DNA from: Micromonospora luteifusca
GTDB lineage: Bacteria; Actinomycetota; Actinomycetes; Mycobacteriales; Micromonosporaceae
NCBI RefSeq assembly: GCF_016907275.1
Contig: NZ_JAFBBP010000001.1
Location: forward strand, 2,780,001-2,844,000
Direction: 5' to 3'
DNA length: 64,000 bases
Positions 1-64,000 of the stretch are shown one piece after another; position 1 is the stretch's first letter, and every line of letters begins with the position of its first letter. Under the pieces are notes generated by a model that saw only the letters and a program-made list of their open reading frames with translations, was not told the origin of the DNA and ran no database searches. The position numbers and the translations under genes are program-made.

Positions 1-42
1 TGCGTTGCTCTTCGTCGCCTGGACCCACCAGATCTAGACACA

Positions 43-80
43 CGACGAGGCCCCCCCGGAGCCGGGAAGGGGCCTCGTCG
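43..80 (-). terminator. Terminator hairpin after rlmB
   Basis: A perfect 12-bp inverted repeat (43-54 with 69-80) encloses a 14-nt loop that can pair further inside. It begins 6 bp beyond the rlmB stop codon. There is no clear T tract, as is common for hairpin terminators in high-GC actinomycetes. Nothing codes in positions 1-42. Confidence 0.75.
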
Positions 81-86
81 ACGTGG

Positions 87-1250
87 TTACAGCTCGACGG
101 CGCGCCGGCGGGCGACCTCGGCCAGGGTGACCGCGGCAGCCACGCTGGCGTTGAGCGACTCCACCTCGGAGATCATCGGAATGCTGACGGTCAGGTCGCA
201 GGTCTCCCCGACCAGGCGGGACAGCCCACGCCCCTCGGAACCGACCACCACCACCAGCGGACCGACCGCGGCCTCCAGGTCGTAGAGGTCGGTGTCGCCG
301 TCGGCGTCCAGGCCGACCACCATGAAGCCGGCGTCCCGGCACGCCTTCAGCGACCGGGTCAGGTTGGTCACCTGCGCCACCGGCACCCGCGCGGCCGCGC
401 CGGCACTGGTCCGCCAGGCGGTCGCGGTGATCCCGGCGGCCCTCCGCTCGGGTACGAAGACACCCTGCGCGCCGAACGCGGCAGCCGACCGGATCACGGC
501 ACCCAGGTTGCGGGGGTCGGTGACACCGTCCAGCGCGACCAGCAGCGGGGCCTGCTGCTCCAGGGCAGCGGCGACCAGGTCCTCGAACGGCTGGTACGCG
601 AATGGCGGCACCTGCAGCCCGACACCCTGGTGCAGCACCCCACCGGTCATCCGGTCCAGCTCGGCCCGGCTGATCTCCAGGTTGGCGATGCCCCGGTCGG
701 CGGCGGTCCGGATGATCTCGTTGATCCGGTCGTCCATGTCGATGCCCTGGGCGACGTAGAGCGCCGTCGCCGGCACCTGGGCGCGCAGCGCCTCCAGCAC
801 GGGGTTGCGCCCGACCAGCAGCTCCGGGGTGTCCTTGCTCGGGTTGGACTTGCGCCCCGGCGAGACCCGAGGGCCGCCCCGGCCGCCCGTGGCACCCCGG
901 CCGCCGGTGGCACCCCGGCCGCCGGTCGCGCCCCTACCGGCGGCGGCACCCCGGCCGCCCGGCACGCCCCGACCGCCGCCCCGACCCCAGGTGGTGTCCT
1001 TGCTGCCGGGCTCACCGATCTTGGGGGCGCGCCCCTCCTCGGCCGCCGCGCGGCGCTCCTTGTCCTGCTTCCAGGCGGTGCGCTGGGGCAGCTTCTCGGT
1101 GCCCGAGTAGCCCTTGTGCCACGGCCGCTCGTCCGCGGGCAGGGTGCGCCCCCGCCCGGCCAACGAGTCCTTGTTCTTGCCGCCGGTGCCCTTGGGGGCG
1201 CCTGCCTTCGACGTCAGTCGCCGGCCACGGCGCTGCGAGTTGCCGGCCAT
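87..1250 (-). CDS. rlmB: 23S rRNA (guanosine-2'-O-)-methyltransferase RlmB, SpoU/TrmH family
   Basis: This enzyme methylates the ribose of a conserved guanosine in the peptidyl-transferase region of 23S rRNA, using S-adenosylmethionine. The 387-aa product has a basic, glycine/arginine-rich N-terminal extension with GRGAT repeats (about residues 88-125), then the SpoU substrate-binding domain starting near [12 protein letters not shown]. The knotted catalytic domain shows [24 protein letters not shown] and [14 protein letters not shown]. The ATG at 1250 overlaps the cysS TGA by one base, so the two are coupled; an in-frame ATG 24 bases upstream lies inside cysS and is unlikely. The extension is longer than in E. 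coli RlmB but common in actinobacteria. The cysS-rlmB order matches M. tuberculosis. Confidence 0.95.
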
Positions 1251-2665
1251 CAGTCCTGCTCTCCAATAGTCCAACGGGGCCCCTGGGGGGTGTCCTCGAC
1301 CACCACACCGGCCAGCTTGAGCTGGTCACGTACCGCATCGGCGGCAGCCCAGTCCTTCCGGCCCCGGGCCTGCGCGCGCTGCTCCAGGGCCAGCGCGATC
1401 AGGGAGTCCACCACGGCACGCAGATCATCCGAGCGGCCGCCACCGGTCCAGGCCGGGCTGAGGGGGTCGATCCCGAGGATATCCAGCATCGCCCGCACCA
1501 CGGCCAGAGTGGTGCGGACGGTCACATCGTCGCCGGCGCTCAGCGCGGTGTTGCCGTCCCGTAGGTGCTGTTGCAGCACAGCCAGCGCGGCGGACGTGTT
1601 GAGGTCGTCGTTCATCGCCGCGACGAAGCCGGCGGGCAGCTCACCGACCTGCCCGGCACCGACCCGCTCGGCCGCCCGCTGCACGAAACCCTCGATCCGG
1701 CGGTACGCGGTCGCCGCGTCGCGCAGCGAATCCTCCGAGTAGTCGATCACCGAGCGGTAGTGCGCGGCGGCGTAGTAGTAACGCAGCTCCACCGGCCGCA
1801 CACCGAGCGAGGCCACGTACGCCAGGTCGAGGGCGTTGCCGGCGGACTTGCCCATCTTGGCCCCGCCGATGCTGAGCAGCCCGTGATGCACCCAGAAGCG
1901 GGCGAACGGCAACCCGGCCGCCTGGGACTGGGCGATCTCGTTCTCGTGGTGCGGGAACGTCAGATCCAGCCCTCCGCCGTGGATGTCGAACTCCGGGCCG
2001 AGATACCGCCAGCACATCGCCGAGCACTCGATGTGCCAACCCGGGCGACCCAGCCCCCACGGCGACGGCCAGTAGGCGTCCGCAGGCTCGTCCGATTTGG
2101 CGCCCTTCCAGAGGGCGAAGTCGCGCGGGTCCCGCTTGCCCCGGTCGGGCGCGTCCCCGGCGGACTGCATCGCGTCCGGGGACTGACCCGACAGCGACCC
2201 GTACGCCGGCCAGGACGCCACATCGAAGTAGACGTCGCCGGAACCGTCGGTGGCCGGGTACGCGTGCCCGTCGGCGATCAACTTCGTGATCAGCTCGTGC
2301 ATCTCCGGGATGTGCCCGGTGGCGCGCGGCTCATAGGTGGGGGGCAGCACGTTCAATGCCCGGTAGGACTCGGCGAGCAGCAACTCGTTGGCGTACGCGA
2401 TCGACCAGAACGGTCGGCCCTGCTCGCCTGCCTTGACCAGAATCTTGTCGTCGATGTCGGTCAGGTTGCGAATGAAGGTGACCTCGTAGCCGGCGGCCAG
2501 CAGCCAGCGACGCAGGACGTCATAGTTGACGCCGGAGCGAAGGTGACCGATGTGCGGCGGTGACTGGAGGGTGAGACCACACAGGTAGACCCCCACCTTG
2601 CCGGTTTCCCGCGGGACGAAGTCCCGCACCGATCGGGTGGCAGTGTCATACAGGCGAAGCGTCAC
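1250..2665 (-). CDS. cysS: Cysteinyl-tRNA synthetase CysS
   Basis: CysS charges tRNA-Cys with cysteine. The 471-aa product has the class I signature HIGH at residues 38-41, a KMSKS-type motif AKMGKSAGN near 270, and zinc-binding positions (Cys29, the WHIECSAMC segment and the [15 protein letters not shown] stretch). The frame is open 450 bases further upstream, but the family N-terminus begins at the GTG at 2665. A minus-strand -10 box TACCCT (2672-2677) ends six bases before that GTG, which fits a leaderless mRNA. The paralogue MshC (mycothiol synthesis) was considered; full synthetase length and linkage to rlmB favour CysS. In M. tuberculosis the next upstream genes are ispF, ispD and carD; here those lie about 27 kb away. 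Confidence 0.95.
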
Positions 2666-2728
2666 CGTACCAGGGTAGCTGTCCGTGCCTGTCCGAGTCG
2701 GCCGGTGCCGGGTCGTACGCTGCCAGGC
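2666..2728. promoter_or_regulatory. Divergent leaderless promoters for cysS and the IclR-type gene
   Basis: Two TAnnnT -10 boxes face away from each other in 63 bp. TACCCT on the minus strand (2672-2677) ends six bases before the cysS GTG. TACGCT on the plus strand (2716-2721) ends seven bases before the GTG at 2729. Neither start has a convincing ribosome binding site, which supports leaderless transcripts from both. Confidence 0.6.
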
Positions 2729-3535
2729 GTGGACGCGACCGCACATGCCGGTGAGCCGCCGGCCAGCCCCCGAGCCCCCGCGGACGGGGTTGCCGGGCGG
2801 GGTGACGCCGTCGCCGGGCAGCCCGACGGGGTTACCGGGCAAGCCGACCCGGTCGCCGGGCGGGCCGACGCCGCCGCCGGGCAGGGTGACTTCGTCGCGG
2901 GGCGGGGCGCGGAGATGTCGCAGACCCTCGACCGGGGGTTGCGGCTGCTGCACCTGGTTGCCGACGCCTCGGCCGGTCTGACCGTCACCGAGGCCGCGAA
3001 CCGCCTCGGCATCGGCCGGGCCGCCGTCTACCGGCTGGTCGGCCCGCTGACCGGGCACGGCATGCTGCGCCGCGACGGCGACGGCCGGCTGCGCCTCGGC
3101 GCCGGGCTGCTGCACCTGGCCCGACGCGCCCAGCCGTTACTCGCCGAAGGTGCGCTGCCCGCACTACGCCGCCTCGCCGAGCAGGCCGGCGCGACCGCGC
3201 ACCTGACCGTCGTCGAGGGTGGCGAGGGCGTCGCCCTGGCCGTGGTCGAGCCGAGCTGGACGTCGTTCCACGTCGCGTACCGGGCCGGGGCGCGGCACCC
3301 GCTGGACCGGGGGGCGGCGGGCCGAGCCATCCTGGCTGGTCGAGCCGGGGTGGCGGAGCCGATAAGCAGCAGCGGCGAGTTGCAGGCCGGAGCGTACGGG
3401 GTGGCCGCACCGGTGCTCGGCGTACCTGGCCTGGAGGCCAGCGTCGGCGTGGTCGCGCTCGCCCCGCTGGACGTCGACACGATCGGCCCTCAGGTGCTGG
3501 CCGCCGCCACAGCCATCACCACCGCCCTCAGCTGA
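2729..3535 (+). CDS. IclR-type transcriptional regulator
   Basis: The 268-aa product has an IclR-type winged helix-turn-helix (LTVTEAANRLGIGRAAVYRL, then a wing ending RRDGDGRLRLG). A small effector-binding domain follows, with the family-like stretch PLDRGAAGRAIL. The effector domain is shorter than in typical 250-aa IclR proteins. The GTG at 2729 follows a leaderless-type promoter. It gives an N-terminal extension of about 62 residues, two thirds of it six imperfect heptapeptide repeats (VAGRGDA type). An ATG at 2915 directly after the repeats would give a conventional start, but it lacks a well-spaced ribosome binding site. The gene is divergent from cysS; its target is unknown. Confidence 0.75.
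   Translation: MDATAHAGEPPASPRAPADGVAGRGDAVAGQPDGVTGQADPVAGRADAAAGQGDFVAGRGAEMSQTLDRGLRLLHLVADASAGLTVTEAANRLGIGRAAVYRLVGPLTGHGMLRRDGDGRLRLGAGLLHLARRAQPLLAEGALPALRRLAEQAGATAHLTVVEGGEGVALAVVEPSWTSFHVAYRAGARHPLDRGAAGRAILAGRAGVAEPISSSGELQAGAYGVAAPVLGVPGLEASVGVVALAPLDVDTIGPQVLAAATAITTALS
2789..2914 (+). repeat. Six 21-bp tandem repeats in the 5' part of the IclR-type gene
   Basis: Six imperfect 21-bp units of the type GTCGCCGGGCNGGCCGACG fill exactly 126 bp. They encode degenerate heptapeptides (V/A-A/T-G-R/Q-x-D/A-x). The array ends at the base before the alternative ATG at 2915. It is either a coding low-complexity extension or an untranslated leader, depending on which start is used. Confidence 0.8.
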
Positions 3536-3846
3536 CCCCCAGCCTGCCCACCCGACCAGAGTCGACCGCCTACCCCGACCCGCGACCGCCCACCCCGAGG
3601 CGCCACCGCCCACCGGCCCGCGACCGAACGCCCCACCTCGGCGTGCGGCGGCTTGATCAAAACCAGATCGGCGATGTTGCGGCATCCTCGTCGATTGATA
3701 GCGCCATATCGCCGACATGGTGATGATCTCGCTGTATAGCACTCTGATTCGGCGGCTGGCGGTCATCCACAGGCGCGCGCCGAGTGCTCTCCCGGCGCTG
3801 TCCACAGGGGTATCGGTCGCCCCGCCGGGAGTCCGAGTCTGGGCGC
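3536..3846. other. Intergenic region with palindromic element and two DnaA-box-like sites
   Basis: No gene is supported in these 311 bp. They hold one copy of palindrome family 1 (3655-3728). Two sequences one base away from actinobacterial DnaA boxes follow, TCATCCACA at 3763-3771 and CTGTCCACA at 3798-3806, just upstream of the DUF559-type gene. The start of the region is proline-codon-like low-complexity sequence with no clear signal. Confidence 0.6.
3655..3728. repeat. Palindromic repeat family 1, copy A
   Basis: This 74-bp imperfect inverted repeat is bounded by GATC at both ends. Its arms carry the core AGATCGGCGATGTT and its near complement. It is the most diverged of the five copies in the window. 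It lies between the 3' end of the IclR-type gene and the DUF559-type gene. Confidence 0.75.
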
Positions 3847-4806
3847 ATGCCTCCTCACCCCCACCGACCTCCTGCCCTGGCCTGGCAGGTCTTCCGCGGT
3901 TCCGACGTGATCCGACGAGGCCTGGTCACCAGACATCAGCTACGCGGATCGTCCTGGGTCCGCCTTCGGCACGACGTGTACGCCGACGCCCGCCTCGATC
4001 GTGACCACGAGCTTGCCTGCCGCGCCGCGATGTTGCGGCTGCCGCCCGGAGCGATGATCGCTGGGCCTTCGTCGGCCTACCTGCACGGCATCGAGCACGC
4101 CGCAGACTTCGACGATGACGTGCACGTTCTGGTGCCGAGGGTCGGCCGCGTCGACTCGCAACGCGGCCTGCGCGTACACCTGGCGGGAGCCGACACCCCT
4201 ACACCGACCCCTGGGGTGGTTGCCGACGCGCAGCCATCTGCCTCGATCACTGCTCAGCCGAGCATGCGGAGCAGCCCTCCGCTTCGCCGAACGGACCCGT
4301 CCTCGGCGGCTTGGGAGGCAGCAGCCTGGTTGGACCCGCTCCGCGCCGTCCCGATCGTCGACTCGCTGCTCGCGAGCGGTTTGACCACCCGGGCGGCGCT
4401 GGCCAGCGTCCGCACCGCCTACGCGGACCGGCCGGGTGGTCGGCGAGCGTGCTGGATCTTCGATCTGGCCGATCCGGGGGCGCAATCGCCGCCCGAGTCG
4501 CAGCTACGGGTACGTCTGGTGCTGGGCGGGCTACCTCGGCCGGTTGCCCAGCACCCGATCCAGTTGGCCGGCGGGCTCGTGCTCCACCCCGATCTGGCCT
4601 GGCCCGAGTTTCGGGTGGCCGTGGAGTACGACGGCCGATGGCATTCTGACCCTGAGCAACTGCACCGGGACCGTCGAAGGCTCAACCTCCTCGTCGGTGC
4701 GGGCTGGCTGGTGCTGCACGTGACCAGCCGACGGCTGCAGAACGACTTCCCGGCCGTACTGAGCGAGGTCCGGGCGGCCCTGATCTCTCGCGGCTGGCGC
4801 CGTTGA
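3847..4806 (+). CDS. AbiEi-like N-terminal / DUF559 C-terminal (Vsr-like nuclease fold) protein
   Basis: The 319-aa product combines an N-terminal winged-helix segment like AbiEi antitoxins (VFRGSDVIRRGLVTRHQL, then VRLRHDVYADA) with a C-terminal DUF559 domain of the PD-(D/E)xK/Vsr type. Visible candidate catalytic residues are the Glu in PESQLRVRL, the Asp in LHPDLAWPEF and the Glu in VAVEYDGRWH, followed by the HRDRRRLNLLVGAGW helix. The ATG at 3847 is chosen because upstream residues look non-coding. Such proteins are numerous in actinobacteria and usually of unknown function. No AbiEii-type toxin gene is adjacent, so a toxin-antitoxin role is not supported here. Palindrome family 1 copies lie on both sides. 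Confidence 0.7.
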   Translation: MPPHPHRPPALAWQVFRGSDVIRRGLVTRHQLRGSSWVRLRHDVYADARLDRDHELACRAAMLRLPPGAMIAGPSSAYLHGIEHAADFDDDVHVLVPRVGRVDSQRGLRVHLAGADTPTPTPGVVADAQPSASITAQPSMRSSPPLRRTDPSSAAWEAAAWLDPLRAVPIVDSLLASGLTTRAALASVRTAYADRPGGRRACWIFDLADPGAQSPPESQLRVRLVLGGLPRPVAQHPIQLAGGLVLHPDLAWPEFRVAVEYDGRWHSDPEQLHRDRRRLNLLVGAGWLVLHVTSRRLQNDFPAVLSEVRAALISRGWRR

Positions 4807-4820
4807 TCACCGCCAGCCTT

Positions 4821-4894
4821 GATCGACACCAGTTCGCCGACATGGGGGCATCCGCCGAACCGGAAACCACCACATCGGCGACCTGGAGTCGATC
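4821..4894. repeat. Palindromic repeat family 1, copy B
   Basis: This 74-bp inverted repeat has arms of about 33 bp and a centre of about 8 bp. Its left arm begins GATCGACACCAGTTCGCCGA and the right arm is its near complement. It sits between the convergent ends of the DUF559-type gene and the DMT transporter gene. Confidence 0.8.
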
Positions 4895-5007
4895 AAAGCC
4901 GCGCACGAAAAAGATCCGGCCCGCCACAAGACCCGGGCACGCCGGGAGCCCACGAACGCCACAAGACCGCCCAGGCGCCGATAGGGCACCGACCATCCGG
5001 CACCAGC

Positions 5008-5973
5008 TCATCGACCGTCGAGCGCCAGCGCGGGCTCGGGCGAAACCGGTGCGGACGTCGACGGAGTCCCGCGCAGTTCGTCGAGGCGCACCAGCGCGAC
5101 CCCGGCGATGATCATCGCGCCGCCGAACAGCTGCCAGCCCGTGGGCAGTTCGTCCAGGAACAGCCAGGCGATCAGCACCGCGAAGAGCACCTCGGTCAGC
5201 CCGACGAACGACGACAGCCGGGGGCCGAGGATCCGCGTGCCGGCGATCCCGGCCAGATACGCGATGACGGCGGCCACCAGCGAGAGCCCGGCGATGGGCA
5301 ACAGCCAGGTGGTGGGCTGCCCGGCGAAGGTGACCTCGCCGAAGGTGGCGTGCAGCGGCAGCAGGCCGGTCAGCCCGATGAGGAGCAGTACGGCGGCGCC
5401 GACGGCCATTCCCCCGCTGGCCAGGGCGACCGAGGGCAGCCGGGGATCGACCCGGCCGGCGAGCACGAAGTAGCCGGCCAGGCCGAATGCCGCGCCCAGC
5501 CCCCAGAGCACGCCGACCGGGTGGAAGTCGGCGGTCCCGGCGAGATCCAGCACGAACGTGAGCCCGGCCAGGGCGGCTACCGATCCGGCCACGGTGAGTC
5601 GACGGGGGCGCTGCCCGTGCCGCAGCCACATCCAACCCACGACGAGGATGATGCCGAGGTATTCCAGCAGCAGCGCGACACCGACCGGCAGGTAGCGCAC
5701 GGCGTTGAAGAAGCAGACCTGGGCCAGCGCCACTCCGAGGAGCCCGAAGAGCCCGATGGCCGTGGCGTTGCTCCGCAGCACCTGCCACCTGCCCCGCAGC
5801 GACAGCAGGGCGGGGATCGCCAGCACCAGGGCGGCGATGCCGACCCGGGCGATCACTGCGGCCTCCGCCGACCAGCCAGCGTCGATGAGCGACCGCGCGA
5901 AGGTGCCCGAGGTGGCGAAGGTGACTGCGGAGAGCAGTGCCAACGCGGCGCCGGCGGCAGGTCGTGAGTGCAT
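5008..5973 (-). CDS. EamA/DMT-family membrane transporter
   Basis: The 321-aa, very hydrophobic product has about ten predicted helices in two EamA halves. The first half begins GAALALLSAVTFATSGTFAR and the second half carries SSFVGLTEVLFAVLIAWLF. Members export amino acids or other small metabolites. The ATG at 5973 is preceded by GAGGAG at good spacing; upstream ATG codons lack this. A minus-strand -10 box TAGTTT lies just upstream. The gene is divergent from a CGNR-type regulator, a recurrent actinobacterial pairing, so that protein may control it. The substrate cannot be read from sequence. Confidence 0.85.
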   Translation of the reverse strand: MHSRPAAGAALALLSAVTFATSGTFARSLIDAGWSAEAAVIARVGIAALVLAIPALLSLRGRWQVLRSNATAIGLFGLLGVALAQVCFFNAVRYLPVGVALLLEYLGIILVVGWMWLRHGQRPRRLTVAGSVAALAGLTFVLDLAGTADFHPVGVLWGLGAAFGLAGYFVLAGRVDPRLPSVALASGGMAVGAAVLLLIGLTGLLPLHATFGEVTFAGQPTTWLLPIAGLSLVAAVIAYLAGIAGTRILGPRLSSFVGLTEVLFAVLIAWLFLDELPTGWQLFGGAMIIAGVALVRLDELRGTPSTSAPVSPEPALALDGR

Positions 5974-6043
5974 GTCGCGCTCCTCGGGACGGCACCGTGT
6001 CATGAGCAAACTATCCTTGTACCGATGACGGTAGGCGGCACCT

Positions 6044-6604
6044 GTGACAGGAGTCAAGTTGCTATTCGCTCATGACACCGAATGCTCGCTGATCGCCGCC
6101 GCCGCACTGGTCAACACGGCGGGGCGGGACGGCGAGTTGCTGCCCGACATCGCGGCGCTGGACGCGTTCTTCGTCCGGCACGCCTACAGCGGGCGGCACG
6201 AACACACCGACGCCGAGTTGCGCGACGTCCGGGAGTTGCGGCCCCAACTGCGCCGCATCTGGTACGGCGAGCCACCCGAGATCGTCGCGCTGGTAAACGG
6301 TCTGCTGCTCGAACACCGGGCGCTGCCTCAGCTCATCGAACACGACGACGAGCCGTACCACCTGCATGCCGTGCCCCGCGACGCACCGCTGGCCACCCGG
6401 ATCGCGGTGGAGACGGCCATGGCCATGGCCGACCTTGTCCGTGCGGGTGAGCTGAGCCGGCTGCGGATCTGCGAGTACCCGAACTGCGACAACGTGGTCG
6501 TCGACCTGTCTCGCAACCGGTCACGACGGTTCTGCGAGGCCGGCTGCGGCAACCGCGCAGCGGTGACCGCCTACCGCGCCCGTCGGGCGGCCGGCCGCTC
6601 CTGA
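6044..6604 (+). CDS. CGNR zinc-finger (ABATE-domain) regulator
   Basis: The 186-aa product has an N-terminal helical ABATE-like region and a C-terminal CGNR zinc finger with cysteines in CEYPNC and FCEAGCGNR. Family members are putative stress-related DNA-binding regulators. The GTG at 6044 follows the divergent promoter of the DMT transporter gene, the likely target. The last 34 bp overlap the 3' end of the opposing GNAT gene. Confidence 0.85.
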   Translation: MTGVKLLFAHDTECSLIAAAALVNTAGRDGELLPDIAALDAFFVRHAYSGRHEHTDAELRDVRELRPQLRRIWYGEPPEIVALVNGLLLEHRALPQLIEHDDEPYHLHAVPRDAPLATRIAVETAMAMADLVRAGELSRLRICEYPNCDNVVVDLSRNRSRRFCEAGCGNRAAVTAYRARRAAGRS

Positions 6605-7164
6605 CCGGCTGCCCACTCCTCGGCCCGCAACTCGTACTCCACCTCGCCGTGCTCGGTGCCCGGGATCGGGTCGTCCCACTGCAGGTGGAAGGTACGCACG
6701 TGGTGCAGCCCGGCCTTGGCCATCACCCGCCGGGAGCGTTCGTTGACCGCCATCGTCTCGGCCCAGACCCGACGCACCCCGACACTGTCGAAGGCGTAGC
6801 GGACCAGCGCCCGGGAACCCTCGGTGGCCAGGCCCCGCCCCCACGTCGAGCGGCGCAGCCGGTAACCCAGCTCGGCCTCGGTGCCGTCCGCCGACGGGTC
6901 GAGCGCGAACCAGCCCAGGAATTCGCCGGTCTCCCGGTCGAGCGCTGCCCAGCGGCCCAGCGCGGGGTGCCGGTCGTACCCGGCCAGCAGCCTCGGCATC
7001 TGCTCATCGCGGACCGTGGCGAGCGGGGTGGCGACACCACCGCTGAGGAAACGCATCACCTCGGGATCGCTGTCCAGCTCGACCAGCGCGCCCACGTCAC
7101 CCATGGTCAGCCGCCGCAACCGCAACCGCCGCGTCGAAGGCAGGCCGATGTCATCCACCCCCAT
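6571..7164 (-). CDS. GNAT-family N-acetyltransferase (RimJ/RimL type)
   Basis: The 197-aa product fits the RimJ/RimL-like branch: STRRLRLRRLTMGDV at the N-terminus, then a mid-region YRLRRSTWGRGLATEG that supplies the acetyl-CoA pyrophosphate loop (RGLATEG). The family-typical NERSRRVMAKAGL follows. It probably acetylates a small amine or a protein N-terminus; the substrate is unknown. The ATG at 7164 matches the family N-terminus. The longer open frame upstream runs through palindrome copy C and is not coding. Its 3' end overlaps the CGNR gene tail to tail by 34 bp. Confidence 0.85.
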   Translation of the reverse strand: MGVDDIGLPSTRRLRLRRLTMGDVGALVELDSDPEVMRFLSGGVATPLATVRDEQMPRLLAGYDRHPALGRWAALDRETGEFLGWFALDPSADGTEAELGYRLRRSTWGRGLATEGSRALVRYAFDSVGVRRVWAETMAVNERSRRVMAKAGLHHVRTFHLQWDDPIPGTEHGEVEYELRAEEWAAGQERPAARRAR

Positions 7165-7249
7165 GACCGGATGATCCCGCCCCCACACACCACCGTCGAG
7201 CCGTTTACCGCGCGGCCAACAGTGAAGATCGCGGACGAGGCAGCGGGTT

Positions 7250-7324
7250 GATCCACTCCAGTTAGGCGATGTGGAAGTAACCCGGCGGGTGCGATACCGC
7301 CATGTCGCCGACCCGGTGTCGATC
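7250..7324. repeat. Palindromic repeat family 1, copy C
   Basis: This 75-bp inverted repeat starts and ends in GATC. The right arm (complement GATCGACACCGGGTCGGCGA) is close to the consensus; the left arm is more diverged. It lies downstream of fumC and upstream of the GNAT gene. Confidence 0.75.
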
Positions 7325-7419
7325 AACCGGGCCGTGCCCGGTCGGCCGGCTCGACCCGCTCGACGGCCCCGCCCCTCCCCCGGCGCTCTTCACCCGCTGC
7401 CTCGGCTGGGCGGCACCGG

Positions 7420-8820
7420 TCAGGGGTGGGTCATCCGGAGCAGGTCCAGCGTCTCGTCGAGCTGGGTCTCGGTGAGCTTTCCGGAGTCGACGTGGCCCCG
7501 GGAGATCACCACCTCGCGGATGGAGGCCTGCTTGGCCAGCGCCTCCTTGGCGATCGACGCGGCCTCGTCGTACCCCAGGTAGCGGTTCAGCGGGGTGACG
7601 ATCGACGGCGAACCTTCGGCGTACGCCAGGCAGACCTCGGCGTCCGCGACCAGGCCGACCACCAGCCGGTCGGCGAACAGCCGGCTCGCCGCGGAGAGCA
7701 GCCGGATCGACTCCAGCAGGTTGCGGCCCATCACGGGGAGCATGACGTTCAGCTCGAAGTCGCCCTGCGAACCGGCGAAACCGACTGTCGCGTCGTTGCC
7801 GATCACCTGTGCGCACACCTGCCGCATCGCCTCGGCGACCACCGGGTTGACCTTGCCCGGCATGATCGACGAGCCGGGTTGCAGGTCTGGGATGCGCAGC
7901 TCGCGTAGACCGGCGCGGGGGCCGGAACCCATCCAGCGGATGTCGTTGGCGATCTTGTAGAGGCCGACGGCCACGGTACGCAACTGCCCTGAGGTCTCCA
8001 CCAGCGCGTCCCGGGCGCCCTGCGCCTCGAAGTGGTTGCGCGCCTCGGACAACGGCAGCCCGGTCGATTCACGCAGCTTGCCGATCACTGCGGCGGCGAA
8101 ACCGAGCGGGGTGTTGATCCCGGTGCCCACGGCGGTGCCGCCCAGTGGCAGTTCGGCCAGCCGGGGCAGCGCGCCCTCCAGCCGGTCCACGCCGTAGCGG
8201 ACCTGGGCCGCGTACCCGCCGAACTCCTGCCCGAGGGTGACCGGGGTGGCGTCCATCAGGTGGGTACGCCCGGCCTTGACCACCGTCTCGAACTCGGCTG
8301 ATTTGGCCTCCAACGCCGACGCCAGGTGGGCGAGCGACGGCAGCAGGTCTTCCACGATGAACTGGGTGGCAGCCAGGTGGATCGAGGACGGGAAGATGTC
8401 GTTGCTGGACTGGGAGGCGTTGACGTGATCGTTGGGGTGCACGTCCTGGCCCAGTTCCCGGGTCGCCAGGGTGGCGATCACCTCGTTGGCGTTCATGTTC
8501 GACGACGTGCCCGAACCCGTCTGGAAGACGTCCACCGGAAACTGGTCGTCGTAGCCGCCGTCGGCCACGTGTGCGGCGGCGGCGGCGATGGCGGCGGCCA
8601 CGTTGGCGTCGATCACGCCCAGCTCACCGTTGACCTCGGCCGCAGCGCCCTTGATCTGTGCGAGAGCCTTGATCTGGGCCGGCTCGAGGCCTCGGCCGGA
8701 GATCGGGAAATTCTGTACCGCACGCTGGGTCTGTGCCCGCCACAGCGCCTCGGCGGGCACCTCCACCTCGCCCATCGAGTCACGTTCGATGCGGTAACCG
8801 GTCGCCTCTGGAGTCGTCAC
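7420..8820 (-). CDS. fumC: Class II fumarate hydratase FumC
   Basis: FumC interconverts fumarate and L-malate in the TCA cycle without an iron-sulfur cluster. The 466-aa product carries the superfamily signature [12 protein letters not shown], the catalytic-loop region [15 protein letters not shown], and [17 protein letters not shown]. The GTG at 8820 gives the family N-terminus; an ATG at 8829 adds three residues and cannot be excluded. It begins 44 bp after the end of the SARP gene on the same strand, so they may share a transcript. A second, unrelated fumarase lies on the other side of that regulator. Confidence 0.93.
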
Positions 8821-8864
8821 GCGTACCATCCTGCCGCGCCCGCCGCCGCCTCGCAGATGATCCG

Positions 8865-11843
8865 TCAGCCCAAATCGGCGAGCAGGCGTTCCACCTCGTG
8901 CTGGTCCGGCGACTCGACCTGGCGAAACAGGAACAGCGCCCGGGTCAGGTGAGTGCGCGCCGCTGCCGGGTCGGTGGGGCGCAGGCAGCGGGCGAGGCCC
9001 AGCAGGGCCTGGGCCTGCTCGTAGCGGGCACCCAACCGGTCGGCGTCGGCGAGCACCCGGCGATGCAGGTCGAGCGCGCTGGTCACGTCCCCCTGATCGA
9101 GGATCGCCCGGGCCAGCAGGTTGCGCGACCTGCACTGCGCCATGCGGTCCCCCACCTCGGTCATCACGACGAGCGCCGCGCGGTGCAGGTCGGCGGCCCG
9201 TTCCGGACGGCCATCCTCCCGCTCCATCGTCGCGATCTCGTTGAGCACCTCGCCCTCGCCGAAGCGGGTGCCTACCTGTTGCTTGAAGCGCAATGCCACC
9301 CGCAGCAACCGGCGGGCCGGGCCCACGTCACCCATCCGGTGCCGAACCATGCCCAGGTGCCCGAGGGCGTTGCCGATCCGGCGTGGATCGCCGATCTCCC
9401 GGGCGAGCCCCAGGTGCCGCCGGGCGGTGCGCAGCGCCTCGTCGTGCCGTCCCCAGAGAAGGAAGGTGATCGACAGGTTGTTGAGGACGTTCGCGAGTGC
9501 CTCCTTGTCGCGCACCTGCCTCGCCAGGGCTGCACCGGCGTCGTAGCACTCCTGGGCACGGCGGAATTCGAAGTTGGCGGCGTACGAGGTGCCCAGGTTG
9601 CCCAGCGTGTTGCGGATGTCGTTGCGCAGCCCGAGACGGCGGACGATGTCGAGCGACCTCTCCATCAGCCGGATCGACTCGGGAAAATTGCCCAGCCGGT
9701 AGTGGGCCGAGGCGAGATAGTTGAGCATCGTCGCCACCGCCCGGTCGTCGCCCAACTCCTCGGCGGCGCGCAGGCCGACGGTGTGCGTCTCGATCAACTC
9801 GTCCAGGCGACCGCCCTCGAACTGGGCGTGCCAGCAGGCCCTCGCCAACTGCCAGCTCTGACTGAGGAACCCCTCGGCCTCCGCCAGACGCACCAGGTTG
9901 GTCCACACCGCCAGGTTCTCGTCGAGCCAGGCGCGACCCTGCTGAGCGACGAGGGTGACCAGTTCAGGGCGGACCGGCTCCGTCGTCACGATCAGTGAGT
10001 GGCCCGAGGAGAGCTCCGTCGTCCGGGCGATCGCCGTGGCGACGTGCAGGTGGTGGTCGAGCAGGCGCCCGATGGCATCCCGCCGCTCGGCTGCTCGCTC
10101 CGGCTCGGCAACCAACGTCCGCGCGTACTCCCGGACCAGGTCGTGCAGCCGGTACCGGCCCGGCTCCGCCTCCTCCACCAGGTGCGCGTCGACCAACTCG
10201 TCCAGCAGGTCCTGCGCCTCGGGTAGGGGCAGCTCGGCGAGCACGGCGGCGACCGAGTTGTCGAAGCGTACCCCCGGGTGCAGGCCCAGCAGCCGGAACG
10301 TGCGCTGCGCGGTCGGCGACACCTGGGCGTACGACAGGGCGAAGGCCCGGCCGACGGACCGCTCGCCCGCTTCGAACTCGGCCAACGGATCAGGTCGGGT
10401 GCTCAGCCGCTCGGCCAGGTCGGCGATTCGCCAACGGGGTCGGTGCGCCAGCCGGGCACCGGCCAACCGGATGGCGAGGGGCAGGTGCCCACAGCGACGG
10501 ACCACCTCGGTGGCCGCCTCCGGCTCCGCCGCCACCCGGCTGACACCGGCCACCCGCCCGAGCAGCTCGATCGCCTCGTCGGTGTCGAGCACGGGCAGCG
10601 ACGACGGGCGCCCTTCGTCGACACCGACCAGCCGGCGACGGCTGGTGATCAGGATCAGGCAGTGCGAGCCATTGGGCAGCAGCGGTGTCACCTGATCGGC
10701 GCTGGCGGCGTTGTCCAGCACCACCACAGCTCGCCGGCCGGCCAACTCGGTGCGCCAGAGCGCCAACCGGTCGTCCTGGTTCGTCGGCACCCGCTCGGCG
10801 GGCACACCGAGCTGCCGCAGCAGCGTGGCCACCGCCGCGGCCGGCGTCAATGGTGTGCGCTCGCTGTGCCCGTGCAGATCGATGTAGAGCTGGGCGTCGG
10901 GGTAGTTGCTCGCGAGGGCGGTGGCGACGTGCACCGCGAGCGCGGTCTTGCCGCTGCCGGCCATTCCGTCGATGAGCTGGATCCGCGCTCCGGCCTCCAC
11001 CTCCTTGACGAGGCGGGCCAGCGTCTGCTGCCGACCGGTGAAGTCGCCAATCGCCCGAGGCAGGGAGCGGACCGGGGCGATCGGCCCGGACTCCCGACCC
11101 GCCAGAGCGAGGTCGCCGGCGAGGACCCGCTGGTGCAGCTCCTGCAACTCGACACCCGGTTCGATGCCCAACTCCTCGGCGTAGAGCCGCCGGCCCTCCC
11201 GATAGGCCCTGAGCGCGTCCGCCTGCCGACCCGTCGAGGAGAGGGCGAGCATCAGTTGGCCGCGTAGCCGCTCCCGCAACGGGTGCTGGTCGACGCTCTC
11301 GGCGAGCTCGTCGATCAACTCGACGGCCGGCCCGAGGCGCAGCTCGACGTCGACGCACTCCTCCAGCGCGGTGAGGCGCTGCTCGTCGAGTGCGTGCGCC
11401 CGACGGCGGACGCTGCGGCTGGAAATTCCGGCGAGCGCCGGCCCTCGCCAGAGCGCCAGGGCGGCGCGGAATTCCGCACGCGCGTCGATCAGGCGACCGG
11501 TCGCGACGGCGGCACGAGCCGCCTCCACACCCCGGGCGAAGACCTCGGCGTCCAGGTCGGTCGGTGCGATGCGGACGCCGTACCCCGCCGGGTCGGTGAC
11601 GATGGTCTCCGCTACCAGCCCGAACTCGGCCAACCTGCGACGTAACCGCGACACGCAGGTCTGCAACTGGGCCCGGGCGGTGGCCGGAGGGCGTTCCTCC
11701 CACACCGCGTCGACCAGCTCGTCGACCGGCACGAGCCGGCCGGCCCGCAACAGCAGCATGGCGAGCACGACCCGGTCCCGACCAGCGGTGACAGTGGACT
11801 CGCCACCGCCGACCCGCAGGGGCCCCAGGATCCCGAACCGCAT
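8865..11843 (-). CDS. AfsR/SARP-family transcriptional regulator with NB-ARC and TPR domains
   Basis: The 992-aa product has an OmpR-like DNA-binding domain ([11 protein letters not shown], then [16 protein letters not shown]). A bacterial transcriptional activation domain follows to about residue 245. Next come an NB-ARC ATPase with Walker [10 protein letters not shown] and a Walker B-like VVVLDNA, and a long C-terminal TPR region. AfsR-type proteins activate secondary metabolism or primary switches in actinomycetes. Here no biosynthetic cluster is adjacent: the neighbours are fumC downstream and a class I fumarase upstream. A perfect inverted repeat lies in its promoter region. Confidence 0.9.
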
Positions 11844-12105
11844 CTACTCCCCCGCATCAGTGCCGCAACTTCCAGCAGAGTAGTCCGACGGTCACAGATC
11901 GCCTCAGTCAGGCGATAGTGATGTGAGAGCGGATCGACAGCGGTGCACCCGACACTCGCTCCGGGTTGTCGGTGACGGCATCCGACGGGGGCGGTGCGCC
12001 CGTCCCCCAGCGGGGCGGGGCGCACCGATGTCGGTGTAACACAGACGACAGAAGAAGGGGTGCCGGGCGGATTCGCCCGGCACCCCTTCTCGTGTACGCG
12101 TCGAG
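11844..12105. promoter_or_regulatory. Promoter region of the SARP gene with inverted repeat
   Basis: The 262-bp gap upstream of the SARP gene has a perfect 7-bp inverted repeat with 5-nt spacer at 11898-11916 (ATCGCCT and AGGCGAT). A minus-strand TACTCT about 15 bases closer to the gene could be the -10 box, which would place the repeat over the -35 region. The fumarase terminator is at the other end. Confidence 0.4.
12053..12088 (-). terminator. Terminator hairpin after class I fumarase gene
   Basis: A perfect 16-bp inverted repeat (arm GAAGGGGTGCCGGGCG) with a 4-nt loop lies 17 bp beyond the stop codon of the fumarase gene. It is the strongest simple hairpin in the window. Confidence 0.85.
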
Positions 12106-13773
<1,668 letters not shown>

Positions 13774-13890
13774 GAGCGGCAAGCCTAGGGCAGACCGGTC
13801 GATCACTCCCACCCGCCGGGCTGCTCCTGGGACGCCGCTCTCATCGCCTGGACACGCCGCCCTCCGCCGTCAACTCGTTCCGCGGGCGTC

Positions 13891-13981
13891 CTGGCCGCTC
13901 AGCCGTCCCGGTCCCGGCCGCTCAGCCGTCCCGGCCGCTCAGCAGCCCCGGCCGCTCAGCAGCCCCGGCCGCTCAGCCATC
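13891..13981. repeat. 17-bp tandem repeats over the 3' end of the beta-propeller gene
   Basis: Five 17-bp units of the type CCGGCCGCTCAGCNGTC occur, the first separated by 6 bp and the last four contiguous (13914-13981). The last unit contains the gene's stop codon (13973-13975). The array appears to be slippage duplication of the gene's terminal sequence into its 3' flank. Confidence 0.75.
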
Positions 13982-15412
13982 CTTGCCGCCGTCCGGGTCG
14001 GGGCAGAGCTCCCCCTTCGGCCCACAGTCGCCGTTGTTCTGCCCGCCACCCGGGCCGGTGCCGCCCGGTCTGGGATTTCCGCCGTCGCCGGGCGGCCGGG
14101 TGGGCGACCCTCCGGTAGCGCCGAAGCGGACATACCCGATCTCGCGTCCCTCGCCGATGATCATGCCCTGCGACCCGACCGCGAGGGCGTTCGCCGAGGT
14201 CCGCAGCGCGGCCAGCTCCCGGCCGGTGCGCGGATCCACCGCGGCCAACCGGGACGGCTTCTCGTCGGCGACCACCGCCGCGTACGGGGTGAGCGCGGCA
14301 CCCGCCTTGCCGCTGGCGGGCCGTGTCCACAGCACTCGATCGGTGCCCAGCTCACGGGCGACCACCGAGCGCTTGTCGGCGGCCCGGAACACCGCGTAGC
14401 GGTCGTCGACCGCGACCAGTTTGGTGCCCGAGTCACCGACCCAGAGCAGTCGTCCGTCGTACCCGTCGATGACCGCCTCGCGACCGTCCGGGCCGACGCC
14501 GATCAGCACGTTGCGCGCACCCTGCGGGTCTTCACGTTGCACGCAGCCGGCGGTGTCAGCGGTCCGCAGGTTGACTCCGGCCCGCTGCCAGGCCTCCTGC
14601 CCGGTCGCCGGGTCCCGTGCGGAGATGGCGAAGTAGCAGGTGCCGTCCTGGGAGCGGGCGGCGATCCGCAGCATCCGCCCACCCACCACGGAGAGCCGCT
14701 CGTCCCGGCCGGGCTCGACGTTCTGCAGCACTCGGCCGGTGGCGGTGTCGACCACGTGCACACGGCCGTCGACCGGGAAGCCGAGCAGCGGTGGTGCGGG
14801 CTCCGCCCCGGCCACGCCGTCGTCGATCCGGGTGGCGGTGAGCCGGCGGGTGCCGCGCAGGCCCGGGTTGTCGGCGAGCAGGCCGCTGTGCACCCCGGGC
14901 AGGAAGGCCGTCCAGAGTGGTGCGGTGCCGCGCGGGTCCCAGGCGCTCAGGGTGCAGTCGGTGGCATCCGTGCAACGGGCGTCGAGGAGCAGGTTGCGGT
15001 ACGTCCATACGGCCACCGCGTCGTCGTCGCGTCGCCGGGTCGCCCCGGTGGCCGGGTCGAGCAGCTCGTACCCCTTGACCAGGAGCTTGCCCACGGCGAC
15101 GACCGGGTCCCGGTCGCCGCCGGCGACCGCCGACCAGTCCGCCTTGCGCTCCCAGAGCTGCGTGCCGGTCGCCAGGCTGCGGGCCTCGACCCGGGTGCGC
15201 TGCTCGACCACGACGGCGTCACCGGCGATGGTCACGCTACGCGGTGTGCCGCCGACCCGTTGCTGCCAGACCACGTCGGGTTCGGAGATGGGTTCGCTGC
15301 GGTCCACCCACTCCCACAGGCCGGGGAACGGGTTCCACACGCCGGTCGCGGCGAGCGCGACGACCACGGCGAGGCCGAGCAGCAGCCCACCACGCACGCT
15401 CCCCTTCGCCAC
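13973..15412 (-). CDS. Membrane-anchored PQQ-like beta-propeller protein
   Basis: The 479-aa product starts with a short basic segment and one transmembrane helix (LLLGLAVVVALAATGVW). It continues as a beta-propeller with blade signatures such as ARSLATGTQLWERK, VVDTATGRVLQNV and AAVDPRTGRELAAL. The tail is Gly/Pro-rich with two cysteines. Despite the fold, no PQQ-enzyme residues are evident, so a scaffold or sensor role is more likely than dehydrogenase activity. The GTG at 15412 is chosen because a TACCGT -10 box (minus strand, 15420-15425) ends seven bases before it. A shorter relative lies at 22472-23728. Confidence 0.7.
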   Translation of the reverse strand: MAKGSVRGGLLLGLAVVVALAATGVWNPFPGLWEWVDRSEPISEPDVVWQQRVGGTPRSVTIAGDAVVVEQRTRVEARSLATGTQLWERKADWSAVAGGDRDPVVAVGKLLVKGYELLDPATGATRRRDDDAVAVWTYRNLLLDARCTDATDCTLSAWDPRGTAPLWTAFLPGVHSGLLADNPGLRGTRRLTATRIDDGVAGAEPAPPLLGFPVDGRVHVVDTATGRVLQNVEPGRDERLSVVGGRMLRIAARSQDGTCYFAISARDPATGQEAWQRAGVNLRTADTAGCVQREDPQGARNVLIGVGPDGREAVIDGYDGRLLWVGDSGTKLVAVDDRYAVFRAADKRSVVARELGTDRVLWTRPASGKAGAALTPYAAVVADEKPSRLAAVDPRTGRELAALRTSANALAVGSQGMIIGEGREIGYVRFGATGGSPTRPPGDGGNPRPGGTGPGGGQNNGDCGPKGELCPDPDGGKDG

Positions 15413-15491
15413 ACCGCACACGGTAGCCACGATCACGGATCTTCCGTACGCCCGCGCCGCCGTGTCGCCGCGCTTTCTGGGCTCGGAGGTG

Positions 15492-15995
15492 TTACAGCGC
15501 CCTTGGGTCGGCCCGTACGGCGCTGCGCACCAGCGGCAGCGTGCGGTAGGGGATCTGCTCGGCCAGCGCGATGATCGTCGAGGCCCGGGTGATGCCGGCC
15601 GACGAGACGATCTGGTCGATGACCCGTTGCAGGTCGGTGTTGGAGCGGGCCACGATCCGGCAGAGCAGGTCGCTGGAGCCGGTGATGGTGTGCGCCTCCA
15701 GCACCTCGGGGATGGCTGCGAGGTGGGCGGTGACCGGGTCGTGACCGTGCCGCTGACTGATCTCCAGGGTGACGAAGCTGGTCACCCCGAACCCGATCGC
15801 GGCCGGTGAGATCTCGGGGCCGAAGCCCTCGATGACTCGACGCTCGATCAGCTTGTCCAGCCGGGCCTGCACGGTGCCCCGGGCCACCCCGAGCCGACGG
15901 GAGCACTCCAGGACCCCGACCCGCGGCTCCTCGGCGAGCAGTTCGATCAAGCGCACGTCGAGCTCATCGAGCTGTACATTCTGCTCACCATTCAT
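15492..15995 (-). CDS. Lrp/AsnC-family transcriptional regulator
   Basis: The 167-aa product has the Lrp helix-turn-helix (LDELDVRLIELLAEEPRVG, then GVARGTVQARLDKLIERRVI) and a C-terminal RAM/ACT-type ligand-binding domain. Such proteins bind amino acids and form octamers. It is divergent from hpd with a 139-bp gap, an arrangement that suggests control of tyrosine or phenylalanine catabolism. The ATG at 15995 follows a minus-strand TATGGT (16004-16009) by eight bases, so its mRNA may be leaderless or nearly so. Confidence 0.88.
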   Translation of the reverse strand: MNGEQNVQLDELDVRLIELLAEEPRVGVLECSRRLGVARGTVQARLDKLIERRVIEGFGPEISPAAIGFGVTSFVTLEISQRHGHDPVTAHLAAIPEVLEAHTITGSSDLLCRIVARSNTDLQRVIDQIVSSAGITRASTIIALAEQIPYRTLPLVRSAVRADPRAL

Positions 15996-17340
<1,345 letters not shown>

Positions 17341-17351
17341 CACTTGCAGGC

Positions 17352-18059
17352 GTGACGCAGCCTCCGTCGTACCCGACGCCGCCGGTCGGTGGGCCTCAGC
17401 CCGCCGCCGGCGGCGTCGCGCCGCCGCCCGGACCACACCCGCAGGGGTACGCCGCGCCGCCGCAGTACGCCCCACCCGGGTACGCCCCGCCGCAGTGGCA
17501 CGCCGGACCACCCGGCCCGCCGCCCCCGCCGCTGAGCCCGGGTGGTCAGGTGCTGGCCAGCTTCACCGACCGGCTGCTGGCCTGGCTGATCGACTCGGCG
17601 CTGGCGGCTGCGGTGTCGCTGGCGCTGTTCAGCCCGTTCTTCGTCATCCTGTGGTGGCGGATGTTCAGCGAGATGACCCGGACCAACCCGGACGGGACAT
17701 TCGTGGAACCCGACCCGGGCACCTTCCTCGTGGACTTCTTCCTGCCGATGATCTTGCTCCAGTTCGGGCTCCTCGTGGTGATGCTCGGGCTCTACTGGAT
17801 CTACCACGTGGAATACCTCAAGCGCGGCGGTCAGACGCTCGGCAAGAAGGTCATGAAGCTGAGGGTCGTGCCGCTCGACCCGACCCGCACGCTCAACCGG
17901 GGGATGGCCGGCCGACGGTGGGTGGTGCAGTACCTGGCGGGCTCGCTGGTCCCCGGGAGCAGCTACCTCGACGGGTTCTGGCAGCTCTGGGACAAGCCGT
18001 GGCAGCAGTGCCTCCACGACAAGTTTGCCGAAACGGTCGTCGTTAAGGTGTCCTCGTGA
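17352..18059 (+). CDS. RDD-family membrane protein
   Basis: The 235-aa product has a Pro/Gly/Tyr-rich cytoplasmic N-terminus (repeats like APPQYAPPGYAPPQW) and then an RDD domain. The domain starts FTDRLLAWLIDSAL and contains GQTLGKKVMKLRVV. Three hydrophobic helices are visible. RDD proteins are of unclear function; some are linked to transport or osmotic stress. The GTG at 17352 follows hpd by 11 bp. The stop overlaps the start of a 24-codon ORF (GTGA), which in turn overlaps the next RDD gene. Confidence 0.8.
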   Translation: MTQPPSYPTPPVGGPQPAAGGVAPPPGPHPQGYAAPPQYAPPGYAPPQWHAGPPGPPPPPLSPGGQVLASFTDRLLAWLIDSALAAAVSLALFSPFFVILWWRMFSEMTRTNPDGTFVEPDPGTFLVDFFLPMILLQFGLLVVMLGLYWIYHVEYLKRGGQTLGKKVMKLRVVPLDPTRTLNRGMAGRRWVVQYLAGSLVPGSSYLDGFWQLWDKPWQQCLHDKFAETVVVKVSS

Positions 18060-18130
18060 GCGAGCACAGGGAACGGACCAGCAGTGTGGCGCCTCGCGCC
18101 GTCGTGCAGGGAAGCGGAGCGACGGCGTGA
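18056..18130 (+). CDS. Possible 24-aa bridging ORF between the two RDD genes
   Basis: A GTG at 18056-18058 overlaps the stop of the first RDD gene (GTGA), and its TGA at 18128-18130 overlaps the GTG start of the second RDD gene (again GTGA). The 24-codon frame exactly fills the gap and could carry ribosomes from one gene to the next by termination-reinitiation. The peptide (begins VSEHRERTSSVAPR) resembles nothing I can name. It may be a translated spacer rather than a functional peptide. Confidence 0.4.
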   Translation: MSEHRERTSSVAPRAVVQGSGATA

Positions 18131-19200
18131 GTGTGCAACCCGGCTGGTACGTCGACCCCGCCGACACTGAGACCCGGCGTTACTGGGACGGCGAGGGTTG
18201 GCTCGGCGCACCCATTCCTATCGACGCCACCCCGCCCGACGGCCCACCACCGGTCGAGCCACCGCCCGCGCCGGTCACTCCGGCCGCGCCCGCCGCGTCG
18301 GGCACCCCCGGCCCGACGACCGGCGCGCCCGGCTGGCCACCACAGCAGGGCCCACCACCGGGGTACGGCCCGCAACCGGGACACGGCCCAGGCTGGGGAG
18401 CACCTGGCGGCCAGCCCGGCTGGGGACCGCAAGGTGGCCAACCCGGCTGGGGACCGCAGGGCGGTCAGCCCGGCTGGGGACCGCAGGGCGGTCAGCCCGG
18501 CTGGGGACCGCAGGGCGGTCAGCCCGGCTGGGGACCGCAGGGCGGTCAACCCTCCTGGGCGCCTCCGGCCGGTCACCACGGCTGGCCCATGCGAGCGCCG
18601 GAGCCGCGCCCGCATGGCTTCGCGCTGGCCGGCTATGGCCGCCGGCTCACTGCGCGGCTGATCGACTTCGGCCTCGTCCTCGCGCTGAACGTGGTGGCCA
18701 ACGGCTGGTTCGTCTGGCGCTGGCTGCAGGAGTGGGCACCGTACTGGCAGGAGGTCTTCCAGCGAGCCTCGCGGGGCGAGACCTCCGCCGAAGGCCTACC
18801 GGTGCCCAACGCGCAGGCCGAGTCTCTCCTGCTGGTGATCCTGCTGATCGCCACCGCACTCTGGCTGGCGTACGAGGTGCCCGCCATGGCCGCTGGTGGG
18901 CAGACCGTCGGCAAGCGGGTGATGCGGATCCGAGCGGTGCCGATCGCCGCCGACCAGCCGCTGGGCTTCGGTCGGTCGTTGAGCCGCTGGAGCACGCTGG
19001 GCCTGCCGACCCTGCTCTGGTACTGCGCGGGGATCGGCCTTGTGCTGCAACTGGTCGATGCGCTCTCCCCGCTCTTCAACCACCCGCTGCGCCAGGCGCT
19101 GCACGACAAGCGCGCGCAGACGGTAGTCGTCGAAGTTCCCCCACACACCGGCCCCACCCCCTCGAACGACCGCAACCAGCCCACGGGAGACAACCCATGA
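18127..19200 (+). CDS. DUF2510 / RDD-family membrane protein with GQPGWGPQ repeats
   Basis: The 357-aa product begins with a DUF2510 motif ([20 protein letters not shown]). A long Pro/Gly-rich linker with 9-residue GGQPGWGPQ repeats follows, then an RDD domain ([15 protein letters not shown], then [15 protein letters not shown]). The start is the GTG at 18127 or the GTG two codons later. It ends in an ATGA overlap with the aminotransferase gene. Two successive RDD genes inside a tyrosine-degradation neighbourhood suggest a membrane partner or transporter for that pathway, but this is only contextual. Confidence 0.8.
18406..18567 (+). repeat. 27-bp tandem repeats encoding GGQPGWGPQ
   Basis: Five near-identical 27-bp units occupy 18406-18540, with a sixth degenerate unit to 18567. 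Differences fall mainly at third codon positions, so the peptide repeat is conserved. It is a coding repeat in the linker of the second RDD protein, not a CRISPR-type array. Confidence 0.9.
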
Positions 19201-20300
19201 CCGACTCCGGACGTCACCAGCCGGCGCTGCGGCTGACCCGCGCCGACCTGGACGCGCTCCCCAACTACGTGCCCGGGCGCAGCCCCGCCGACCTGGCTCG
19301 CGAGCTGGGCCTGCCGGAGGCCATCAAGCTGGCCAGCAACGAGGTTCCGTACGGGCCACTGCCCGGCGTGGTGGAGGCGGTCACCGAGGCGATCACCGCC
19401 TCGCACCGCTACCCGGACATGGGCGTGGTCGCGCTGCGCGACGCGTTGGCCCAGCAGTACGGGGTGGATGCCGACCGGATCGCCACCGGCTGCGGTTCGG
19501 TGGCGCTCGCCGAGCACCTGGTCCGGGCGACCTGTCTGCCCGGCGACGAGGTGCTCTACGCGTGGCGGTCCTTCGAGGCGTACCCGATCATCGCGGCGAC
19601 CAGTGGCGCGACCAGCGTGCGGGTGCCCAACGACGCCGGGCACGGGCACGATCTGGCGGCGATGGCCGCCGCCGTGACCGACCGGACCCGGGTGATCCTG
19701 GTCTGCAACCCGAACAACCCGACCGGCAGCGCGGTGCGCCGGGCCGAGTTGGACCGGTTCCTCGACGCGGTGCCGGACGACGTGCTGGTGGTCATCGACG
19801 AGGCGTACCGGGAGTTCGTCACCGACCCGGAGGTGCCGGACGGTCTCGACTACCTGGACCGGCCCAACGTGGCGGTGTTGCGGACCCTGTCGAAGGCGTG
19901 GGGTCTGGCCGGGCTGCGGATCGGTTGGCTGGTCGCTCAGCCGGTGGTGGCCGCCGCGATCCGCAAGGTGGCGACCCCGTTCTCCACCAGCATGGCAGCC
20001 CAGGCCGGGGCGATCGCGGCACTGAGCCAGGTTCCGGAGATGGAGCGCCGCTGCGCTCTGGTGGTCGCGGAGCGGGACCGCGTCACCGAGGCGCTGCGCA
20101 AGCTCGTGCCCGACGTGCCGACGAGCCAGGCCAACTTCGTCTGGCTGCCGCTGGGCGAGCAGGCGGTGGCGTTCGGCAAGGCGTGTGAGGCGCGCGGAGT
20201 GATCGTGCGGCCGTTCGCCGGGGACGGCGTGCGGGTCACCATCGGCACTCCGGCCGAGAACGACGCGTTCCTGACCGCTGCCGGGTTGGCGCTGACCTGA
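19197..20300 (+). CDS. HisC/Pat-family PLP-dependent aminotransferase
   Basis: The 367-aa fold-type I aminotransferase has the PLP lysine in [16 protein letters not shown], the CNPNNPTG motif and the VIDEAYREF segment. Sequence places it in the histidinol-phosphate aminotransferase group, which also contains the actinobacterial aromatic aminotransferase Pat. It is coupled to the second RDD gene (ATGA overlap) and lies downstream of hpd, with no other his genes visible. Transamination of tyrosine or phenylalanine to the arylpyruvate used by Hpd is therefore at least as likely as histidine synthesis. Confidence 0.85.
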
Positions 20301-20440
20301 ACCACCAGTCCCACCCGATGGCCATGATCGTACCATAAGTTCTGTTTGTCCAATTTTGCGCCTTAACTGCCCTATCTTCCGAAGTAGCCGGATGTGCCGA
20401 GGACTCACGCCGGCTCACTTCGAGAAAACGGGGTAACAAA

Positions 20441-21004
20441 GTGCGTACTGCCAAGATCTGCCTGGCCGGAGCGGCCGCCGCCGCGATGGTGGGCTTCCTC
20501 GCTGCGCCGGCCTCCGCCGCGCCCACCGACACCACCACCGTCACCTTCGAGGTGCTCGTCGGCACCCTCGACATCGACGCGCCGGCCACCGCCAACCTGG
20601 GCAGCGGCGCGCCCGGTGGCATCATCACCGGCCAGCTCGGCACGGTCACGGTCACCGATTCCCGGGGTGCGGCGAACGCCTCCTGGGTCGCCACGGTGAC
20701 CGCGAGCGTCTTCCAGACCGGCGGTGGCAGTCCCCCCGAGACGGTCCTCCCGGAGGAGATCGCCTACTGGTCCGGCCCCGCCGTGGGGACCCCCCCGACC
20801 ACCGGCGACGGCACCTTCACGGCCGGACAGCCGACGGCCGGCGACGCCGCGCTGCTCAGCAGCGTCACCCCGCTCACGGCGTTCACCCACTCGGGTGGCA
20901 CCGGCGGCAACAGCGCCAACTGGAACCCCAGCCTGATCGTCAACGTGCCGCTGGACAGCATCGCGGGCACTTACACGGGGACGGTGACGCATTCGGTGGC
21001 CTAG
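20441..21004 (+). CDS. Secreted WxL-like surface protein
   Basis: The 187-aa product has a clear signal peptide cleaved after about residue 26 (AAPASA). A beta-rich, Gly/Thr/Ser-rich domain follows. It opens TVTFEVLVGTLDIDAP and closes with GTYTGTVTHSV, resembling the closing strand of WxL cell-wall-binding domains; a Trp occurs in NASWVATVTAS. WxL domains attach non-covalently to peptidoglycan in Firmicutes. The next gene encodes a DUF916 protein, the usual partner. The GTG at 20441 matches the signal peptide start. The upstream 140 bp are unusually AT-rich and contain a possible -10 TATCTT at 20373-20378. Confidence 0.65.
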   Translation: MRTAKICLAGAAAAAMVGFLAAPASAAPTDTTTVTFEVLVGTLDIDAPATANLGSGAPGGIITGQLGTVTVTDSRGAANASWVATVTASVFQTGGGSPPETVLPEEIAYWSGPAVGTPPTTGDGTFTAGQPTAGDAALLSSVTPLTAFTHSGGTGGNSANWNPSLIVNVPLDSIAGTYTGTVTHSVA

Positions 21005-22064
21005 CCGCCACGGCCGGTCGACCGTCGCGGTCGCACTGGCGCTGCTCTCCCTCGCCGGTCCGGGTCTGTCGACCCGGGCCGGCGCGGCCGAGCCAGACGC
21101 CGACGACCGCCTCGGAATCCGGCTGCTGGAGGCACCCACCAACCGCCGCGACGACCCTCGGGCGTTGCGCTACATCGTCGATCACCTACCGCCGGGCACC
21201 ACCATCAAGCGGCAACTTCTGGTCACCAACCGCACCGACGAGACCCGGCGCATCGACGTGTACCCGGCGGCGGCGACCGTGGAGGGTTCGGAGTTCAAGT
21301 TCGGCGAAGGCCACGCGGCCAACGAGCTGACCTCATGGATCACCCTCGACAAGTCAGCTGTCGAAGTGGAAGCGGGGGGCGAAGCCCGGGTCCTGGCGAC
21401 CATCACGGTGCCGCCGCCCGCCTCGCGCGGCGAGCGGTACGGGGTGATCTGGGCGTCCGCCACCTCCGCACCCCGGCCCGGAGGGGAGATCACCCAGATC
21501 CACCGGGTCGGCGTCCGGATCTACCTCGACATCGGGCCCGGTGGCGAACCGGTCTCCGACTTCTCGATCGGTGAGCTTCGCCCGGCCCGCGGCCCAGAGG
21601 GCGTGCCGTCGGTCACCGCCCAGGTCACCAACACCGGCGGTCGTGCCATCGACCTGACCGGCACGGTCGCCCTGACCGACGGACCAGCCGGCAGCCGCGC
21701 CGGCCCGTTCCCGGTGGGGCAGGGCGTCACGCTACCGCCGGGCGGCTCCGGGCAGGTCATCGCCCGGCTACCGGCCGAGTTGCCGAACGGGCCCTGGAAG
21801 ATCGAGGTGAACCTGGAGAGCGGGTTGGTGAAGCGCAGCATCACCGCGCAGATCCAGTTCCCCGAGGCGGGTCAGGTCGGAAAGCGCGGCAGCGTCATCT
21901 CCCGGATGACGTCCGCCTGGACCGTGGGGGCGGCCATCGCCGGCCTGCTGCTTCTCACCGGCCTCGCGGTGTTGGTCCGCCGATCCCGGCAGCACGTCAG
22001 ACCGTCCGCCTGCGGCGGGCGGCGAGCCCACCGACGACCAGCAGGGTCACACCCAGTCCGGTGA
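20991..22064 (+). CDS. DUF916 (WxL-interacting-type) membrane protein with apparent ATT start
   Basis: The protein has an N-terminal DUF916-like beta domain (Y-I-V-D-x-L-P-P-G-T at its start, then LLVTNRTDETRRIDVYPAA), a second beta domain, a C-terminal helix (TVGAAIAGLLLLTGLAVLV) and a basic tail. This is the layout of WxL-interacting proteins. In frame, a stop lies at 20985-20987 and no ATG or GTG precedes the domain; the first TTG (21165) would remove a good signal peptide. Initiation at ATT 20991 gives a 357-aa protein beginning MRWPSRHGRSTVAVALALLS with cleavage near AGAA. GGGGA lies nine bases upstream. The start overlaps the WxL-like gene. A sequence error is the alternative. Confidence 0.65.
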   Translation: MRWPSRHGRSTVAVALALLSLAGPGLSTRAGAAEPDADDRLGIRLLEAPTNRRDDPRALRYIVDHLPPGTTIKRQLLVTNRTDETRRIDVYPAAATVEGSEFKFGEGHAANELTSWITLDKSAVEVEAGGEARVLATITVPPPASRGERYGVIWASATSAPRPGGEITQIHRVGVRIYLDIGPGGEPVSDFSIGELRPARGPEGVPSVTAQVTNTGGRAIDLTGTVALTDGPAGSRAGPFPVGQGVTLPPGGSGQVIARLPAELPNGPWKIEVNLESGLVKRSITAQIQFPEAGQVGKRGSVISRMTSAWTVGAAIAGLLLLTGLAVLVRRSRQHVRPSACGGRRAHRRPAGSHPVR

Positions 22065-22371
22065 GCATCAACGTCGACCCCCCGGGACCGGTGACCGGCA
22101 ACTCCCCACCATGGCTGGGCGTGGGTTGGGGTGGCCCCGGCGTGGGTTGCGTCGGCGTGGGAGTGGGTGGCGCGGGCTGCGTCGGCGTGGGCGTCGGCGT
22201 CGCGGGCAAGATCTCGAAGGTGACGCCGGTGCCCGCCGACGGCATGGCCCGGACGGCGCTGAACCCCCGCGCCGACGCGGGATCCGCGGCAAGCACCGGC
22301 GGAACCGCAAGTGCGAGGCTCGCGGCGGCTAGTGCACCACCCACGAGGTAGTTGGCTGCTGTCCTGCCCAC
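21997..22371 (-). CDS. LPXTG-anchored cell-wall protein
   Basis: The 124-aa product has a signal peptide (hydrophobic LVGGALAAASLALAVPPVLA), a short segment including VTFEILP, a Pro/Thr-rich stalk (PTPTPTQP repeats) and a sortase signal. The signal is LPVTG at about residues 91-95, followed by a helix and an RRRR tail. It would be covalently attached to peptidoglycan. The GTG at 22371 gives the signal peptide; upstream frame is non-coding. It converges on the DUF916 gene with a 68-bp overlap. The VTFEILP stretch echoes VTFEVLV of the WxL-like protein. Confidence 0.75.
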   Translation of the reverse strand: MGRTAANYLVGGALAAASLALAVPPVLAADPASARGFSAVRAMPSAGTGVTFEILPATPTPTPTQPAPPTPTPTQPTPGPPQPTPSHGGELPVTGPGGSTLMLTGLGVTLLVVGGLAARRRRTV

Positions 22372-22414
22372 GCGCCGACCCCTTCCAACGGAAACCTGAA
22401 CCGTGAAAAACATA

Positions 22415-22432
22415 CCCTTTACGGACAAAGGG
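22415..22432. promoter_or_regulatory. Inverted repeat upstream of the LPXTG gene
   Basis: CCCTTT and AAAGGG flank a 6-nt spacer in an AT-rich patch upstream of the LPXTG gene. It could be an operator or part of the promoter; nothing else in the 100-bp gap to the next gene is recognisable. Confidence 0.35.
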
Positions 22433-22471
22433 CATGGAAGGTTCAACTCTCGTGTGCCGGAGACGCCACGA

Positions 22472-23728
22472 TCAGGTGGCGGCCAGGATCACCGTTTCCG
22501 CCGTCAGGAAGTAGCGCTTGTCGTCGCCATCCGGGTCAACCGGACTACGGAGCCGTTCCACCGCGACGTAGCCGCCCTCGGCTGCCACCGCTCCGGGCGC
22601 CCAGCCCGTCCCATCCCGGCCGACCTTGAGCGAGAAGCGGGACAGTTGCGTACCGGTCGCCGGGTCCAGCGTCACCAGGTCGTTCGCCTCGGTCAGCAGA
22701 TGCACCCGGCCGGGCTGCGCGGCCAGAACGCGTGCCGTGCCCAGATCCGCGGACCGCCACAGCTCGGTGCCGGTACGCGCCGACCGACCCACCGCCACCC
22801 CGTCGCGCACCACGACGACCTGCGCACCCACGACGATGGCGCCGGTGGGATCCAGCGCGGGGGCGGCGACCGGCTCGCCGGCACCCACCAGCCAACCCCG
22901 GCCGCCCGCGTCGCCCGGCCCAGCGGTCCGCAGAGCCGAGCAGGACGACCGACCGGGACGGCAACCGAGCGGAGTGACCACCAACTCGTCCGGACCACCT
23001 GGCGGTCGCCAACGTTCGCGCACCGCCCCGGTCGCCGCATCCCGGAACTCGACCGTCGCAGGCCCGGCGCAGGTGTCCAGACCGATCAGTTGCCCGGAAT
23101 CGGTGGTGCCGACGTCGCTGCGGCAAGCGCCGGGCAGGTCAGCCCGCCACAACTCCCGACCGGCGCTCAGGTCGACCCCGCGCGCCTGGGCGTCTCCACT
23201 GACCACCACCACCGTGCGGCCGTCCGGAAGGTTGGTGAGGTGAAGCCCGCGCGGGTCCCAGACGGTGGCCGCACCGGTACGCCGCACCGGCGCTCCACCC
23301 TCGACGGGCTTCGGCCCCTCGGTCTTCCAGCGCACCCGGCCGGTCGGCGCGTCGAGCGCGACCAGTTGACCGTCGGACCAACGGCTGACCACCACGCTGC
23401 CGCTGGCCACCACCCCGGTCAACTCCGCCGGCCAACGTCGGTACGACCAGAACGGGCTGCTCCGGTACCGCCCGTCGACCGGCTGGTCGGCATAGACCTG
23501 ACGGTGCGCCGCGTACACCCGCAGCCTCCCGTCCACGATCAACGGGGCGGCCGGTAGCCGGCCGGCCACACCGGTGGCGGGTCGGGCTGCGGCCGGATAG
23601 TCGCCCCGGGCCACCGTGCTCACCTCGGCCGGCGCGAGCACCCGGTAGACGATGACCACGACGACCACGGTCACGAGCAGCGCCGCGACCGCCATCGCGA
23701 GCCATCGCCGGCCCCTCGGGATCCCCAT
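22472..23728 (-). CDS. Membrane-anchored beta-propeller (PQQ-like) protein
   Basis: The 418-aa product has a basic start, one transmembrane helix (AMAVAALLVTVVVVVIVYRV) and a beta-propeller. Blade motifs include VALDAPTGRVRWKTEG, GVDLSAGRELWRADL and TLDPATGTQLSRFSL. It resembles the protein at 13973-15412 in layout, so the two may be paralogues flanking the hpd and WxL-like genes. Function is unknown; extracellular scaffold or sensor is the conservative reading. Confidence 0.7.
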   Translation of the reverse strand: MGIPRGRRWLAMAVAALLVTVVVVVIVYRVLAPAEVSTVARGDYPAAARPATGVAGRLPAAPLIVDGRLRVYAAHRQVYADQPVDGRYRSSPFWSYRRWPAELTGVVASGSVVVSRWSDGQLVALDAPTGRVRWKTEGPKPVEGGAPVRRTGAATVWDPRGLHLTNLPDGRTVVVVSGDAQARGVDLSAGRELWRADLPGACRSDVGTTDSGQLIGLDTCAGPATVEFRDAATGAVRERWRPPGGPDELVVTPLGCRPGRSSCSALRTAGPGDAGGRGWLVGAGEPVAAPALDPTGAIVVGAQVVVVRDGVAVGRSARTGTELWRSADLGTARVLAAQPGRVHLLTEANDLVTLDPATGTQLSRFSLKVGRDGTGWAPGAVAAEGGYVAVERLRSPVDPDGDDKRYFLTAETVILAAT

Positions 23729-23829
23729 GCCGCACCTCCGCCCGGCACCCTACCCAGCGGCACCGGCCGAACCCCGCCCAGGTCGCGGCGGCCACGGCCG
23801 GGCACAGCGCGGAGGTGACCGGCTCGCTT

Positions 23830-24312
23830 TCAGGCGGCTTCGACGGAGCCGGTGGCAGCGGTCGCCACGGCCAGGTCGGCGAGGTCACGCCGGAGTGCCA
23901 CCTCGACCGCCCGCGCGGCAAGGCCGCCGAGCAGCAGCGCCACCACCCGACCGTACGGAGCGGTCGGCACCGCCTCCTGGGTGACGGTGACCGCCGTGCA
24001 ACCCCGGCGGCGACGTCGGACCGGCCGCAGACTCCAGGTGATCCGGTAATCCACGCCGGCACCGGAGGAACAGAGCACCAGCCGGTGTGGGGCGAGTGTC
24101 TCCACGACCAGGAACTCCTCGGTCAGCGTGCCGCCGCCCGGTTGGGCGCGCTCCTCACGCCAGGCGGTGCCCGGCCCGAACGGCCCCGGTGTGAGCACCT
24201 CGATCGGGCCGGCCGCGGTGAGTCGGGCCGAACGGCCGGGCAGGTCGGTCAACAGACACCAGACATCGACAGCGTGCGCCTCGATGAACCTGGTAACCGC
24301 CACCGTCGACAT
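23830..24312 (-). CDS. SRPBCC (polyketide cyclase/dehydrase-like) family protein
   Basis: The 160-aa product has the START/SRPBCC pattern: VTRFIEAHAVDVWCLLTDL at the first strand and helix, GPGTAWREER in the middle, and a final helix rich in Ala/Leu. The family forms hydrophobic pockets for lipids or small ligands; the ligand here is unknown. The ATG at 24312 has GGAGGG five bases upstream. A longer upstream frame is not supported. Confidence 0.75.
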   Translation of the reverse strand: MSTVAVTRFIEAHAVDVWCLLTDLPGRSARLTAAGPIEVLTPGPFGPGTAWREERAQPGGGTLTEEFLVVETLAPHRLVLCSSGAGVDYRITWSLRPVRRRRRGCTAVTVTQEAVPTAPYGRVVALLLGGLAARAVEVALRRDLADLAVATAATGSVEAA

Positions 24313-24454
24313 GCCACCCTCCCGTGTCCCCGACGGTACGCGGAGTAAGGGCCGGACGGGGCCTCCGGGACGGAATTTCCACCCCCGGAGGCCGCACTGT
24401 CCGATTAGGCCGTCGCTCGGCACCGGTCAGCGTCGACCGGTGCCGGAGCACCGG

Positions 24455-24664
24455 TCAGCGTTCGAACCGACCGACCCGAATCGCGCCGATGAACGCTGTC
24501 CACCCAGGCGGGCTGACCGCGAGTGTGGGCCCGGCCTGATCCTTGGAGTCGCGGACAGCGACCAGACCATGGACGTCGACCAGGTTGTCCGCTACCTCCA
24601 CGCAGAGCCCCTGGTCGTTCGAGCGGCTACTGGTACGCCAGACCGCGCCCGTGAGATCGTGCAT
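24455..24664 (-). CDS. DUF397 domain protein
   Basis: This 69-aa protein is almost entirely a DUF397 domain: WRTSSRSNDQGLCVEVADN, then VAVRDSKDQAGPTLAVSP and WTAFIGAIRVGRF. The ATG at 24664 has a strong GGAGG site. DUF397 genes normally pair with an XRE/DUF5753 regulator in actinomycete developmental or antibiotic-control systems. None is adjacent, so this copy is an orphan or acts with a distant partner. Confidence 0.9.
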   Translation of the reverse strand: MHDLTGAVWRTSSRSNDQGLCVEVADNLVDVHGLVAVRDSKDQAGPTLAVSPPGWTAFIGAIRVGRFER

Positions 24665-24839
24665 CGTCGTTACCTCCGTGTGCGATGGGATGCCCCACCG
24701 CTGGCAGCCGGGCATGGCCCGGCCCGGATCGCGCGGCGAGGCGACGGAATCCGGACGATCAACGGGTTAACGAGGGCGGATGATCGCACAGCCGGTGCGA
24801 TCACGGGTCCCATGGACGAGACGACTGGAACGAGTCCGC

Positions 24840-26036
24840 TCAGCGAGCCGGATGAACCGTGCCGGTGACCTCGCCCAGGGCGATGGTGGTGCCGTCCGGG
24901 CCGGGAGCCGTGGCGGTGATGGTCACCGTGTCTCCGTCGGCGAGGAAGGTGCGGCTCTCGTCGCCCAACTTGACCGGCTCCGCCCCGCCCCAGGTCAGCT
25001 CCAGGAACGAGCCGACCTGCGACCGGTCCGGGCCGGAGACGGTGCCAGAGGCGTACAGGTCGCCGGTGCGCAGTGACGCGCCGTTGACGGTGAGGTGCGC
25101 CAACTGCTGCGCGGGCGTCCAGTACATGGTGGCGAACGGCGGCTCGCTGACCTGCTCGCCGTTCCACTCGACCGCCAGCCGGAGGTCCAGGCCCAGGTGC
25201 GGCACGGCACGCAGGTAGTCGGCGACCGGTGGGTCCTGGTCGGGGGCTGGCACGAAGGCGTCGCCGAGCGCGTCCAGCGGCGTGACCCAGGCCGAGACCG
25301 AGGTGGCGAACGACTTGCCGAGGAACGGGCCGAGTGGCTGGTACTCCCAGGCCTGGATGTCCCGCGCGGACCAGTCGTTGACCAGCACCACCCCGAAGAC
25401 GTGGTCGGTGAAGTCGTCGACGGAAACCCGGTCGCCCAACGCACTGGGTACGCCCACCACGAAGCCGACCTCGGCCTCGATGTCGAGGCGTACCGATGGG
25501 CCGGTGACCGGACCCTCGGCGGAGGCGCGCTGCCCGGTCGGCCGGATCACCGGCGTGCCGGAGACGACCACCGTGCCGGCCCGCCCGTGGTAGCCGATCG
25601 GCAGGTGCTTCCAGTTGGGCAGCAGCGGTGGCTGGCCGGGGCGGAAGATCTGCCCGACGTTTGCCGCGTGGTGCTCGGACGAGTAGAAGTCGACGTAGTC
25701 GGCCACCTCGATGGGGAGCAGCAGCTCCACGTCGTCGAGAGGCACCAGCATCGGCTCCACCGCAGGCCGGTGCGCCGGGTCGGTCAGCAGCTCGGTGATC
25801 CGCTGCCGCACCGAGGTCCACTGCGGACGGCCGAGCGACATGAACTCGTTGAGGGTGGGTCGGAGCAGCGCACCGGCGGCCAGCACCAGCTCCGCGGCCT
25901 CCGCCGCGGCCAGGTCGAAGACCCATGACCCGATTCGTACGCCGATCCGTGGCTGCCCCCCGTCGGTCCGAAACACTCCGTACGGGAGGTTCGTCACCCC
26001 GTACGGGGAACCATCGGCGCCGGTCACCCAGGTCAT
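24840..26036 (-). CDS. fahA: Fumarylacetoacetase
   Basis: FahA hydrolyses fumarylacetoacetate to fumarate and acetoacetate, the last step of tyrosine degradation. The 398-aa product has the FAH N-terminal domain (FGVFRTDGG-like start, here YGVFRTDGGQPRIGVRIG) and the catalytic domain. The latter includes YVDFYSSEHHAANVG, DIEAEVGFVVG, VLVNDWSARDIQAWEY and PLGPFLGKSFATSVSAWV. The ATG at 26036 overlaps the stop of the upstream 289-aa gene (ATGA), indicating translational coupling. Confidence 0.95.
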   Translation of the reverse strand: MTWVTGADGSPYGVTNLPYGVFRTDGGQPRIGVRIGSWVFDLAAAEAAELVLAAGALLRPTLNEFMSLGRPQWTSVRQRITELLTDPAHRPAVEPMLVPLDDVELLLPIEVADYVDFYSSEHHAANVGQIFRPGQPPLLPNWKHLPIGYHGRAGTVVVSGTPVIRPTGQRASAEGPVTGPSVRLDIEAEVGFVVGVPSALGDRVSVDDFTDHVFGVVLVNDWSARDIQAWEYQPLGPFLGKSFATSVSAWVTPLDALGDAFVPAPDQDPPVADYLRAVPHLGLDLRLAVEWNGEQVSEPPFATMYWTPAQQLAHLTVNGASLRTGDLYASGTVSGPDRSQVGSFLELTWGGAEPVKLGDESRTFLADGDTVTITATAPGPDGTTIALGEVTGTVHPAR

Positions 26037-26902
26037 GCGTCGTAGCCCCCGTTCACCAGCCCAAGCCGGATCAGATCGGTCAGTGGTTCCAGGATGCTGC
26101 ACGAGCCGAAACCGACCCACAGTGGGCGGGGTTCGGCCAGTCGTGCCGTCGCGCGTTCCACCAGGGGGCGCGGGTCGACCACGGTCAGCAGCTCGGCGAC
26201 CGCCCGCGCACCCTCACCATCAGCGGCTGCCAGGGTCGCGGCCAGCACGTTCGCGTAGCCGTGGTGGGTGAACCCGGTCTCCGGGTCCAGGTGTCGGACG
26301 GCCTGGTGCAGCCCGGCGGTGAGCTTGAACGGCAGGCCACGGTCGCGGCACGCGCAGATGACCGCGGCCAACTCGGTCGGCGTGGGGAACAGTTCGGCGG
26401 CCAGGCCACCGGTGCGGAACTTGGCCGCGATCGGTACCCCGTCATCCCGGGCGGCGGCCAGGGCATCCAGCGCGCTCATCAGCCCGAAGGTCAGCGGCAG
26501 CTCGGCGTAGACGGCCTCGACGTCCGGCATGGCACCGGTCAGTCGCACCAGCTCGGCGACGCCGGGCAGCGGATCCTCTCCCCGTTTGGCGACGGCCACC
26601 TCAACCTGGCGGGCGGTGACGCCGTCCGGGGCCAGGAACGACAGCGCGAACGGGAGGTGCCCGATCCCGGTGTCACCGATCACGCCGACGACCAGGCCGT
26701 TGCCGGGGTCGACGAGACCGCTCAAGTCGCCGCGCGCCACGGTCGAGGCCGGGACCAGCAGCGGGCCGACGAGGTCGGCGTACCAGGCGGTGCGGTGCCG
26801 GCGATGGGCGGTCAGGGCGTCGGGCAGCGCGGCGCTGCCCGGTGGGAAGACGGCGGCGTCGTCCACCAGGCCGTCGAGGAGTGCGGGCACCTGCGTTGAC
26901 AC
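26033..26902 (-). CDS. Unknown protein coupled to fahA in the homogentisate operon
   Basis: I do not recognise this 289-aa protein as a named family. It is soluble, without signal peptide or helices, alternating Ala/Leu-rich helices with short strands in the manner of an alpha/beta barrel. Distinct segments are DDAAVFPPGSAAL, IAAKFRTGG, LPFKLTAGLHQAVRH and WVGFGSCSI. It is the first gene of an operon with fahA (ATGA overlap) and is divergent from hmgA. The enzyme missing between HmgA and FahA is maleylacetoacetate isomerase, so that is a candidate role (inference only). The GTG at 26902 follows a TACATT -10 box by eight bases. Confidence 0.6.
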   Translation of the reverse strand: MSTQVPALLDGLVDDAAVFPPGSAALPDALTAHRRHRTAWYADLVGPLLVPASTVARGDLSGLVDPGNGLVVGVIGDTGIGHLPFALSFLAPDGVTARQVEVAVAKRGEDPLPGVAELVRLTGAMPDVEAVYAELPLTFGLMSALDALAAARDDGVPIAAKFRTGGLAAELFPTPTELAAVICACRDRGLPFKLTAGLHQAVRHLDPETGFTHHGYANVLAATLAAADGEGARAVAELLTVVDPRPLVERATARLAEPRPLWVGFGSCSILEPLTDLIRLGLVNGGYDA

Positions 26903-26933
26903 GGAACAAGAATGTACGGGACGCTACGAGGAA

Positions 26934-26959
26934 CGGACAACAGCGTCCGATTATCGGAC
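26934..26959. promoter_or_regulatory. Operator-like palindrome between hmgA and the fahA operon
   Basis: A perfect palindrome GTCCGATTATCGGAC spans 26945-26959 (7-bp arms, one central base). A further CGGAC half-site lies at 26934-26938. The site sits between divergent genes of one pathway, where a shared regulator would act. The identity of the regulator is not evident; an IclR-type or Lrp-type protein in this window is possible. Confidence 0.5.
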
Positions 26960-26996
26960 ACACCTGGCCGGTGGACGGGACATATCGGGAGGCGAG

Positions 26997-28163
26997 ATGC
27001 CGTATTACCGCAGCGTCGGCGAGGTGCCACGCAAACGCCACACCCAGTTCCGTCAGCCCGACGGGCGCCTCTACGCCGAGGAATTGATGGGCCAGGAGGG
27101 GTTCTCCTCCGACTCGTCCCTGCTCTACCACCGGCACGCGCCCACCGCGATCCTGGCCGCCGACGAGTTCACCGCACCCGCGTTCACCCGGGCACCGAAC
27201 CTGCCGCTCAAGCCCCGCCACCTGCGCACCCACAAGCTGGACACCGGCGGCGTCGACCCGATCCTCGGGCGGCAGTACCTGCTCGCCAACGACGACGTTC
27301 GGATCGGGTACGTGCTCGCCGACCAGCCCTCGCCGCTGTTCCGCGACGCCACCGGTGACCACTGCCTCTACGTCGAGTCGGGCACCCTGCGCGTCGAGTC
27401 CCCGTTCGGGGTGCTGGACGCGGTCGCCGGCGACTACGTCATCATCCCCACCTCGACCATCCACCGCCTGGTGCCCACCGGCGACCAGCCCGTCCGGCTG
27501 CTCACCGTCGAGGCGTCCGGGCACATCGGCCCGCCCAAGCGCTACCTCTCGGTCCGTGGCCAGTTCCTGGAGCACTCGCCGTACTGCGAGCGCGACGTCC
27601 GCGGCCCCGACGCCCCGCTGCTCGTCGACGACGAGGAGGTCGAGGTGCTGGTCCGCCACCGCCGTGGATGGACCCGCTACGTCTACGCCAACCACCCGTT
27701 CGACGTGGTCGGCTGGGACGGGCACCTCTACCCGTGGGCGTTCTCCATCCACGACTTCGAGCCGATCACCGGCCGCATCCACCAGCCCCCACCGGTGCAC
27801 CAGACCTTCCAGGGCCCCAACTTCGTCATCTGCTCATTCGTGCCCCGCAAGGTCGACTACCACCCGCAGTCGATCCCGGTGCCGTACAACCACCACAACG
27901 TCGACTCCGACGAGATGCTCTTCTACACCGGCGGCAACTACGAGGCCCGGCGTGGCTCCGGCATCGAGCAGGGCTCGATCTCGCTGCACCCGTCCGGTTT
28001 CACGCACGGCCCTCAGCCGGGTGCCGCCGAGCGTTCGATCGGTGCGGACTACTTCGACGAGTTGGCCGTCATGGTCGACACGTTCCGCCCCCTGGATCTC
28101 TGCGACGCCGCCAGCAACTGTGAGGACGAGGGGTACGCCTGGACTTGGGCGCGTTCTGTTTAG
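26997..28163 (+). CDS. hmgA: Homogentisate 1,2-dioxygenase
   Basis: HmgA opens the ring of homogentisate to maleylacetoacetate using iron(II) and oxygen. In this 388-aa protein the ligands known from the human enzyme can be placed at His300 and Glu306 (NHHNVDSDEMLFY) and His337 (HPSGFTHGP). The N-terminal cupin part includes GDYVIIPTSTIHRLVPTG. The ATG at 26997 has GGGAGG upstream; the longer open frame is antisense to the neighbouring operon. It is divergent from the fahA operon. A perfect palindromic element follows 10 bp after the stop and may end transcription. Confidence 0.95.
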   Translation: MPYYRSVGEVPRKRHTQFRQPDGRLYAEELMGQEGFSSDSSLLYHRHAPTAILAADEFTAPAFTRAPNLPLKPRHLRTHKLDTGGVDPILGRQYLLANDDVRIGYVLADQPSPLFRDATGDHCLYVESGTLRVESPFGVLDAVAGDYVIIPTSTIHRLVPTGDQPVRLLTVEASGHIGPPKRYLSVRGQFLEHSPYCERDVRGPDAPLLVDDEEVEVLVRHRRGWTRYVYANHPFDVVGWDGHLYPWAFSIHDFEPITGRIHQPPPVHQTFQGPNFVICSFVPRKVDYHPQSIPVPYNHHNVDSDEMLFYTGGNYEARRGSGIEQGSISLHPSGFTHGPQPGAAERSIGADYFDELAVMVDTFRPLDLCDAASNCEDEGYAWTWARSV

Positions 28164-28173
28164 TCGCCCTTTT

Positions 28174-28247
28174 GGTTTTCGCCGGAGCCCGACCCGCTCC
28201 GGGCGGTCAGGCTTGATCCCTGCGCGGGTCGGGCTCCGGCGAAAACC
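28174..28247. repeat. Palindromic repeat family 2, copy 1 (intergenic)
   Basis: Perfect 24-bp arms (28174-28197 and 28224-28247) enclose a 26-nt loop (28198-28223, centre GGCGGTCAGGCTTGATCC). The loop is identical to that of copy 3 on the opposite strand and one base different from copy 2, while the arms differ. It lies just after hmgA and could also act as a terminator between hmgA and the convergent TPR gene. The rest of the gap, to 28318, shows no gene. Confidence 0.9.
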
Positions 28248-28318
28248 TGACCTGGTCGAGCTAACCGACGCTAGGTGATCTTCTGGATGCGGCCGCGGTC
28301 GGGTGGCCGGAGGGTGGG

Positions 28319-29347
28319 TCAGCGGAGGGCTGTTCTGGTGAAGACGGTGAACTCGGCTACCGCCGTGACCGCGATGGCCAACACCAGGGGCCACGGGGAG
28401 CCGACCACCGCGTACACCAGCAGCAGCACCGGCGCGGAGGCCACGGCGTAGATCGCCAGCGCCATCGCCCGGTCCGAGTGCAGCATGGTGGGCAGGACGG
28501 TCCGGGTCAGCCCCGGCAACCGGGCCGCCAGCTGCCAGACGACGATCCCCCCGGTGAGCGCGGCGAGCACCGCCAGGATGCGGGAGAAACCGTCGTTCGC
28601 CGAGGCCGCGAACGCCACCAGCACCGCCGCCGCCAGCGTCCAACCCGCGCCGTAGAGCACCAGGCGGTGCAGGCCGTGCGCCAGGGTCCGCGGCGAGTCG
28701 ATTCGGCTCGGGGTGATCGTCACGGCCTCGGCGATGTGTTCCAACGCCTCCGACCAGCGGCGCTGCTCCAGTCGCATGACACCCACATCGTGCCCGGCCT
28801 CGGCGATGCGCGGGTCGAGCCGCAACGCCTCCCGGTAGGCCCGCTCAGCCAGGTCGAACAGGTCCAGTCGGGCGGCGACCAGACTGAGCACCAGGTGCGC
28901 CTGTGGCTCCTCCGGGGCCAGTTCGACCCCACGCCAGGCCGCGTTCAGCGCCGGCTGACCGTTGCGGGCGCCGGCCAGGATCGCCGCCGCGCTCCGCTGG
29001 GCGTACGCGTCGGCCGGGCCCAGGGCGAGGATCCGGTCGGCGGTGGCGGCCGACTCGGAATAGCGCTCCAGGTCGGACAACGCCATGCCCCTGGCGACCA
29101 ACGGCGGGAGGGTCTCCGGTGCGACCGCCACGGCCGTGTCCGCAGCGGTGAGCGCCTCGGCCGGACGGTCGGCGGCCAGGTGCACCCGGGCCAACATGGT
29201 GAGGGCGTCCACGTCATCCGGTTGCAGGGCCAGCCCGTAGGTCAGCTCCCCGGCCGCCTCGTCGTGGCGGCCGAGCTCGGCCAGGAGTTGGGCCCGCTGG
29301 ACGTAGCCGTCGGCGGCGGACCGGTCGGGGGCGGGATCGCTGGACAT
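28319..29347 (-). CDS. Tetratricopeptide-repeat membrane protein
   Basis: The 342-aa product has several TPR units in its first two thirds, for example AELGRHDEAAGELTYGLALQ, LALGPADAYAQRSAAAIL and AERAYREALRLDPRIAEAGH. Four hydrophobic helices follow at the C-terminus (ILAVLAALTGGIVVWQLA, then VLLLVYAVVGSPWPLVLAIA). It probably scaffolds proteins at the membrane face. The ATG at 29347 is preferred because upstream residues overlap ispF in another frame. The gap to ispF is 10 bp, so it is probably in the ispD-ispF transcript. Confidence 0.75.
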   Translation of the reverse strand: MSSDPAPDRSAADGYVQRAQLLAELGRHDEAAGELTYGLALQPDDVDALTMLARVHLAADRPAEALTAADTAVAVAPETLPPLVARGMALSDLERYSESAATADRILALGPADAYAQRSAAAILAGARNGQPALNAAWRGVELAPEEPQAHLVLSLVAARLDLFDLAERAYREALRLDPRIAEAGHDVGVMRLEQRRWSEALEHIAEAVTITPSRIDSPRTLAHGLHRLVLYGAGWTLAAAVLVAFAASANDGFSRILAVLAALTGGIVVWQLAARLPGLTRTVLPTMLHSDRAMALAIYAVASAPVLLLVYAVVGSPWPLVLAIAVTAVAEFTVFTRTALR

Positions 29348-29357
29348 CGCGGCGAGC

Positions 29358-29840
29358 TTAGGCGGCCGGCGCGTCGTACACCAGGGCAACCGCGACGCCC
29401 GCCAACCCTTCCTCGCGGCCGGTGAAGCCGAGCCCGTCGGTGGTCGCGGCGGAGACGGTGACCGGGGCGCCGACGGCGGCGGACAGTACCTGCTGTGCCT
29501 CCGCCCGGCGGCGGCCGATCTTGGGCCGGTTGCCAACGACCTGCACGGACACGTTGCCGATCTCCAGGCCGGCGGCCCGCACCCGGCGGGCCGTCTCGGT
29601 CAGCAGGGCCACCCCGGACGCACCGGCCCACTCCGGCTCGCCCACCCCGAAGGCGGAGCCGAGATCACCGAGGCCGGCGGCGGAGAGCAGCGCGTTGCAG
29701 GCGGCGTGCGCGGCCACATCGGCGTCCGAGTGCCCGGCGAGGCCGTCCTGGTCGGGCCAGAACAGGCCCGCCACCCAGCACGGCCGGCCGGGCTCGAACG
29801 CGTGCACGTCGGTGCCGATAGCCACCCGGGGAACGATCAT
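29358..29840 (-). CDS. ispF: 2-C-methyl-D-erythritol 2,4-cyclodiphosphate synthase
   Basis: IspF catalyses the fifth step of the non-mevalonate isoprenoid pathway, forming MEcPP with loss of CMP. The 160-aa product has the zinc ligands Asp11 and His13 (GTDVHAF) and His45 ([13 protein letters not shown]), and the HSDADV motif. A conserved C-terminal [16 protein letters not shown] segment contacts the nucleotide. It follows ispD by 16 bp. Confidence 0.96.
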
Positions 29841-29856
29841 GATCAGAGGGTACGCG

Positions 29857-30552
29857 TCAACCGGAGGCGGCGAGCAGATGCTCCGCGAGGGCCAGGTCGA
29901 ACGGTCGGGTGATTTTCAGGGCGTACTCCGAGCCCGGCACACAGCTCACCGTGACGCCCTGCTTCTCGACGAGCCCGGCGTCGTCGGTGAGGGGGTCACC
30001 GGCGACGGCGTGCGCGGCGCTGAGGACGGCCCGGCGGAAACCCTGCGGGGTCTGCACCGCGCGCAGGGCGGAACGGTCGACGGTGCCGAGCACCACCTCG
30101 CCGGCACCGACCTCCTTGATCGTGTCGACGACCGGCAGAACCGGGATCACCGCGTCATGCCCGTCCCGGACCGCCGCCGCGACGGATTCGACGAGCTCGG
30201 GAGGGGTGAGCGCGCGGGCGGCGTCATGCACCAGGACGATCGTCGGGCCGGCGGGCACCGCAGCCAGCGCGGCGGCTACCGACGCCTGCCGTTCCGCACC
30301 GCCTGCCACCACGATCACCGGCGCGATCGGGGCCAGCAGCTCACGGACGGCCTGCACCTCGGCGACCGGCGCGGCCACCACGATCGTGTGCACCGACGGT
30401 GCGGCGGCAAGTCGACGCACGGCGTGCACCAGCAGCGGCTCGCCGGCGAGCAGGCGCAGCGCCTTGGGTCGGCCGGGGCCGAGCCGTACGCCAGCACCCG
30501 CCGCAGGCACGAGGACCGCGACGTCACCGCGCGGATTGAGCTGCGCGGTCAC
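29857..30552 (-). CDS. ispD: 2-C-methyl-D-erythritol 4-phosphate cytidylyltransferase
   Basis: IspD couples MEP to CTP. The 231-aa product has the nucleotide-binding start [19 protein letters not shown], the [14 protein letters not shown] segment and the substrate-contact region AVQTPQGFR. The GTG at 30552 gives normal family length; a longer frame upstream is non-coding. carD lies 56 bp upstream on the same strand, the order found across actinobacteria. Confidence 0.95.
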
Positions 30553-30608
30553 GTCGCGGTCCTCGGTGGTTTCTCTGCTACGAATCGGGTACGACGATGC
30601 TGTGCGGA

Positions 30609-31094
30609 CTAGGCCTCGGTAAGGACCTTGTCGAGCAGCGTCTCCGCCTCGTCCTTGGTGCTCTTCTCGGCCAGCGCAACCTCGCCGACGAGAATGTCCC
30701 GGGCCTTGGCAAGCATTCGCTTCTCGCCTGCGGAGAGGCCCCGCTCCCGCTCCCGGCGCCACAGGTCACGCACGACCTCGGCGACCTTCAGCGGATTGCC
30801 GGAAGCCAGCTTTTCCAGGTTGGCCTTGTAACGCCGCGACCAGTTGGTCGGCTCCTCGGTGTGCGGAGCCCGCAGAACGTCGAAGACCTTACCGAGGCCC
30901 TCTTCGCCGACCACCTCGCGAACGCCCACGATCTCGGCGTTCTCGGCGGGCACCCGGACCGTCAGGTCACCCTGCGCGACCCTCAGGACGAGGTATTGCT
31001 TAGGCTCGCCCTTGATGACCCGAGTCTCGATTGCCTCGATGAGTGCGGCCCCGTGGTGGGGGTAAACAACGGTCTCGCCGACACTGAAAACCAT
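30609..31094 (-). CDS. carD: CarD-family RNA-polymerase-binding transcription regulator
   Basis: CarD binds RNA polymerase beta subunit and stabilises open complexes at many promoters, including rRNA promoters in mycobacteria. The 161-aa product starts [19 protein letters not shown] (Tudor-like polymerase-interaction domain). Its helical DNA-binding C-terminus includes [17 protein letters not shown] and [16 protein letters not shown]. Length and sequence are typical. Confidence 0.97.
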
Positions 31095-31421
31095 AGGTTC
31101 GAAACCCCTTTCGCTGTGTCTAGGGTAACACGGTCAGGCAGCGATGTCTCACCGATGTCCTGACCGTTGGCGCAGCTCAGGGGCCCTGTGAGAGGTCTTG
31201 CTTCAGCTTGACAGGCGGTCAAACCAATGGTTCGAACACGCTCCGTAACGTGCGGATGACTGCCCGGCACGGGTGAACAGAACGTCGAGATCAAGGGCTA
31301 TGCGCTCCTCCCATGGTATCCCGCCCGGCGCAACTGCGCCCAGATGTAGCGGGAGGTGCCCCTGGTGCGGGACCCTGGAGACCGAGCCGCACTCCGCTCT
31401 CGAGCCCCTTCAGGAGGTCCG
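31095..31421. promoter_or_regulatory. Intergenic region with carD promoter
   Basis: A minus-strand -10 box TACCCT (31122-31127) lies 28 bp upstream of the carD start. A perfect short inverted repeat TTGACAGGCGGTCAA occupies 31208-31222; its purpose is unknown. The right end supplies an AGGAGG ribosome binding site (31413-31418) for the plus-strand gene. No other gene is visible in these 327 bp. Confidence 0.5.
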
Positions 31422-32114
31422 ATGGGCAAGCCCGATGCAGAGGGCCAGGGGCCAACCGACGGTCTGCCTGGCCTGCCGCCCGAATGGGGCCGGGTCGTGG
31501 TCCCCGACGACGCCTCCGCGCTTGCCGCCGAGGCCGCCCAGGTCCGCCGCGAGCTGCGCCGGGCCACCGGTCTGTCCGGCGACCCCCGGGCTCTGGGCCT
31601 GCCGCTGCTGGTCCTGCTGGTCGCGGTCCTCACCACGCTGGGCGGCCTGCTAGCGGTCACCTGGCCACGGGCCAACCGTGGCAACGACCGACCGACCCCG
31701 GCCCCCTACTCGCCACCCGCGACCCTCACCGGGCGGGCACTGCCCGCACTGGACCTGGTCGACGCGAGCAATGCGCCGGTGCCACTGCGCGGCCTGCTGC
31801 CCGCCATGATCATCCTGGTGGACGGCTGTCCCTGCCCGGAGCGTGTCGCCGACGCCCTGGCGGCCGCGCCCGCCGGTGTCTCCGTGGTCACCGTCACCGG
31901 CGGGCGGACGGTCTCGGCCCCGCCAGCCAACCAGCGGCAGGTCCGGGCACTCGCCGACCCCGCCGGCGGGCTGCGCTCGTTCCTGGGCCAGCCAGCCAGC
32001 CCAGGAGGCCTGACCGCGTTGCTGGTCGACCGCGGTGGAGTGGTCACCCGGGTGCTGCCCGACCTGGGGCCGGTCGAGACGTACCGGCAGGACCTGACAG
32101 CCCTCGCCGCCTGA
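31422..32114 (+). CDS. Membrane-anchored protein with thioredoxin-like outer domain
   Basis: The 230-aa product has a cytoplasmic N-terminus, one helix near residues 63-82 (LGLPLLVLLVAVLTTLGGLL) and an outer domain. The domain pattern ALPALDLVDASNAPVPLRGL, then MIILVDGCPCPERV, resembles peroxiredoxin/TlpA folds. The expected CXXC is replaced by CPCPE with only two nearby cysteines, so redox activity is uncertain. The start has AGGAGG at good spacing. It stands alone between carD and a family 1 palindrome. Confidence 0.55.
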   Translation: MGKPDAEGQGPTDGLPGLPPEWGRVVVPDDASALAAEAAQVRRELRRATGLSGDPRALGLPLLVLLVAVLTTLGGLLAVTWPRANRGNDRPTPAPYSPPATLTGRALPALDLVDASNAPVPLRGLLPAMIILVDGCPCPERVADALAAAPAGVSVVTVTGGRTVSAPPANQRQVRALADPAGGLRSFLGQPASPGGLTALLVDRGGVVTRVLPDLGPVETYRQDLTALAA

Positions 32115-32133
32115 CCCGACGAGGCCCGAGGTA

Positions 32134-32208
32134 GATCGACTCCGTGTCGGCGATGTGGCGATTTCCCGGCACGGTGGATGCCGCGACGCCGGCGATGTGG
32201 AGTTGATC
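32134..32208. repeat. Palindromic repeat family 1, copy D
   Basis: This 75-bp imperfect inverted repeat is bounded by GATC. Left arm GATCGACTCCGTGTCGGCGA is close to consensus; the right arm has a rearranged core. It sits between two convergent genes. The remaining gap (32115-32298) shows no gene. Confidence 0.7.
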
Positions 32209-32298
32209 TGCGGCCGGACGGTCGGCTGGCTTCGGTGGCTGGTCGGCCGCGGGCCGGTGGGGGCCCGTGGGTACGGGAACGGCCGGCAGACCCCAGAC

Positions 32299-32919
32299 TC
32301 AGGGCATCACGAAAAGTTGCGCCTCGGCATCGATGGGGTGATCGCCCAGGGCCGTCAGGGACACCCGGATCGGCCCGCCAGCGGGCAGCACCTCGGCGGT
32401 GGCCATCGTGCCGTCGCAATCGATGTGCGACGGACCGGCGATCGCGGCCCCGGTGCTCGTCACCATCATCGCGCCGGGCCGGGTGCACCGGTATTGGAGC
32501 AGGTAGCGCGCGCCGTCGTTGGTCGACTGTCTGGTCACGTCCTGACCGGGGATCAGCTCCCCCTGCTGCCGCCAGATCGTCCCTTCGAACACGGGCAGAT
32601 CACCCGGGGCGTCACCGGTGCCAAGGGTCGCGCCCACCTGCGGGTCGAACGTCCTCGTGGGGCGTCTGATCTCGAGGACCTCACCCGTCTCGGGGTCAAC
32701 TCGAAAGGTCACCGAGTCGTCGGGCTCCGTCGACGGCAGGAGGCGTTCCAGTGAGCTGACGGTCGGCTCGACGCTCGGCGTGGCCGCTGGCGGACGAGCC
32801 GAACTGGCCGCCGGGGTGGGAGCGGCGGCCCGCCACCACCAGCCGCCGGCCACCAGGGCAGCCACGGTCACCCCGACCAGCACCACCGACCGCAGCCGGT
32901 CGTCCGTCGTTGGATCCAT
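32299..32919 (-). CDS. Hypothetical membrane-anchored exported protein
   Basis: The 206-aa product has one N-terminal helix (SVVLVGVTVAALVAGGWWW), a Pro/Ala/Ser-rich linker, and an outer domain with a single pair of cysteines (YRCTRPG and HIDCDG) that could form a disulphide. No family is recognised. Its start is 24 bp from the end of the type III polyketide synthase gene on the same strand, so it may be co-transcribed with that cluster. Confidence 0.6.
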   Translation of the reverse strand: MDPTTDDRLRSVVLVGVTVAALVAGGWWWRAAAPTPAASSARPPAATPSVEPTVSSLERLLPSTEPDDSVTFRVDPETGEVLEIRRPTRTFDPQVGATLGTGDAPGDLPVFEGTIWRQQGELIPGQDVTRQSTNDGARYLLQYRCTRPGAMMVTSTGAAIAGPSHIDCDGTMATAEVLPAGGPIRVSLTALGDHPIDAEAQLFVMP

Positions 32920-32943
32920 CCGGTGAGCGTACCGGCGGGATGT

Positions 32944-34002
32944 TCAGTCCTGTCGATCGAGCAGAGCGGCGTAGAGGGTCAGACCCGGGCCGAAGGCCAG
33001 CATGACGACACGTCGAGCCGCCGGTGTCGAGCGGCCCAGCCGGTCCAGGATCAGCAGCACCGTCGGCGACGAGCAGTTGCCATGCTCGTCGAGCGTCGCC
33101 CGGGACGCCGCCAACCCCTGCGGAGGAAGGGCCAACTCCCGCTCGACCACGTTGAGGATCCGCGGCCCGCCCGGGTGCACCGCCCAACCGTCCACCTCGG
33201 AGCTGCTGACCCCGTGCCGAGCCAACAGGTCGTCGATCAGCCCGCGGACATGCCTCGAGAGCACCTGCGGCACCTTCGGTGACAACCCCATCCGGAAGCC
33301 CGCGTCGGTGACGTCCCAGGTCATGTGGTCGGCGGTCGAGGTATCGGTGACGGCGGTGACCTCGCGTAAGGCGTACCCCCGGCCCCCCGGCACGACCACG
33401 GCGGCGACCGCGGCGTCCGAGAAGAGCGCGTGGGAGACGATCTGCTGGGTGTCCACCCGGGCGCTGGACGGCTGGATGTGCAGGCTGGTCAGCTCCGCGC
33501 AGAGCAGCAGCGCCGGTCGCCCCCGCGCGGTGACGAAATCACTCGCCGCACCGAGCCCCGGCAACGCCGCGTAGCAGCCCATGTGGCCGATGAACATCCG
33601 CTGGGTGTCCGCAGCCATACCGAGATCCCGAGCGAGCAGGATGTCCAGCCCGGGGGTGGCGTACCCGGTGCAGGAGCAGACGATGAAAAGCCCGATGTCG
33701 CCGGCGCCCAGCCCGGCGGCGGTCAACGCACGACCCACCGCCTCCTTGCCCAGCGGCAGAGCCTCCACCTGGTACCGGCGCATCCGGCGCTCGGTCGGCC
33801 AGTCCGAGACGTCCTCCAACAGGGGGTTGACCGAGGCCTGCCGCCGGGTCACCCCCGAGTTCGCGAAGATCCGCTGGGCCAACGACCGGGTGGTGCCGGA
33901 GAAGTGCCGAGCGAAGAAGCCCTCCCACAACTCGTCCTGCAATGCCGACGGCGGCTGTGCAATCCCGAGCCCTGCGATCACTGGTACGGACACGATCCCC
34001 AC
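32944..34002 (-). CDS. Type III polyketide synthase
   Basis: The 352-aa chalcone/stilbene-synthase-type enzyme condenses malonyl-CoA with a starter acyl unit. The catalytic triad is visible as Cys143 (GHMGCYAALPGL), His276 (AVHPGGPRIL) and Asn309 (DEHGNCSSPT), numbered from the GTG at 34002. A GTG at 33990 has better ribosome-site spacing and would shorten it by four residues. With the next three genes it matches the gene content of the Actinoplanes agq cluster, where AgqA makes alkylresorcinol-type precursors (family knowledge; product here inferred). Confidence 0.92.
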   Translation of the reverse strand: MGIVSVPVIAGLGIAQPPSALQDELWEGFFARHFSGTTRSLAQRIFANSGVTRRQASVNPLLEDVSDWPTERRMRRYQVEALPLGKEAVGRALTAAGLGAGDIGLFIVCSCTGYATPGLDILLARDLGMAADTQRMFIGHMGCYAALPGLGAASDFVTARGRPALLLCAELTSLHIQPSSARVDTQQIVSHALFSDAAVAAVVVPGGRGYALREVTAVTDTSTADHMTWDVTDAGFRMGLSPKVPQVLSRHVRGLIDDLLARHGVSSSEVDGWAVHPGGPRILNVVERELALPPQGLAASRATLDEHGNCSSPTVLLILDRLGRSTPAARRVVMLAFGPGLTLYAALLDRQD

Positions 34003-34087
34003 CTCTCGTCAGACGCTGTCCTCCCCCTGACCGACCCACCAGCCACCTCGGCCGGCGTACCTCCCGCGCGCGTCCCGCACGACCCGC

Positions 34088-35254
34088 TCACCAACGTGGT
34101 GCCGATGCGTCGCGATCCGGGTCGCCTCCCAGCGCGGCAATGCCGAGCCAGTCGGCGCAGACATCCGACGTGGCCGGGTGCAGGGAGCCGCAGCGGGCAT
34201 CCCGGTAGAGCCGCTCCAACGGATGACCACGGCGGGTCGCCGAGGTGCCCGCCGCCTCCAGCACCGACGCCGCCACCTCGGCGGCGGTGGTGCCGGCGAG
34301 CAGCTTCGCCCGCCACACCCAGCGGTTGGTCTCCTCGTCGCCCGGTGCCTCGTCCACTCGACGGGCCGCCTCGGCGACCACCAGCTGCGCCGCCGCCGTC
34401 GCCGCGTCGGCCCGACCCAGCCGGGCACGCACCGCCGGCAGACCGGCCAGCTTGCGCGCGTTGAGATGCTCGGCCGCCGCGTCGATCGCAGCCCGGGCGA
34501 CCCCGACGTAGACAGCGGCGTAACTCGCCACCAGCCAGTGCGGCATCAGCTGGGCGACCACCAACGCCAGACCCTCGACCCCGCCGAGCAGTCGACCGGC
34601 GGGCACCGTGACGTCCAGGTGCAGGTCGTGTGAGGAGGTGGCGCGCATGCCGAGCGAGTCCCAGGTCGGCTCCACGGTCAGGCCATCGCCGGCCGGCACC
34701 AGAAACTGCGAGACCACCGACTGGTCGGCCGCGCTGCGCGCCGCCACCAGGTAGCCGTCGGCGTGCCCGGCACCGGAACAGAAGGTCTTGCTGCCCTTGA
34801 GATGCCAGCCCTCTTCGGTCGCCTCGTAGACCGTGCTCAACTGGGACAACCGCGCGCCGGCACCACGCTCGCTCATCGCCACCGCGTACCAGGAACCCTG
34901 CGCGGCGGCGGTGAGCAGGCGGTCCCTGGCGGCCAACGCCTCGTCCGGTACGCCCAACGCCTCGGCCAGCTCCTCGGTGACGGCGCCCAACGCGCCGGTC
35001 ACCGAGGCGTGCATGTTGAACACCAGGGCGGTCGCGCCGTTGCCCCGGGCAAGCTCAGTTGCCACTGCGGTGTATTCGGCGAAGGAGGCTTCCATGCCTC
35101 CCAACGCGCGGGGCACCATCAACCCGAAGAGGCCGGCCTCCCGCAGGTCACGGAAGTCGTCCACCGGAAAGGAACCGTCCTGGTCGTGCTCCGCCGCCCG
35201 CGCGGCGAAACGTGGCGCCAACCGGCGGGCCGCCTCAAGCGCCTGCACCGTCAT
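34088..35254 (-). CDS. Acyl-CoA-dehydrogenase-like flavoprotein, probable tailoring monooxygenase
   Basis: The 388-aa product has the acyl-CoA dehydrogenase fold: helical N-domain (GLFGLMVPRALGGMEASFAE), middle beta domain (YAVAMSERGAGA, then WHLKGSKTFCSGAGHADGYL) and helical C-domain. The usual catalytic Glu region is not obvious. Proteins of this type act as flavin monooxygenases in secondary metabolism, and an analogous gene (agqB) hydroxylates the alkylresorcinol in Actinoplanes. The ATG at 35254 has GGAGGAGG upstream. It lies between the polyketide synthase and methyltransferase genes. Confidence 0.8.
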   Translation of the reverse strand: MTVQALEAARRLAPRFAARAAEHDQDGSFPVDDFRDLREAGLFGLMVPRALGGMEASFAEYTAVATELARGNGATALVFNMHASVTGALGAVTEELAEALGVPDEALAARDRLLTAAAQGSWYAVAMSERGAGARLSQLSTVYEATEEGWHLKGSKTFCSGAGHADGYLVAARSAADQSVVSQFLVPAGDGLTVEPTWDSLGMRATSSHDLHLDVTVPAGRLLGGVEGLALVVAQLMPHWLVASYAAVYVGVARAAIDAAAEHLNARKLAGLPAVRARLGRADAATAAAQLVVAEAARRVDEAPGDEETNRWVWRAKLLAGTTAAEVAASVLEAAGTSATRRGHPLERLYRDARCGSLHPATSDVCADWLGIAALGGDPDRDASAPRW

Positions 35255-35295
35255 ATCGCCTCCTCCTCGGATTGCCGTACCCCGCCACGGCCCGA

Positions 35296-36066
35296 CTATC
35301 CGCTTCGGACCCCCCGGCCCTGGTAGAGCACGGCGGTGGAACGCGTCGGCACGATGCGCGGCACGCGGCCAGCCGACGTCGCACCCGTACGGGCCGCGCG
35401 GGCCCGCCGCAGCAGCCAGGCGACCAGACCCCCGGCCTGCGGACGGATGCCGCGCAGCCGTAGGTCGACGCCATGCCGTGCGCATTCGGCCACCAGCGCC
35501 CGAGCGTCCACGAACAACCGTGGGTCGTGAATGCCCCGCGGCACCGTCGGCAGCCGCTCGGCGAGCCGTACCGCAACGAGCCGGGCCAACGCCGTGTCGT
35601 TCAGGGTGTCCAGCACCAGCAGGCCACCCGGGCGCAACAGCCGGCACGCCTCGGCCACCACCCGCGGCCAGGCCGGCACATGCTCCAGCAACTCACCCGC
35701 CGAGACCACGTCGGCGCAGCCGTCCGGGAGCGGAACCGCGGTGGCGTCGCCCTGGACGACGCACACGCCGTGCTCGGCTGCCTGGACCAGCGCCGAGCGG
35801 GTCAGATCCACCCCGACGTGGCGGTAGCCCTTGCCGGCCAGGTGCGGCGCGAGCAGGCCCGCACCGCAACCCAGATCGACAAGCAGGGCGTCCGGACGGG
35901 TGGCCGGCGGCACCAGCGCGGCACGGGCCTCAGCCAGCCAGTGCAGCATCGCGAACACGCCATCCGGCCGCCACCACTCACCGGCCAGATCGTCATACTG
36001 GCGCGGGTCGTTACGCGGCAGCACCCGGGGGCCGGAGGACGCCGCGGCCGCAGCCACGTCTCGCAT
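35296..36066 (-). CDS. UbiG-like class I SAM-dependent methyltransferase
   Basis: The 256-aa product has motif I LLVDLGCGAGLLAPHLA, motif II GVDLTRSALVQAAEHG and the GELLEHVPAWPRVVAEACRL region typical of UbiG-type O-methyltransferases. In the agq-type cluster the equivalent enzyme methylates a quinol hydroxyl. The ATG at 36066 faces the UbiA gene across 46 bp, so the two share a divergent promoter region. The longer upstream frame is antisense to UbiA. Confidence 0.85.
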   Translation of the reverse strand: MRDVAAAAASSGPRVLPRNDPRQYDDLAGEWWRPDGVFAMLHWLAEARAALVPPATRPDALLVDLGCGAGLLAPHLAGKGYRHVGVDLTRSALVQAAEHGVCVVQGDATAVPLPDGCADVVSAGELLEHVPAWPRVVAEACRLLRPGGLLVLDTLNDTALARLVAVRLAERLPTVPRGIHDPRLFVDARALVAECARHGVDLRLRGIRPQAGGLVAWLLRRARAARTGATSAGRVPRIVPTRSTAVLYQGRGVRSG

Positions 36067-36112
36067 GGAACCGAGCGTGGCACGACTGCTCGGTAACGAC
36101 CAGACTTCCCTT

Positions 36113-36952
36113 ATGTCGTCGAGGGTGTTAGGGCTGGTCAGAGCGAGCCATCCGGAACCGGCCGCAGCGGTGACCACGGTGGCCGGTCTGCTGGCCTGGG
36201 GAGTGGGCCACCGGCCGGCCGGAATCGTCTCGGTGGTGCTCGCCGTGCTGGCCAGCCAGCTCGCCGTCGGCTGGACCAACGACGCGCTGGACGCCGAGCG
36301 GGACGCCACTGTGGGGCGTACCGACAAACCGGTCGCCGCCGGCGCGGTCGGTCGGCGCACCACGGCCTGGGCCGCGACGGCAGCCGCGGTGGCATGTCCG
36401 TTGCTGGCGCTGACCACGAACCCGACGGCGGCCTTCTGGCTGACCGTCGCCCTGGTCTCCGCGCTGCTCTACGACTGGCCGCTCAAGGCCACCGCGTTCT
36501 CGGTGCTGCCGTACGCCGTCTCGTTCGGCGCGCTACCCGCCTTCGTGGTGCTGGCGCTGCCCGGTCAGCCGACTCCGCCGGTCTGGCTGCTGGCGGCCGC
36601 GGCGTGCCTGGGTGCCGGCGCGCACTTCGCCAACGTGCTGCCCGACCTGGCCGACGACGCTCGGACCGGGGTGCGCGGCCTGCCACATCGGCTGGGCGCC
36701 GCCGGGAGCCGGGCCGCGGCTGCCGGACTACTCCTCGCGGCGACCGCGGCCCTGGTCATCGGGCCGCCCGGGCCGCCGTCGGCGATCGGGTTGGCGGCGG
36801 TCGGCACGGCCGCCGTGGTGCCGCCGCTGAGCTGGTACGCCGGACGCTCGGCGGTCCGGTCCGGCCGGCGGCCGGTGGCGGCCTTCCGGGCGGTGATGCT
36901 GGTGGCCCTGATCGACGTGGTCCTGCTGGTCGCGAGCGGTCGGGTGGTGTGA
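36113..36952 (+). CDS. UbiA-family prenyltransferase
   Basis: The 279-aa membrane enzyme has about eight helices and both Asp-rich motifs: NDALDAERDATVGRTDKP and ANVLPDLADDARTG. It transfers a prenyl chain to an aromatic acceptor, here plausibly the methylated hydroquinone from the neighbouring polyketide genes (as AgqD does with a geranyl group). Menaquinone prenylation is an alternative, but no men genes are near. The ATG at 36113 lacks a strong ribosome site. Confidence 0.88.
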   Translation: MSSRVLGLVRASHPEPAAAVTTVAGLLAWGVGHRPAGIVSVVLAVLASQLAVGWTNDALDAERDATVGRTDKPVAAGAVGRRTTAWAATAAAVACPLLALTTNPTAAFWLTVALVSALLYDWPLKATAFSVLPYAVSFGALPAFVVLALPGQPTPPVWLLAAAACLGAGAHFANVLPDLADDARTGVRGLPHRLGAAGSRAAAAGLLLAATAALVIGPPGPPSAIGLAAVGTAAVVPPLSWYAGRSAVRSGRRPVAAFRAVMLVALIDVVLLVASGRVV

Positions 36953-37093
36953 ACGGCACCCGGGTAGGTGGCATTGCCGGGTCCGCGTGCGGGCCTCGAT
37001 CAGTCCCAACTACCCTGGAGCGCGGTCTGCGCGGGTATGGCCACCGTGCCCGGGCGTGCGGCCTGGGTGGGGATTGTGACGAGGAGGACCGAC

Positions 37094-37861
37094 GTGACGC
37101 GCTCGATCAGGGGATCCCGGCGGGCGGCCCTGCTGCTGTCCGGGATTGCGGCGGCCAGCCTGCTGGCTTCCGGATGCGGCACCGGTCAGATCGCCGAGAC
37201 CGCGTTGAAGGAGGCGTCGGTCCAGGGCGTCAGCCTCACCACCAACAACGGTTCCTTCTCCGTGCGGGGCCTGCTCGTGGACTACCCGGGCACCGAGGGC
37301 TACAAGGCCGGCCAGGACGCTGGGCTCAGCGCCGTGATCTACAACGACTCGAAGGAGACGGTGACGGTCACCGTCACCACGGAGAGCGCCCGCGAGGTGC
37401 TGATCAGTGACGGCTCGGCGAACCCGTCACCGTCCGCCTCTACGAGCCCGTCGCCCTCCGGTTCGGCCAGCCCGTCGACCTCCGCGTCCGGCTCGGCCCG
37501 CCCGTCGGCGACACCGTCCGAGACCGGGTCGTCCTCGGCCACCCCGTCCGCCCCGGAGTCGGCGCGGGCGTCGGGTTCGGCCAGCCCGGCCGCCCCTGGT
37601 CAGCCGGCCCGGGTCGAGCTGGCCCCACTGAGCTACATCCAGCTCAACTCCGAGGCCACCACGCAGCTCCGGCTGATCGGCCTGGCCGAGGCGCTGCGCT
37701 CCGGCCAGAACGTCGTCGTGACCTTCGATTTCGGTAACGGCAACACGGTCACCGGGCAGGCACCGATCGCGGTGCCGCTCACCCCGGCGGCCCCTCCGTC
37801 GCCGATCATCGAGCGCGAGGGCGGCTACGAGGGCAACGAGGGCGGCACGACCCACGAGTGA
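37094..37861 (+). CDS. LpqE-like lipoprotein
   Basis: The 255-aa product has a lipoprotein signal peptide with lipobox LLASGC, a beta domain (VRGLLVDYPGTEGYKAGQDA, then SAVIYNDSKETVTVTVTT), a Ser/Pro/Ala-rich insert and a final beta segment. Position directly before radA matches lpqE (Rv3584) of M. tuberculosis. The copper-chaperone-like fold of that group is plausible, but clear metal ligands are not seen. The GTG at 37094 has AGGAGG upstream; a GTG six codons earlier is possible. Confidence 0.75.
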   Translation: MTRSIRGSRRAALLLSGIAAASLLASGCGTGQIAETALKEASVQGVSLTTNNGSFSVRGLLVDYPGTEGYKAGQDAGLSAVIYNDSKETVTVTVTTESAREVLISDGSANPSPSASTSPSPSGSASPSTSASGSARPSATPSETGSSSATPSAPESARASGSASPAAPGQPARVELAPLSYIQLNSEATTQLRLIGLAEALRSGQNVVVTFDFGNGNTVTGQAPIAVPLTPAAPPSPIIEREGGYEGNEGGTTHE

Positions 37862-37884
37862 CCCGACCCGCACATCGACAGACG

Positions 37885-37920
37885 CCCCGGCGTGGTGACC
37901 ACCACGCCGGGGTGTTTTCG
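37885..37920 (+). terminator. Intrinsic terminator after the LpqE-like gene
   Basis: A 12-bp stem (37885-37896 with 37901-37912) with a GACC loop is followed by TGTTTTCG, one of the few hairpins here with a T-rich tail. It separates the lipoprotein gene from the leaderless radA promoter. Confidence 0.85.
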
Positions 37921-37946
37921 TCGTACGCGAGGGCTAGCGTCCTGAT

Positions 37947-39404
37947 GTGACCACCTCCCGATCGACCCCTCCACGCGGCGGCACGGCCGGTGCCTCCCGT
38001 GGGCGGTCCGCCGCCCGCGACCCGCGTCCGGCCTACCAGTGCGACGCGTGCGGGCACCAGCCACCCAAGTGGGTGGGGCGCTGCCCCGAGTGCGGCGAGT
38101 GGGGCGCGGTGGTCGAGAGCACGGTGACCGGCCCGACCGTGGCCGGTCGGGTGGTCAGCTCCCGGCTACCGTCCGAGCCGGCCCGGCCGATCGCCACCAT
38201 CAGCGCCGCCCCGGCCCGCGCCGTGCCCACCGGGGTGAGCGAGCTCGACCGGGTGCTCGGCGGCGGTCTCGTGCCCGGTGCCGTGGTGCTGCTCGCCGGC
38301 GAGCCCGGCGTCGGCAAGTCGACCCTGCTACTGGACGTGGCCCAGCAGTGGGCGGCCGGCGCCGGCAGCCCTTCGCTGGTGGTCAGTGGCGAAGAGTCGG
38401 TCAGTCAGGTGCGCCTGCGCGCCGAGCGGATGGGCACCCTGCACGACAAGCTCTACCTTGCAGCCGAGAGCGACCTCGGGTCGGTCCTCGGGCATCTCGA
38501 CGCGGTCAAGCCGGGCCTGCTGGTGCTCGACTCGGTGCAGACCATCTCGACCACCGGCACCGAGGGGGTGCCCGGTGGGGTGACCCAGGTGCGCGCGGTC
38601 ACCGCCGCGCTGGTCTCGGTCGCCAAGGAGCGGGGCATCGCCACCGTCCTGGTCGGGCACGTCACCAAGGACGGCCAGGTGGCCGGGCCCCGGGTGCTGG
38701 AGCACCTGGTCGACGTGGTGCTGCACTTCGAGGGCGACAAGCACTCCTCGCTGCGTCTGGTGCGCGGCGTGAAGAACCGGTTCGGCGCGGCCGACGAGGT
38801 CGGCTGTTTCGAGATGCACGAGGGCGGCATCAGCAGCCTGGCCGACCCGTCCGGGCTGTTCCTGACCCGCTACGCGGAGCCGGTTCCGGGCACCTGCGTG
38901 ACAGTGGCGATGGAGGGGCGACGGGCCCTGGTCACCGAGGTGCAGGCCCTGATCGGCGCGACGGTGGCCGGCTCTCCCCGGCGCACCGTCTCCGGCCTCG
39001 ACTCGGCGCGTCTGGCGATGGTGCTCGCGGTGCTGCAACGGCGCACCGAGCGGCTGACCCTGCACGACCGGGAGGTGTTCGCCGCCACGGTGGGCGGCAT
39101 CCGGGTGGTGGAGCCTGCCGCCGACCTGGCGGTCGCATTGGCGGTCGCCTCCGGCGGGCTCAACCTGGCCATCGCGCCACACCTGGTCGCAATTGGCGAG
39201 GTGGGGCTGACGGGCGAGGTGCGCCGGGTCGGGGCGGTGCCGCGTCGGCTGGCCGAGGCTGCGCGGCTGGGGTTCAAGGTGGCCCTCGTGCCGCCCGGTT
39301 GCGGCCCGGCCAGCACCGGTGCCGGCCCCGAGCAGATGCGCGTGACCGAGGTCACGGATGTCCGTTCGGCGCTGCATCATGCGGCCCGGGCGTCCGCCGA
39401 GTGA
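37947..39404 (+). CDS. radA: DNA repair protein RadA (Sms)
   Basis: RadA is a RecA-like helicase that extends D-loops during recombination. The 485-aa product has an N-terminal zinc finger (YQCDACGHQPPKW, then CPECGEWG), Walker A GEPGVGKST, the RadA-specific KNRFG motif and a C-terminal Lon-like domain. The GTG at 37947 follows TAGCGT (37935-37940) by six bases, indicating a leaderless mRNA. Pairing with disA is conserved in actinobacteria. Confidence 0.96.
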   Translation: MTTSRSTPPRGGTAGASRGRSAARDPRPAYQCDACGHQPPKWVGRCPECGEWGAVVESTVTGPTVAGRVVSSRLPSEPARPIATISAAPARAVPTGVSELDRVLGGGLVPGAVVLLAGEPGVGKSTLLLDVAQQWAAGAGSPSLVVSGEESVSQVRLRAERMGTLHDKLYLAAESDLGSVLGHLDAVKPGLLVLDSVQTISTTGTEGVPGGVTQVRAVTAALVSVAKERGIATVLVGHVTKDGQVAGPRVLEHLVDVVLHFEGDKHSSLRLVRGVKNRFGAADEVGCFEMHEGGISSLADPSGLFLTRYAEPVPGTCVTVAMEGRRALVTEVQALIGATVAGSPRRTVSGLDSARLAMVLAVLQRRTERLTLHDREVFAATVGGIRVVEPAADLAVALAVASGGLNLAIAPHLVAIGEVGLTGEVRRVGAVPRRLAEAARLGFKVALVPPGCGPASTGAGPEQMRVTEVTDVRSALHHAARASAE

Positions 39405-39536
39405 CTCACCGTGCCGACGAGGACGGCGAAACCGGACAGCACGTCGCAAGCGGGAAACGGGTTGGAAGGGCCGCATCGTGACACATCACAGTAACCACGA
39501 CAGCACCCACCGCACGGCAGTCCGTAGACTGTGCCC

Positions 39537-40721
39537 GTGCCGATCGACCGCGATACCACCAAGCCAGCCGGCGCGCCGCCCCAGGCCCGCACCGGCGCCG
39601 TGGGCTCGCCCGCCCGCCCGATCAGCGTGAGCGTGACCGCGGGAGCCACCGGGAGCGCCGGGGATCCGCTGCGCGCCAACCTCGCCCTGATGGCCCCCGG
39701 CACCGCCCTGCGCGACGGTCTGGAACGCATCCTGCGTGGCCGCACCGGCGCGCTCATCGTGCTGGGCTACGACAAGGTCGTCGAGGGCCTGTGCACCGGC
39801 GGCTTCCCGCTGGATGTGGAGTTCTCCGCGACGCGGGTCCGGGAGCTGTGCAAGATGGACGGCGCCGTCGTGCTCTCCAGCGACGGCACCAGGATCGTCC
39901 GGGCGGCCGTGCACCTGATGCCCGACCCGTCCATCCCGACCGAAGAGTCCGGCACCCGGCACCGCACCGCCGAGCGGGTGGCCCGGCAGACCGGCTACCC
40001 GGTCATCTCGGTCAGCCAGTCCATGCGCATCATCAGCCTCTACGTCAACGGCCAGCGGCACGTGCTCGACGACTCCGCGGCGATCCTCTCCCGGGCCAAC
40101 CAGGCGCTCGCCACCCTGGAGCGCTACAAGCTCCGGCTGGACGAGGTCTCCGGCACGCTCTCCGCACTGGAGATCGAGGATCTCGTCACCGTGCGGGACG
40201 CGGTGGCCGTGGTGCAGCGACTGGAGATGGTTCGCCGGATCGCCGACGAGATCGCCGGGTACGTGGTGGAGCTGGGCACCGACGGTCGCCTGCTCGCCCT
40301 GCAGCTCGACGAGCTGATGGCCGGCGTGGACGCCGACCGGACACTGGTCATCCGGGACTACCTCCCGGTCGGCCGCAAGTCGCGCACCCTGGACGAGGCC
40401 CTGGTCGAGCTGGATCTGCTCGGCGCCACCGAGCTGATCGACCTGGTGTCGGTGGCCAAGGCGATCGGCTACCCGGCCGCGTCCGACGCGCTGGACGCCG
40501 CCGTCAGCCCTCGCGGCTTCCGCCTGCTGGCCAAGGTGCCACGGCTGCCGGTGGCGGTGGTCGACCGCCTGGTGGTGCACTTCGGCAGCCTCCAGCGGCT
40601 GCTGGGCGCGACCGTGGAGGACCTGCAGGCTGTCGAGGGGGTCGGTGACGCCCGGGCTCGCGGCGTCCGTGAGGGGCTGTCCCGGCTCGCCGAGGCATCG
40701 ATCCTCGAACGCTACGTCTGA
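39537..40721 (+). CDS. disA: DNA-integrity-scanning diadenylate cyclase DisA
   Basis: DisA makes cyclic di-AMP from two ATP and scans DNA for branched structures. The 394-aa product has the DAC domain with DGA ([10 protein letters not shown]) and RHR ([11 protein letters not shown]) motifs, a helical linker, and a C-terminal helix-hairpin-helix region ([19 protein letters not shown]). A GTG at 39531 would add two residues. The GTG at 39537 is preferred because TAGACT (39525-39530) ends exactly six bases before it, a leaderless arrangement. Confidence 0.95.
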
Positions 40722-40728
40722 CCCCGGC

Positions 40729-41454
40729 TCAGCCAGTGATGGTGAGCTTCACCGGGGCGCTGAGCTTCGTGCCGACCCGGGCGAACACCTCGTACGCCCC
40801 GAGCGGCGGGAACGGCCCGGCGGCCAGCCCGCTGCCGTCGCACCGACTGGTGTCCCGCCCGTTCCAGGTCACCTCGTAGTAACGCTCGAAGGTCGGCGTG
40901 AAGGACTGCACGTCCGAGCCCTGGACCTTGCCGCAGGTGTCCGATGACCAGACCTTCTCGGCACCGGACTTGATGAAGATCTCCTGCAGATCGGCACCGA
41001 CGTTCCGGCTGCACGTCCGGTCGGACGTGTTCTTGATCTTGAGTTGCAGGTCGACCATCGCCCCGCGCTGAACCGAGGTGGGACTCGCCACCGAGACCAC
41101 GCGAATCTCCGCGTCGGTGCAGGTGCCGTCGTCCACCGAACCGGCCGCCGCGCCCAGCTGAGGCTCGTTGCTGGTGATCGCGGGGCTCGGGTTGGACGTC
41201 CCACCCGCATCGGCGGACGTCGGCGGAGCACCGGTCTGCGGTGTCAGCACCGGCCCGCCCGAGCCTGACCCGGGAGACTCGGCGGACGTCGGCGCCGAGT
41301 TCGGAGTCGCCCCCGCCTTCGGGTCTCCGTCGGAACGACCCGAGCCGGTGCAGGAGTAGAGCAGGACAATCAGGAAGAGAAGCCCCGCTCCAAGTACGAC
41401 GACGCGACGCCGCCAGTACACGGCGGGTGGCAGGGGGCCGACCGTCAGACGCAT
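40729..41454 (-). CDS. Rv3587c-like membrane-anchored exported protein
   Basis: The 241-aa product has a basic N-terminus, one helix (VVVLGAGLLFLIVLLYSC), a Ser/Gly/Pro-rich stalk and an Ig-like outer domain. Four or more cysteines (CTDAEI, RTCSRN, SSDTCGK, SRCDGS) could form two disulphides. Its place after disA on the opposite strand matches Rv3587c of M. tuberculosis. It converges with disA, with stops 7 bp apart. Function unknown. Confidence 0.7.
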   Translation of the reverse strand: MRLTVGPLPPAVYWRRRVVVLGAGLLFLIVLLYSCTGSGRSDGDPKAGATPNSAPTSAESPGSGSGGPVLTPQTGAPPTSADAGGTSNPSPAITSNEPQLGAAAGSVDDGTCTDAEIRVVSVASPTSVQRGAMVDLQLKIKNTSDRTCSRNVGADLQEIFIKSGAEKVWSSDTCGKVQGSDVQSFTPTFERYYEVTWNGRDTSRCDGSGLAAGPFPPLGAYEVFARVGTKLSAPVKLTITG

Positions 41455-41560
41455 GATGCCCCCCACCGTAGCCGCGCTGTGCCCGCCAGCGCGGCGCGAC
41501 GCGCCGGAGCGGCTCCGAGCCGTACCCTCCACTGTCCACTCAGGATGGACACGTAACCGA

Positions 41561-42145
41561 TCAGAGGTAGACCTTGCGCTGATAGACGGCGTGCGCACCG
41601 GCCACCCGATCCAGGAAGAGCAGCCCCGCGCAGTGGTCGATCTCGTGCTGCAAGGCCCGCGCCTCGAACCCGTCGGTCACCAACCGGACCGGCTCGCCGG
41701 TGCCCGGCAGATCACCCTCCACCACCAGCCGGCTGGCCCGCTTCACATCCCCGGTCAGGTCCGGCACCGACATGCACCCCTCCCGGCCCGCCTTCCAGCG
41801 GGTCGCCTCGACCACCCGGGCATTACACAACACGAAGGTGCCATGCACCGTGACCGCCTTCGGGTGCCCGGTCACATCGACCGCGAAGACCCGAGCGCCC
41901 ACCCCGAGCTGCGGCGCGGCCAGCCCAACGCAGCCCGGCGAGACCCGCATCGTCGCGACCAGGTCGGCCGCGAGCTGGACCGTCTCCTTCGCCGTGGGAT
42001 CGACCTCGTCAGCGGCCCGGCTCAGCACCAGATGGGGGGCGGACACCACCGCCCGCACCTCACCCGACACGACCAGCGACTCCGGTGTCCAATCGCCCAG
42101 ACCGGCGTACGCCTCGGCGTCCGGCCCGCTCCCCGGGCCCGTCAC
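41561..42145 (-). CDS. def: Peptide deformylase
   Basis: Def removes the formyl group from nascent N-terminal methionine. The 194-aa product shows all three motifs: GCVGLAAPQLG, EGCMSVP (Met replaces the usual Leu) and QHEIDHCAG with metal-binding Cys and two His. The GTG start at 42145 overlaps the stop of the ACT-domain gene (GTGA), so translation is coupled. The 106-bp gap after the gene holds no recognised signal. Confidence 0.95.
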   Translation of the reverse strand: MTGPGSGPDAEAYAGLGDWTPESLVVSGEVRAVVSAPHLVLSRAADEVDPTAKETVQLAADLVATMRVSPGCVGLAAPQLGVGARVFAVDVTGHPKAVTVHGTFVLCNARVVEATRWKAGREGCMSVPDLTGDVKRASRLVVEGDLPGTGEPVRLVTDGFEARALQHEIDHCAGLLFLDRVAGAHAVYQRKVYL

Positions 42146-42654
42146 AACAGATCCGGGTCCGCCGGCCGGAGCGTGACCTCGACGCCCAGCTCGGCAGCCG
42201 TCCGGTGCAGCCGGTCGACAAGCGTGTCAGCCACACCCGCCGGCAACTCCACCTCGGCCAACACGACATAGAGCGAACCAGCCAACCGGGTGCTCAGGTC
42301 AGTGACATTCCCACCCCCGTCGACCAGCACCCGGGTCATCGCAGCGACGATGCCCATTCGGTCCGAACCGTGCACCGCCATCACGTACGGCTCACCCGCG
42401 GGAGGCACCTCACCGTCGGGGGTGACCGCGCGTACCGTCGCCAGCAGTTGACCCTCGGCGGCCAGCGGCGCCAGCGCGGCCTCAACCTCGGCGGCGGCCG
42501 GGCCGGTGCAGATCAGGGTCATCGCGAAATGCCCCCGCAGCCGCGTCATCGTGCTGTCGGTGAGGTTCGCGCCCAGTTGGGCCAGCACCTCGGCGACATC
42601 GGCCACGATGCCCGGCCGGTCCCGACCGATGACGGTGATCGCGAGCTCGTTCAT
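42142..42654 (-). CDS. Tandem ACT-domain protein (GcvR-like)
   Basis: The 170-aa product consists of two ACT domains: MNELAITVIGRDRPGIVADV and PYVMAVHGSDRMGIVAAMTR mark their starts. Such proteins sense amino acids; GcvR of E. coli represses glycine-cleavage genes through GcvA. No DNA-binding domain is present. The upstream open frame belongs to antisense of mutY. It is coupled to def. Confidence 0.85.
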   Translation of the reverse strand: MNELAITVIGRDRPGIVADVAEVLAQLGANLTDSTMTRLRGHFAMTLICTGPAAAEVEAALAPLAAEGQLLATVRAVTPDGEVPPAGEPYVMAVHGSDRMGIVAAMTRVLVDGGGNVTDLSTRLAGSLYVVLAEVELPAGVADTLVDRLHRTAAELGVEVTLRPADPDLL

Positions 42655-42750
42655 CCGCGCATTCTCTCCGATCCGTCGGCCGCCGCCGTGACACCCCGCC
42701 CGAGCCGCCCACCCAGCGGGACCAGACCGCGTGACATCATCGACGGCGCC

Positions 42751-43668
42751 ATGACTCAACCCGATTTCGCCACCCTGGTCAGCCGGTGGTTCCAACAACA
42801 CGCCCGTGACCTCCCGTGGCGTGAACCCGGGACCACCCCCTGGGCCATCCTGGTCAGCGAGGTCATGCTCCAGCAGACACCCGTGGTCCGAGTGGTGCCG
42901 GCATGGCAGGCATGGCTGGCCCGCTGGCCCGAGCCGGCCGCGTTGGCGGCGGACACCCCAGCCGAGGCGATCCGGATGTGGGGACGTCTCGGCTACCCCC
43001 GTCGAGCCGTCCGACTGCGGGAGTGCGCGGTCACGATCGTGGACCGGCACGGCGGCCAGGTGCCGGACCGGCTGGAGCAACTGCTGGCACTGCCCGGAGT
43101 CGGCACCTACACGGCCCGGGCGGTGGCGGCATTCGCGTACGGGCAGCGGCACCCGGTCGTCGACACCAACGTACGTCGGGTGGTTTCCCGCGCCGTGGCC
43201 GGCGAGCCCGACGCCGGGCCGGTCACCCGACCAGCCGACCTGGTCGCCACCGAGGAACTGCTCCCGGCGGCACCGGCCGCAGCGGCACTGGCCAGCGCCG
43301 CGTTCATGGAACTGGGTGCGGTGATCTGCACGGCCCGGTCACCACGCTGTGCGGCCTGCCCGGTCGAGTCGGTCTGCGCGTGGCGTGCCTCGGGCCAGGA
43401 AGCCCCGGCCGGACCGACCCGTCGACCCCAGCGGTACGCAGGCACCGACCGACAGGTACGCGGCCTGCTGCTCGGGGTGCTCCGAGAAACCGCCGGGCCA
43501 GTCCCACACCAACGGCTGGACCAGGTCTGGACCGATGACGCGCAGCGTGCCCGAGCCCTGGCCGGCCTGGTGCAGGACGGGCTGGTCGAACCGGCCGGCA
43601 CCGGTTCCTTCCGCCTCGTCGGCGACGGCCCGCCCCAACCCACCACCAACCTCACCAGCTCGCCATGA
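42751..43668 (+). CDS. mutY: A/G-specific adenine glycosylase
   Basis: MutY removes adenine mispaired with 8-oxoguanine. The 305-aa product has EVMLQQTPV, the helix-hairpin-helix LPGVGTYTARAVAAFAYG, catalytic Asp in VDTNVRRV, and the [4Fe-4S] set ICTARSPRCAACPVESVCAW. The C-terminal 8-oxoG-recognition domain is short or degenerate. Its stop codon overlaps the first bases of palindrome copy E. The ATG at 42751 has no strong ribosome site. Confidence 0.93.
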   Translation: MTQPDFATLVSRWFQQHARDLPWREPGTTPWAILVSEVMLQQTPVVRVVPAWQAWLARWPEPAALAADTPAEAIRMWGRLGYPRRAVRLRECAVTIVDRHGGQVPDRLEQLLALPGVGTYTARAVAAFAYGQRHPVVDTNVRRVVSRAVAGEPDAGPVTRPADLVATEELLPAAPAAAALASAAFMELGAVICTARSPRCAACPVESVCAWRASGQEAPAGPTRRPQRYAGTDRQVRGLLLGVLRETAGPVPHQRLDQVWTDDAQRARALAGLVQDGLVEPAGTGSFRLVGDGPPQPTTNLTSSP

Positions 43669-43740
43669 TCGACACCAGGTCGGCGATGTGGGGTTATCCA
43701 AGCCGCGGGACACCCCCACATCGGCGACCTGGTGACGATC
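43667..43740. repeat. Palindromic repeat family 1, copy E
   Basis: The best-preserved copy: 33-bp arms about 29/33 complementary and an 8-bp centre. The left arm begins GATCGACACCAGGTCGGCGA. It starts within the mutY stop codon and fills the first part of the gap between convergent mutY and clpC. Confidence 0.9.
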
Positions 43741-43844
43741 ACGCTCGCCTCTCCCGGCCCGGCGGTCGGTCCTTGCGGGTGGTGCCAAGAAGGCGCACCA
43801 AAGGCGGCGCCCAGAACGCGGCACCAAAGAAGAGCGGCACTGAC

Positions 43845-43884
43845 AAAGCGGGCCCGACGGCGCTTGCGCCATCGGGCCCGCTTT
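43845..43884 (-). terminator. Terminator hairpin after clpC
   Basis: A perfect 13-bp stem (AAAGCGGGCCCGA with its complement) encloses a 14-nt loop that can itself pair. It lies 13 bp beyond the clpC stop and ends in TTTGT on the minus strand. Confidence 0.8.
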
Positions 43885-43897
43885 GTTGCAGGTTGTG

Positions 43898-46441
43898 CTA
43901 CTCGTCGGCGCCCGCCACGGCGGTGCCAGCGGCAGTGCCACCGAGGTCGGCCGGTACGGCGTCCGGAACTTCCACCGGCTTCTCCGCGCCCCGGAATACG
44001 AGCTTGGACTTGTCGATGTCGTTCGGGTCGCCTTCGCAGTCCACCACGACGATCTGACCCGGGGTCAGCTCGTTGAACAGGATCCGCTCGGAGAGGTTGT
44101 CCTCGATGTCGCGCTGGATCGTGCGACGAAGCGGACGGGCACCGAGCACCGGGTCGAAGCCCTTCGCGGCCAGGTACTTCTTGGCGTTGTCGGTGAGCTC
44201 CAGGCCCATGTCCTTGTTGCGCAGCTGGCCTTCGATCCGCTGGATCATGATGTCCACGATCGAGAGGATCTCGCTCTGGCGCAGCTGGTGGAAGACGATG
44301 GTGTCGTCGATCCGGTTGAGGAACTCAGGCCGGAAGTGCTGCTTGAGCTCGTCGTTGACCTTCTGCTTCATCCGGTCGTAGTTGGACTCGGAGTCCTCCG
44401 ACTGCTGGAAGCCCAGCGACACCGCCTTGGCGACGTCACGGGTGCCCAGGTTGGTGGTCAGGATGATGACCGTGTTCTTGAAGTCCACGATCCGACCCTG
44501 ACCGTCGGTGAGCCGACCGTCCTCGAGGATCTGCAGGAGCGTGTTGAACACGTCCGGGTGGGCCTTCTCGATCTCGTCGAAGAGGACCACCGAGAACGGC
44601 CGACGCCGCACCTTCTCGGTCAGCTGCCCGCCCTCGTCGTAACCGACGTAGCCGGGAGGTGCACCAACGAGCCGGGAGACCGTGTAGCGGTCGTGGAACT
44701 CGGACATGTCCAGCTGGATGAGGGCATCCTCGCTGCCGAAGAGGAACTCGGCGAGCGCCTTGGACAGCTCGGTCTTACCGACACCGGACGGGCCGGCGAA
44801 GATGAACGAGCCCGACGGGCGCTTCGGGTCCTTCAGGCCGGCCCGGGTACGCCGGATCGCCTTCGAAACCGCCTTGACCGCGTCCTCCTGGCCGATGACG
44901 CGCTTGTGCAGCTCGTCCTCCATGCGCAGCAGGCGCGAGGTCTCCTCCTCGGTCAGCTTGTAGACCGGGATGCCGGTCCAGTTGCCGAGCACCTCGGCGA
45001 TCTGCTCGTCGTCGACCTCGCTGACGACGTCCAGGTCACCGGCCTTCCACTCCTTCTCCCGCTGAGCCTTCTGGCCAAGGAGCTGCTTCTCCTTGTCCCG
45101 CAGCTGGGCGGCGCGCTCGAAGTCCTGAGCGTCGATCGCGGACTCCTTGTCGCGACGCACCTGGGCGATGCGCTCGTCGAAGTCACGCAGGTCTGGCGGC
45201 GCGGTCATCCGACGGATCCGCATCCGGGCACCGGCCTCGTCGATCAGGTCGATCGCCTTGTCCGGCAGGAAGCGGTCGGAGATGTACCGGTCAGCCAGCG
45301 TCGCGGCTGCCACGAGGGCGGCGTCGGTGATGCTCACCCGGTGGTGCGCCTCGTAGCGGTCACGCAGGCCCTTGAGGATCTCGATGGTGTGCGCCAGCGA
45401 CGGCTCCCCCACCTGGATCGGCTGGAACCGGCGCTCGAGAGCCGCGTCCTTCTCGAGGTGCTTGCGGTACTCGTCAAGGGTGGTGGCACCGATGGTCTGC
45501 AGCTCACCACGGGCCAGCATCGGCTTGAGGATGCTCGCCGCGTCGATCGCGCCCTCGGCGGCACCCGCACCCACCAGGGTGTGGATCTCGTCGATGAACA
45601 GGATGATGTCGCCGCGAGTGCGAATCTCCTTGAGCACCTTCTTGAGGCGCTCCTCGAAGTCACCGCGGTAGCGGGAACCAGCGACGAGCGCACCGAGGTC
45701 GAGCGTGTAGAGCTGCTTGTCCTTGAGAGTCTCGGGCACCTCGCCCTTGATGATCTTCTGGGACAGCCCCTCCACCACGGCGGTCTTACCGACGCCGGGC
45801 TCACCGATCAGGACCGGGTTGTTCTTGGTACGGCGGGAGAGCACCTGCATGACCCGCTCGATTTCCTTCTCGCGCCCGATGACCGGGTCGAGCTTGCCCT
45901 CGCGGGCGGCCTGAGTCAGGTTGCGGCCGAACTGGTCCAGCACCAGGCTGGTCGACGGCGCGGCCTCACCCGGCGCGGCACCCGCCGCGGCGGGCTCCTT
46001 GCCCTGGTAGCCGGAGAGCAGCTGGATCACCTGCTGGCGGACCCGGTTGAGGTCGGCGCCGAGCTTGACCAGCACCTGGGCGGCGACGCCCTCGCCCTCA
46101 CGGATCAGCCCGAGCAGGATGTGCTCGGTGCCGATGTAGTTGTGGCCGAGCTGCAGCGCCTCGCGCAGCGACAGCTCCAGCACCTTCTTGGCCCGCGGCG
46201 TGAACGGGATGTGCCCGCTCGGCGCCTGCTGGCCCTGGCCGATGATCTCCTCGACCTGCTGGCGGACGCCCTCCAAGGAGATGCCGAGGCTCTCCAGGGC
46301 CTTTGCCGCGACGCCTTCACCTTCGTGGATCAGGCCCAGCAGGATGTGTTCCGTACCGATGTAGTTGTGGTTGAGCATCCGGGCCTCTTCTTGGGCCAGG
46401 ACGACAACCCGTCGCGCTCGGTCGGTGAACCGCTCGAACAT
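43898..46441 (-). CDS. clpC: ATP-dependent Clp protease ATPase subunit ClpC
   Basis: ClpC unfolds substrates for ClpP. The 847-aa product has two N-terminal Clp repeats (each with [14 protein letters not shown]), AAA+ domain 1 (Walker [10 protein letters not shown]), a UVR/M segment near residues 420-450 ([20 protein letters not shown]) and AAA+ domain 2 (GPSGVGKTE). A C-terminal D2-small domain completes it. It is essential in mycobacteria. The ATG at 46441 follows a GTGAGGAGCACGAGG leader. clpC-lsr2-lysS is the conserved actinobacterial order. Confidence 0.98.
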
Positions 46442-46989
46442 GCCCTCGTGCTCCTCACGTGCCGTGCGCCTTGATGGTCAATCTTGGCGGGGCCGGTGCA
46501 CGAACGTCCGGGACGGGCGTCCGTGCCTCCTTACTCTATCGTCGCTGACCGACTCAGCTGAGGTCGTGTGTCTCTGGTCCGGGTCGGTTGCACCTCGTTT
46601 TGGACAACCGTCCGCGCTCAGGAGGTGTTCCGGTAGTCCTGTCGCTACGCGCAGAGCGAAATCCGACTGGCGCGACGCGGGCCCGATCCCGGCTCTGAGA
46701 GCGTTTCGGGAGGCCCTGGGAGGGCGGACCGACGGTCTCGACGAACGCCGCGCCCAACCCTGGGGATGGTTGTCCACAGGTTGTGGATAATTGGTCCACT
46801 GGTTGTGGATAACGCCGGTGCGCACGGAATGCTTCCCGGCCCCGGAGGCGGTCAGTCGACCGAGGGCCCGCCAGCGACCCGCTTCCGACCGGAGCCGGCC
46901 GCCAGACACGGCGACGCCGGCCCGGAGAACTACTCCGGCCCGGCGTCGGTGTCGCCCGCGGTGACGCTAGCCACCCAGCTGCTGACGGA
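46442..46989. other. 548-bp gap between clpC and lsr2 with DnaA-box cluster
   Basis: No gene is supported here; short open frames on both strands lack codon bias and homology I can recognise. A minus-strand TAGAGT (46533-46538) could be a clpC -10 box. An inverted repeat TCGCT-8-AGCGA occurs near 46642-46661. A cluster of three DnaA boxes lies at 46770-46812. The remainder shows no clear signal. Confidence 0.5.
46770..46812. promoter_or_regulatory. Cluster of three DnaA boxes
   Basis: TTGTCCACA (46770-46778, plus strand) is the strong actinomycete DnaA box. TGTGGATAA occurs at 46782-46790 and 46804-46812, which is TTATCCACA on the minus strand. A degenerate TTGGTCCAC lies between. Three near-perfect sites in 43 bp are unlikely by chance in GC-rich DNA. 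No dnaA, dnaN or parAB genes are near, so this is not the main origin. Confidence 0.75.
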
Positions 46990-47334
46990 TCAGCGCTTCG
47001 CGTGGTACTCGTCAACGATCTCCTGCGGGATACGACCCCGGTCCGAGATGTCCTTGCCGGCCTTCTTGGCCCACTCCCGGATCGCCTTGTTCTGTTCCCG
47101 ATCGGCGGTCGCGCCACCCCGACCGCGGGCAGCACGCCCACCGATCACCACGCCGCCCCGGCCGACCTTCGTGCCGGCACCCACGTACGAGGCGAAAGCG
47201 TCGCGCAATTTCGCGGCGTTGGCACTCGACAGGTCGATCTCATACTGAACGCCGTCGAGGGCGAACTTGACGGTCTCGTCAGCGTCCCCGCCGTCCAGGT
47301 CATCGACCAGCTTGTGAATGATCTGCTTGGCCAC
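46990..47334 (-). CDS. lsr2: Nucleoid-associated protein Lsr2
   Basis: Lsr2 is an H-NS-like silencer that binds AT-rich DNA. The 114-aa product has the dimerisation domain (AKQIIHKLVDDLDGGDADE) and a C-terminal DNA-binding domain with the minor-groove motif RGR (ISDRGRIPQEIVDEY). The GTG at 47334 matches the family start; an ATG three codons earlier would place the ribosome site too close. It silences horizontally acquired DNA in relatives; AT-rich patches in this window would be natural targets. Confidence 0.97.
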   Translation of the reverse strand: MAKQIIHKLVDDLDGGDADETVKFALDGVQYEIDLSSANAAKLRDAFASYVGAGTKVGRGGVVIGGRAARGRGGATADREQNKAIREWAKKAGKDISDRGRIPQEIVDEYHAKR

Positions 47335-47377
47335 GTCCCACATTCCTTTCGAGCAGGGTGCTCCTGCTAAGAAGAGC

Positions 47378-47408
47378 ACAATAACCCGCGTGCTGCTCGC
47401 CGCGTCAA
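47378..47408 (-). promoter_or_regulatory. lsr2 promoter
   Basis: On the minus strand, TTGACG (47403-47408) and TATTGT (47378-47383) are separated by 19 bp. They lie 44-74 bp upstream of the lsr2 start and resemble a vegetative sigma-factor promoter. A short inverted repeat lies in the transcribed leader. Confidence 0.5.
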
Positions 47409-47445
47409 TAGGATGCCGTTACAACTCGGCGCGAGCCGCTCTGGA

Positions 47446-48954
47446 CTACTCCGGGCGGACCAACGGGAAGAGGATCGTTTCCCGAATTCCGAGCCCGGTC
47501 AGGGCCATCAACAGCCGGTCGATTCCCATTCCCATACCGCCCGCCGGCGGCATTCCGTACTCCATCGCCCGGAGAAAGTCCTCGTCGAGACGCATCGCCT
47601 CGTCGTCGCCACGGGCCGCCAGCTGCGCCTGGGCCACCAGCCGCTCGCGCTGCACGACCGGGTCGACCAGCTCGGAGTACGCGGTGCCCAGCTCGAAGCC
47701 GAGCACGTAGAGGTCCCACTTCTCGGCCAGCCCCGGCTCACTGCGGTGCGCCCGGGTGAGCGGGCTGGTCTCCTCCGGGTAGTCCCGCACGAAGGTGGGT
47801 GCCTGCAAACCGGGGACGACCAGTTCCTCGAACAGTTCCTCGGCCAGCTTGCCCGGGCCCCACTTCGGGTCCACGGCCAATCCGACCTTGTCCGCGTACT
47901 CCACCAGGCGGGATCGGTCGGTGCGGACCGTGACCTCCTCGCCGAGTGCTTCGGAAAGCACGCCGAACAGAGTCACGGACCGCCACTCGCCGCCCAGGTC
48001 GAACTCCTGCCCGTCGGCGTGGGTCACCACCATCGAGCCGCTGACCGCGATCGCGGCCTGTTGCACGAGATTGCGGGTCAACTCGGCCATCGTGTCGTAG
48101 TCGCCGTACGCCTGGTACGTCTCCAACATCGCGAACTCCGGCGAGTGCGAAGAGTCGACACCCTCATTACGGAAGTTGCGGTTGATCTCGAAGACGCGGT
48201 CGACACCGCCGACCACGGCGCGCTTGAGAAACAGTTCCGGGGCGATTCGCAGATACAGATCGGTGTTCAACGCATTGCTGTGGGTCACGAACGGTCGGGC
48301 CGCCGCACCACCGTGCAGCAGTTGCAACATCGGCGTTTCCACCTCGATGAAACCCTGCCCGTGCAATGAATCGCGCAGACTGCGTACCGCGGCGGCTCGG
48401 GTACGGACCATCTCCCGTGCCTGCGGCCGGACGATCAGGTCGACGTAACGCTGCCGGACGCGGGCCTCCTCGGAGAGGGGCTTGTGCGCCACCGGCAACG
48501 GTCGCAGCGCCTTGGCGGTCATCTCCCACTGCTGAGCCAGCACCGACAGCTCACCCCGGCGGCTGGTGATCACCTCACCGGTGACGCCGACGTGGTCGCC
48601 CAGGTCGACGAGGCGCTTCCACGCCTCCAACCGCTCCGGCCCGACCCGGTCCAGGGAGAGCATCGCCTGCAACTCGGTGCCGTCGCCGTCGCGCAGAGTC
48701 GCGAAGCAGAGCTTGCCCGTGTTGCGTACGAAGATCACTCGGCCGGTGACGGCCACCTGGTCGCCGGTGGCGGTGTCGGTCGGCAGGTCGGCGTAGCCCG
48801 CCCGGACCTGCGCCAGGGTGGTCGTGCGGGGGAAGCCGACCGGGTAGGGCTCGACGCCCTCGGCGAGCATCCGGTCCCGCTTCTCCCGGCGGACCTTCAT
48901 CTGCTCGGGAAGGTCGTCGGCGGGGTCCACTGGCACGGCGTTCTGCTCGCTCAC
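47446..48954 (-). CDS. lysS: Lysyl-tRNA synthetase (class II)
   Basis: LysS charges tRNA-Lys. The 502-aa product has the OB-fold anticodon-binding domain ([20 protein letters not shown]), motif 2 region [20 protein letters not shown] and motif 3 [15 protein letters not shown]. The GTG at 48954 is preceded by GAGGAAG at good spacing; a GTG six codons upstream is an alternative. Gene order with clpC and lsr2 is conserved in actinobacteria. Confidence 0.96.
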
Positions 48955-49043
48955 GGCACGCTTCCTCGTCACGGGAGATACAGGGGGTCAGGCCCGAGCG
49001 TACTCAAGCGTCCCGGGGGCTGTTAGCGGATAACCTGCCCGTT

Positions 49044-49787
49044 ATGGTCGATCACACTCGGGCCCTCTCCTTCGGCGCTGCAGCGAACGATTACGACCGG
49101 TTCCGACCCAGCTATCCCGAAGAGGCGGTCCGCTGGGCGCTTGACGGTCTGGACGACAGCGCCCGGGTGGTCGACCTCGCCGCCGGCACCGGGATCCTGA
49201 CCCGGGTCGTGCGGACCATCGGGCACCAGGTGCTGCCGGTGGAGCCCGACCCCGGCATGCGCGCCCAACTGGACAGCACCACCCCGGATCTCACCGCCCA
49301 GGCCGGCAGCGCCGAGTCGATGCCGTTGCCGGACGGCAGCGCCGACGCGGTGCTGGTCGGGCAGGCCTACCACTGGTTCGACAAGGAACCCGCACACGCC
49401 GAGATCGCCCGCGTACTCCGGTCGGGCGGGACGTTCGCCCCGATCTGGAACATTCGTGACGAGCGGGCGGCCAGTTGGATGCTGGAGCTGACCCGGATCG
49501 CCGACCTCCGGGACAACGCCCCCGATCTGCGCAGGCAGGTCGCCGGCTTCGGGCCGGCCTTCGGGCCGGTGGAGGTGGCCCAGTTCGTGCACCGGACGCT
49601 GCTCACCCCGGACGAGCTGCTCGGCATGCTGCACACCCGCTCCTACTGGCTGACCGCCAGCAGTCAGGGGCGGGCCGAGGTCGACCGGAACGTACTCGAC
49701 CTCCTCGCCCGCCACCCGGACCTGGCCGGCCGGGAGACCATCGAGATGGCGTACCGGACCGTGGTCTATCGCGCCCGACGGCGGTGA
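49044..49787 (+). CDS. Class I SAM-dependent methyltransferase
   Basis: The 247-aa product has motif I VVDLAAGTGILTRVV and the segment DAVLVGQAYHWFDKEPAHAE. These resemble small-molecule methyltransferases of the UbiE/Methyltransf_11 type. The substrate is unknown. The ATG at 49044 follows TAACCT (49031-49036) by seven bases, again a leaderless arrangement. It is divergent from lysS and convergent with coaX. Confidence 0.85.
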   Translation: MVDHTRALSFGAAANDYDRFRPSYPEEAVRWALDGLDDSARVVDLAAGTGILTRVVRTIGHQVLPVEPDPGMRAQLDSTTPDLTAQAGSAESMPLPDGSADAVLVGQAYHWFDKEPAHAEIARVLRSGGTFAPIWNIRDERAASWMLELTRIADLRDNAPDLRRQVAGFGPAFGPVEVAQFVHRTLLTPDELLGMLHTRSYWLTASSQGRAEVDRNVLDLLARHPDLAGRETIEMAYRTVVYRARRR

Positions 49788-49823
49788 AGCCCCGCGCGAC
49801 GACCGACCCGGCGGCGACCCGGG

Positions 49824-50582
49824 TCACACGTTGCGGTCGTAGACCATCCGCAGGCCGATCAGCGTGATCATCGGCTCGTGGTGGGTGATGGTGCGGCATT
49901 CGTTGATCACCAGGGACGCCAGGCCCCCGGTGGCGATCACCGCCTTCACCTCACCCAACTCCTCGGTCATCCGCTCGACGATGCGGTCCACCTGGCCGGC
50001 AAAGCCGAAGTACAGGCCGGCCTGGAGGCACTCCACGGTGTTCTTCCCGATCACCGAGCGGGGCTTGGTGGCCTCGACCTTGCGCAGCTGGGCGGCCCGG
50101 GCGGCCAACGCGTCGAAGGAGATCTCGATGCCCGGGGCGAACGCCCCGCCGAGGAACTCACCCCGCCCGCTGATGACGTCGAAGTTGGTGGTGGTGCCGA
50201 AGTCCACCACGATCGACGGGCCGCCGTAGAGGGTGTACGCGGCGAGCGTGTTCACCACCCGGTCCGCGCCCACCTCCTTCGGGTTGTCGATCGCCAACTG
50301 CACCCCGGTCCGCACGCCCGGTTCGACGATGACGCTCGGCAGGTCGGCGTAGTAGCGGCCGAGCATGGTGCGCAGTGACCGCAGTGCGGCCGGCACCGTG
50401 GAGCAGGCGGCCACACCGGTGATCTCGACGTTGTCGCCGGCCAGCAGACCCCGGAACATCAGGCCCAACTCGTCCGCCGTCGAGCGGGCATCGGTCTTGA
50501 TCCGCCAGGAGTGCACCAGCTTGTCGCCGTCGAAGGTCGCCAGCACGGTGTTGGTGTTTCCGATGTCGATGCAGAGCAGCAC
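49824..50582 (-). CDS. coaX: Type III pantothenate kinase
   Basis: CoaX phosphorylates pantothenate, the first step from pantothenate to CoA, and is insensitive to CoA feedback. The 252-aa product has the ASKHA phosphate loop LCIDIGNTNTVLATFDGDK and VVDFGTTTNFDVI. Also seen are GAFAPGIEISFDALAARAAQ and VIATGGLASLV. The GTG at 50582 follows a minus-strand TAGGCT (50589-50594) by six bases, consistent with leaderless mRNA. panC and panD lie 5 kb away. Confidence 0.94.
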   Translation of the reverse strand: MLLCIDIGNTNTVLATFDGDKLVHSWRIKTDARSTADELGLMFRGLLAGDNVEITGVAACSTVPAALRSLRTMLGRYYADLPSVIVEPGVRTGVQLAIDNPKEVGADRVVNTLAAYTLYGGPSIVVDFGTTTNFDVISGRGEFLGGAFAPGIEISFDALAARAAQLRKVEATKPRSVIGKNTVECLQAGLYFGFAGQVDRIVERMTEELGEVKAVIATGGLASLVINECRTITHHEPMITLIGLRMVYDRNV

Positions 50583-50700
50583 GCACGCAGCCTAGACAAC
50601 GACCGTACGGGCGGGTGCGGACCGGCCGGCGGACCGTATCCTGCTTGTATCGCTACATGAGCATGGGTCAATCCACCGCGCGACCGGACGGGGAGCGGAC

Positions 50701-51792
50701 ATGTCGGGGACGTGGTGGGTTCGGGGTCGTAACACCCTGCGCCGACGCCGACGACACGTGCTGGTGCTGGTCGCCTTGGCCGGCGGCGCGATCTGGATGA
50801 TCGTGCAGGCGTGGCGGGCGTCCGTTCGGGAGAGCGGCAGCTTCACCGGCGACCTCTACCTCAACATCGGCGCCGCTCTGATCATGACGCTGCTGACCTA
50901 CGTGGTGCTCAACCCGCTCTTCCGCGAACTTCAGACGGTCAGCATCATCGAGCACCCCCGACTGGACCGGGACGCCCTGATCGAACGGGTCGCCCAGTCC
51001 CGGGAGATCGTGGCCATCCTGGAAACCTGGACCAGCATGCTGGAGGGCCCGTACGCGGCCCGGTTCGTGGCCGCGCTGCGCTCCGCGCTCGTCAACGGCG
51101 CCGCCGTCAAGGTGCTCCTGCTCGACCCGGACTCACCGGCGGTCCGACTGCGCGGCGAGGAGTTACGCCGACGGGACGCCTCGGTCGCCATCCTCAACAA
51201 CCTGTGGCACCTTGCGCGGCTCAGCGAGGAGTTGCCCGAGTCGGCCCGCGCCCGACTTCAGGTCCGGGTCTACAGCGCCGCCCCCTCCGTGCAGATGTAC
51301 CGCTGGGACGGCAAGGCGTTCATCTCGTTCTTCCCCGTGCAGGGCAGCACCTTCGACACCCAGCAGATCGAGGCGTTCGTCTCGACCCCGTTGGGCGAGT
51401 TCGTCGACGACCGGTTCGCCGAACTGTGGGACACCGCTCCCCTGGAGGACCTGGCGGCCTGCCTCACGCTGCGGCTCTGCCTGCGGCAAGCTGGTCGGGA
51501 CCTGGAGACCTGCGACGCGCTCTACGTACGCTCCGACGGCGAGTGGTACATCGCCGGCACCGACCTGGTACGCAACGTGGCCCGGCACGGCCTGGCCGGG
51601 CTGACCGTCGTGCTGGACCGGCCCGAGGCGGCCGGCGAGATCTTCGCCATCGGCGAGGCCGACGAGTTGCCGCCCGAGATCTACAACCGGGTGCTGGAGC
51701 TCTTCCGAGCCAAGTACGGCCTGGACGGCCGACAGGACACCGAGAACCGGGTGATCTTCAATCTGGCGACCAGCTCCCTGACCACCGTCTGA
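50701..51792 (+). CDS. Membrane-anchored phospholipase-D-fold-like protein
   Basis: The 363-aa product has two N-terminal helices (VLVLVALAGGAIWMIVQAW and IGAALIMTLLTYVVLNPLF) and a soluble domain. The domain resembles DUF5919/PLD-like proteins: an ILETWTSMLEGPYAARFVAAL helix followed by GAAVKVLLLDPDSPAV. The HKD catalytic motif is not present, so it is probably non-enzymatic or divergent. The ATG at 50701 has GGGGAG upstream. It lies between coaX and nadC and is not obviously tied to either. Confidence 0.55.
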   Translation: MSGTWWVRGRNTLRRRRRHVLVLVALAGGAIWMIVQAWRASVRESGSFTGDLYLNIGAALIMTLLTYVVLNPLFRELQTVSIIEHPRLDRDALIERVAQSREIVAILETWTSMLEGPYAARFVAALRSALVNGAAVKVLLLDPDSPAVRLRGEELRRRDASVAILNNLWHLARLSEELPESARARLQVRVYSAAPSVQMYRWDGKAFISFFPVQGSTFDTQQIEAFVSTPLGEFVDDRFAELWDTAPLEDLAACLTLRLCLRQAGRDLETCDALYVRSDGEWYIAGTDLVRNVARHGLAGLTVVLDRPEAAGEIFAIGEADELPPEIYNRVLELFRAKYGLDGRQDTENRVIFNLATSSLTTV

Positions 51793-51808
51793 GTCGCCGA
51801 CGCGCCCG

Positions 51809-52705
51809 CTACTCAATCCGCAGGTCCAGCGCGATGTCCAGGATCGGCGACGAGTGGGTCAACGCGCCCACCGAGAGGAAGTCGACGCCGGTGGCCGCGT
51901 ACCGGCCCGCCACCTCCAGGGTCAGCCCGCCGGTCGCCTCCAACTCCGCCCGGTCACCCACCGCGGCCACCGCCTCGGCCAGCACCTCCGGCGTCATGTT
52001 GTCGCAGAGCAGGAAATCCGCCCCGGCCTCCACCGCCTCCACCGCCTCGTCGACCGTGGTCACCTCGACCTGCACCGGCACCTCCGGGAACGCCTCCCGG
52101 ACCCGCCGGTAGGCCGGCGTGATGCCCCCGGCCGCCAGCTTGTGGTTGTCCTTGATCATGGCCACGTCGTAGAGGCCCATCCGCTTGTTGGTGCCGCCGC
52201 CGGCCCGCACCGCGTACTTCTCCAGCGCCCGCAGGCCCGGCGTCGTCTTGCGGGTGTCCAGCACCATCGCCTTCGTGCCAGCCAACGCGTCCGCCCAGGC
52301 GCGGGTGTGGGTGGCCACCCCGGACATCCGGCAGAGCAGGTTGAGCGCCGTCCGTTCGGCCGTCAGCAGCAGCCGGGTCGGGCCGGTCACCGTCGCCAGC
52401 ACCGCACCGCGGGCCACCCGCTCGCCGTCGCGGGCCACCACCGACACCTCGACGGTACGACCGAAGCCCGTCACCTCGCCGACCAACTCGAACACGGCGG
52501 CGGCCACAGCCATCCCGGCCAGCACACCGTCCGCACGGGCCACCAGATCGGCGGTGTCGGTCTGCTCCGCCGGAATGGTGGCCACGCTCGTGACGTCCAG
52601 GAAATCCGGGCCCAGATCCTCGATCAGCGCGGTCTCGATCACCTGCCGCACCTGCGCCGGATCCAACCCTGCCGCCTGCAAAGCCGCCTGCGTCGACTCC
52701 GTCAT
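51809..52705 (-). CDS. nadC: Nicotinate-nucleotide pyrophosphorylase (carboxylating)
   Basis: NadC converts quinolinate and PRPP to nicotinate mononucleotide. The 298-aa product has the segments LLCRMSGVATHTRAW, LDTRKTTPGLRALEKYAV and GGGTNKRMGLYD, with the MIKDNH motif. The ATG at 52705 overlaps the nadB stop (ATGA) and has GGGAGGGG upstream, so it is coupled to nadB. nadA is not in the window. Confidence 0.96.
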   Translation of the reverse strand: MTESTQAALQAAGLDPAQVRQVIETALIEDLGPDFLDVTSVATIPAEQTDTADLVARADGVLAGMAVAAAVFELVGEVTGFGRTVEVSVVARDGERVARGAVLATVTGPTRLLLTAERTALNLLCRMSGVATHTRAWADALAGTKAMVLDTRKTTPGLRALEKYAVRAGGGTNKRMGLYDVAMIKDNHKLAAGGITPAYRRVREAFPEVPVQVEVTTVDEAVEAVEAGADFLLCDNMTPEVLAEAVAAVGDRAELEATGGLTLEVAGRYAATGVDFLSVGALTHSSPILDIALDLRIE

Positions 52706-54399
52706 GAAGATCGCCCCTCCCAGTGCTGCCCTATCCGGCCCTGCGCCCCAACCGACCCGACCAGGTGGCCCAGCCACCGCTCGTCGGCCGTCGGAAAATC
52801 CTCCCGCCAGTGGCAACCCCGAGTCTCGCCGCGCGCGTACGCGGCAGCAACCAGCGTGGACGCCACGGTGAGCAGGTTGGTCGCCTCCCAGTCGGCGGTC
52901 CGCGGCCGGCCCCGGGCAGCGCCCAGCTCGGTCAGCGTTCCGGCTGTCTCGGCCAGCGTCGCCGCGGATCGGAGCACCCCGGCCCCCCGCGTCATCGCCC
53001 GTTGCAGGGTCGGCGTCACCTCCGCGGGCAGCACCCAGCCGGCGCCCCCGCGCCAGGCACCGGTGTCCGCCGGCTGAACCTGCTCGGGCAGACCGGCCGC
53101 AATGTCCTCAGCGATCCGCCGGGAGAAGACCAGACCCTCCAGCAGCGAATTGCTGGCCAGCCGATTCGCGCCGTGCACACCCGTGCAGGCCACCTCGCCG
53201 CAGGCGTACAGGCCCGGGATGGAGGTGCGGCCGCGCAGATCGGTGCGGACGCCGCCGGATGCGTAGTGGGCGGCCGGTGCCACCGGAATCAGGTCGGTCG
53301 CCGGGTCCACGCCGATCGCCAGGCAGGACGCCACGATGGTGGGGAACCGCCCGGCCAGGAAGTCCCCACCCAGGTGCCGCGCGTCGAGGAAGACGTGGTC
53401 CGCGCCGGTGGCCAGCAACACCCGGTGGATGCCCTTGGCCACCACGTCCCGGGGTGCCAGCTCGGCCAACTCGTGCTGGCCCACCATGAACCGCTTGCCG
53501 TCGGCATCCACCAGGTACGCGCCCTCACCGCGCAACGCCTCGGAGACCAGCGGCTGCTGCGCGTGCCCGGCACCGGGGACTCCCGCGCCGGGTGGAGTGA
53601 TCAGGGCGGTCGGGTGGAACTGGACGAACTCCACGTCGGTCACCGCCGCGCCGGCCCGCATCGCCAGCGCCACCCCGTCGCCGGTGGAGACCGCCGGGTT
53701 GGTGGTGGCCGCGAAGATCTGCCCCATCCCGCCGGTGGCGAGCACCACCGCCCGGGCCAGCAGGGCACCGACGCCGTCCTCGCTGCCCTCGCCGAGCACG
53801 TGCAGGGTGATCCCGCAGGCCGGCCCGAGCCCGTCCGGGCCGTCGCCGGGCGCGCGCAGCAGGTCGAGCACCAGGGCGTGTTCGACCAGCCGGATCCACG
53901 GGTCGCGCTGCACCGCGGCGTGCAGGGCCCGCTGCACCTCCGCACCGGTAGCGTCGCCGCCCGCGTGCACGATCCGGTCCGCCCGGTGCCCGCCCTCACG
54001 GGTCAGCATCAAGGAGCCGTCCGGGTGACGATCGAACTCCGCCCCGATGCGCATCAGCTCCCGCAGCCGGGTCGGGCCCTCCTCGACCAGCACCCGGACC
54101 GCCGCCGGGTCGCAGAGCCCAACCCCGGCGACCTCGGTGTCACGGGCATGCGCCGCCGGGGTGTCCGTCGGGTCGAGCACCGCGGCGATGCCGCCCTGCG
54201 CCCATCGGGTCGAACCATCATCGATGTTGACCTTGGTGACCACCGTGACGTGCAGACCCGCCTCACGCAGGTGCAGCGCCGCGGTCAACCCGGCCACCCC
54301 GGAACCCACCACGATCACGTCGGTGGTCTCCACCCAGCCGGGCGCGGGCGCGGCCAGCAACGCGGGCAGGGCCGGCAGGTCGATGGTGGGAAGGTCCAT
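52702..54399 (-). CDS. nadB: L-aspartate oxidase
   Basis: NadB oxidises L-aspartate to iminoaspartate with FAD, the first step of NAD synthesis. The 565-aa product has the dinucleotide-binding VIVVGSGVAGLTAALHL, the FAD segment GSTRWAQGGIAAVLDP and GGDATGAEVQRALHAAV. The succinate-dehydrogenase-like signature region RTSIPGLYACGEVACTGVHG is also present. The ATG at 54399 is used here; a TTG four codons earlier is possible. nadC follows with an ATGA overlap. Confidence 0.94.
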   Translation of the reverse strand: MDLPTIDLPALPALLAAPAPGWVETTDVIVVGSGVAGLTAALHLREAGLHVTVVTKVNIDDGSTRWAQGGIAAVLDPTDTPAAHARDTEVAGVGLCDPAAVRVLVEEGPTRLRELMRIGAEFDRHPDGSLMLTREGGHRADRIVHAGGDATGAEVQRALHAAVQRDPWIRLVEHALVLDLLRAPGDGPDGLGPACGITLHVLGEGSEDGVGALLARAVVLATGGMGQIFAATTNPAVSTGDGVALAMRAGAAVTDVEFVQFHPTALITPPGAGVPGAGHAQQPLVSEALRGEGAYLVDADGKRFMVGQHELAELAPRDVVAKGIHRVLLATGADHVFLDARHLGGDFLAGRFPTIVASCLAIGVDPATDLIPVAPAAHYASGGVRTDLRGRTSIPGLYACGEVACTGVHGANRLASNSLLEGLVFSRRIAEDIAAGLPEQVQPADTGAWRGGAGWVLPAEVTPTLQRAMTRGAGVLRSAATLAETAGTLTELGAARGRPRTADWEATNLLTVASTLVAAAYARGETRGCHWREDFPTADERWLGHLVGSVGAQGRIGQHWEGRSS

Positions 54400-54507
54400 C
54401 CCCTCAGTCAACCCGAACCGTCCTCGTCCGGGGCGGCGGGGGCGGGACGAGTGTTTTCGGCGACCCCGTCCGGCGTCGCCCGCGCGGTGCCGACCGTCAG
54501 GCCGTGG

Positions 54508-55404
54508 TCACTTCGTCCGGACCGGTAGGCCAGCCGGGCCCGCGCCCTTCAGCGAAACAGTCACCGTACGGTCGCTGAGCCACAGGTAGCAGCGGACGCC
54601 CCGGTCACCGACCCGCCAGCGTCCCGCACCCGGAGGGCGGACCACCACACCGCTGCGGAAGTTCAGCCTGGCGTCGTCCGGCACACCCACGAACCGGGCG
54701 AGGGCGCTCCGGCAGCCGGTGTAGAGCGGAGCCCAGTCGGAGTCACGGCTCGGGTACGCCATGTCCGGTGCACGCCACACCCCGACGAACTCGGCGTCGT
54801 GCTGTTGTGCGCACTCCACCGGGGCCAGCGTCTGCACGGCCCGACCGGCCGCCTTGCGGGTCTGCTGACAGCCGAGCCGCAGCCCGGCGGCCCCCTTCAA
54901 CGCGTCCCGCAGGCTGCCCGATCGAACCACCACGGTGGCCCCAGCCTCGACCGTGTTCAGCTCGGTGAGGTCGCACCGGAACCAACGGGAGCCCGCCGCC
55001 CAGCCGGGCCCGGAGGGCAGCGCCACCGACAGTCGCAGTCGGCCGGCCCGCCAGTCGTCGCCCACGTAGCCGGTCGCCCGGGTGTCGCACTCGGCGAACG
55101 CGCCCCGCAACTCCGCCGAGCCACCCGCCGGGGCGCTCGACCGCTCGACCGGGAACGCCCCCACATGCACGGTCTCCACCCGGTGCGGGCCGGCGCAGTC
55201 CACCGGCTCGTAGCTGGCCAGGGTGACCACATCGAGGAAGTCGGCGGCCTGACACACACCGGCGGCCGGGGTGAACGCCGACGGCGGCGGCAGCGCCGCC
55301 CAGTCGTCGGTCAGGTCACCATCCAGGCCACCGGAGCCGGCGCAGCCCACCAGCAGCACCGCCGCCACGGCAGCGGCGAACAGGGTCGTCGTGGCTCTGC
55401 GCAT
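54508..55404 (-). CDS. Septum-formation-family lipoprotein
   Basis: The 298-aa product has a lipoprotein signal (FAAAVAAVLLVGC) and two related outer units, each with paired cysteines. The first spans AGVCQAADF to SRWFRCDL and the second LRLGCQQT to GVRCYLW. Both contain a C-x-x-x-H pattern (DCAGPHRVE and ECAQQHDAE). This matches the actinobacterial septum-formation domain family of uncertain function. The ATG at 55404 has GGGGGAGG upstream. Confidence 0.75.
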   Translation of the reverse strand: MRRATTTLFAAAVAAVLLVGCAGSGGLDGDLTDDWAALPPPSAFTPAAGVCQAADFLDVVTLASYEPVDCAGPHRVETVHVGAFPVERSSAPAGGSAELRGAFAECDTRATGYVGDDWRAGRLRLSVALPSGPGWAAGSRWFRCDLTELNTVEAGATVVVRSGSLRDALKGAAGLRLGCQQTRKAAGRAVQTLAPVECAQQHDAEFVGVWRAPDMAYPSRDSDWAPLYTGCRSALARFVGVPDDARLNFRSGVVVRPPGAGRWRVGDRGVRCYLWLSDRTVTVSLKGAGPAGLPVRTK

Positions 55405-55499
55405 AGCGGCCTCCCCCAGCCACCGCCGGCTTCCGCCAGCGCGCCAAGGGTAACCGGAAATGACCTTCCGGTAACAGACCGGAATCGCGTCGCGGGAGA

Positions 55500-55928
55500 T
55501 CAGACTCCGGACAGGGCCAGCGGGCTGGGCACCGGATCACCGACCATGCCGGGCGCCACAGCGGCGGGGTCAGCGCCCAACTCGATCACCCGATTGTCGG
55601 CGTTCACGTGGACCACCCGCGGCCGGTACGACCGGGCCTCGGCGTCGTCCATCTGCCCGTACGAAATCAGGATGACCAGGTCACCGGGGTGCACCAGGTG
55701 CGCGGCGGCACCGTTGATACCGATCACACCGCTGCCCCGCTCGCCCGGGATCACGTACGTCTCCAGCCGGGCACCGTTGGTGATGTCCACGATCGCCACC
55801 TGCTCGCCGGGGAGCAGGTCGGCGGCGTCGAGCAGGTCCTCGTCCACCGTCACCGAACCGACGTAGTGCAGGTCGGCCTGCGTCACCGTGGCCCGGTGGA
55901 TCTTCGACTTGAGCATCGTCCGCAGCAT
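55500..55928 (-). CDS. panD: Aspartate 1-decarboxylase
   Basis: PanD makes beta-alanine for pantothenate. It is a pyruvoyl enzyme that cleaves itself between Gly24 and Ser25, seen here as [10 protein letters not shown]. The 142-aa proenzyme also carries the conserved [10 protein letters not shown] and [14 protein letters not shown] segments. It lies 44 bp downstream of panC on the same strand. Confidence 0.97.
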
Positions 55929-55972
55929 TGGGGTGGCCTTTCACGAAAGTGGTGGAGGGTGGTGCGGCCAGG

Positions 55973-56821
55973 TCAGGGGCGAGGTGCGAGGTGGATCGCC
56001 GCGTTGTCGATCAACCGGGTGGCACCCACCCACGCGGCGATCACCAGCCGGGCCGGCCCGGACACCAACCCCGGCTCCAACTCGGGATCGGTGAGCACCA
56101 GGTAGTCGAGGCGGGCACCCGGCGCACCTGCACCGAACGCGGCGTGTGCGGCGGTCAGCACCGCACCCGCGTCCAGGCCCTCGTCGGCGGCCTGCCCACC
56201 GGCCCGCAGCGCGGCGGACAAACTCAGCGCGGCGTCCCGCTCCGGCTCGCTCAGGTAGCGGTTGCGGCTGGACAGCGCCAACCCGTCCGGCTCCCGAACG
56301 GTCGGCACGCCCACCACCTCGACCGGCACGTCCAGGTCCCGGGTCATCCGACGGACCAGGGTGAGCTGCTGGTAGTCCTTCTCGCCGAAGAACGCCAGGT
56401 CCGGCTGGGTGAGTTGGAGCAGCTTCAGCACCACCGTGAGTACGCCGTGGAAGAAGCCGGGGCGGCTCGCCCCCTCCAACTCCGCGCCGAGCGGGCCCGG
56501 GTCGAGGCGTACGCGGGGCTGGCCGTCCGGGTACATGTCGGCCACCGACGGGGCAAAGACGAGATCCGCACCCGCCCGCCGGCACACCTCCAGATCCGCG
56601 TCGAGGGTGCGCGGGTAGCGGTCGAAGTCCTCGTTCGGCCCGAACTGCAGCGGGTTCACGAAGATCGTCACCAGCACGTGGTCGGCCTGCTCCCGGGCCG
56701 CACGCAGCAACGTCTCATGCCCGGAGTGCAACGCACCCATGGTCATCACCACACCGACCGTGCCCGTCAGCCCAGCCCGGGCCTCGGCCAACTCGGCGCG
56801 CGTGTGCACAACCTGCGTCAT
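55973..56821 (-). CDS. panC: Pantothenate synthetase
   Basis: PanC joins pantoate and beta-alanine using ATP. The 282-aa product has the nucleotidyl-transferase motif [14 protein letters not shown] (HxGH), [30 protein letters not shown] and SSRNRYLS. The ATG at 56821 overlaps the stop of the DUF2520 gene (ATGA). DUF2520-panC-panD thus forms a coupled operon. Confidence 0.97.
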
Positions 56822-57774
56822 GCCGTCACCTCCCTGTTGCTGTCGGCCAGCACACCGAGCAGCGACTGCGCGTCGACCGGCCGCAGTCGGCCGGCGGCGA
56901 TCGCCCGGTCGGCGGTCCGGCGGGCCAGCGCACGGTACGCGGGAACAGACTCCGGTGCGGTGGCGGCCAACCGGTCCAGGTGCCGCTGGACGGTGCCCGC
57001 GTCGCCACGGGAGACCGGGCCGGTCAGCGCGTCGTCACCGAGCCGCAGCGCGTTCTCCAGGGCGGCCCGCAGCAGTGGGGCGAGCACCTTCTCCGGCCGG
57101 GCCACCCCGGCGTCGCGCAGCCGGTCGGTCGCCTCGTTGACCAGGGTCACCAGGTGGTTCGCGCCGTGGGCCAGCGCGGCGTGGTAGAGCGGGCGGTCCG
57201 ACTCGGCCACCCACTCGGGCACGCCGCCCAGGTCGGCGACCAGCCGGGCAGCGAGCGGGCGCAACTCCGCCGGGGCGGTCACCCCGTACGAGATGCCGGC
57301 CAGCCGGGCCAGGTCGTCTGGCGTACCGGTGAAGGTCATCGCCGGGTGCAGGGCGAGCGGCCGGGCACCGACCTCGGCGGCCGGCCCCAGCACGGCCAGT
57401 CCGTGCGCTCCCGAGGTGTGCGCGACGATCTGGCCCGGGTGCAGCGCGCCCCGCTCCGCGAGGTCGGTCACCACACCGGCCAGCTCGTCGTCCGGCACCG
57501 CGATCAGCAGCAGGTCGGCGGCGGCGTGGGCCACGGCGGCGACCGGGCGGCGGGGCACCTCGGGCAACAGCAGGGCGAGGCGGGCGCGGCTGGCTCCGGA
57601 ACTGCCGGAGACGGCGACCACCCGATGCCCGGCGGCGGCGAGCGCGGCGCCCAGCACGGCGCCGACCCGACCGGCGCCAACGACACCGACGGTGAGCAGA
57701 CGGGAGGTGGCGGGGGTGCCGAGAACGGCGGGCCCGCGCGGGGCGGCCGGACGCGGGCGCAGCGGTGCGCTCAT
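56818..57774 (-). CDS. Rossmann / DUF2520 protein linked to pantothenate synthesis
   Basis: The 318-aa product has a Rossmann domain ([20 protein letters not shown]) and a helical DUF2520 domain ([20 protein letters not shown]). The layout matches ketopantoate-reductase-like dehydrogenases, and position before panC is conserved (Rv3603c). It could supply pantoate by reducing ketopantoate, but that is inference. The ATG at 57774 is chosen because upstream residues are antisense-like. Confidence 0.8.
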
Positions 57775-58077
57775 GACGACGATCCAGTCCTCGAGAAGGG
57801 GTACCGGTCGATCGCAAGTATGCGCCCGGCCTACCGAACCCGGACAAGCATGTGTGAAAACCTTCACCACCGCCGGAAGTGCCCTTCGCCACCGTCCCCG
57901 ACCGCCCCAGGAGCGCTGCCCACCAGCGCGTTCCCGCAACATCTTGATCAATTGATGAAAAATAGGCACCCGGAGCGTTTCTGACCTACTTTTCATCACC
58001 TGATCACCGCACGGCCCTCCGGCGTCGAGCCGGCCACTGCGGGTGATCACGGCGCACGAGAGACTCGGAGTGAGCTG
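57775..58077. promoter_or_regulatory. Divergent region with AT-rich inverted repeat upstream of midA
   Basis: The 303-bp gap separates the panC operon from the MidA-type gene. An inverted repeat of 14-nt arms with one mismatch (TGATGAAAAATAGG at 57953-57966 and its complement at 57985-57998) has an 18-nt spacer and is AT-rich. It is preceded by TTGATCAATTGATG. Arm centres are 32 bp apart, three helical turns, which suits a dimeric or tetrameric regulator. No gene is visible. Confidence 0.5.
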
Positions 58078-59388
58078 ATGCCGATCGCCTGGGGAGACGC
58101 GATGAGCCGGGCCCTCTACGGGCCGGGCGGCTTCTTCGTCGCCGACACCGGGCCGGCCGACCACTTCCGCACCAGCGTCCACGCGTCCCCAGCCTTCGCC
58201 GCCGCGCTCCTACGCCTCATCACAGAGGTGGACACCGCCCTGGGCCACCCGTCGCGGCTCGACGTGGTCGATGTCGGAGCCGGGCGCGGTGAACTCCTGC
58301 ATGGCCTGCTCAGGCTCGTCGCGTCGACACCCGCCGTCGGGGGTGCGGTGGGGGTTTCCGGGGAGCCCACCCGCTCCGGGCGGTCAGGCTTGATCCCTCC
58401 GCGGGCGGGCTCCCCGGAAACCCTGACTCCCACGGCCTCCGCCGGGGCGTCGGCCGAGGCTGCGCCGATGGTCGCCGCCCGTCCGTCGCTTGCGCAGCGG
58501 GTGCGGTTCACAGCAGTCGAGTACGCGGCCCGCCCCGAGAACCTGCCCGAAGAGATCAACTGGACATCCGAGATCCCCGCCGGGATCACAGGAGTGCTGC
58601 TGGCCACCGAGTGGCTGGACAACGTCCCGTTGGACGTAGCGGTGCACACCGAAGACGGCTGGCGGTACGTGCTGGTCGACCCCGAGAGCGGCGCCGAGTC
58701 GATCGGCGAGCCGGCAAGCCCCGACGATCTTGATTGGCTGAAGACCTGGTGGCCCAGCCCCACAAGCCCGACCAGTACGAACAGTGCCCCGGACTGGACC
58801 TCGGCCTTGACCTCAGCAGACGCGACAAGCGAAAGCGAGTCGGGTTTCGGGGCAGCCCGGCCGGCGCAGGGATCAAGCCTGACCGCCCGGAGCCGGCCGG
58901 GCTGCCCCGAAACCCCCCACAGCGCCCACCGCGCAGAGATCGGAAGAAGCAGGGACGAAGCCTGGGCCAACGCAGTCCAGAAGATCAGCCGAGGGCTGGC
59001 GGTGGCAGTCGACTACGGGCACCTGCGGGAAACCAGGCCGGTCGACGGGACGTTGACCGGGTACCGGGATGGGCGGCAGGTGCCTCCGGTGCCCGACGGG
59101 TCGAGTGATGTCACCGCGCACGTGGCCATGGACTCGGTCGCCTCCGCTGGTGCGGCGGTCGCCCGGTGTGCGTACTCCCTGGTCCTGCAGCGGGAGGCGC
59201 TGCGCGCGCTCGGGGCCGACGGCGGCCGACCGCCGCTGAGCATGGCCGGCACCGACCCGGCGGGTTACGTGCGGGCGTTGGCCGCCGCGTCGCAGGTGGC
59301 GGAGCTGACCGACCCGGTTGGGCTCGGTGGGCACTGGTGGTTGCGCCAACCGGTCGGCATCCCGCTCGGCCGGGCCGTGGCACGATGA
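58078..59388 (+). CDS. MidA/NDUFAF7-type (DUF185) SAM-dependent methyltransferase interrupted by two palindromic repeats
   Basis: The 436-aa product has the family start ([18 protein letters not shown]), SAM motif [31 protein letters not shown] and [16 protein letters not shown]. MidA homologues (NDUFAF7 in mitochondria) methylate an arginine of the 49-kDa complex I subunit. Here the next gene, coupled by ATGA overlap, is nuoD, the bacterial homologue of that subunit. Two palindromic family 2 elements (58352-58423 and 58842-58915) lie inside the frame and remain open, adding segments near residues 92-115 and 255-280. These fall between conserved blocks, so the fold may survive. Confidence 0.85.
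58352..58423. repeat. Palindromic repeat family 2, copy 2 (inside midA)
   Basis: The arms of 23 bp (58352-58374 and 58401-58423, one mismatch) enclose a 26-nt loop (58375-58400) one base different from copy 1. The element is 72 bp, a multiple of three, and is read as part of the MidA-type protein (segment [20 protein letters not shown]). Confidence 0.9.
58842..58915. repeat. Palindromic repeat family 2, copy 3 (inside midA, inverted)
   Basis: Perfect 24-bp arms (58842-58865 and 58892-58915) enclose a 26-nt loop (58866-58891) whose complement is identical to the copy 1 loop. Arm sequence differs from both other copies. It lies in the opposite orientation to copy 2 and is translated as [20 protein letters not shown]. 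Confidence 0.9.
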
Positions 59389-60572
59389 CGGGCATGACCA
59401 CCGACGCCGGGGACCTCCGTGAACTGACCGTCGGCACCGGAGCCGGCCTGGTCGCCGGCACCGGCGATCAGCAGCTCGGCACCGACATGGTGCTGAACAT
59501 CGGCCCGCAGCATCCCTCCACGCACGGAGTGCTGCGGCTGAAGCTGGTGCTCGACGGCGAGCGGGTGGTCGCCTGCGAACCCATCATCGGCTACATGCAC
59601 CGGGGCGCGGAGAAGCTCTTCGAGGTGCGCGACTACCGGCAGATCATCGTGCTGGCGAACCGGCACGACTGGCTCTCGGCGTTCTCGAACGAGCTGGGTG
59701 TGGTGCTCGCGGTGGAACGCCTGATGGGCATGGAGGTGCCGGAGCGCGCCACCTGGCTGCGGATGGCGCTCGCCGAGCTGAACCGGGTGCTCAACCACCT
59801 GATGTTCCTCGGCTCATACCCGCTGGAGATCGGGGCGATCACGCCGATCTTCTATGCCTTCCGGGAACGGGAAACCATCCAGGCGGTGATGGAGGAGGTC
59901 TCCGGCGGCCGGATCCACTACATGTTCAACCGGGTGGGTGGCCTCAAGGAGGAGGTGCCGTACGGGTGGACGGGCCGCGCCCGCGCGGCGATCGGCGAAG
60001 TACGCCGGCGGTTGCCCGACCTGGACCACCTGATCCGACGCAACGAGATCTTCCTCGCCCGGACCGTGGGCGTGGGCGTGCTCTCCGCCGCTGACGCCGC
60101 CGCGTTCGGCGCGTCCGGGCCCGTGGCCCGCGCTTCCGGGCTCGACCTGGACCTACGGCGCGACGACCCCTACCTGGCGTACAACGAGCTGGACGTACCG
60201 GTGGTCACACGGACCGCCGGGGACTGCCACGCCCGTTTCGAGGTGCTGCTGGACCAGGTGTACGCGTCGCTGGACCTCGCCGAGCAGTGCCTGGACCGGG
60301 TGGACCAACTGACCGGGCCGATCAACACCCGCCTGCCGAAGGTGCTCAAGGCGCCGGAGGGGCACACCTACGCCTGGACGGAGAACCCGCTCGGCATCAA
60401 CGGCTACTACCTGGTGTCCCGGGGGGAGAAGACGCCGTGGCGGTTGAAGTTGCGCACCGCCTCGTACGCGAATGTGCAGGCACTGGCCACCCTGCTCCCC
60501 GGCTGCCTGGTACCGGATCTGATCGCGATCCTCGGCTCGATGTTCTTCGTGGTCGGCGACATCGACAAATGA
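59385..60572 (+). CDS. nuoD: Solitary NADH-quinone oxidoreductase subunit D (NuoD paralogue)
   Basis: NuoD lines the quinone site of complex I. The 395-aa product has the segments [48 protein letters not shown] and the C-terminal VVGDID. The ATG at 59385 overlaps the midA stop; an ATG at 59394 is also possible. No other nuo gene is present, so this is a second, stand-alone copy, as also seen in some streptomycetes. It might serve a hydrogenase-like or alternative complex, or be a spare subunit. Confidence 0.9.
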
Positions 60573-60590
60573 CGTCAGCCGCCTGACCTG

Positions 60591-62303
60591 TCAGCGCCAG
60601 CGGTCGCCGGGCGGGGTGCCACCGGCACGCGGTACGTCGTCCTGGGGTGGGTAGCCGTAGCGCTCGTCGACTCGGCGCCGACCGGGCCGCTCGGGTGCGG
60701 GTTCCGACTGGTGACCACGCTGGCGCGGCGGGCGCCACTCGTCGGGCACCGGGACACCGCCCACCGGCAGCGCCGGCCGGTCCGCCGGCTCGGCCCGCCA
60801 GCCGCCGTCGCGATCGGTTCGAGGCGCCGGCTCGTCCCGGTGGTACGACTCGAACTCGTCATGACGGCGCGGCTCCTCGTGGCGGCGCGGCTCCTCCTGA
60901 CGGCGCGGCTCCTCATGACGGACTGCGGCCCAGCGGTCGGCCATCCGGTACTCGGTGCCGGCGGCGTCGGCGTGCATCTCGGCTCGGCGCTCGCCGACCC
61001 GCAGCTCACGGCCGTTCTCGTCGTCGCGTACGGCGGCCCACCGGTCACCGGCCCGCAACTGCGACCAGTACTCGCCCGTGTCGTCGGCCCGCAGGGGTGG
61101 CCCGGTCTGCGGAGCGGCTGCACTCGCCCGATCGCGCTGCTCCGACCAGCCGCGATCGTCCGGGCTGTCCCAGGAGTCCGCGGCCGGCCTCTCCGGTGAG
61201 CGGTGCGACCGGGCAGCCGAGCCGGGTTCGTCAGGCTGGGCGTACGCGTCGCGCGGATCAATCCACTCGGGCTCGCCCCGGGACACGGCCGGCGCACCCC
61301 AGGAGCGGTCGTCGCCGGGGCGGGCCCGGTCGTCGCCGGATCGCCGGTCGTCGCCGTACCCGGCTCGGGGGCGTTCCTCCGGCTCATTTCTCCCTCGGCC
61401 GGCTGAGCGGGGACGTTCATCCGCATCGCCGCCCCGGGTCCACTCCTGTGCTGGCGAGGTCCACTGGCCGGCGTACCCGCCGCCGTAGCGCCCAGCCGGT
61501 TCGGCCGGCCCGCCGTCCACCACGGTGTGTCGGGTGGTGACATGCACGGTTTCGGTGTGCCGGACCACGCCGACCGGCCGGTGCGCCGGCTCGGGGCGGT
61601 CGTGCTCTCGGGGGCGGGCCGAGCCGTACGCGGTGGCAGCCGGCCGCTCCGCGCTGTACGTCCCTGCGGTTGCCGGTGACTCGACGGCCTCTCGCGGGTA
61701 CGCCGGCTCGCCGTCGTCGGCGTGCTCGGAGCGACCCCAGCGGGCCGCGTCGTCCGGGCCGGACACCCGGGCCCGGCCCGGCGGTGCGTCACCCGGCACC
61801 GGAACCCGGCTACGGGCCACCGGTACGTTGTCCACCGGCGGCTCGACCGCCGACACCCGCGCCCGGCCAGGATTCGCCGGCTCCCCGGGCGGCGCGGCGG
61901 CACCGACCGGAGCGGCACCGGCGAGCGCGGCACCGCTGGCGTCGAGACGGCGGCGGATCGCGACGAGCCCCTCCTGGGCCCGGTGCGCCTGGTCGAGCGC
62001 CTGGTTGCCGCGCTGCGCGACAGCCACGATCTCAGCGCGCAACTCCCGGCGGAGCTCCTCGATCTCGTCCAGCAGCTCGTCGGCTCGCACCGACGCGTCC
62101 TCACCGTCGGGCCGCAGCGCGATGGAGAGACCGATCAGCACCACCGCGAGGATGGCGAGCACCGCGGCGAAGCGCAACGGGCCGTTACCGTCGGCAACCA
62201 GGAGGATCAGCGCCGCCACCGGCGCGAGAGCGACGCCCGCCCAGAAGAGCATGGTCAGCAGCGGTGGTTGACGCCGCGCGTCAGGGGTGGCCGGGGCTGG
62301 CAT
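60591..62303 (-). CDS. Two-helix membrane protein with long disordered charged tail
   Basis: The 570-aa product has two helices near the N-terminus (MLFWAGVALAPVAALILLVA and FAAVLAILAVVLIGLSIAL), then a coiled coil (ADELLDEIEELRRELRAEIV). About 430 residues of Arg/Asp/Glu/Pro-rich low-complexity sequence follow. Internal repeats include two DRWAAVR blocks and three 18-bp units encoding EEPRRH-type hexapeptides (60861-60914). No family is recognised; a scaffold role at the membrane is a guess. It converges on nuoD with an 18-bp gap. Confidence 0.7.
   Translation of the reverse strand: MPAPATPDARRQPPLLTMLFWAGVALAPVAALILLVADGNGPLRFAAVLAILAVVLIGLSIALRPDGEDASVRADELLDEIEELRRELRAEIVAVAQRGNQALDQAHRAQEGLVAIRRRLDASGAALAGAAPVGAAAPPGEPANPGRARVSAVEPPVDNVPVARSRVPVPGDAPPGRARVSGPDDAARWGRSEHADDGEPAYPREAVESPATAGTYSAERPAATAYGSARPREHDRPEPAHRPVGVVRHTETVHVTTRHTVVDGGPAEPAGRYGGGYAGQWTSPAQEWTRGGDADERPRSAGRGRNEPEERPRAGYGDDRRSGDDRARPGDDRSWGAPAVSRGEPEWIDPRDAYAQPDEPGSAARSHRSPERPAADSWDSPDDRGWSEQRDRASAAAPQTGPPLRADDTGEYWSQLRAGDRWAAVRDDENGRELRVGERRAEMHADAAGTEYRMADRWAAVRHEEPRRQEEPRRHEEPRRHDEFESYHRDEPAPRTDRDGGWRAEPADRPALPVGGVPVPDEWRPPRQRGHQSEPAPERPGRRRVDERYGYPPQDDVPRAGGTPPGDRWR
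60861..60914 (-). repeat. Three 18-bp coding tandem repeats
   Basis: Three units of the type NTGNCGGCGCGGCTCCTC encode EEPRRH/EEPRRQ on the minus strand, within the disordered tail of the two-helix membrane protein. Confidence 0.8.
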
Positions 62304-62357
62304 GGATGTGCAGCCTACCGAGGTTCTCCACCGGAGGGAACGGGTCCCGGGACGCGC

Positions 62358-62390
62358 GGACGCCCCCGCCAGGTTGGGGCGGGGGCGTCC
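62358..62390 (-). terminator. Terminator hairpin after the substrate-binding lipoprotein gene
   Basis: A perfect 13-bp stem (GGACGCCCCCGCC with its complement) and a 7-nt loop lie 18 bp beyond the stop at 62409. No T tract follows. Confidence 0.75.
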
Positions 62391-62408
62391 TCAGCACGCA
62401 GGAGAGGG

Positions 62409-63413
62409 TCAGCTGGTGGCGAAGGCGCCGTCCGAGGAGAAGATCAGGCCCACGCTGATCGAACCGTCGCGCAGCCCGCTCTTGGTCAGCGGCCCACCCT
62501 GGTCCAGCGAGGAGAACCTGCCCACCGACAACCCGTACGTCTTCTCCAGGCCCGGCTTGCAGAACGGACGCTGCTCGCACTCCGGCGGGCCACCCAGCAC
62601 GGTCGCACTGCCGGAGCACTTCGCGGCGAACTCGGAGAGGGTCCGCACGCCGTGCTTGTCGGCGAAGGCCTGGGTGACGGCGAAGGCGTTCTGGTCCTGT
62701 GCGGCGGCCGGAGCACCGAAGGTGATGCCGGCCTTGTCGCCCTCGGCCTTGAGCGCGGTCACCGTCGTGTTGATGTCGGGCGAGGACACCGGCGGAGGAG
62801 TGCCGCCCTTGTCCTTGGTGTTGAGGAACTCGGCCATGGTCGCCGCGTACTCCGGGACGACCTGGATCTCGCCCTTCACCAGCGCCGGCTCGTAGAGCTC
62901 GCGGTTGCCGATCTGCTGCACCTTGACCTGGTAGCCGGCGGCCGTGAGCGCGATCCGGTACAGCTCGCCCAGAATCTGACTCTCGGCGAAGTTGGCGGCG
63001 CCCACCACGATGTCGCCGCCCGGCCCCTTGGCGATGCCCGCGGTGACGTTGTTGGCGGAGGCGAACTCCTCCGCCGCCACCTTGGGCGTCTTACGATCTT
63101 CGTTCACGGCCTTGTTGAGCTGGATCAACTTCGGCGTGTCGAGCGCCGCGGAGACCTTGTCCAGAGCGGCGATCAACTGCGGGTTGGCCGCCTTGCTGTT
63201 GACCGCGGGAATGATGTTGTCGGAGTTCTGAAGCTTCTTGTCGTCCTGCAGAGCGATGAGCTGCTGACCGGCGACCGGGGCGCACCCGGCACCGGAGGCG
63301 CCCTCCTTGGGCGCGTCGGTGCCGGAGGAACCGGCGCCACCGCAGCCGGTGAGAAGCGCTGCCCCGGCGACAGCGCCGACAGCGCCGATCGCCAGACGTG
63401 TACGTGCGCGCAT
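62409..63413 (-). CDS. Osmolyte-type (OpuAC/ProX) substrate-binding lipoprotein, apparently circularly permuted
   Basis: The 334-aa product has a lipobox (ALLTGCGG) and binds, by family, glycine betaine, choline or related solutes for an ABC importer. The core begins GDIVVGAANFAESQILGELY and ends at the C-terminus with GLIFSSDGAFATS. In usual OpuAC proteins that last strand continues into a segment like N-I-I-P-x-V-N followed by an ALDKVSAAL helix and a closing LNxxV helix. Here that segment stands before the core (about residues 50-110: NSDNIIPAVNSKAANPQLIA, then LDTPKLIQLNKAVNEDRKTP). A permease gene lies upstream. The ATG at 63413 has GGAAGG upstream. Confidence 0.85.
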   Translation of the reverse strand: MRARTRLAIGAVGAVAGAALLTGCGGAGSSGTDAPKEGASGAGCAPVAGQQLIALQDDKKLQNSDNIIPAVNSKAANPQLIAALDKVSAALDTPKLIQLNKAVNEDRKTPKVAAEEFASANNVTAGIAKGPGGDIVVGAANFAESQILGELYRIALTAAGYQVKVQQIGNRELYEPALVKGEIQVVPEYAATMAEFLNTKDKGGTPPPVSSPDINTTVTALKAEGDKAGITFGAPAAAQDQNAFAVTQAFADKHGVRTLSEFAAKCSGSATVLGGPPECEQRPFCKPGLEKTYGLSVGRFSSLDQGGPLTKSGLRDGSISVGLIFSSDGAFATS

Positions 63414-63613
63414 GTGCCCGCCTTCCGTGTCCCGGCGCGGCCCGTTCCGGGCCGGCCGCGTGTCCGACGGGCGATCCTGACTGTCGGTCGCCCGCGAATA
63501 TCCACCCAACATGCTCCGCAACCGACCGACAACCTGGGGTGGACTTCGTCACCGCATCGTCACCGATCGGCCACCGTTGGCCGCGGCCTCGACGGAAGGC
63601 TCACCCGGACGGG

Positions 63614-64000
63614 TCAGGCGCTCCCGGTGGCATCAGCGGGCCGGGGCCGGCCCGCGCGCTGACGTCCGCGCCGCAGCGGTCGGGGGGTGACCAGCCGTTC
63701 GACGCCGCCGAGGACCACCTCGGCCAGCAGCGCGAGCCCGGCCACCAGCACACCACCGGCGACGATCTGCCCCCCGCCGGCCGCGATACCGATGCCGAAA
63801 CCGGTCCGGATGATCTGGCCGAGGCCGCCGCCGTTGACGAACGAGGCCAGCGCGGCGGTCGCGATCACCTGGACCGCAGCGGTCCGGAACCCGGCCGCCA
63901 GGTAGGGCACCGCGAGGGGCAACTCCACGCGGCGCAGCAGCTGCCCGCCGGACAGGCCCATCCCCCGGGCCGCGTCAAGCGCTTCCGGGTCCACCTGCCG
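63614..64000 (-). CDS. ABC transporter permease, osmolyte type (partial)
   Basis: Only the C-terminal part, about 129 residues, is present; the 5' end lies beyond position 64000. It has the EAA loop (EALDAARGMGLSGGQLLRRV) and hydrophobic helices such as AVQVIATAALASFVNGGGLG, typical of OpuAB/ProW-type permeases. With the downstream binding protein it forms part of a betaine/choline/carnitine-type importer. Its stop is 200 bp from the binding-protein start. Confidence 0.85.
   Translation of the reverse strand, partial: RQVDPEALDAARGMGLSGGQLLRRVELPLAVPYLAAGFRTAAVQVIATAALASFVNGGGLGQIIRTGFGIGIAAGGGQIVAGGVLVAGLALLAEVVLGGVERLVTPRPLRRGRQRAGRPRPADATGSA

Follow-up and report, generated by a model that had tools for sequence, protein, structure and literature searches.

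A scattered hairpin of about 75 bases in Micromonospora and some of its relatives matches none of the catalogued elements tested. We read it, with what we judge to be an even chance of being right, as a dispersed, REP-like hairpin of 3' untranslated regions, about 75 nt long, that shows a conserved tip to a putative partner.

Results

The window, a 64,000-nt stretch of the Micromonospora luteifusca genome, holds three such elements at the positions where an earlier note on this DNA had placed them. Element 1 (28174-28247, plus strand) has perfect 24-bp arms flanking a 26-nt tip (28198-28223, plus strand) that folds as an inner hairpin, and it sits between convergent genes, 10 nt past the stop codon of a homogentisate-dioxygenase-like gene (26997-28163, plus strand; cupin and homogentisate 1,2-dioxygenase domains); the degenerate 5' flank of the unit (28161-28173, plus strand) overlaps this stop codon, and its 3' flank occupies 28248-28262 on the same strand. 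Elements 2 (58352-58423, plus strand; 23-bp arms with a single A.C mismatch) and 3 (58842-58915, minus strand; perfect 24-bp arms, inverted relative to element 2) both lie in frame within one plus-strand ORF (58078-59388) for a putative SAM-dependent methyltransferase of 436 aa (Methyltransf_28, PF02636), at approximately aa 92-115 and aa 255-279, respectively. The near-complete arm self-complementarity described in the note is borne out by these two perfect stems and one with a lone mismatch, as is its account of the loops, identical at 28174 and 58842 and different by one base at 58352. A covariance model matches the window at 28174-28247 (+), 58351-58424 (+) and 58842-58915 (-); nine window hairpins, including all three elements, score at least 14, versus none in a single block-shuffled control; and the 17-mer tip core has three window matches at up to 3 mismatches against a shuffle mean of 0.31, with at least three reached in 0 of 100 shuffles.

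A search of Micromonosporaceae with the loop, as the note had proposed, found it far more often than expected by chance: the M. luteifusca genome has 15 core matches at up to 2 mismatches and none for the reversed pattern. All 15 copies carry complementary arms of about 22-26 bp, and the covariance model returned the same 15 places and no others from the 150 of 17183 first-look candidates that were scored, so that decayed copies in this genome might escape detection. Of 200 Micromonosporaceae genomes sampled, 78 carry the family, with 36 of 38 Micromonospora genomes positive and 0 of 22 g208 genomes. A class-level sample yielded 5 positive genomes out of 296, two of them apparently Micromonospora; Trueperella bonasi has 8 tips, 7 with arms, two further genomes of the same class also carry the family, and in genome G664 the copies are clustered 115-170 nt apart. 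A same-phylum match in G229 (3 mismatches, without a stem) is regarded as chance. The tip 16-mer occurs in none of the papers of an open-licence library, and among the papers listed from that library no title or opening of an abstract mentions the element.

Among 136 distinct exact-loop copies, our own scoring gives a stem length of 23-25 bp for 92 and of 21-28 bp for 114, the other 22 being shorter, longer or broken, so that arm complementarity holds for the family at large and fails in a minority. The unit measures about 75 nt, or about 100 nt once the short conserved flanks are counted in; these consist of a 5' motif, TGGTTGCGGTT, starting 10-13 nt ahead of the arm, and a 3' motif of TGAC or CGTC followed by GTGGTC 3-5 nt past the arm. 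The 26-nt "loop" is a small hairpin in its own right, GGGCGGUCAGGCUUGAUCCC, whose 20-nt structured tip, GGGC-GGUCA-GGCU-UGAUC-CC, stands on the stem of about 24 bp and has a core almost invariant across copies. The G9.U20 pair is retained in 212 of 214 copies, additional pair types are seen at positions 3-24 (including U.G in 20 copies) and 4-23, and 3 of the 8 Trueperella tips show the compensatory change C11-G18 to G11-C18. Single-side changes run both ways, giving A12.C17 in 3 copies (a wobble on the other strand) and U10.G19 in 2; the compensatory and wobble changes mostly suit the sense strand, with 3 copies that do not. Whole elements fold with z of -10 to -13, but the isolated 26-nt tip does not outdo its shuffles (z of -0.7, with 43 of 200 equally good). 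The inner hairpin appears to be backed by compensatory changes and a retained G.U pair, and its conservation, together with the invariable G.U, makes the earlier proposal of the loop as a candidate recognition sequence plausible.

The hairpin is shown to be oriented with its gene, about 20 nt past the stop codon. The nearest gene on the left is on the same strand in 106 of 136 copies (14 are on the opposite strand, 15 within a called ORF and 1 at an edge), and the median distance from stop codon to element is 21-22 nt, with 21 nt in each set compared. Tandem sites favour ++ over -- in named genomes (35 to 7), in M. luteifusca (4 to 1) and in other genera (9 to 3), and at convergent sites the sense gene is the nearer one in 29 of 35, 7 of 7 and 14 of 16 cases, respectively. 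Exceptions to this rule are an antisense group at one thiE-like locus and the in-frame intragenic copies. No common pathway is apparent among the genes upstream of the elements. In one genome (L024), a TPP riboswitch adjoins the hairpin.

At the shared cdd-deoA locus, a short gap between genes read in one direction, the element is present in 16 of 29 readable genomes, with mean pairwise differences of 0.010 in the tip, 0.15-0.16 in the arms and 0.54-0.67 in the flanks. The 13 element-free sites resemble deletions or replacements, apart from L191, where the contig ends; pieces of the element are retained in two, and none was recognised as a clean pre-insertion site, the precise empty site which, along with a target-site duplication, would mark a MITE. 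Judged from these alignments, the element at cdd-deoA is common by descent and has been lost repeatedly there; its absence from 13 of 29 loci makes it dispensable at this place.

The arms follow another pattern. Among 1560 cells from 65 copies, 540 are two-sided, 11 are one-sided with a standard pair and 41 are unpaired, a pattern in favour of matching at the DNA level. The earlier suggestion of a conserved loop with covarying arms and of constraint on secondary structure is supported. Only 20 of 4480 arm pairs (0.45%) are G.U, compared with 16 of 156 (10%) in a small control of 7 tRNAs, and this near absence means that arm covariation alone is not proof of RNA function. Counted as events, A.C outnumbers G.U among arm mismatches by 35 to 8 (set A), 11 to 8 (set B) and 10 to 3 (set C), where sets A and C may overlap in species and loci and share the M. 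luteifusca cdd copy; G.U exceeds A.C in none of the three, and the strand-specific A.C excess is not repeated in the other genera of set B. This lean toward A.C is not what selection on sense-strand RNA would produce in the arms. The closest orthologues often show one-sided changes (31 of 43 single-change pairs). Since the covariation is almost without G-U pairs, matching is probably maintained at the DNA level by copying of one arm from the other. The note's premise that ordinary copying conserves arms and loop alike needs refinement, as such copying can keep both halves of an inverted repeat alike, and its suggestion that arms derive from the target site or match it is rejected: arms at orthologous loci are mostly alike with mirrored changes, and identical arm types recur at unrelated loci.

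Comparison with catalogued elements gave no assignment. Rfam has no match at gathering score across the window; when five element loci were compared at E<=1, the elements themselves drew nothing but microRNA-type hairpin matches below threshold. A scan for intrinsic terminators, which permits loops of 3-8 only, found none at 28174-28247, and TTTT occurs within 12 nt past the stem in 0 of 110 copies, so that the element is not an intrinsic terminator of the GC-hairpin and U-tract type. Nor is it a tagged REP/REPIN, given its long stems and different flanks, or an integron attC site, of which it shows the reverse pattern of constant tip and variable arms. The 17-mer core is unmatched outside the 15 M. 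luteifusca elements at up to 2 mismatches, which gives no candidate antisense sRNA to the tip in that genome at this stringency.

Discussion

It is possible, though we think it doubtful, that the element is a mobile hairpin, selfish and non-autonomous in the manner of REP/REPIN or IS200-type ends, whose folded single-stranded DNA tip is recognised by a putative enzyme and which lands preferentially behind genes without benefit to the host. The recurrence of arm types at unrelated loci within one genome, the clustering in G664, the patchy occurrence in the class sample and the in-frame copies in both orientations within a coding gene all suit such mobility, and single-stranded DNA hairpins can also form G.T pairs; against it, tips at orthologous cdd-deoA loci are intact despite diverged flanks, and the covariance model found no more than the same 15 places in M. 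luteifusca, subject to the limited number of candidates scored. The three kinds of mobiliser compared do not track the element; with 11 positive and 6 negative genomes, the sample is too small for finding a new partner. The Y1 transposase PF01797, the RAYT-type partner of GTAG REPs, is found in 4 of the 11 and missing from 7; reverse transcriptase is absent from 5, is below cut-off in a sixth and has no match in M. luteifusca; and IS110 Transposase_20 is above cut-off in 9 of the 11 positive and 3 of the 6 negative genomes. A phage vehicle is likewise rejected, as five viral contigs match the tip core and none has long arms.

An ordinary role as gene-end terminator or mRNA stabiliser, with a functionless loop shared by recent spread, seems to us improbable: it agrees with very stable hairpins directly past stop codons and between convergent genes, but Trueperella and G664 have the same tip on arms that are unrelated, this tip persists at the shared cdd-deoA locus, a U-tract is absent, and some copies occupy short gaps between same-direction genes, as at cdd-deoA. 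Less probable still is a DNA site, cruciform or duplex, recognised by a chromosome-organising or replication protein, for although palindromic arms nearly free of G-U pairs would serve it well, the element is oriented and close to the stop codon, and the conserved tip G.U together with the 20 U.G variants at 3-24 fits the sense single strand and not the other.

In the preferred reading, a 3'-UTR hairpin that presents its tip, the long stem would block 3' degradation of the transcript and/or aid the ending of transcription, and would display the tip to a putative RNA-binding (or single-stranded DNA-binding) partner that holds it constant. The arms would drift in sequence and be re-matched through arm-to-arm template switching in DNA, and new copies would come from some copying route. 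Counting against this reading are the poor folding of the isolated tip, the missing U-tract, the element-free cdd-deoA sites, the antisense and in-frame exceptions, the tip changes that run both ways, the A.C lean of the arms and the frequent one-sided changes between the closest orthologues. A bolder version, which we offer tentatively, is a new class of 3'-end element in which the tip is the site of a putative horizontally spreading or ancient actinobacterial protein acting on many mRNAs at once, and the arms run free as palindromes that are their own templates and stay perfect through template switching in replication; if true, RNA-level selection on the tip and DNA-level self-correction of the stem would be joined in one element. 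The hairpins hint at a putative binding partner that gene ends across an antibiotic-producing family would have in common. It also provides more than 200 natural hairpins, many at orthologous sites, in which tip and arms evolve by different rules, and such a series makes testable the old question of whether stem covariation proceeds via G-U intermediates or via arm-to-arm DNA copying.

Several known systems share part of this anatomy. Integron attC sites are oriented hairpins right after the stop codon, with arms that vary yet stay complementary, conserved outer core sites and a variable centre; the Micromonospora hairpin resembles them in orientation, position and arms, and differs in that its centre is constant and its arms variable. 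The targets of diversity-generating retroelements have a hairpin downstream at the gene end whose loop matters more than its stem sequence, whereas the present tip is far longer and the M. luteifusca genome is without a reverse transcriptase match. In the part of PMC3733652 that describes them, REPs are classed by a short stem with a terminal unpaired GTAG or CGTC tag, with stems of 5-13 bp and loops of 2-20 in GTAG REPs and stems of 8-9 bp and loops of 4-5 in CGTC REPs. The present element is like these dispersed palindromes in lying mainly 3' of genes or between convergent genes, with some copies in frame within genes and some paired or clustered, and unlike them in its stem of about 24 bp and its 26-nt constant loop, a structured hairpin; CGTC also trails some of its stems, yet the anatomy differs from that of the CGTC families in the same part of that source. 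Palindromic inserts in frame in protein genes are shared with Rickettsia palindromic elements, as that part of PMC3733652 presents them, but the Micromonospora element is mostly in 3' untranslated regions and its tip is the constant part. Its perfect stems, with two-sided changes and apparent arm-to-arm renewal, resemble the template-switch hairpins in the relevant part of PMC8794818, which concerns RNA genes; here the object of template switching would be a family of dispersed repeats.

Results

The element is a hairpin of about 75 nt in which a conserved 26-nt tip, itself folded as an inner hairpin, sits between complementary arms. An earlier note had placed three such elements at 28174-28247 (plus strand), 58352-58423 (plus strand) and 58842-58915 (minus strand) of the window, and all three are present there, both in the sequence itself and as matches to our covariance model. 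The 17-mer core of the tip, with up to two mismatches allowed, has 15 matches in the 7.16-Mb genome of this strain and none when reversed; one of these tips carries an additional base. All 15 are flanked by complementary arms of about 22-26 bp, with no mismatch in 11 copies and a single one in four. The covariance model, with 150 of 17183 first-look candidates scored, recovered the same 15 places, and nine further model rows are the opposite strand of nine of these places.

Across 136 distinct copies with the exact loop, the stem measures 23-25 bp in 92 and 21-28 bp in 114, the remaining 22 falling outside the wider range. The tip folds as GG-GGUCA-GGCU-UGAUC-CC; against shuffles, whole elements reach z values of -10 to -13 and the isolated 26-nt tip only -0.7. 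We counted tip pairs, numbered by position within the tip, in 214 copies with at most five core substitutions and a stem score of at least 11, leaving out weaker copies and the Trueperella variant. Pair 11-18 is C-G in all 214, 4-23 is G-C in 212 (A-U in 2), 5-22 and 8-21 are G-C in 211 and 212, respectively, 9-20 is G.U in 212 (G-C in 2), 10-19 is U-A in 212 (U.G in 2), and 12-17 is A-U in 208 (G.U in 1, unpaired in 5, three of them A.C). Positions 3-24 are more varied (C.U 181, U.G 20, C-G 7, A-U 3, other 3), and in some copies the lower tip is completely paired (GACGGG..CCCGTC, GCAGGG..CCCTGC). In Trueperella, C11-G18 has become G11-C18 in three of eight tips, two of which form a tandem pair. 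At near-fixed distances, GGTTGC lies upstream of 30 of 137 copies and CGTGG downstream of 39 (5 and 12 expected from shuffles); the unit thus includes its short flanks.

An exact 22-mer scan of a species-genome collection returned at least 120 stretches, and the named records among the matches listed are, we take it, Micromonosporaceae, except for Trueperella bonasi (two stretches) and one Actinomycetes MAG. When at most two mismatches are allowed, a sample of that family contains the 22-mer in 78 of 200 genomes and 16 of 44 genera, including 36 of 38 genomes of the window's genus and none of 22 from another genus, g208. With up to three mismatches, only 3 of 296 genomes in a phylum sample are positive: this strain's own, one congener and one match without a stem. 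Five of 296 genomes sampled from Trueperella's class carry the tip, namely T. bonasi (8 tips, 7 recovered as hairpins by the covariance model), G664 (16), G723 (2) and two that, judged by position, appear to belong to the window's genus (G204 and G339). Successive copies in G664 are spaced 115-170 nt apart, with spacings of 115 and 121 within one array. At T. bonasi locus L248, two minus-strand tips (offsets 1428 and 1500) stand 72 nt apart and the second has no left arm, an arrangement that resembles unequal tandem duplication; at L024, an element (2960-3025) directly precedes a TPP riboswitch (3042-3145).

Genes were called with a simple script based on the codon usage of the window, and the calls are less certain for Trueperella. 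The nearest left gene is on the same strand for 106 of 136 copies and on the opposite strand for 14; 15 copies lie inside a called ORF and one at an edge. The stem begins a median of about 22 nt after the stop codon over the 106 same-strand copies, and 21 nt in each of the own-genome, named-genome and other-genus sets. Upstream genes, as named from their sequences (Pfam scan of ten proteins), are diverse, including cdd, polA, coaX, gpmA, clpP, nusB and purE, among others. Several antisense copies represent one locus (L005, L021, L047, L052, L075, L114, L135), where the element, contrary to the general pattern, opposes the strand of its neighbours and adjoins an ORF that we read as thiE-like.

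The elements at 58352-58423 and 58842-58915 lie in frame, in mutually opposite orientation, within one Methyltransf_28 ORF. The alignments of many weaker homologues extend to either side while omitting residues near 79-132, 230-283, or both, which places the two copies in variable linkers. The L222 methyltransferase lacks most of the second insert and retains its last residues. In the linker that contains the 58842-58915 element, L224, L225, L227-L229, L239 and L240 carry a different recurring peptide of the VIKxFAS type, perhaps another inserted repeat.

The cdd-deoA locus was compared in the best 30 of 61 genus genomes, of which 29 were readable. The element is present in 16; among the 13 loci without it, L185 and L190 retain pieces and L191 reaches a contig edge. 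Mean pairwise difference is 0.010 in the tip, 0.15 and 0.16 in the arms, and 0.67 and 0.54 in the flanks (gaps counted). These 16 copies, not selected by stem, contain four one-sided and 26 two-sided cells; shuffling gives a mean of 7.5 two-sided cells, and none of 500 shuffles attained 26.

Discussion

The arms vary and remain matched. In 65 diverse copies, picked at a stem score of at least 20 and so favouring the percentage paired, 540 of 1560 arm cells are two-sided, 11 are one-sided with a standard pair and 41 are unpaired. G.U pairs make up 8/2511, 8/1246 and 4/723 of arm pairs in three sets (stem score at least 12) versus 16/156 in seven tRNAs from the same loci, a comparison limited to the G.U share because the tRNA finder permits G.U and not A.C. 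Orthologous loci show mirrored indels and mirrored multi-base changes, and at the DUF2550 locus one species has a quite different arm type. We infer that the arms are re-matched by arm-to-arm copying during replication, a process reported for RNA genes (PMC8794818). Strong selection for perfect stems may instead keep the arms matched, as may replacement by other copies of the element. When orthologs differing at a single base pair are compared (43 non-independent pairs), 31 changes are one-sided and 12 cleanly two-sided. A.C mismatches are at least three times as frequent as G.U in the genus sets, an excess that is not clear in other genera.

The element's orientation, its distance from stop codons and its mostly sense-compatible tip argue, at the level of sequence, for action in the transcript. 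It is no textbook terminator, as none of 110 copies carries TTTT within 12 nt after the stem. We favor a hairpin that would protect or end the mRNA at its 3' end, presenting its constant tip to a putative partner and having spread as a REP-like dispersed repeat. The main rival is a purely selfish single-stranded DNA hairpin; of three candidate mobiliser families (Y1, reverse transcriptase and IS110), none scored over the cut-off in all 11 element-bearing genomes tested. The element resembles REP repeats in its genomic habits but lacks their defining anatomy (PMC3733652). No Rfam family fits, no paper in an open-licence library contains the tip 16-mer, and further searching there found no description of the element.

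Two other repeats occur in the window. A second palindromic family has the opposite pattern, with fairly conserved GATCGACACCAGGTCGGCGATGTGG-type arms and a variable center, at window positions 3650-3729, 4816-4899 and 43662-43741 and at L014 (1056-1141 and 1247-1332, both between two tip-bearing elements). At 18361-18612, seven overlapping register copies with a period of 27 nt look like an in-phase Pro/Gly/Gln/Trp-rich repeat within an ORF.
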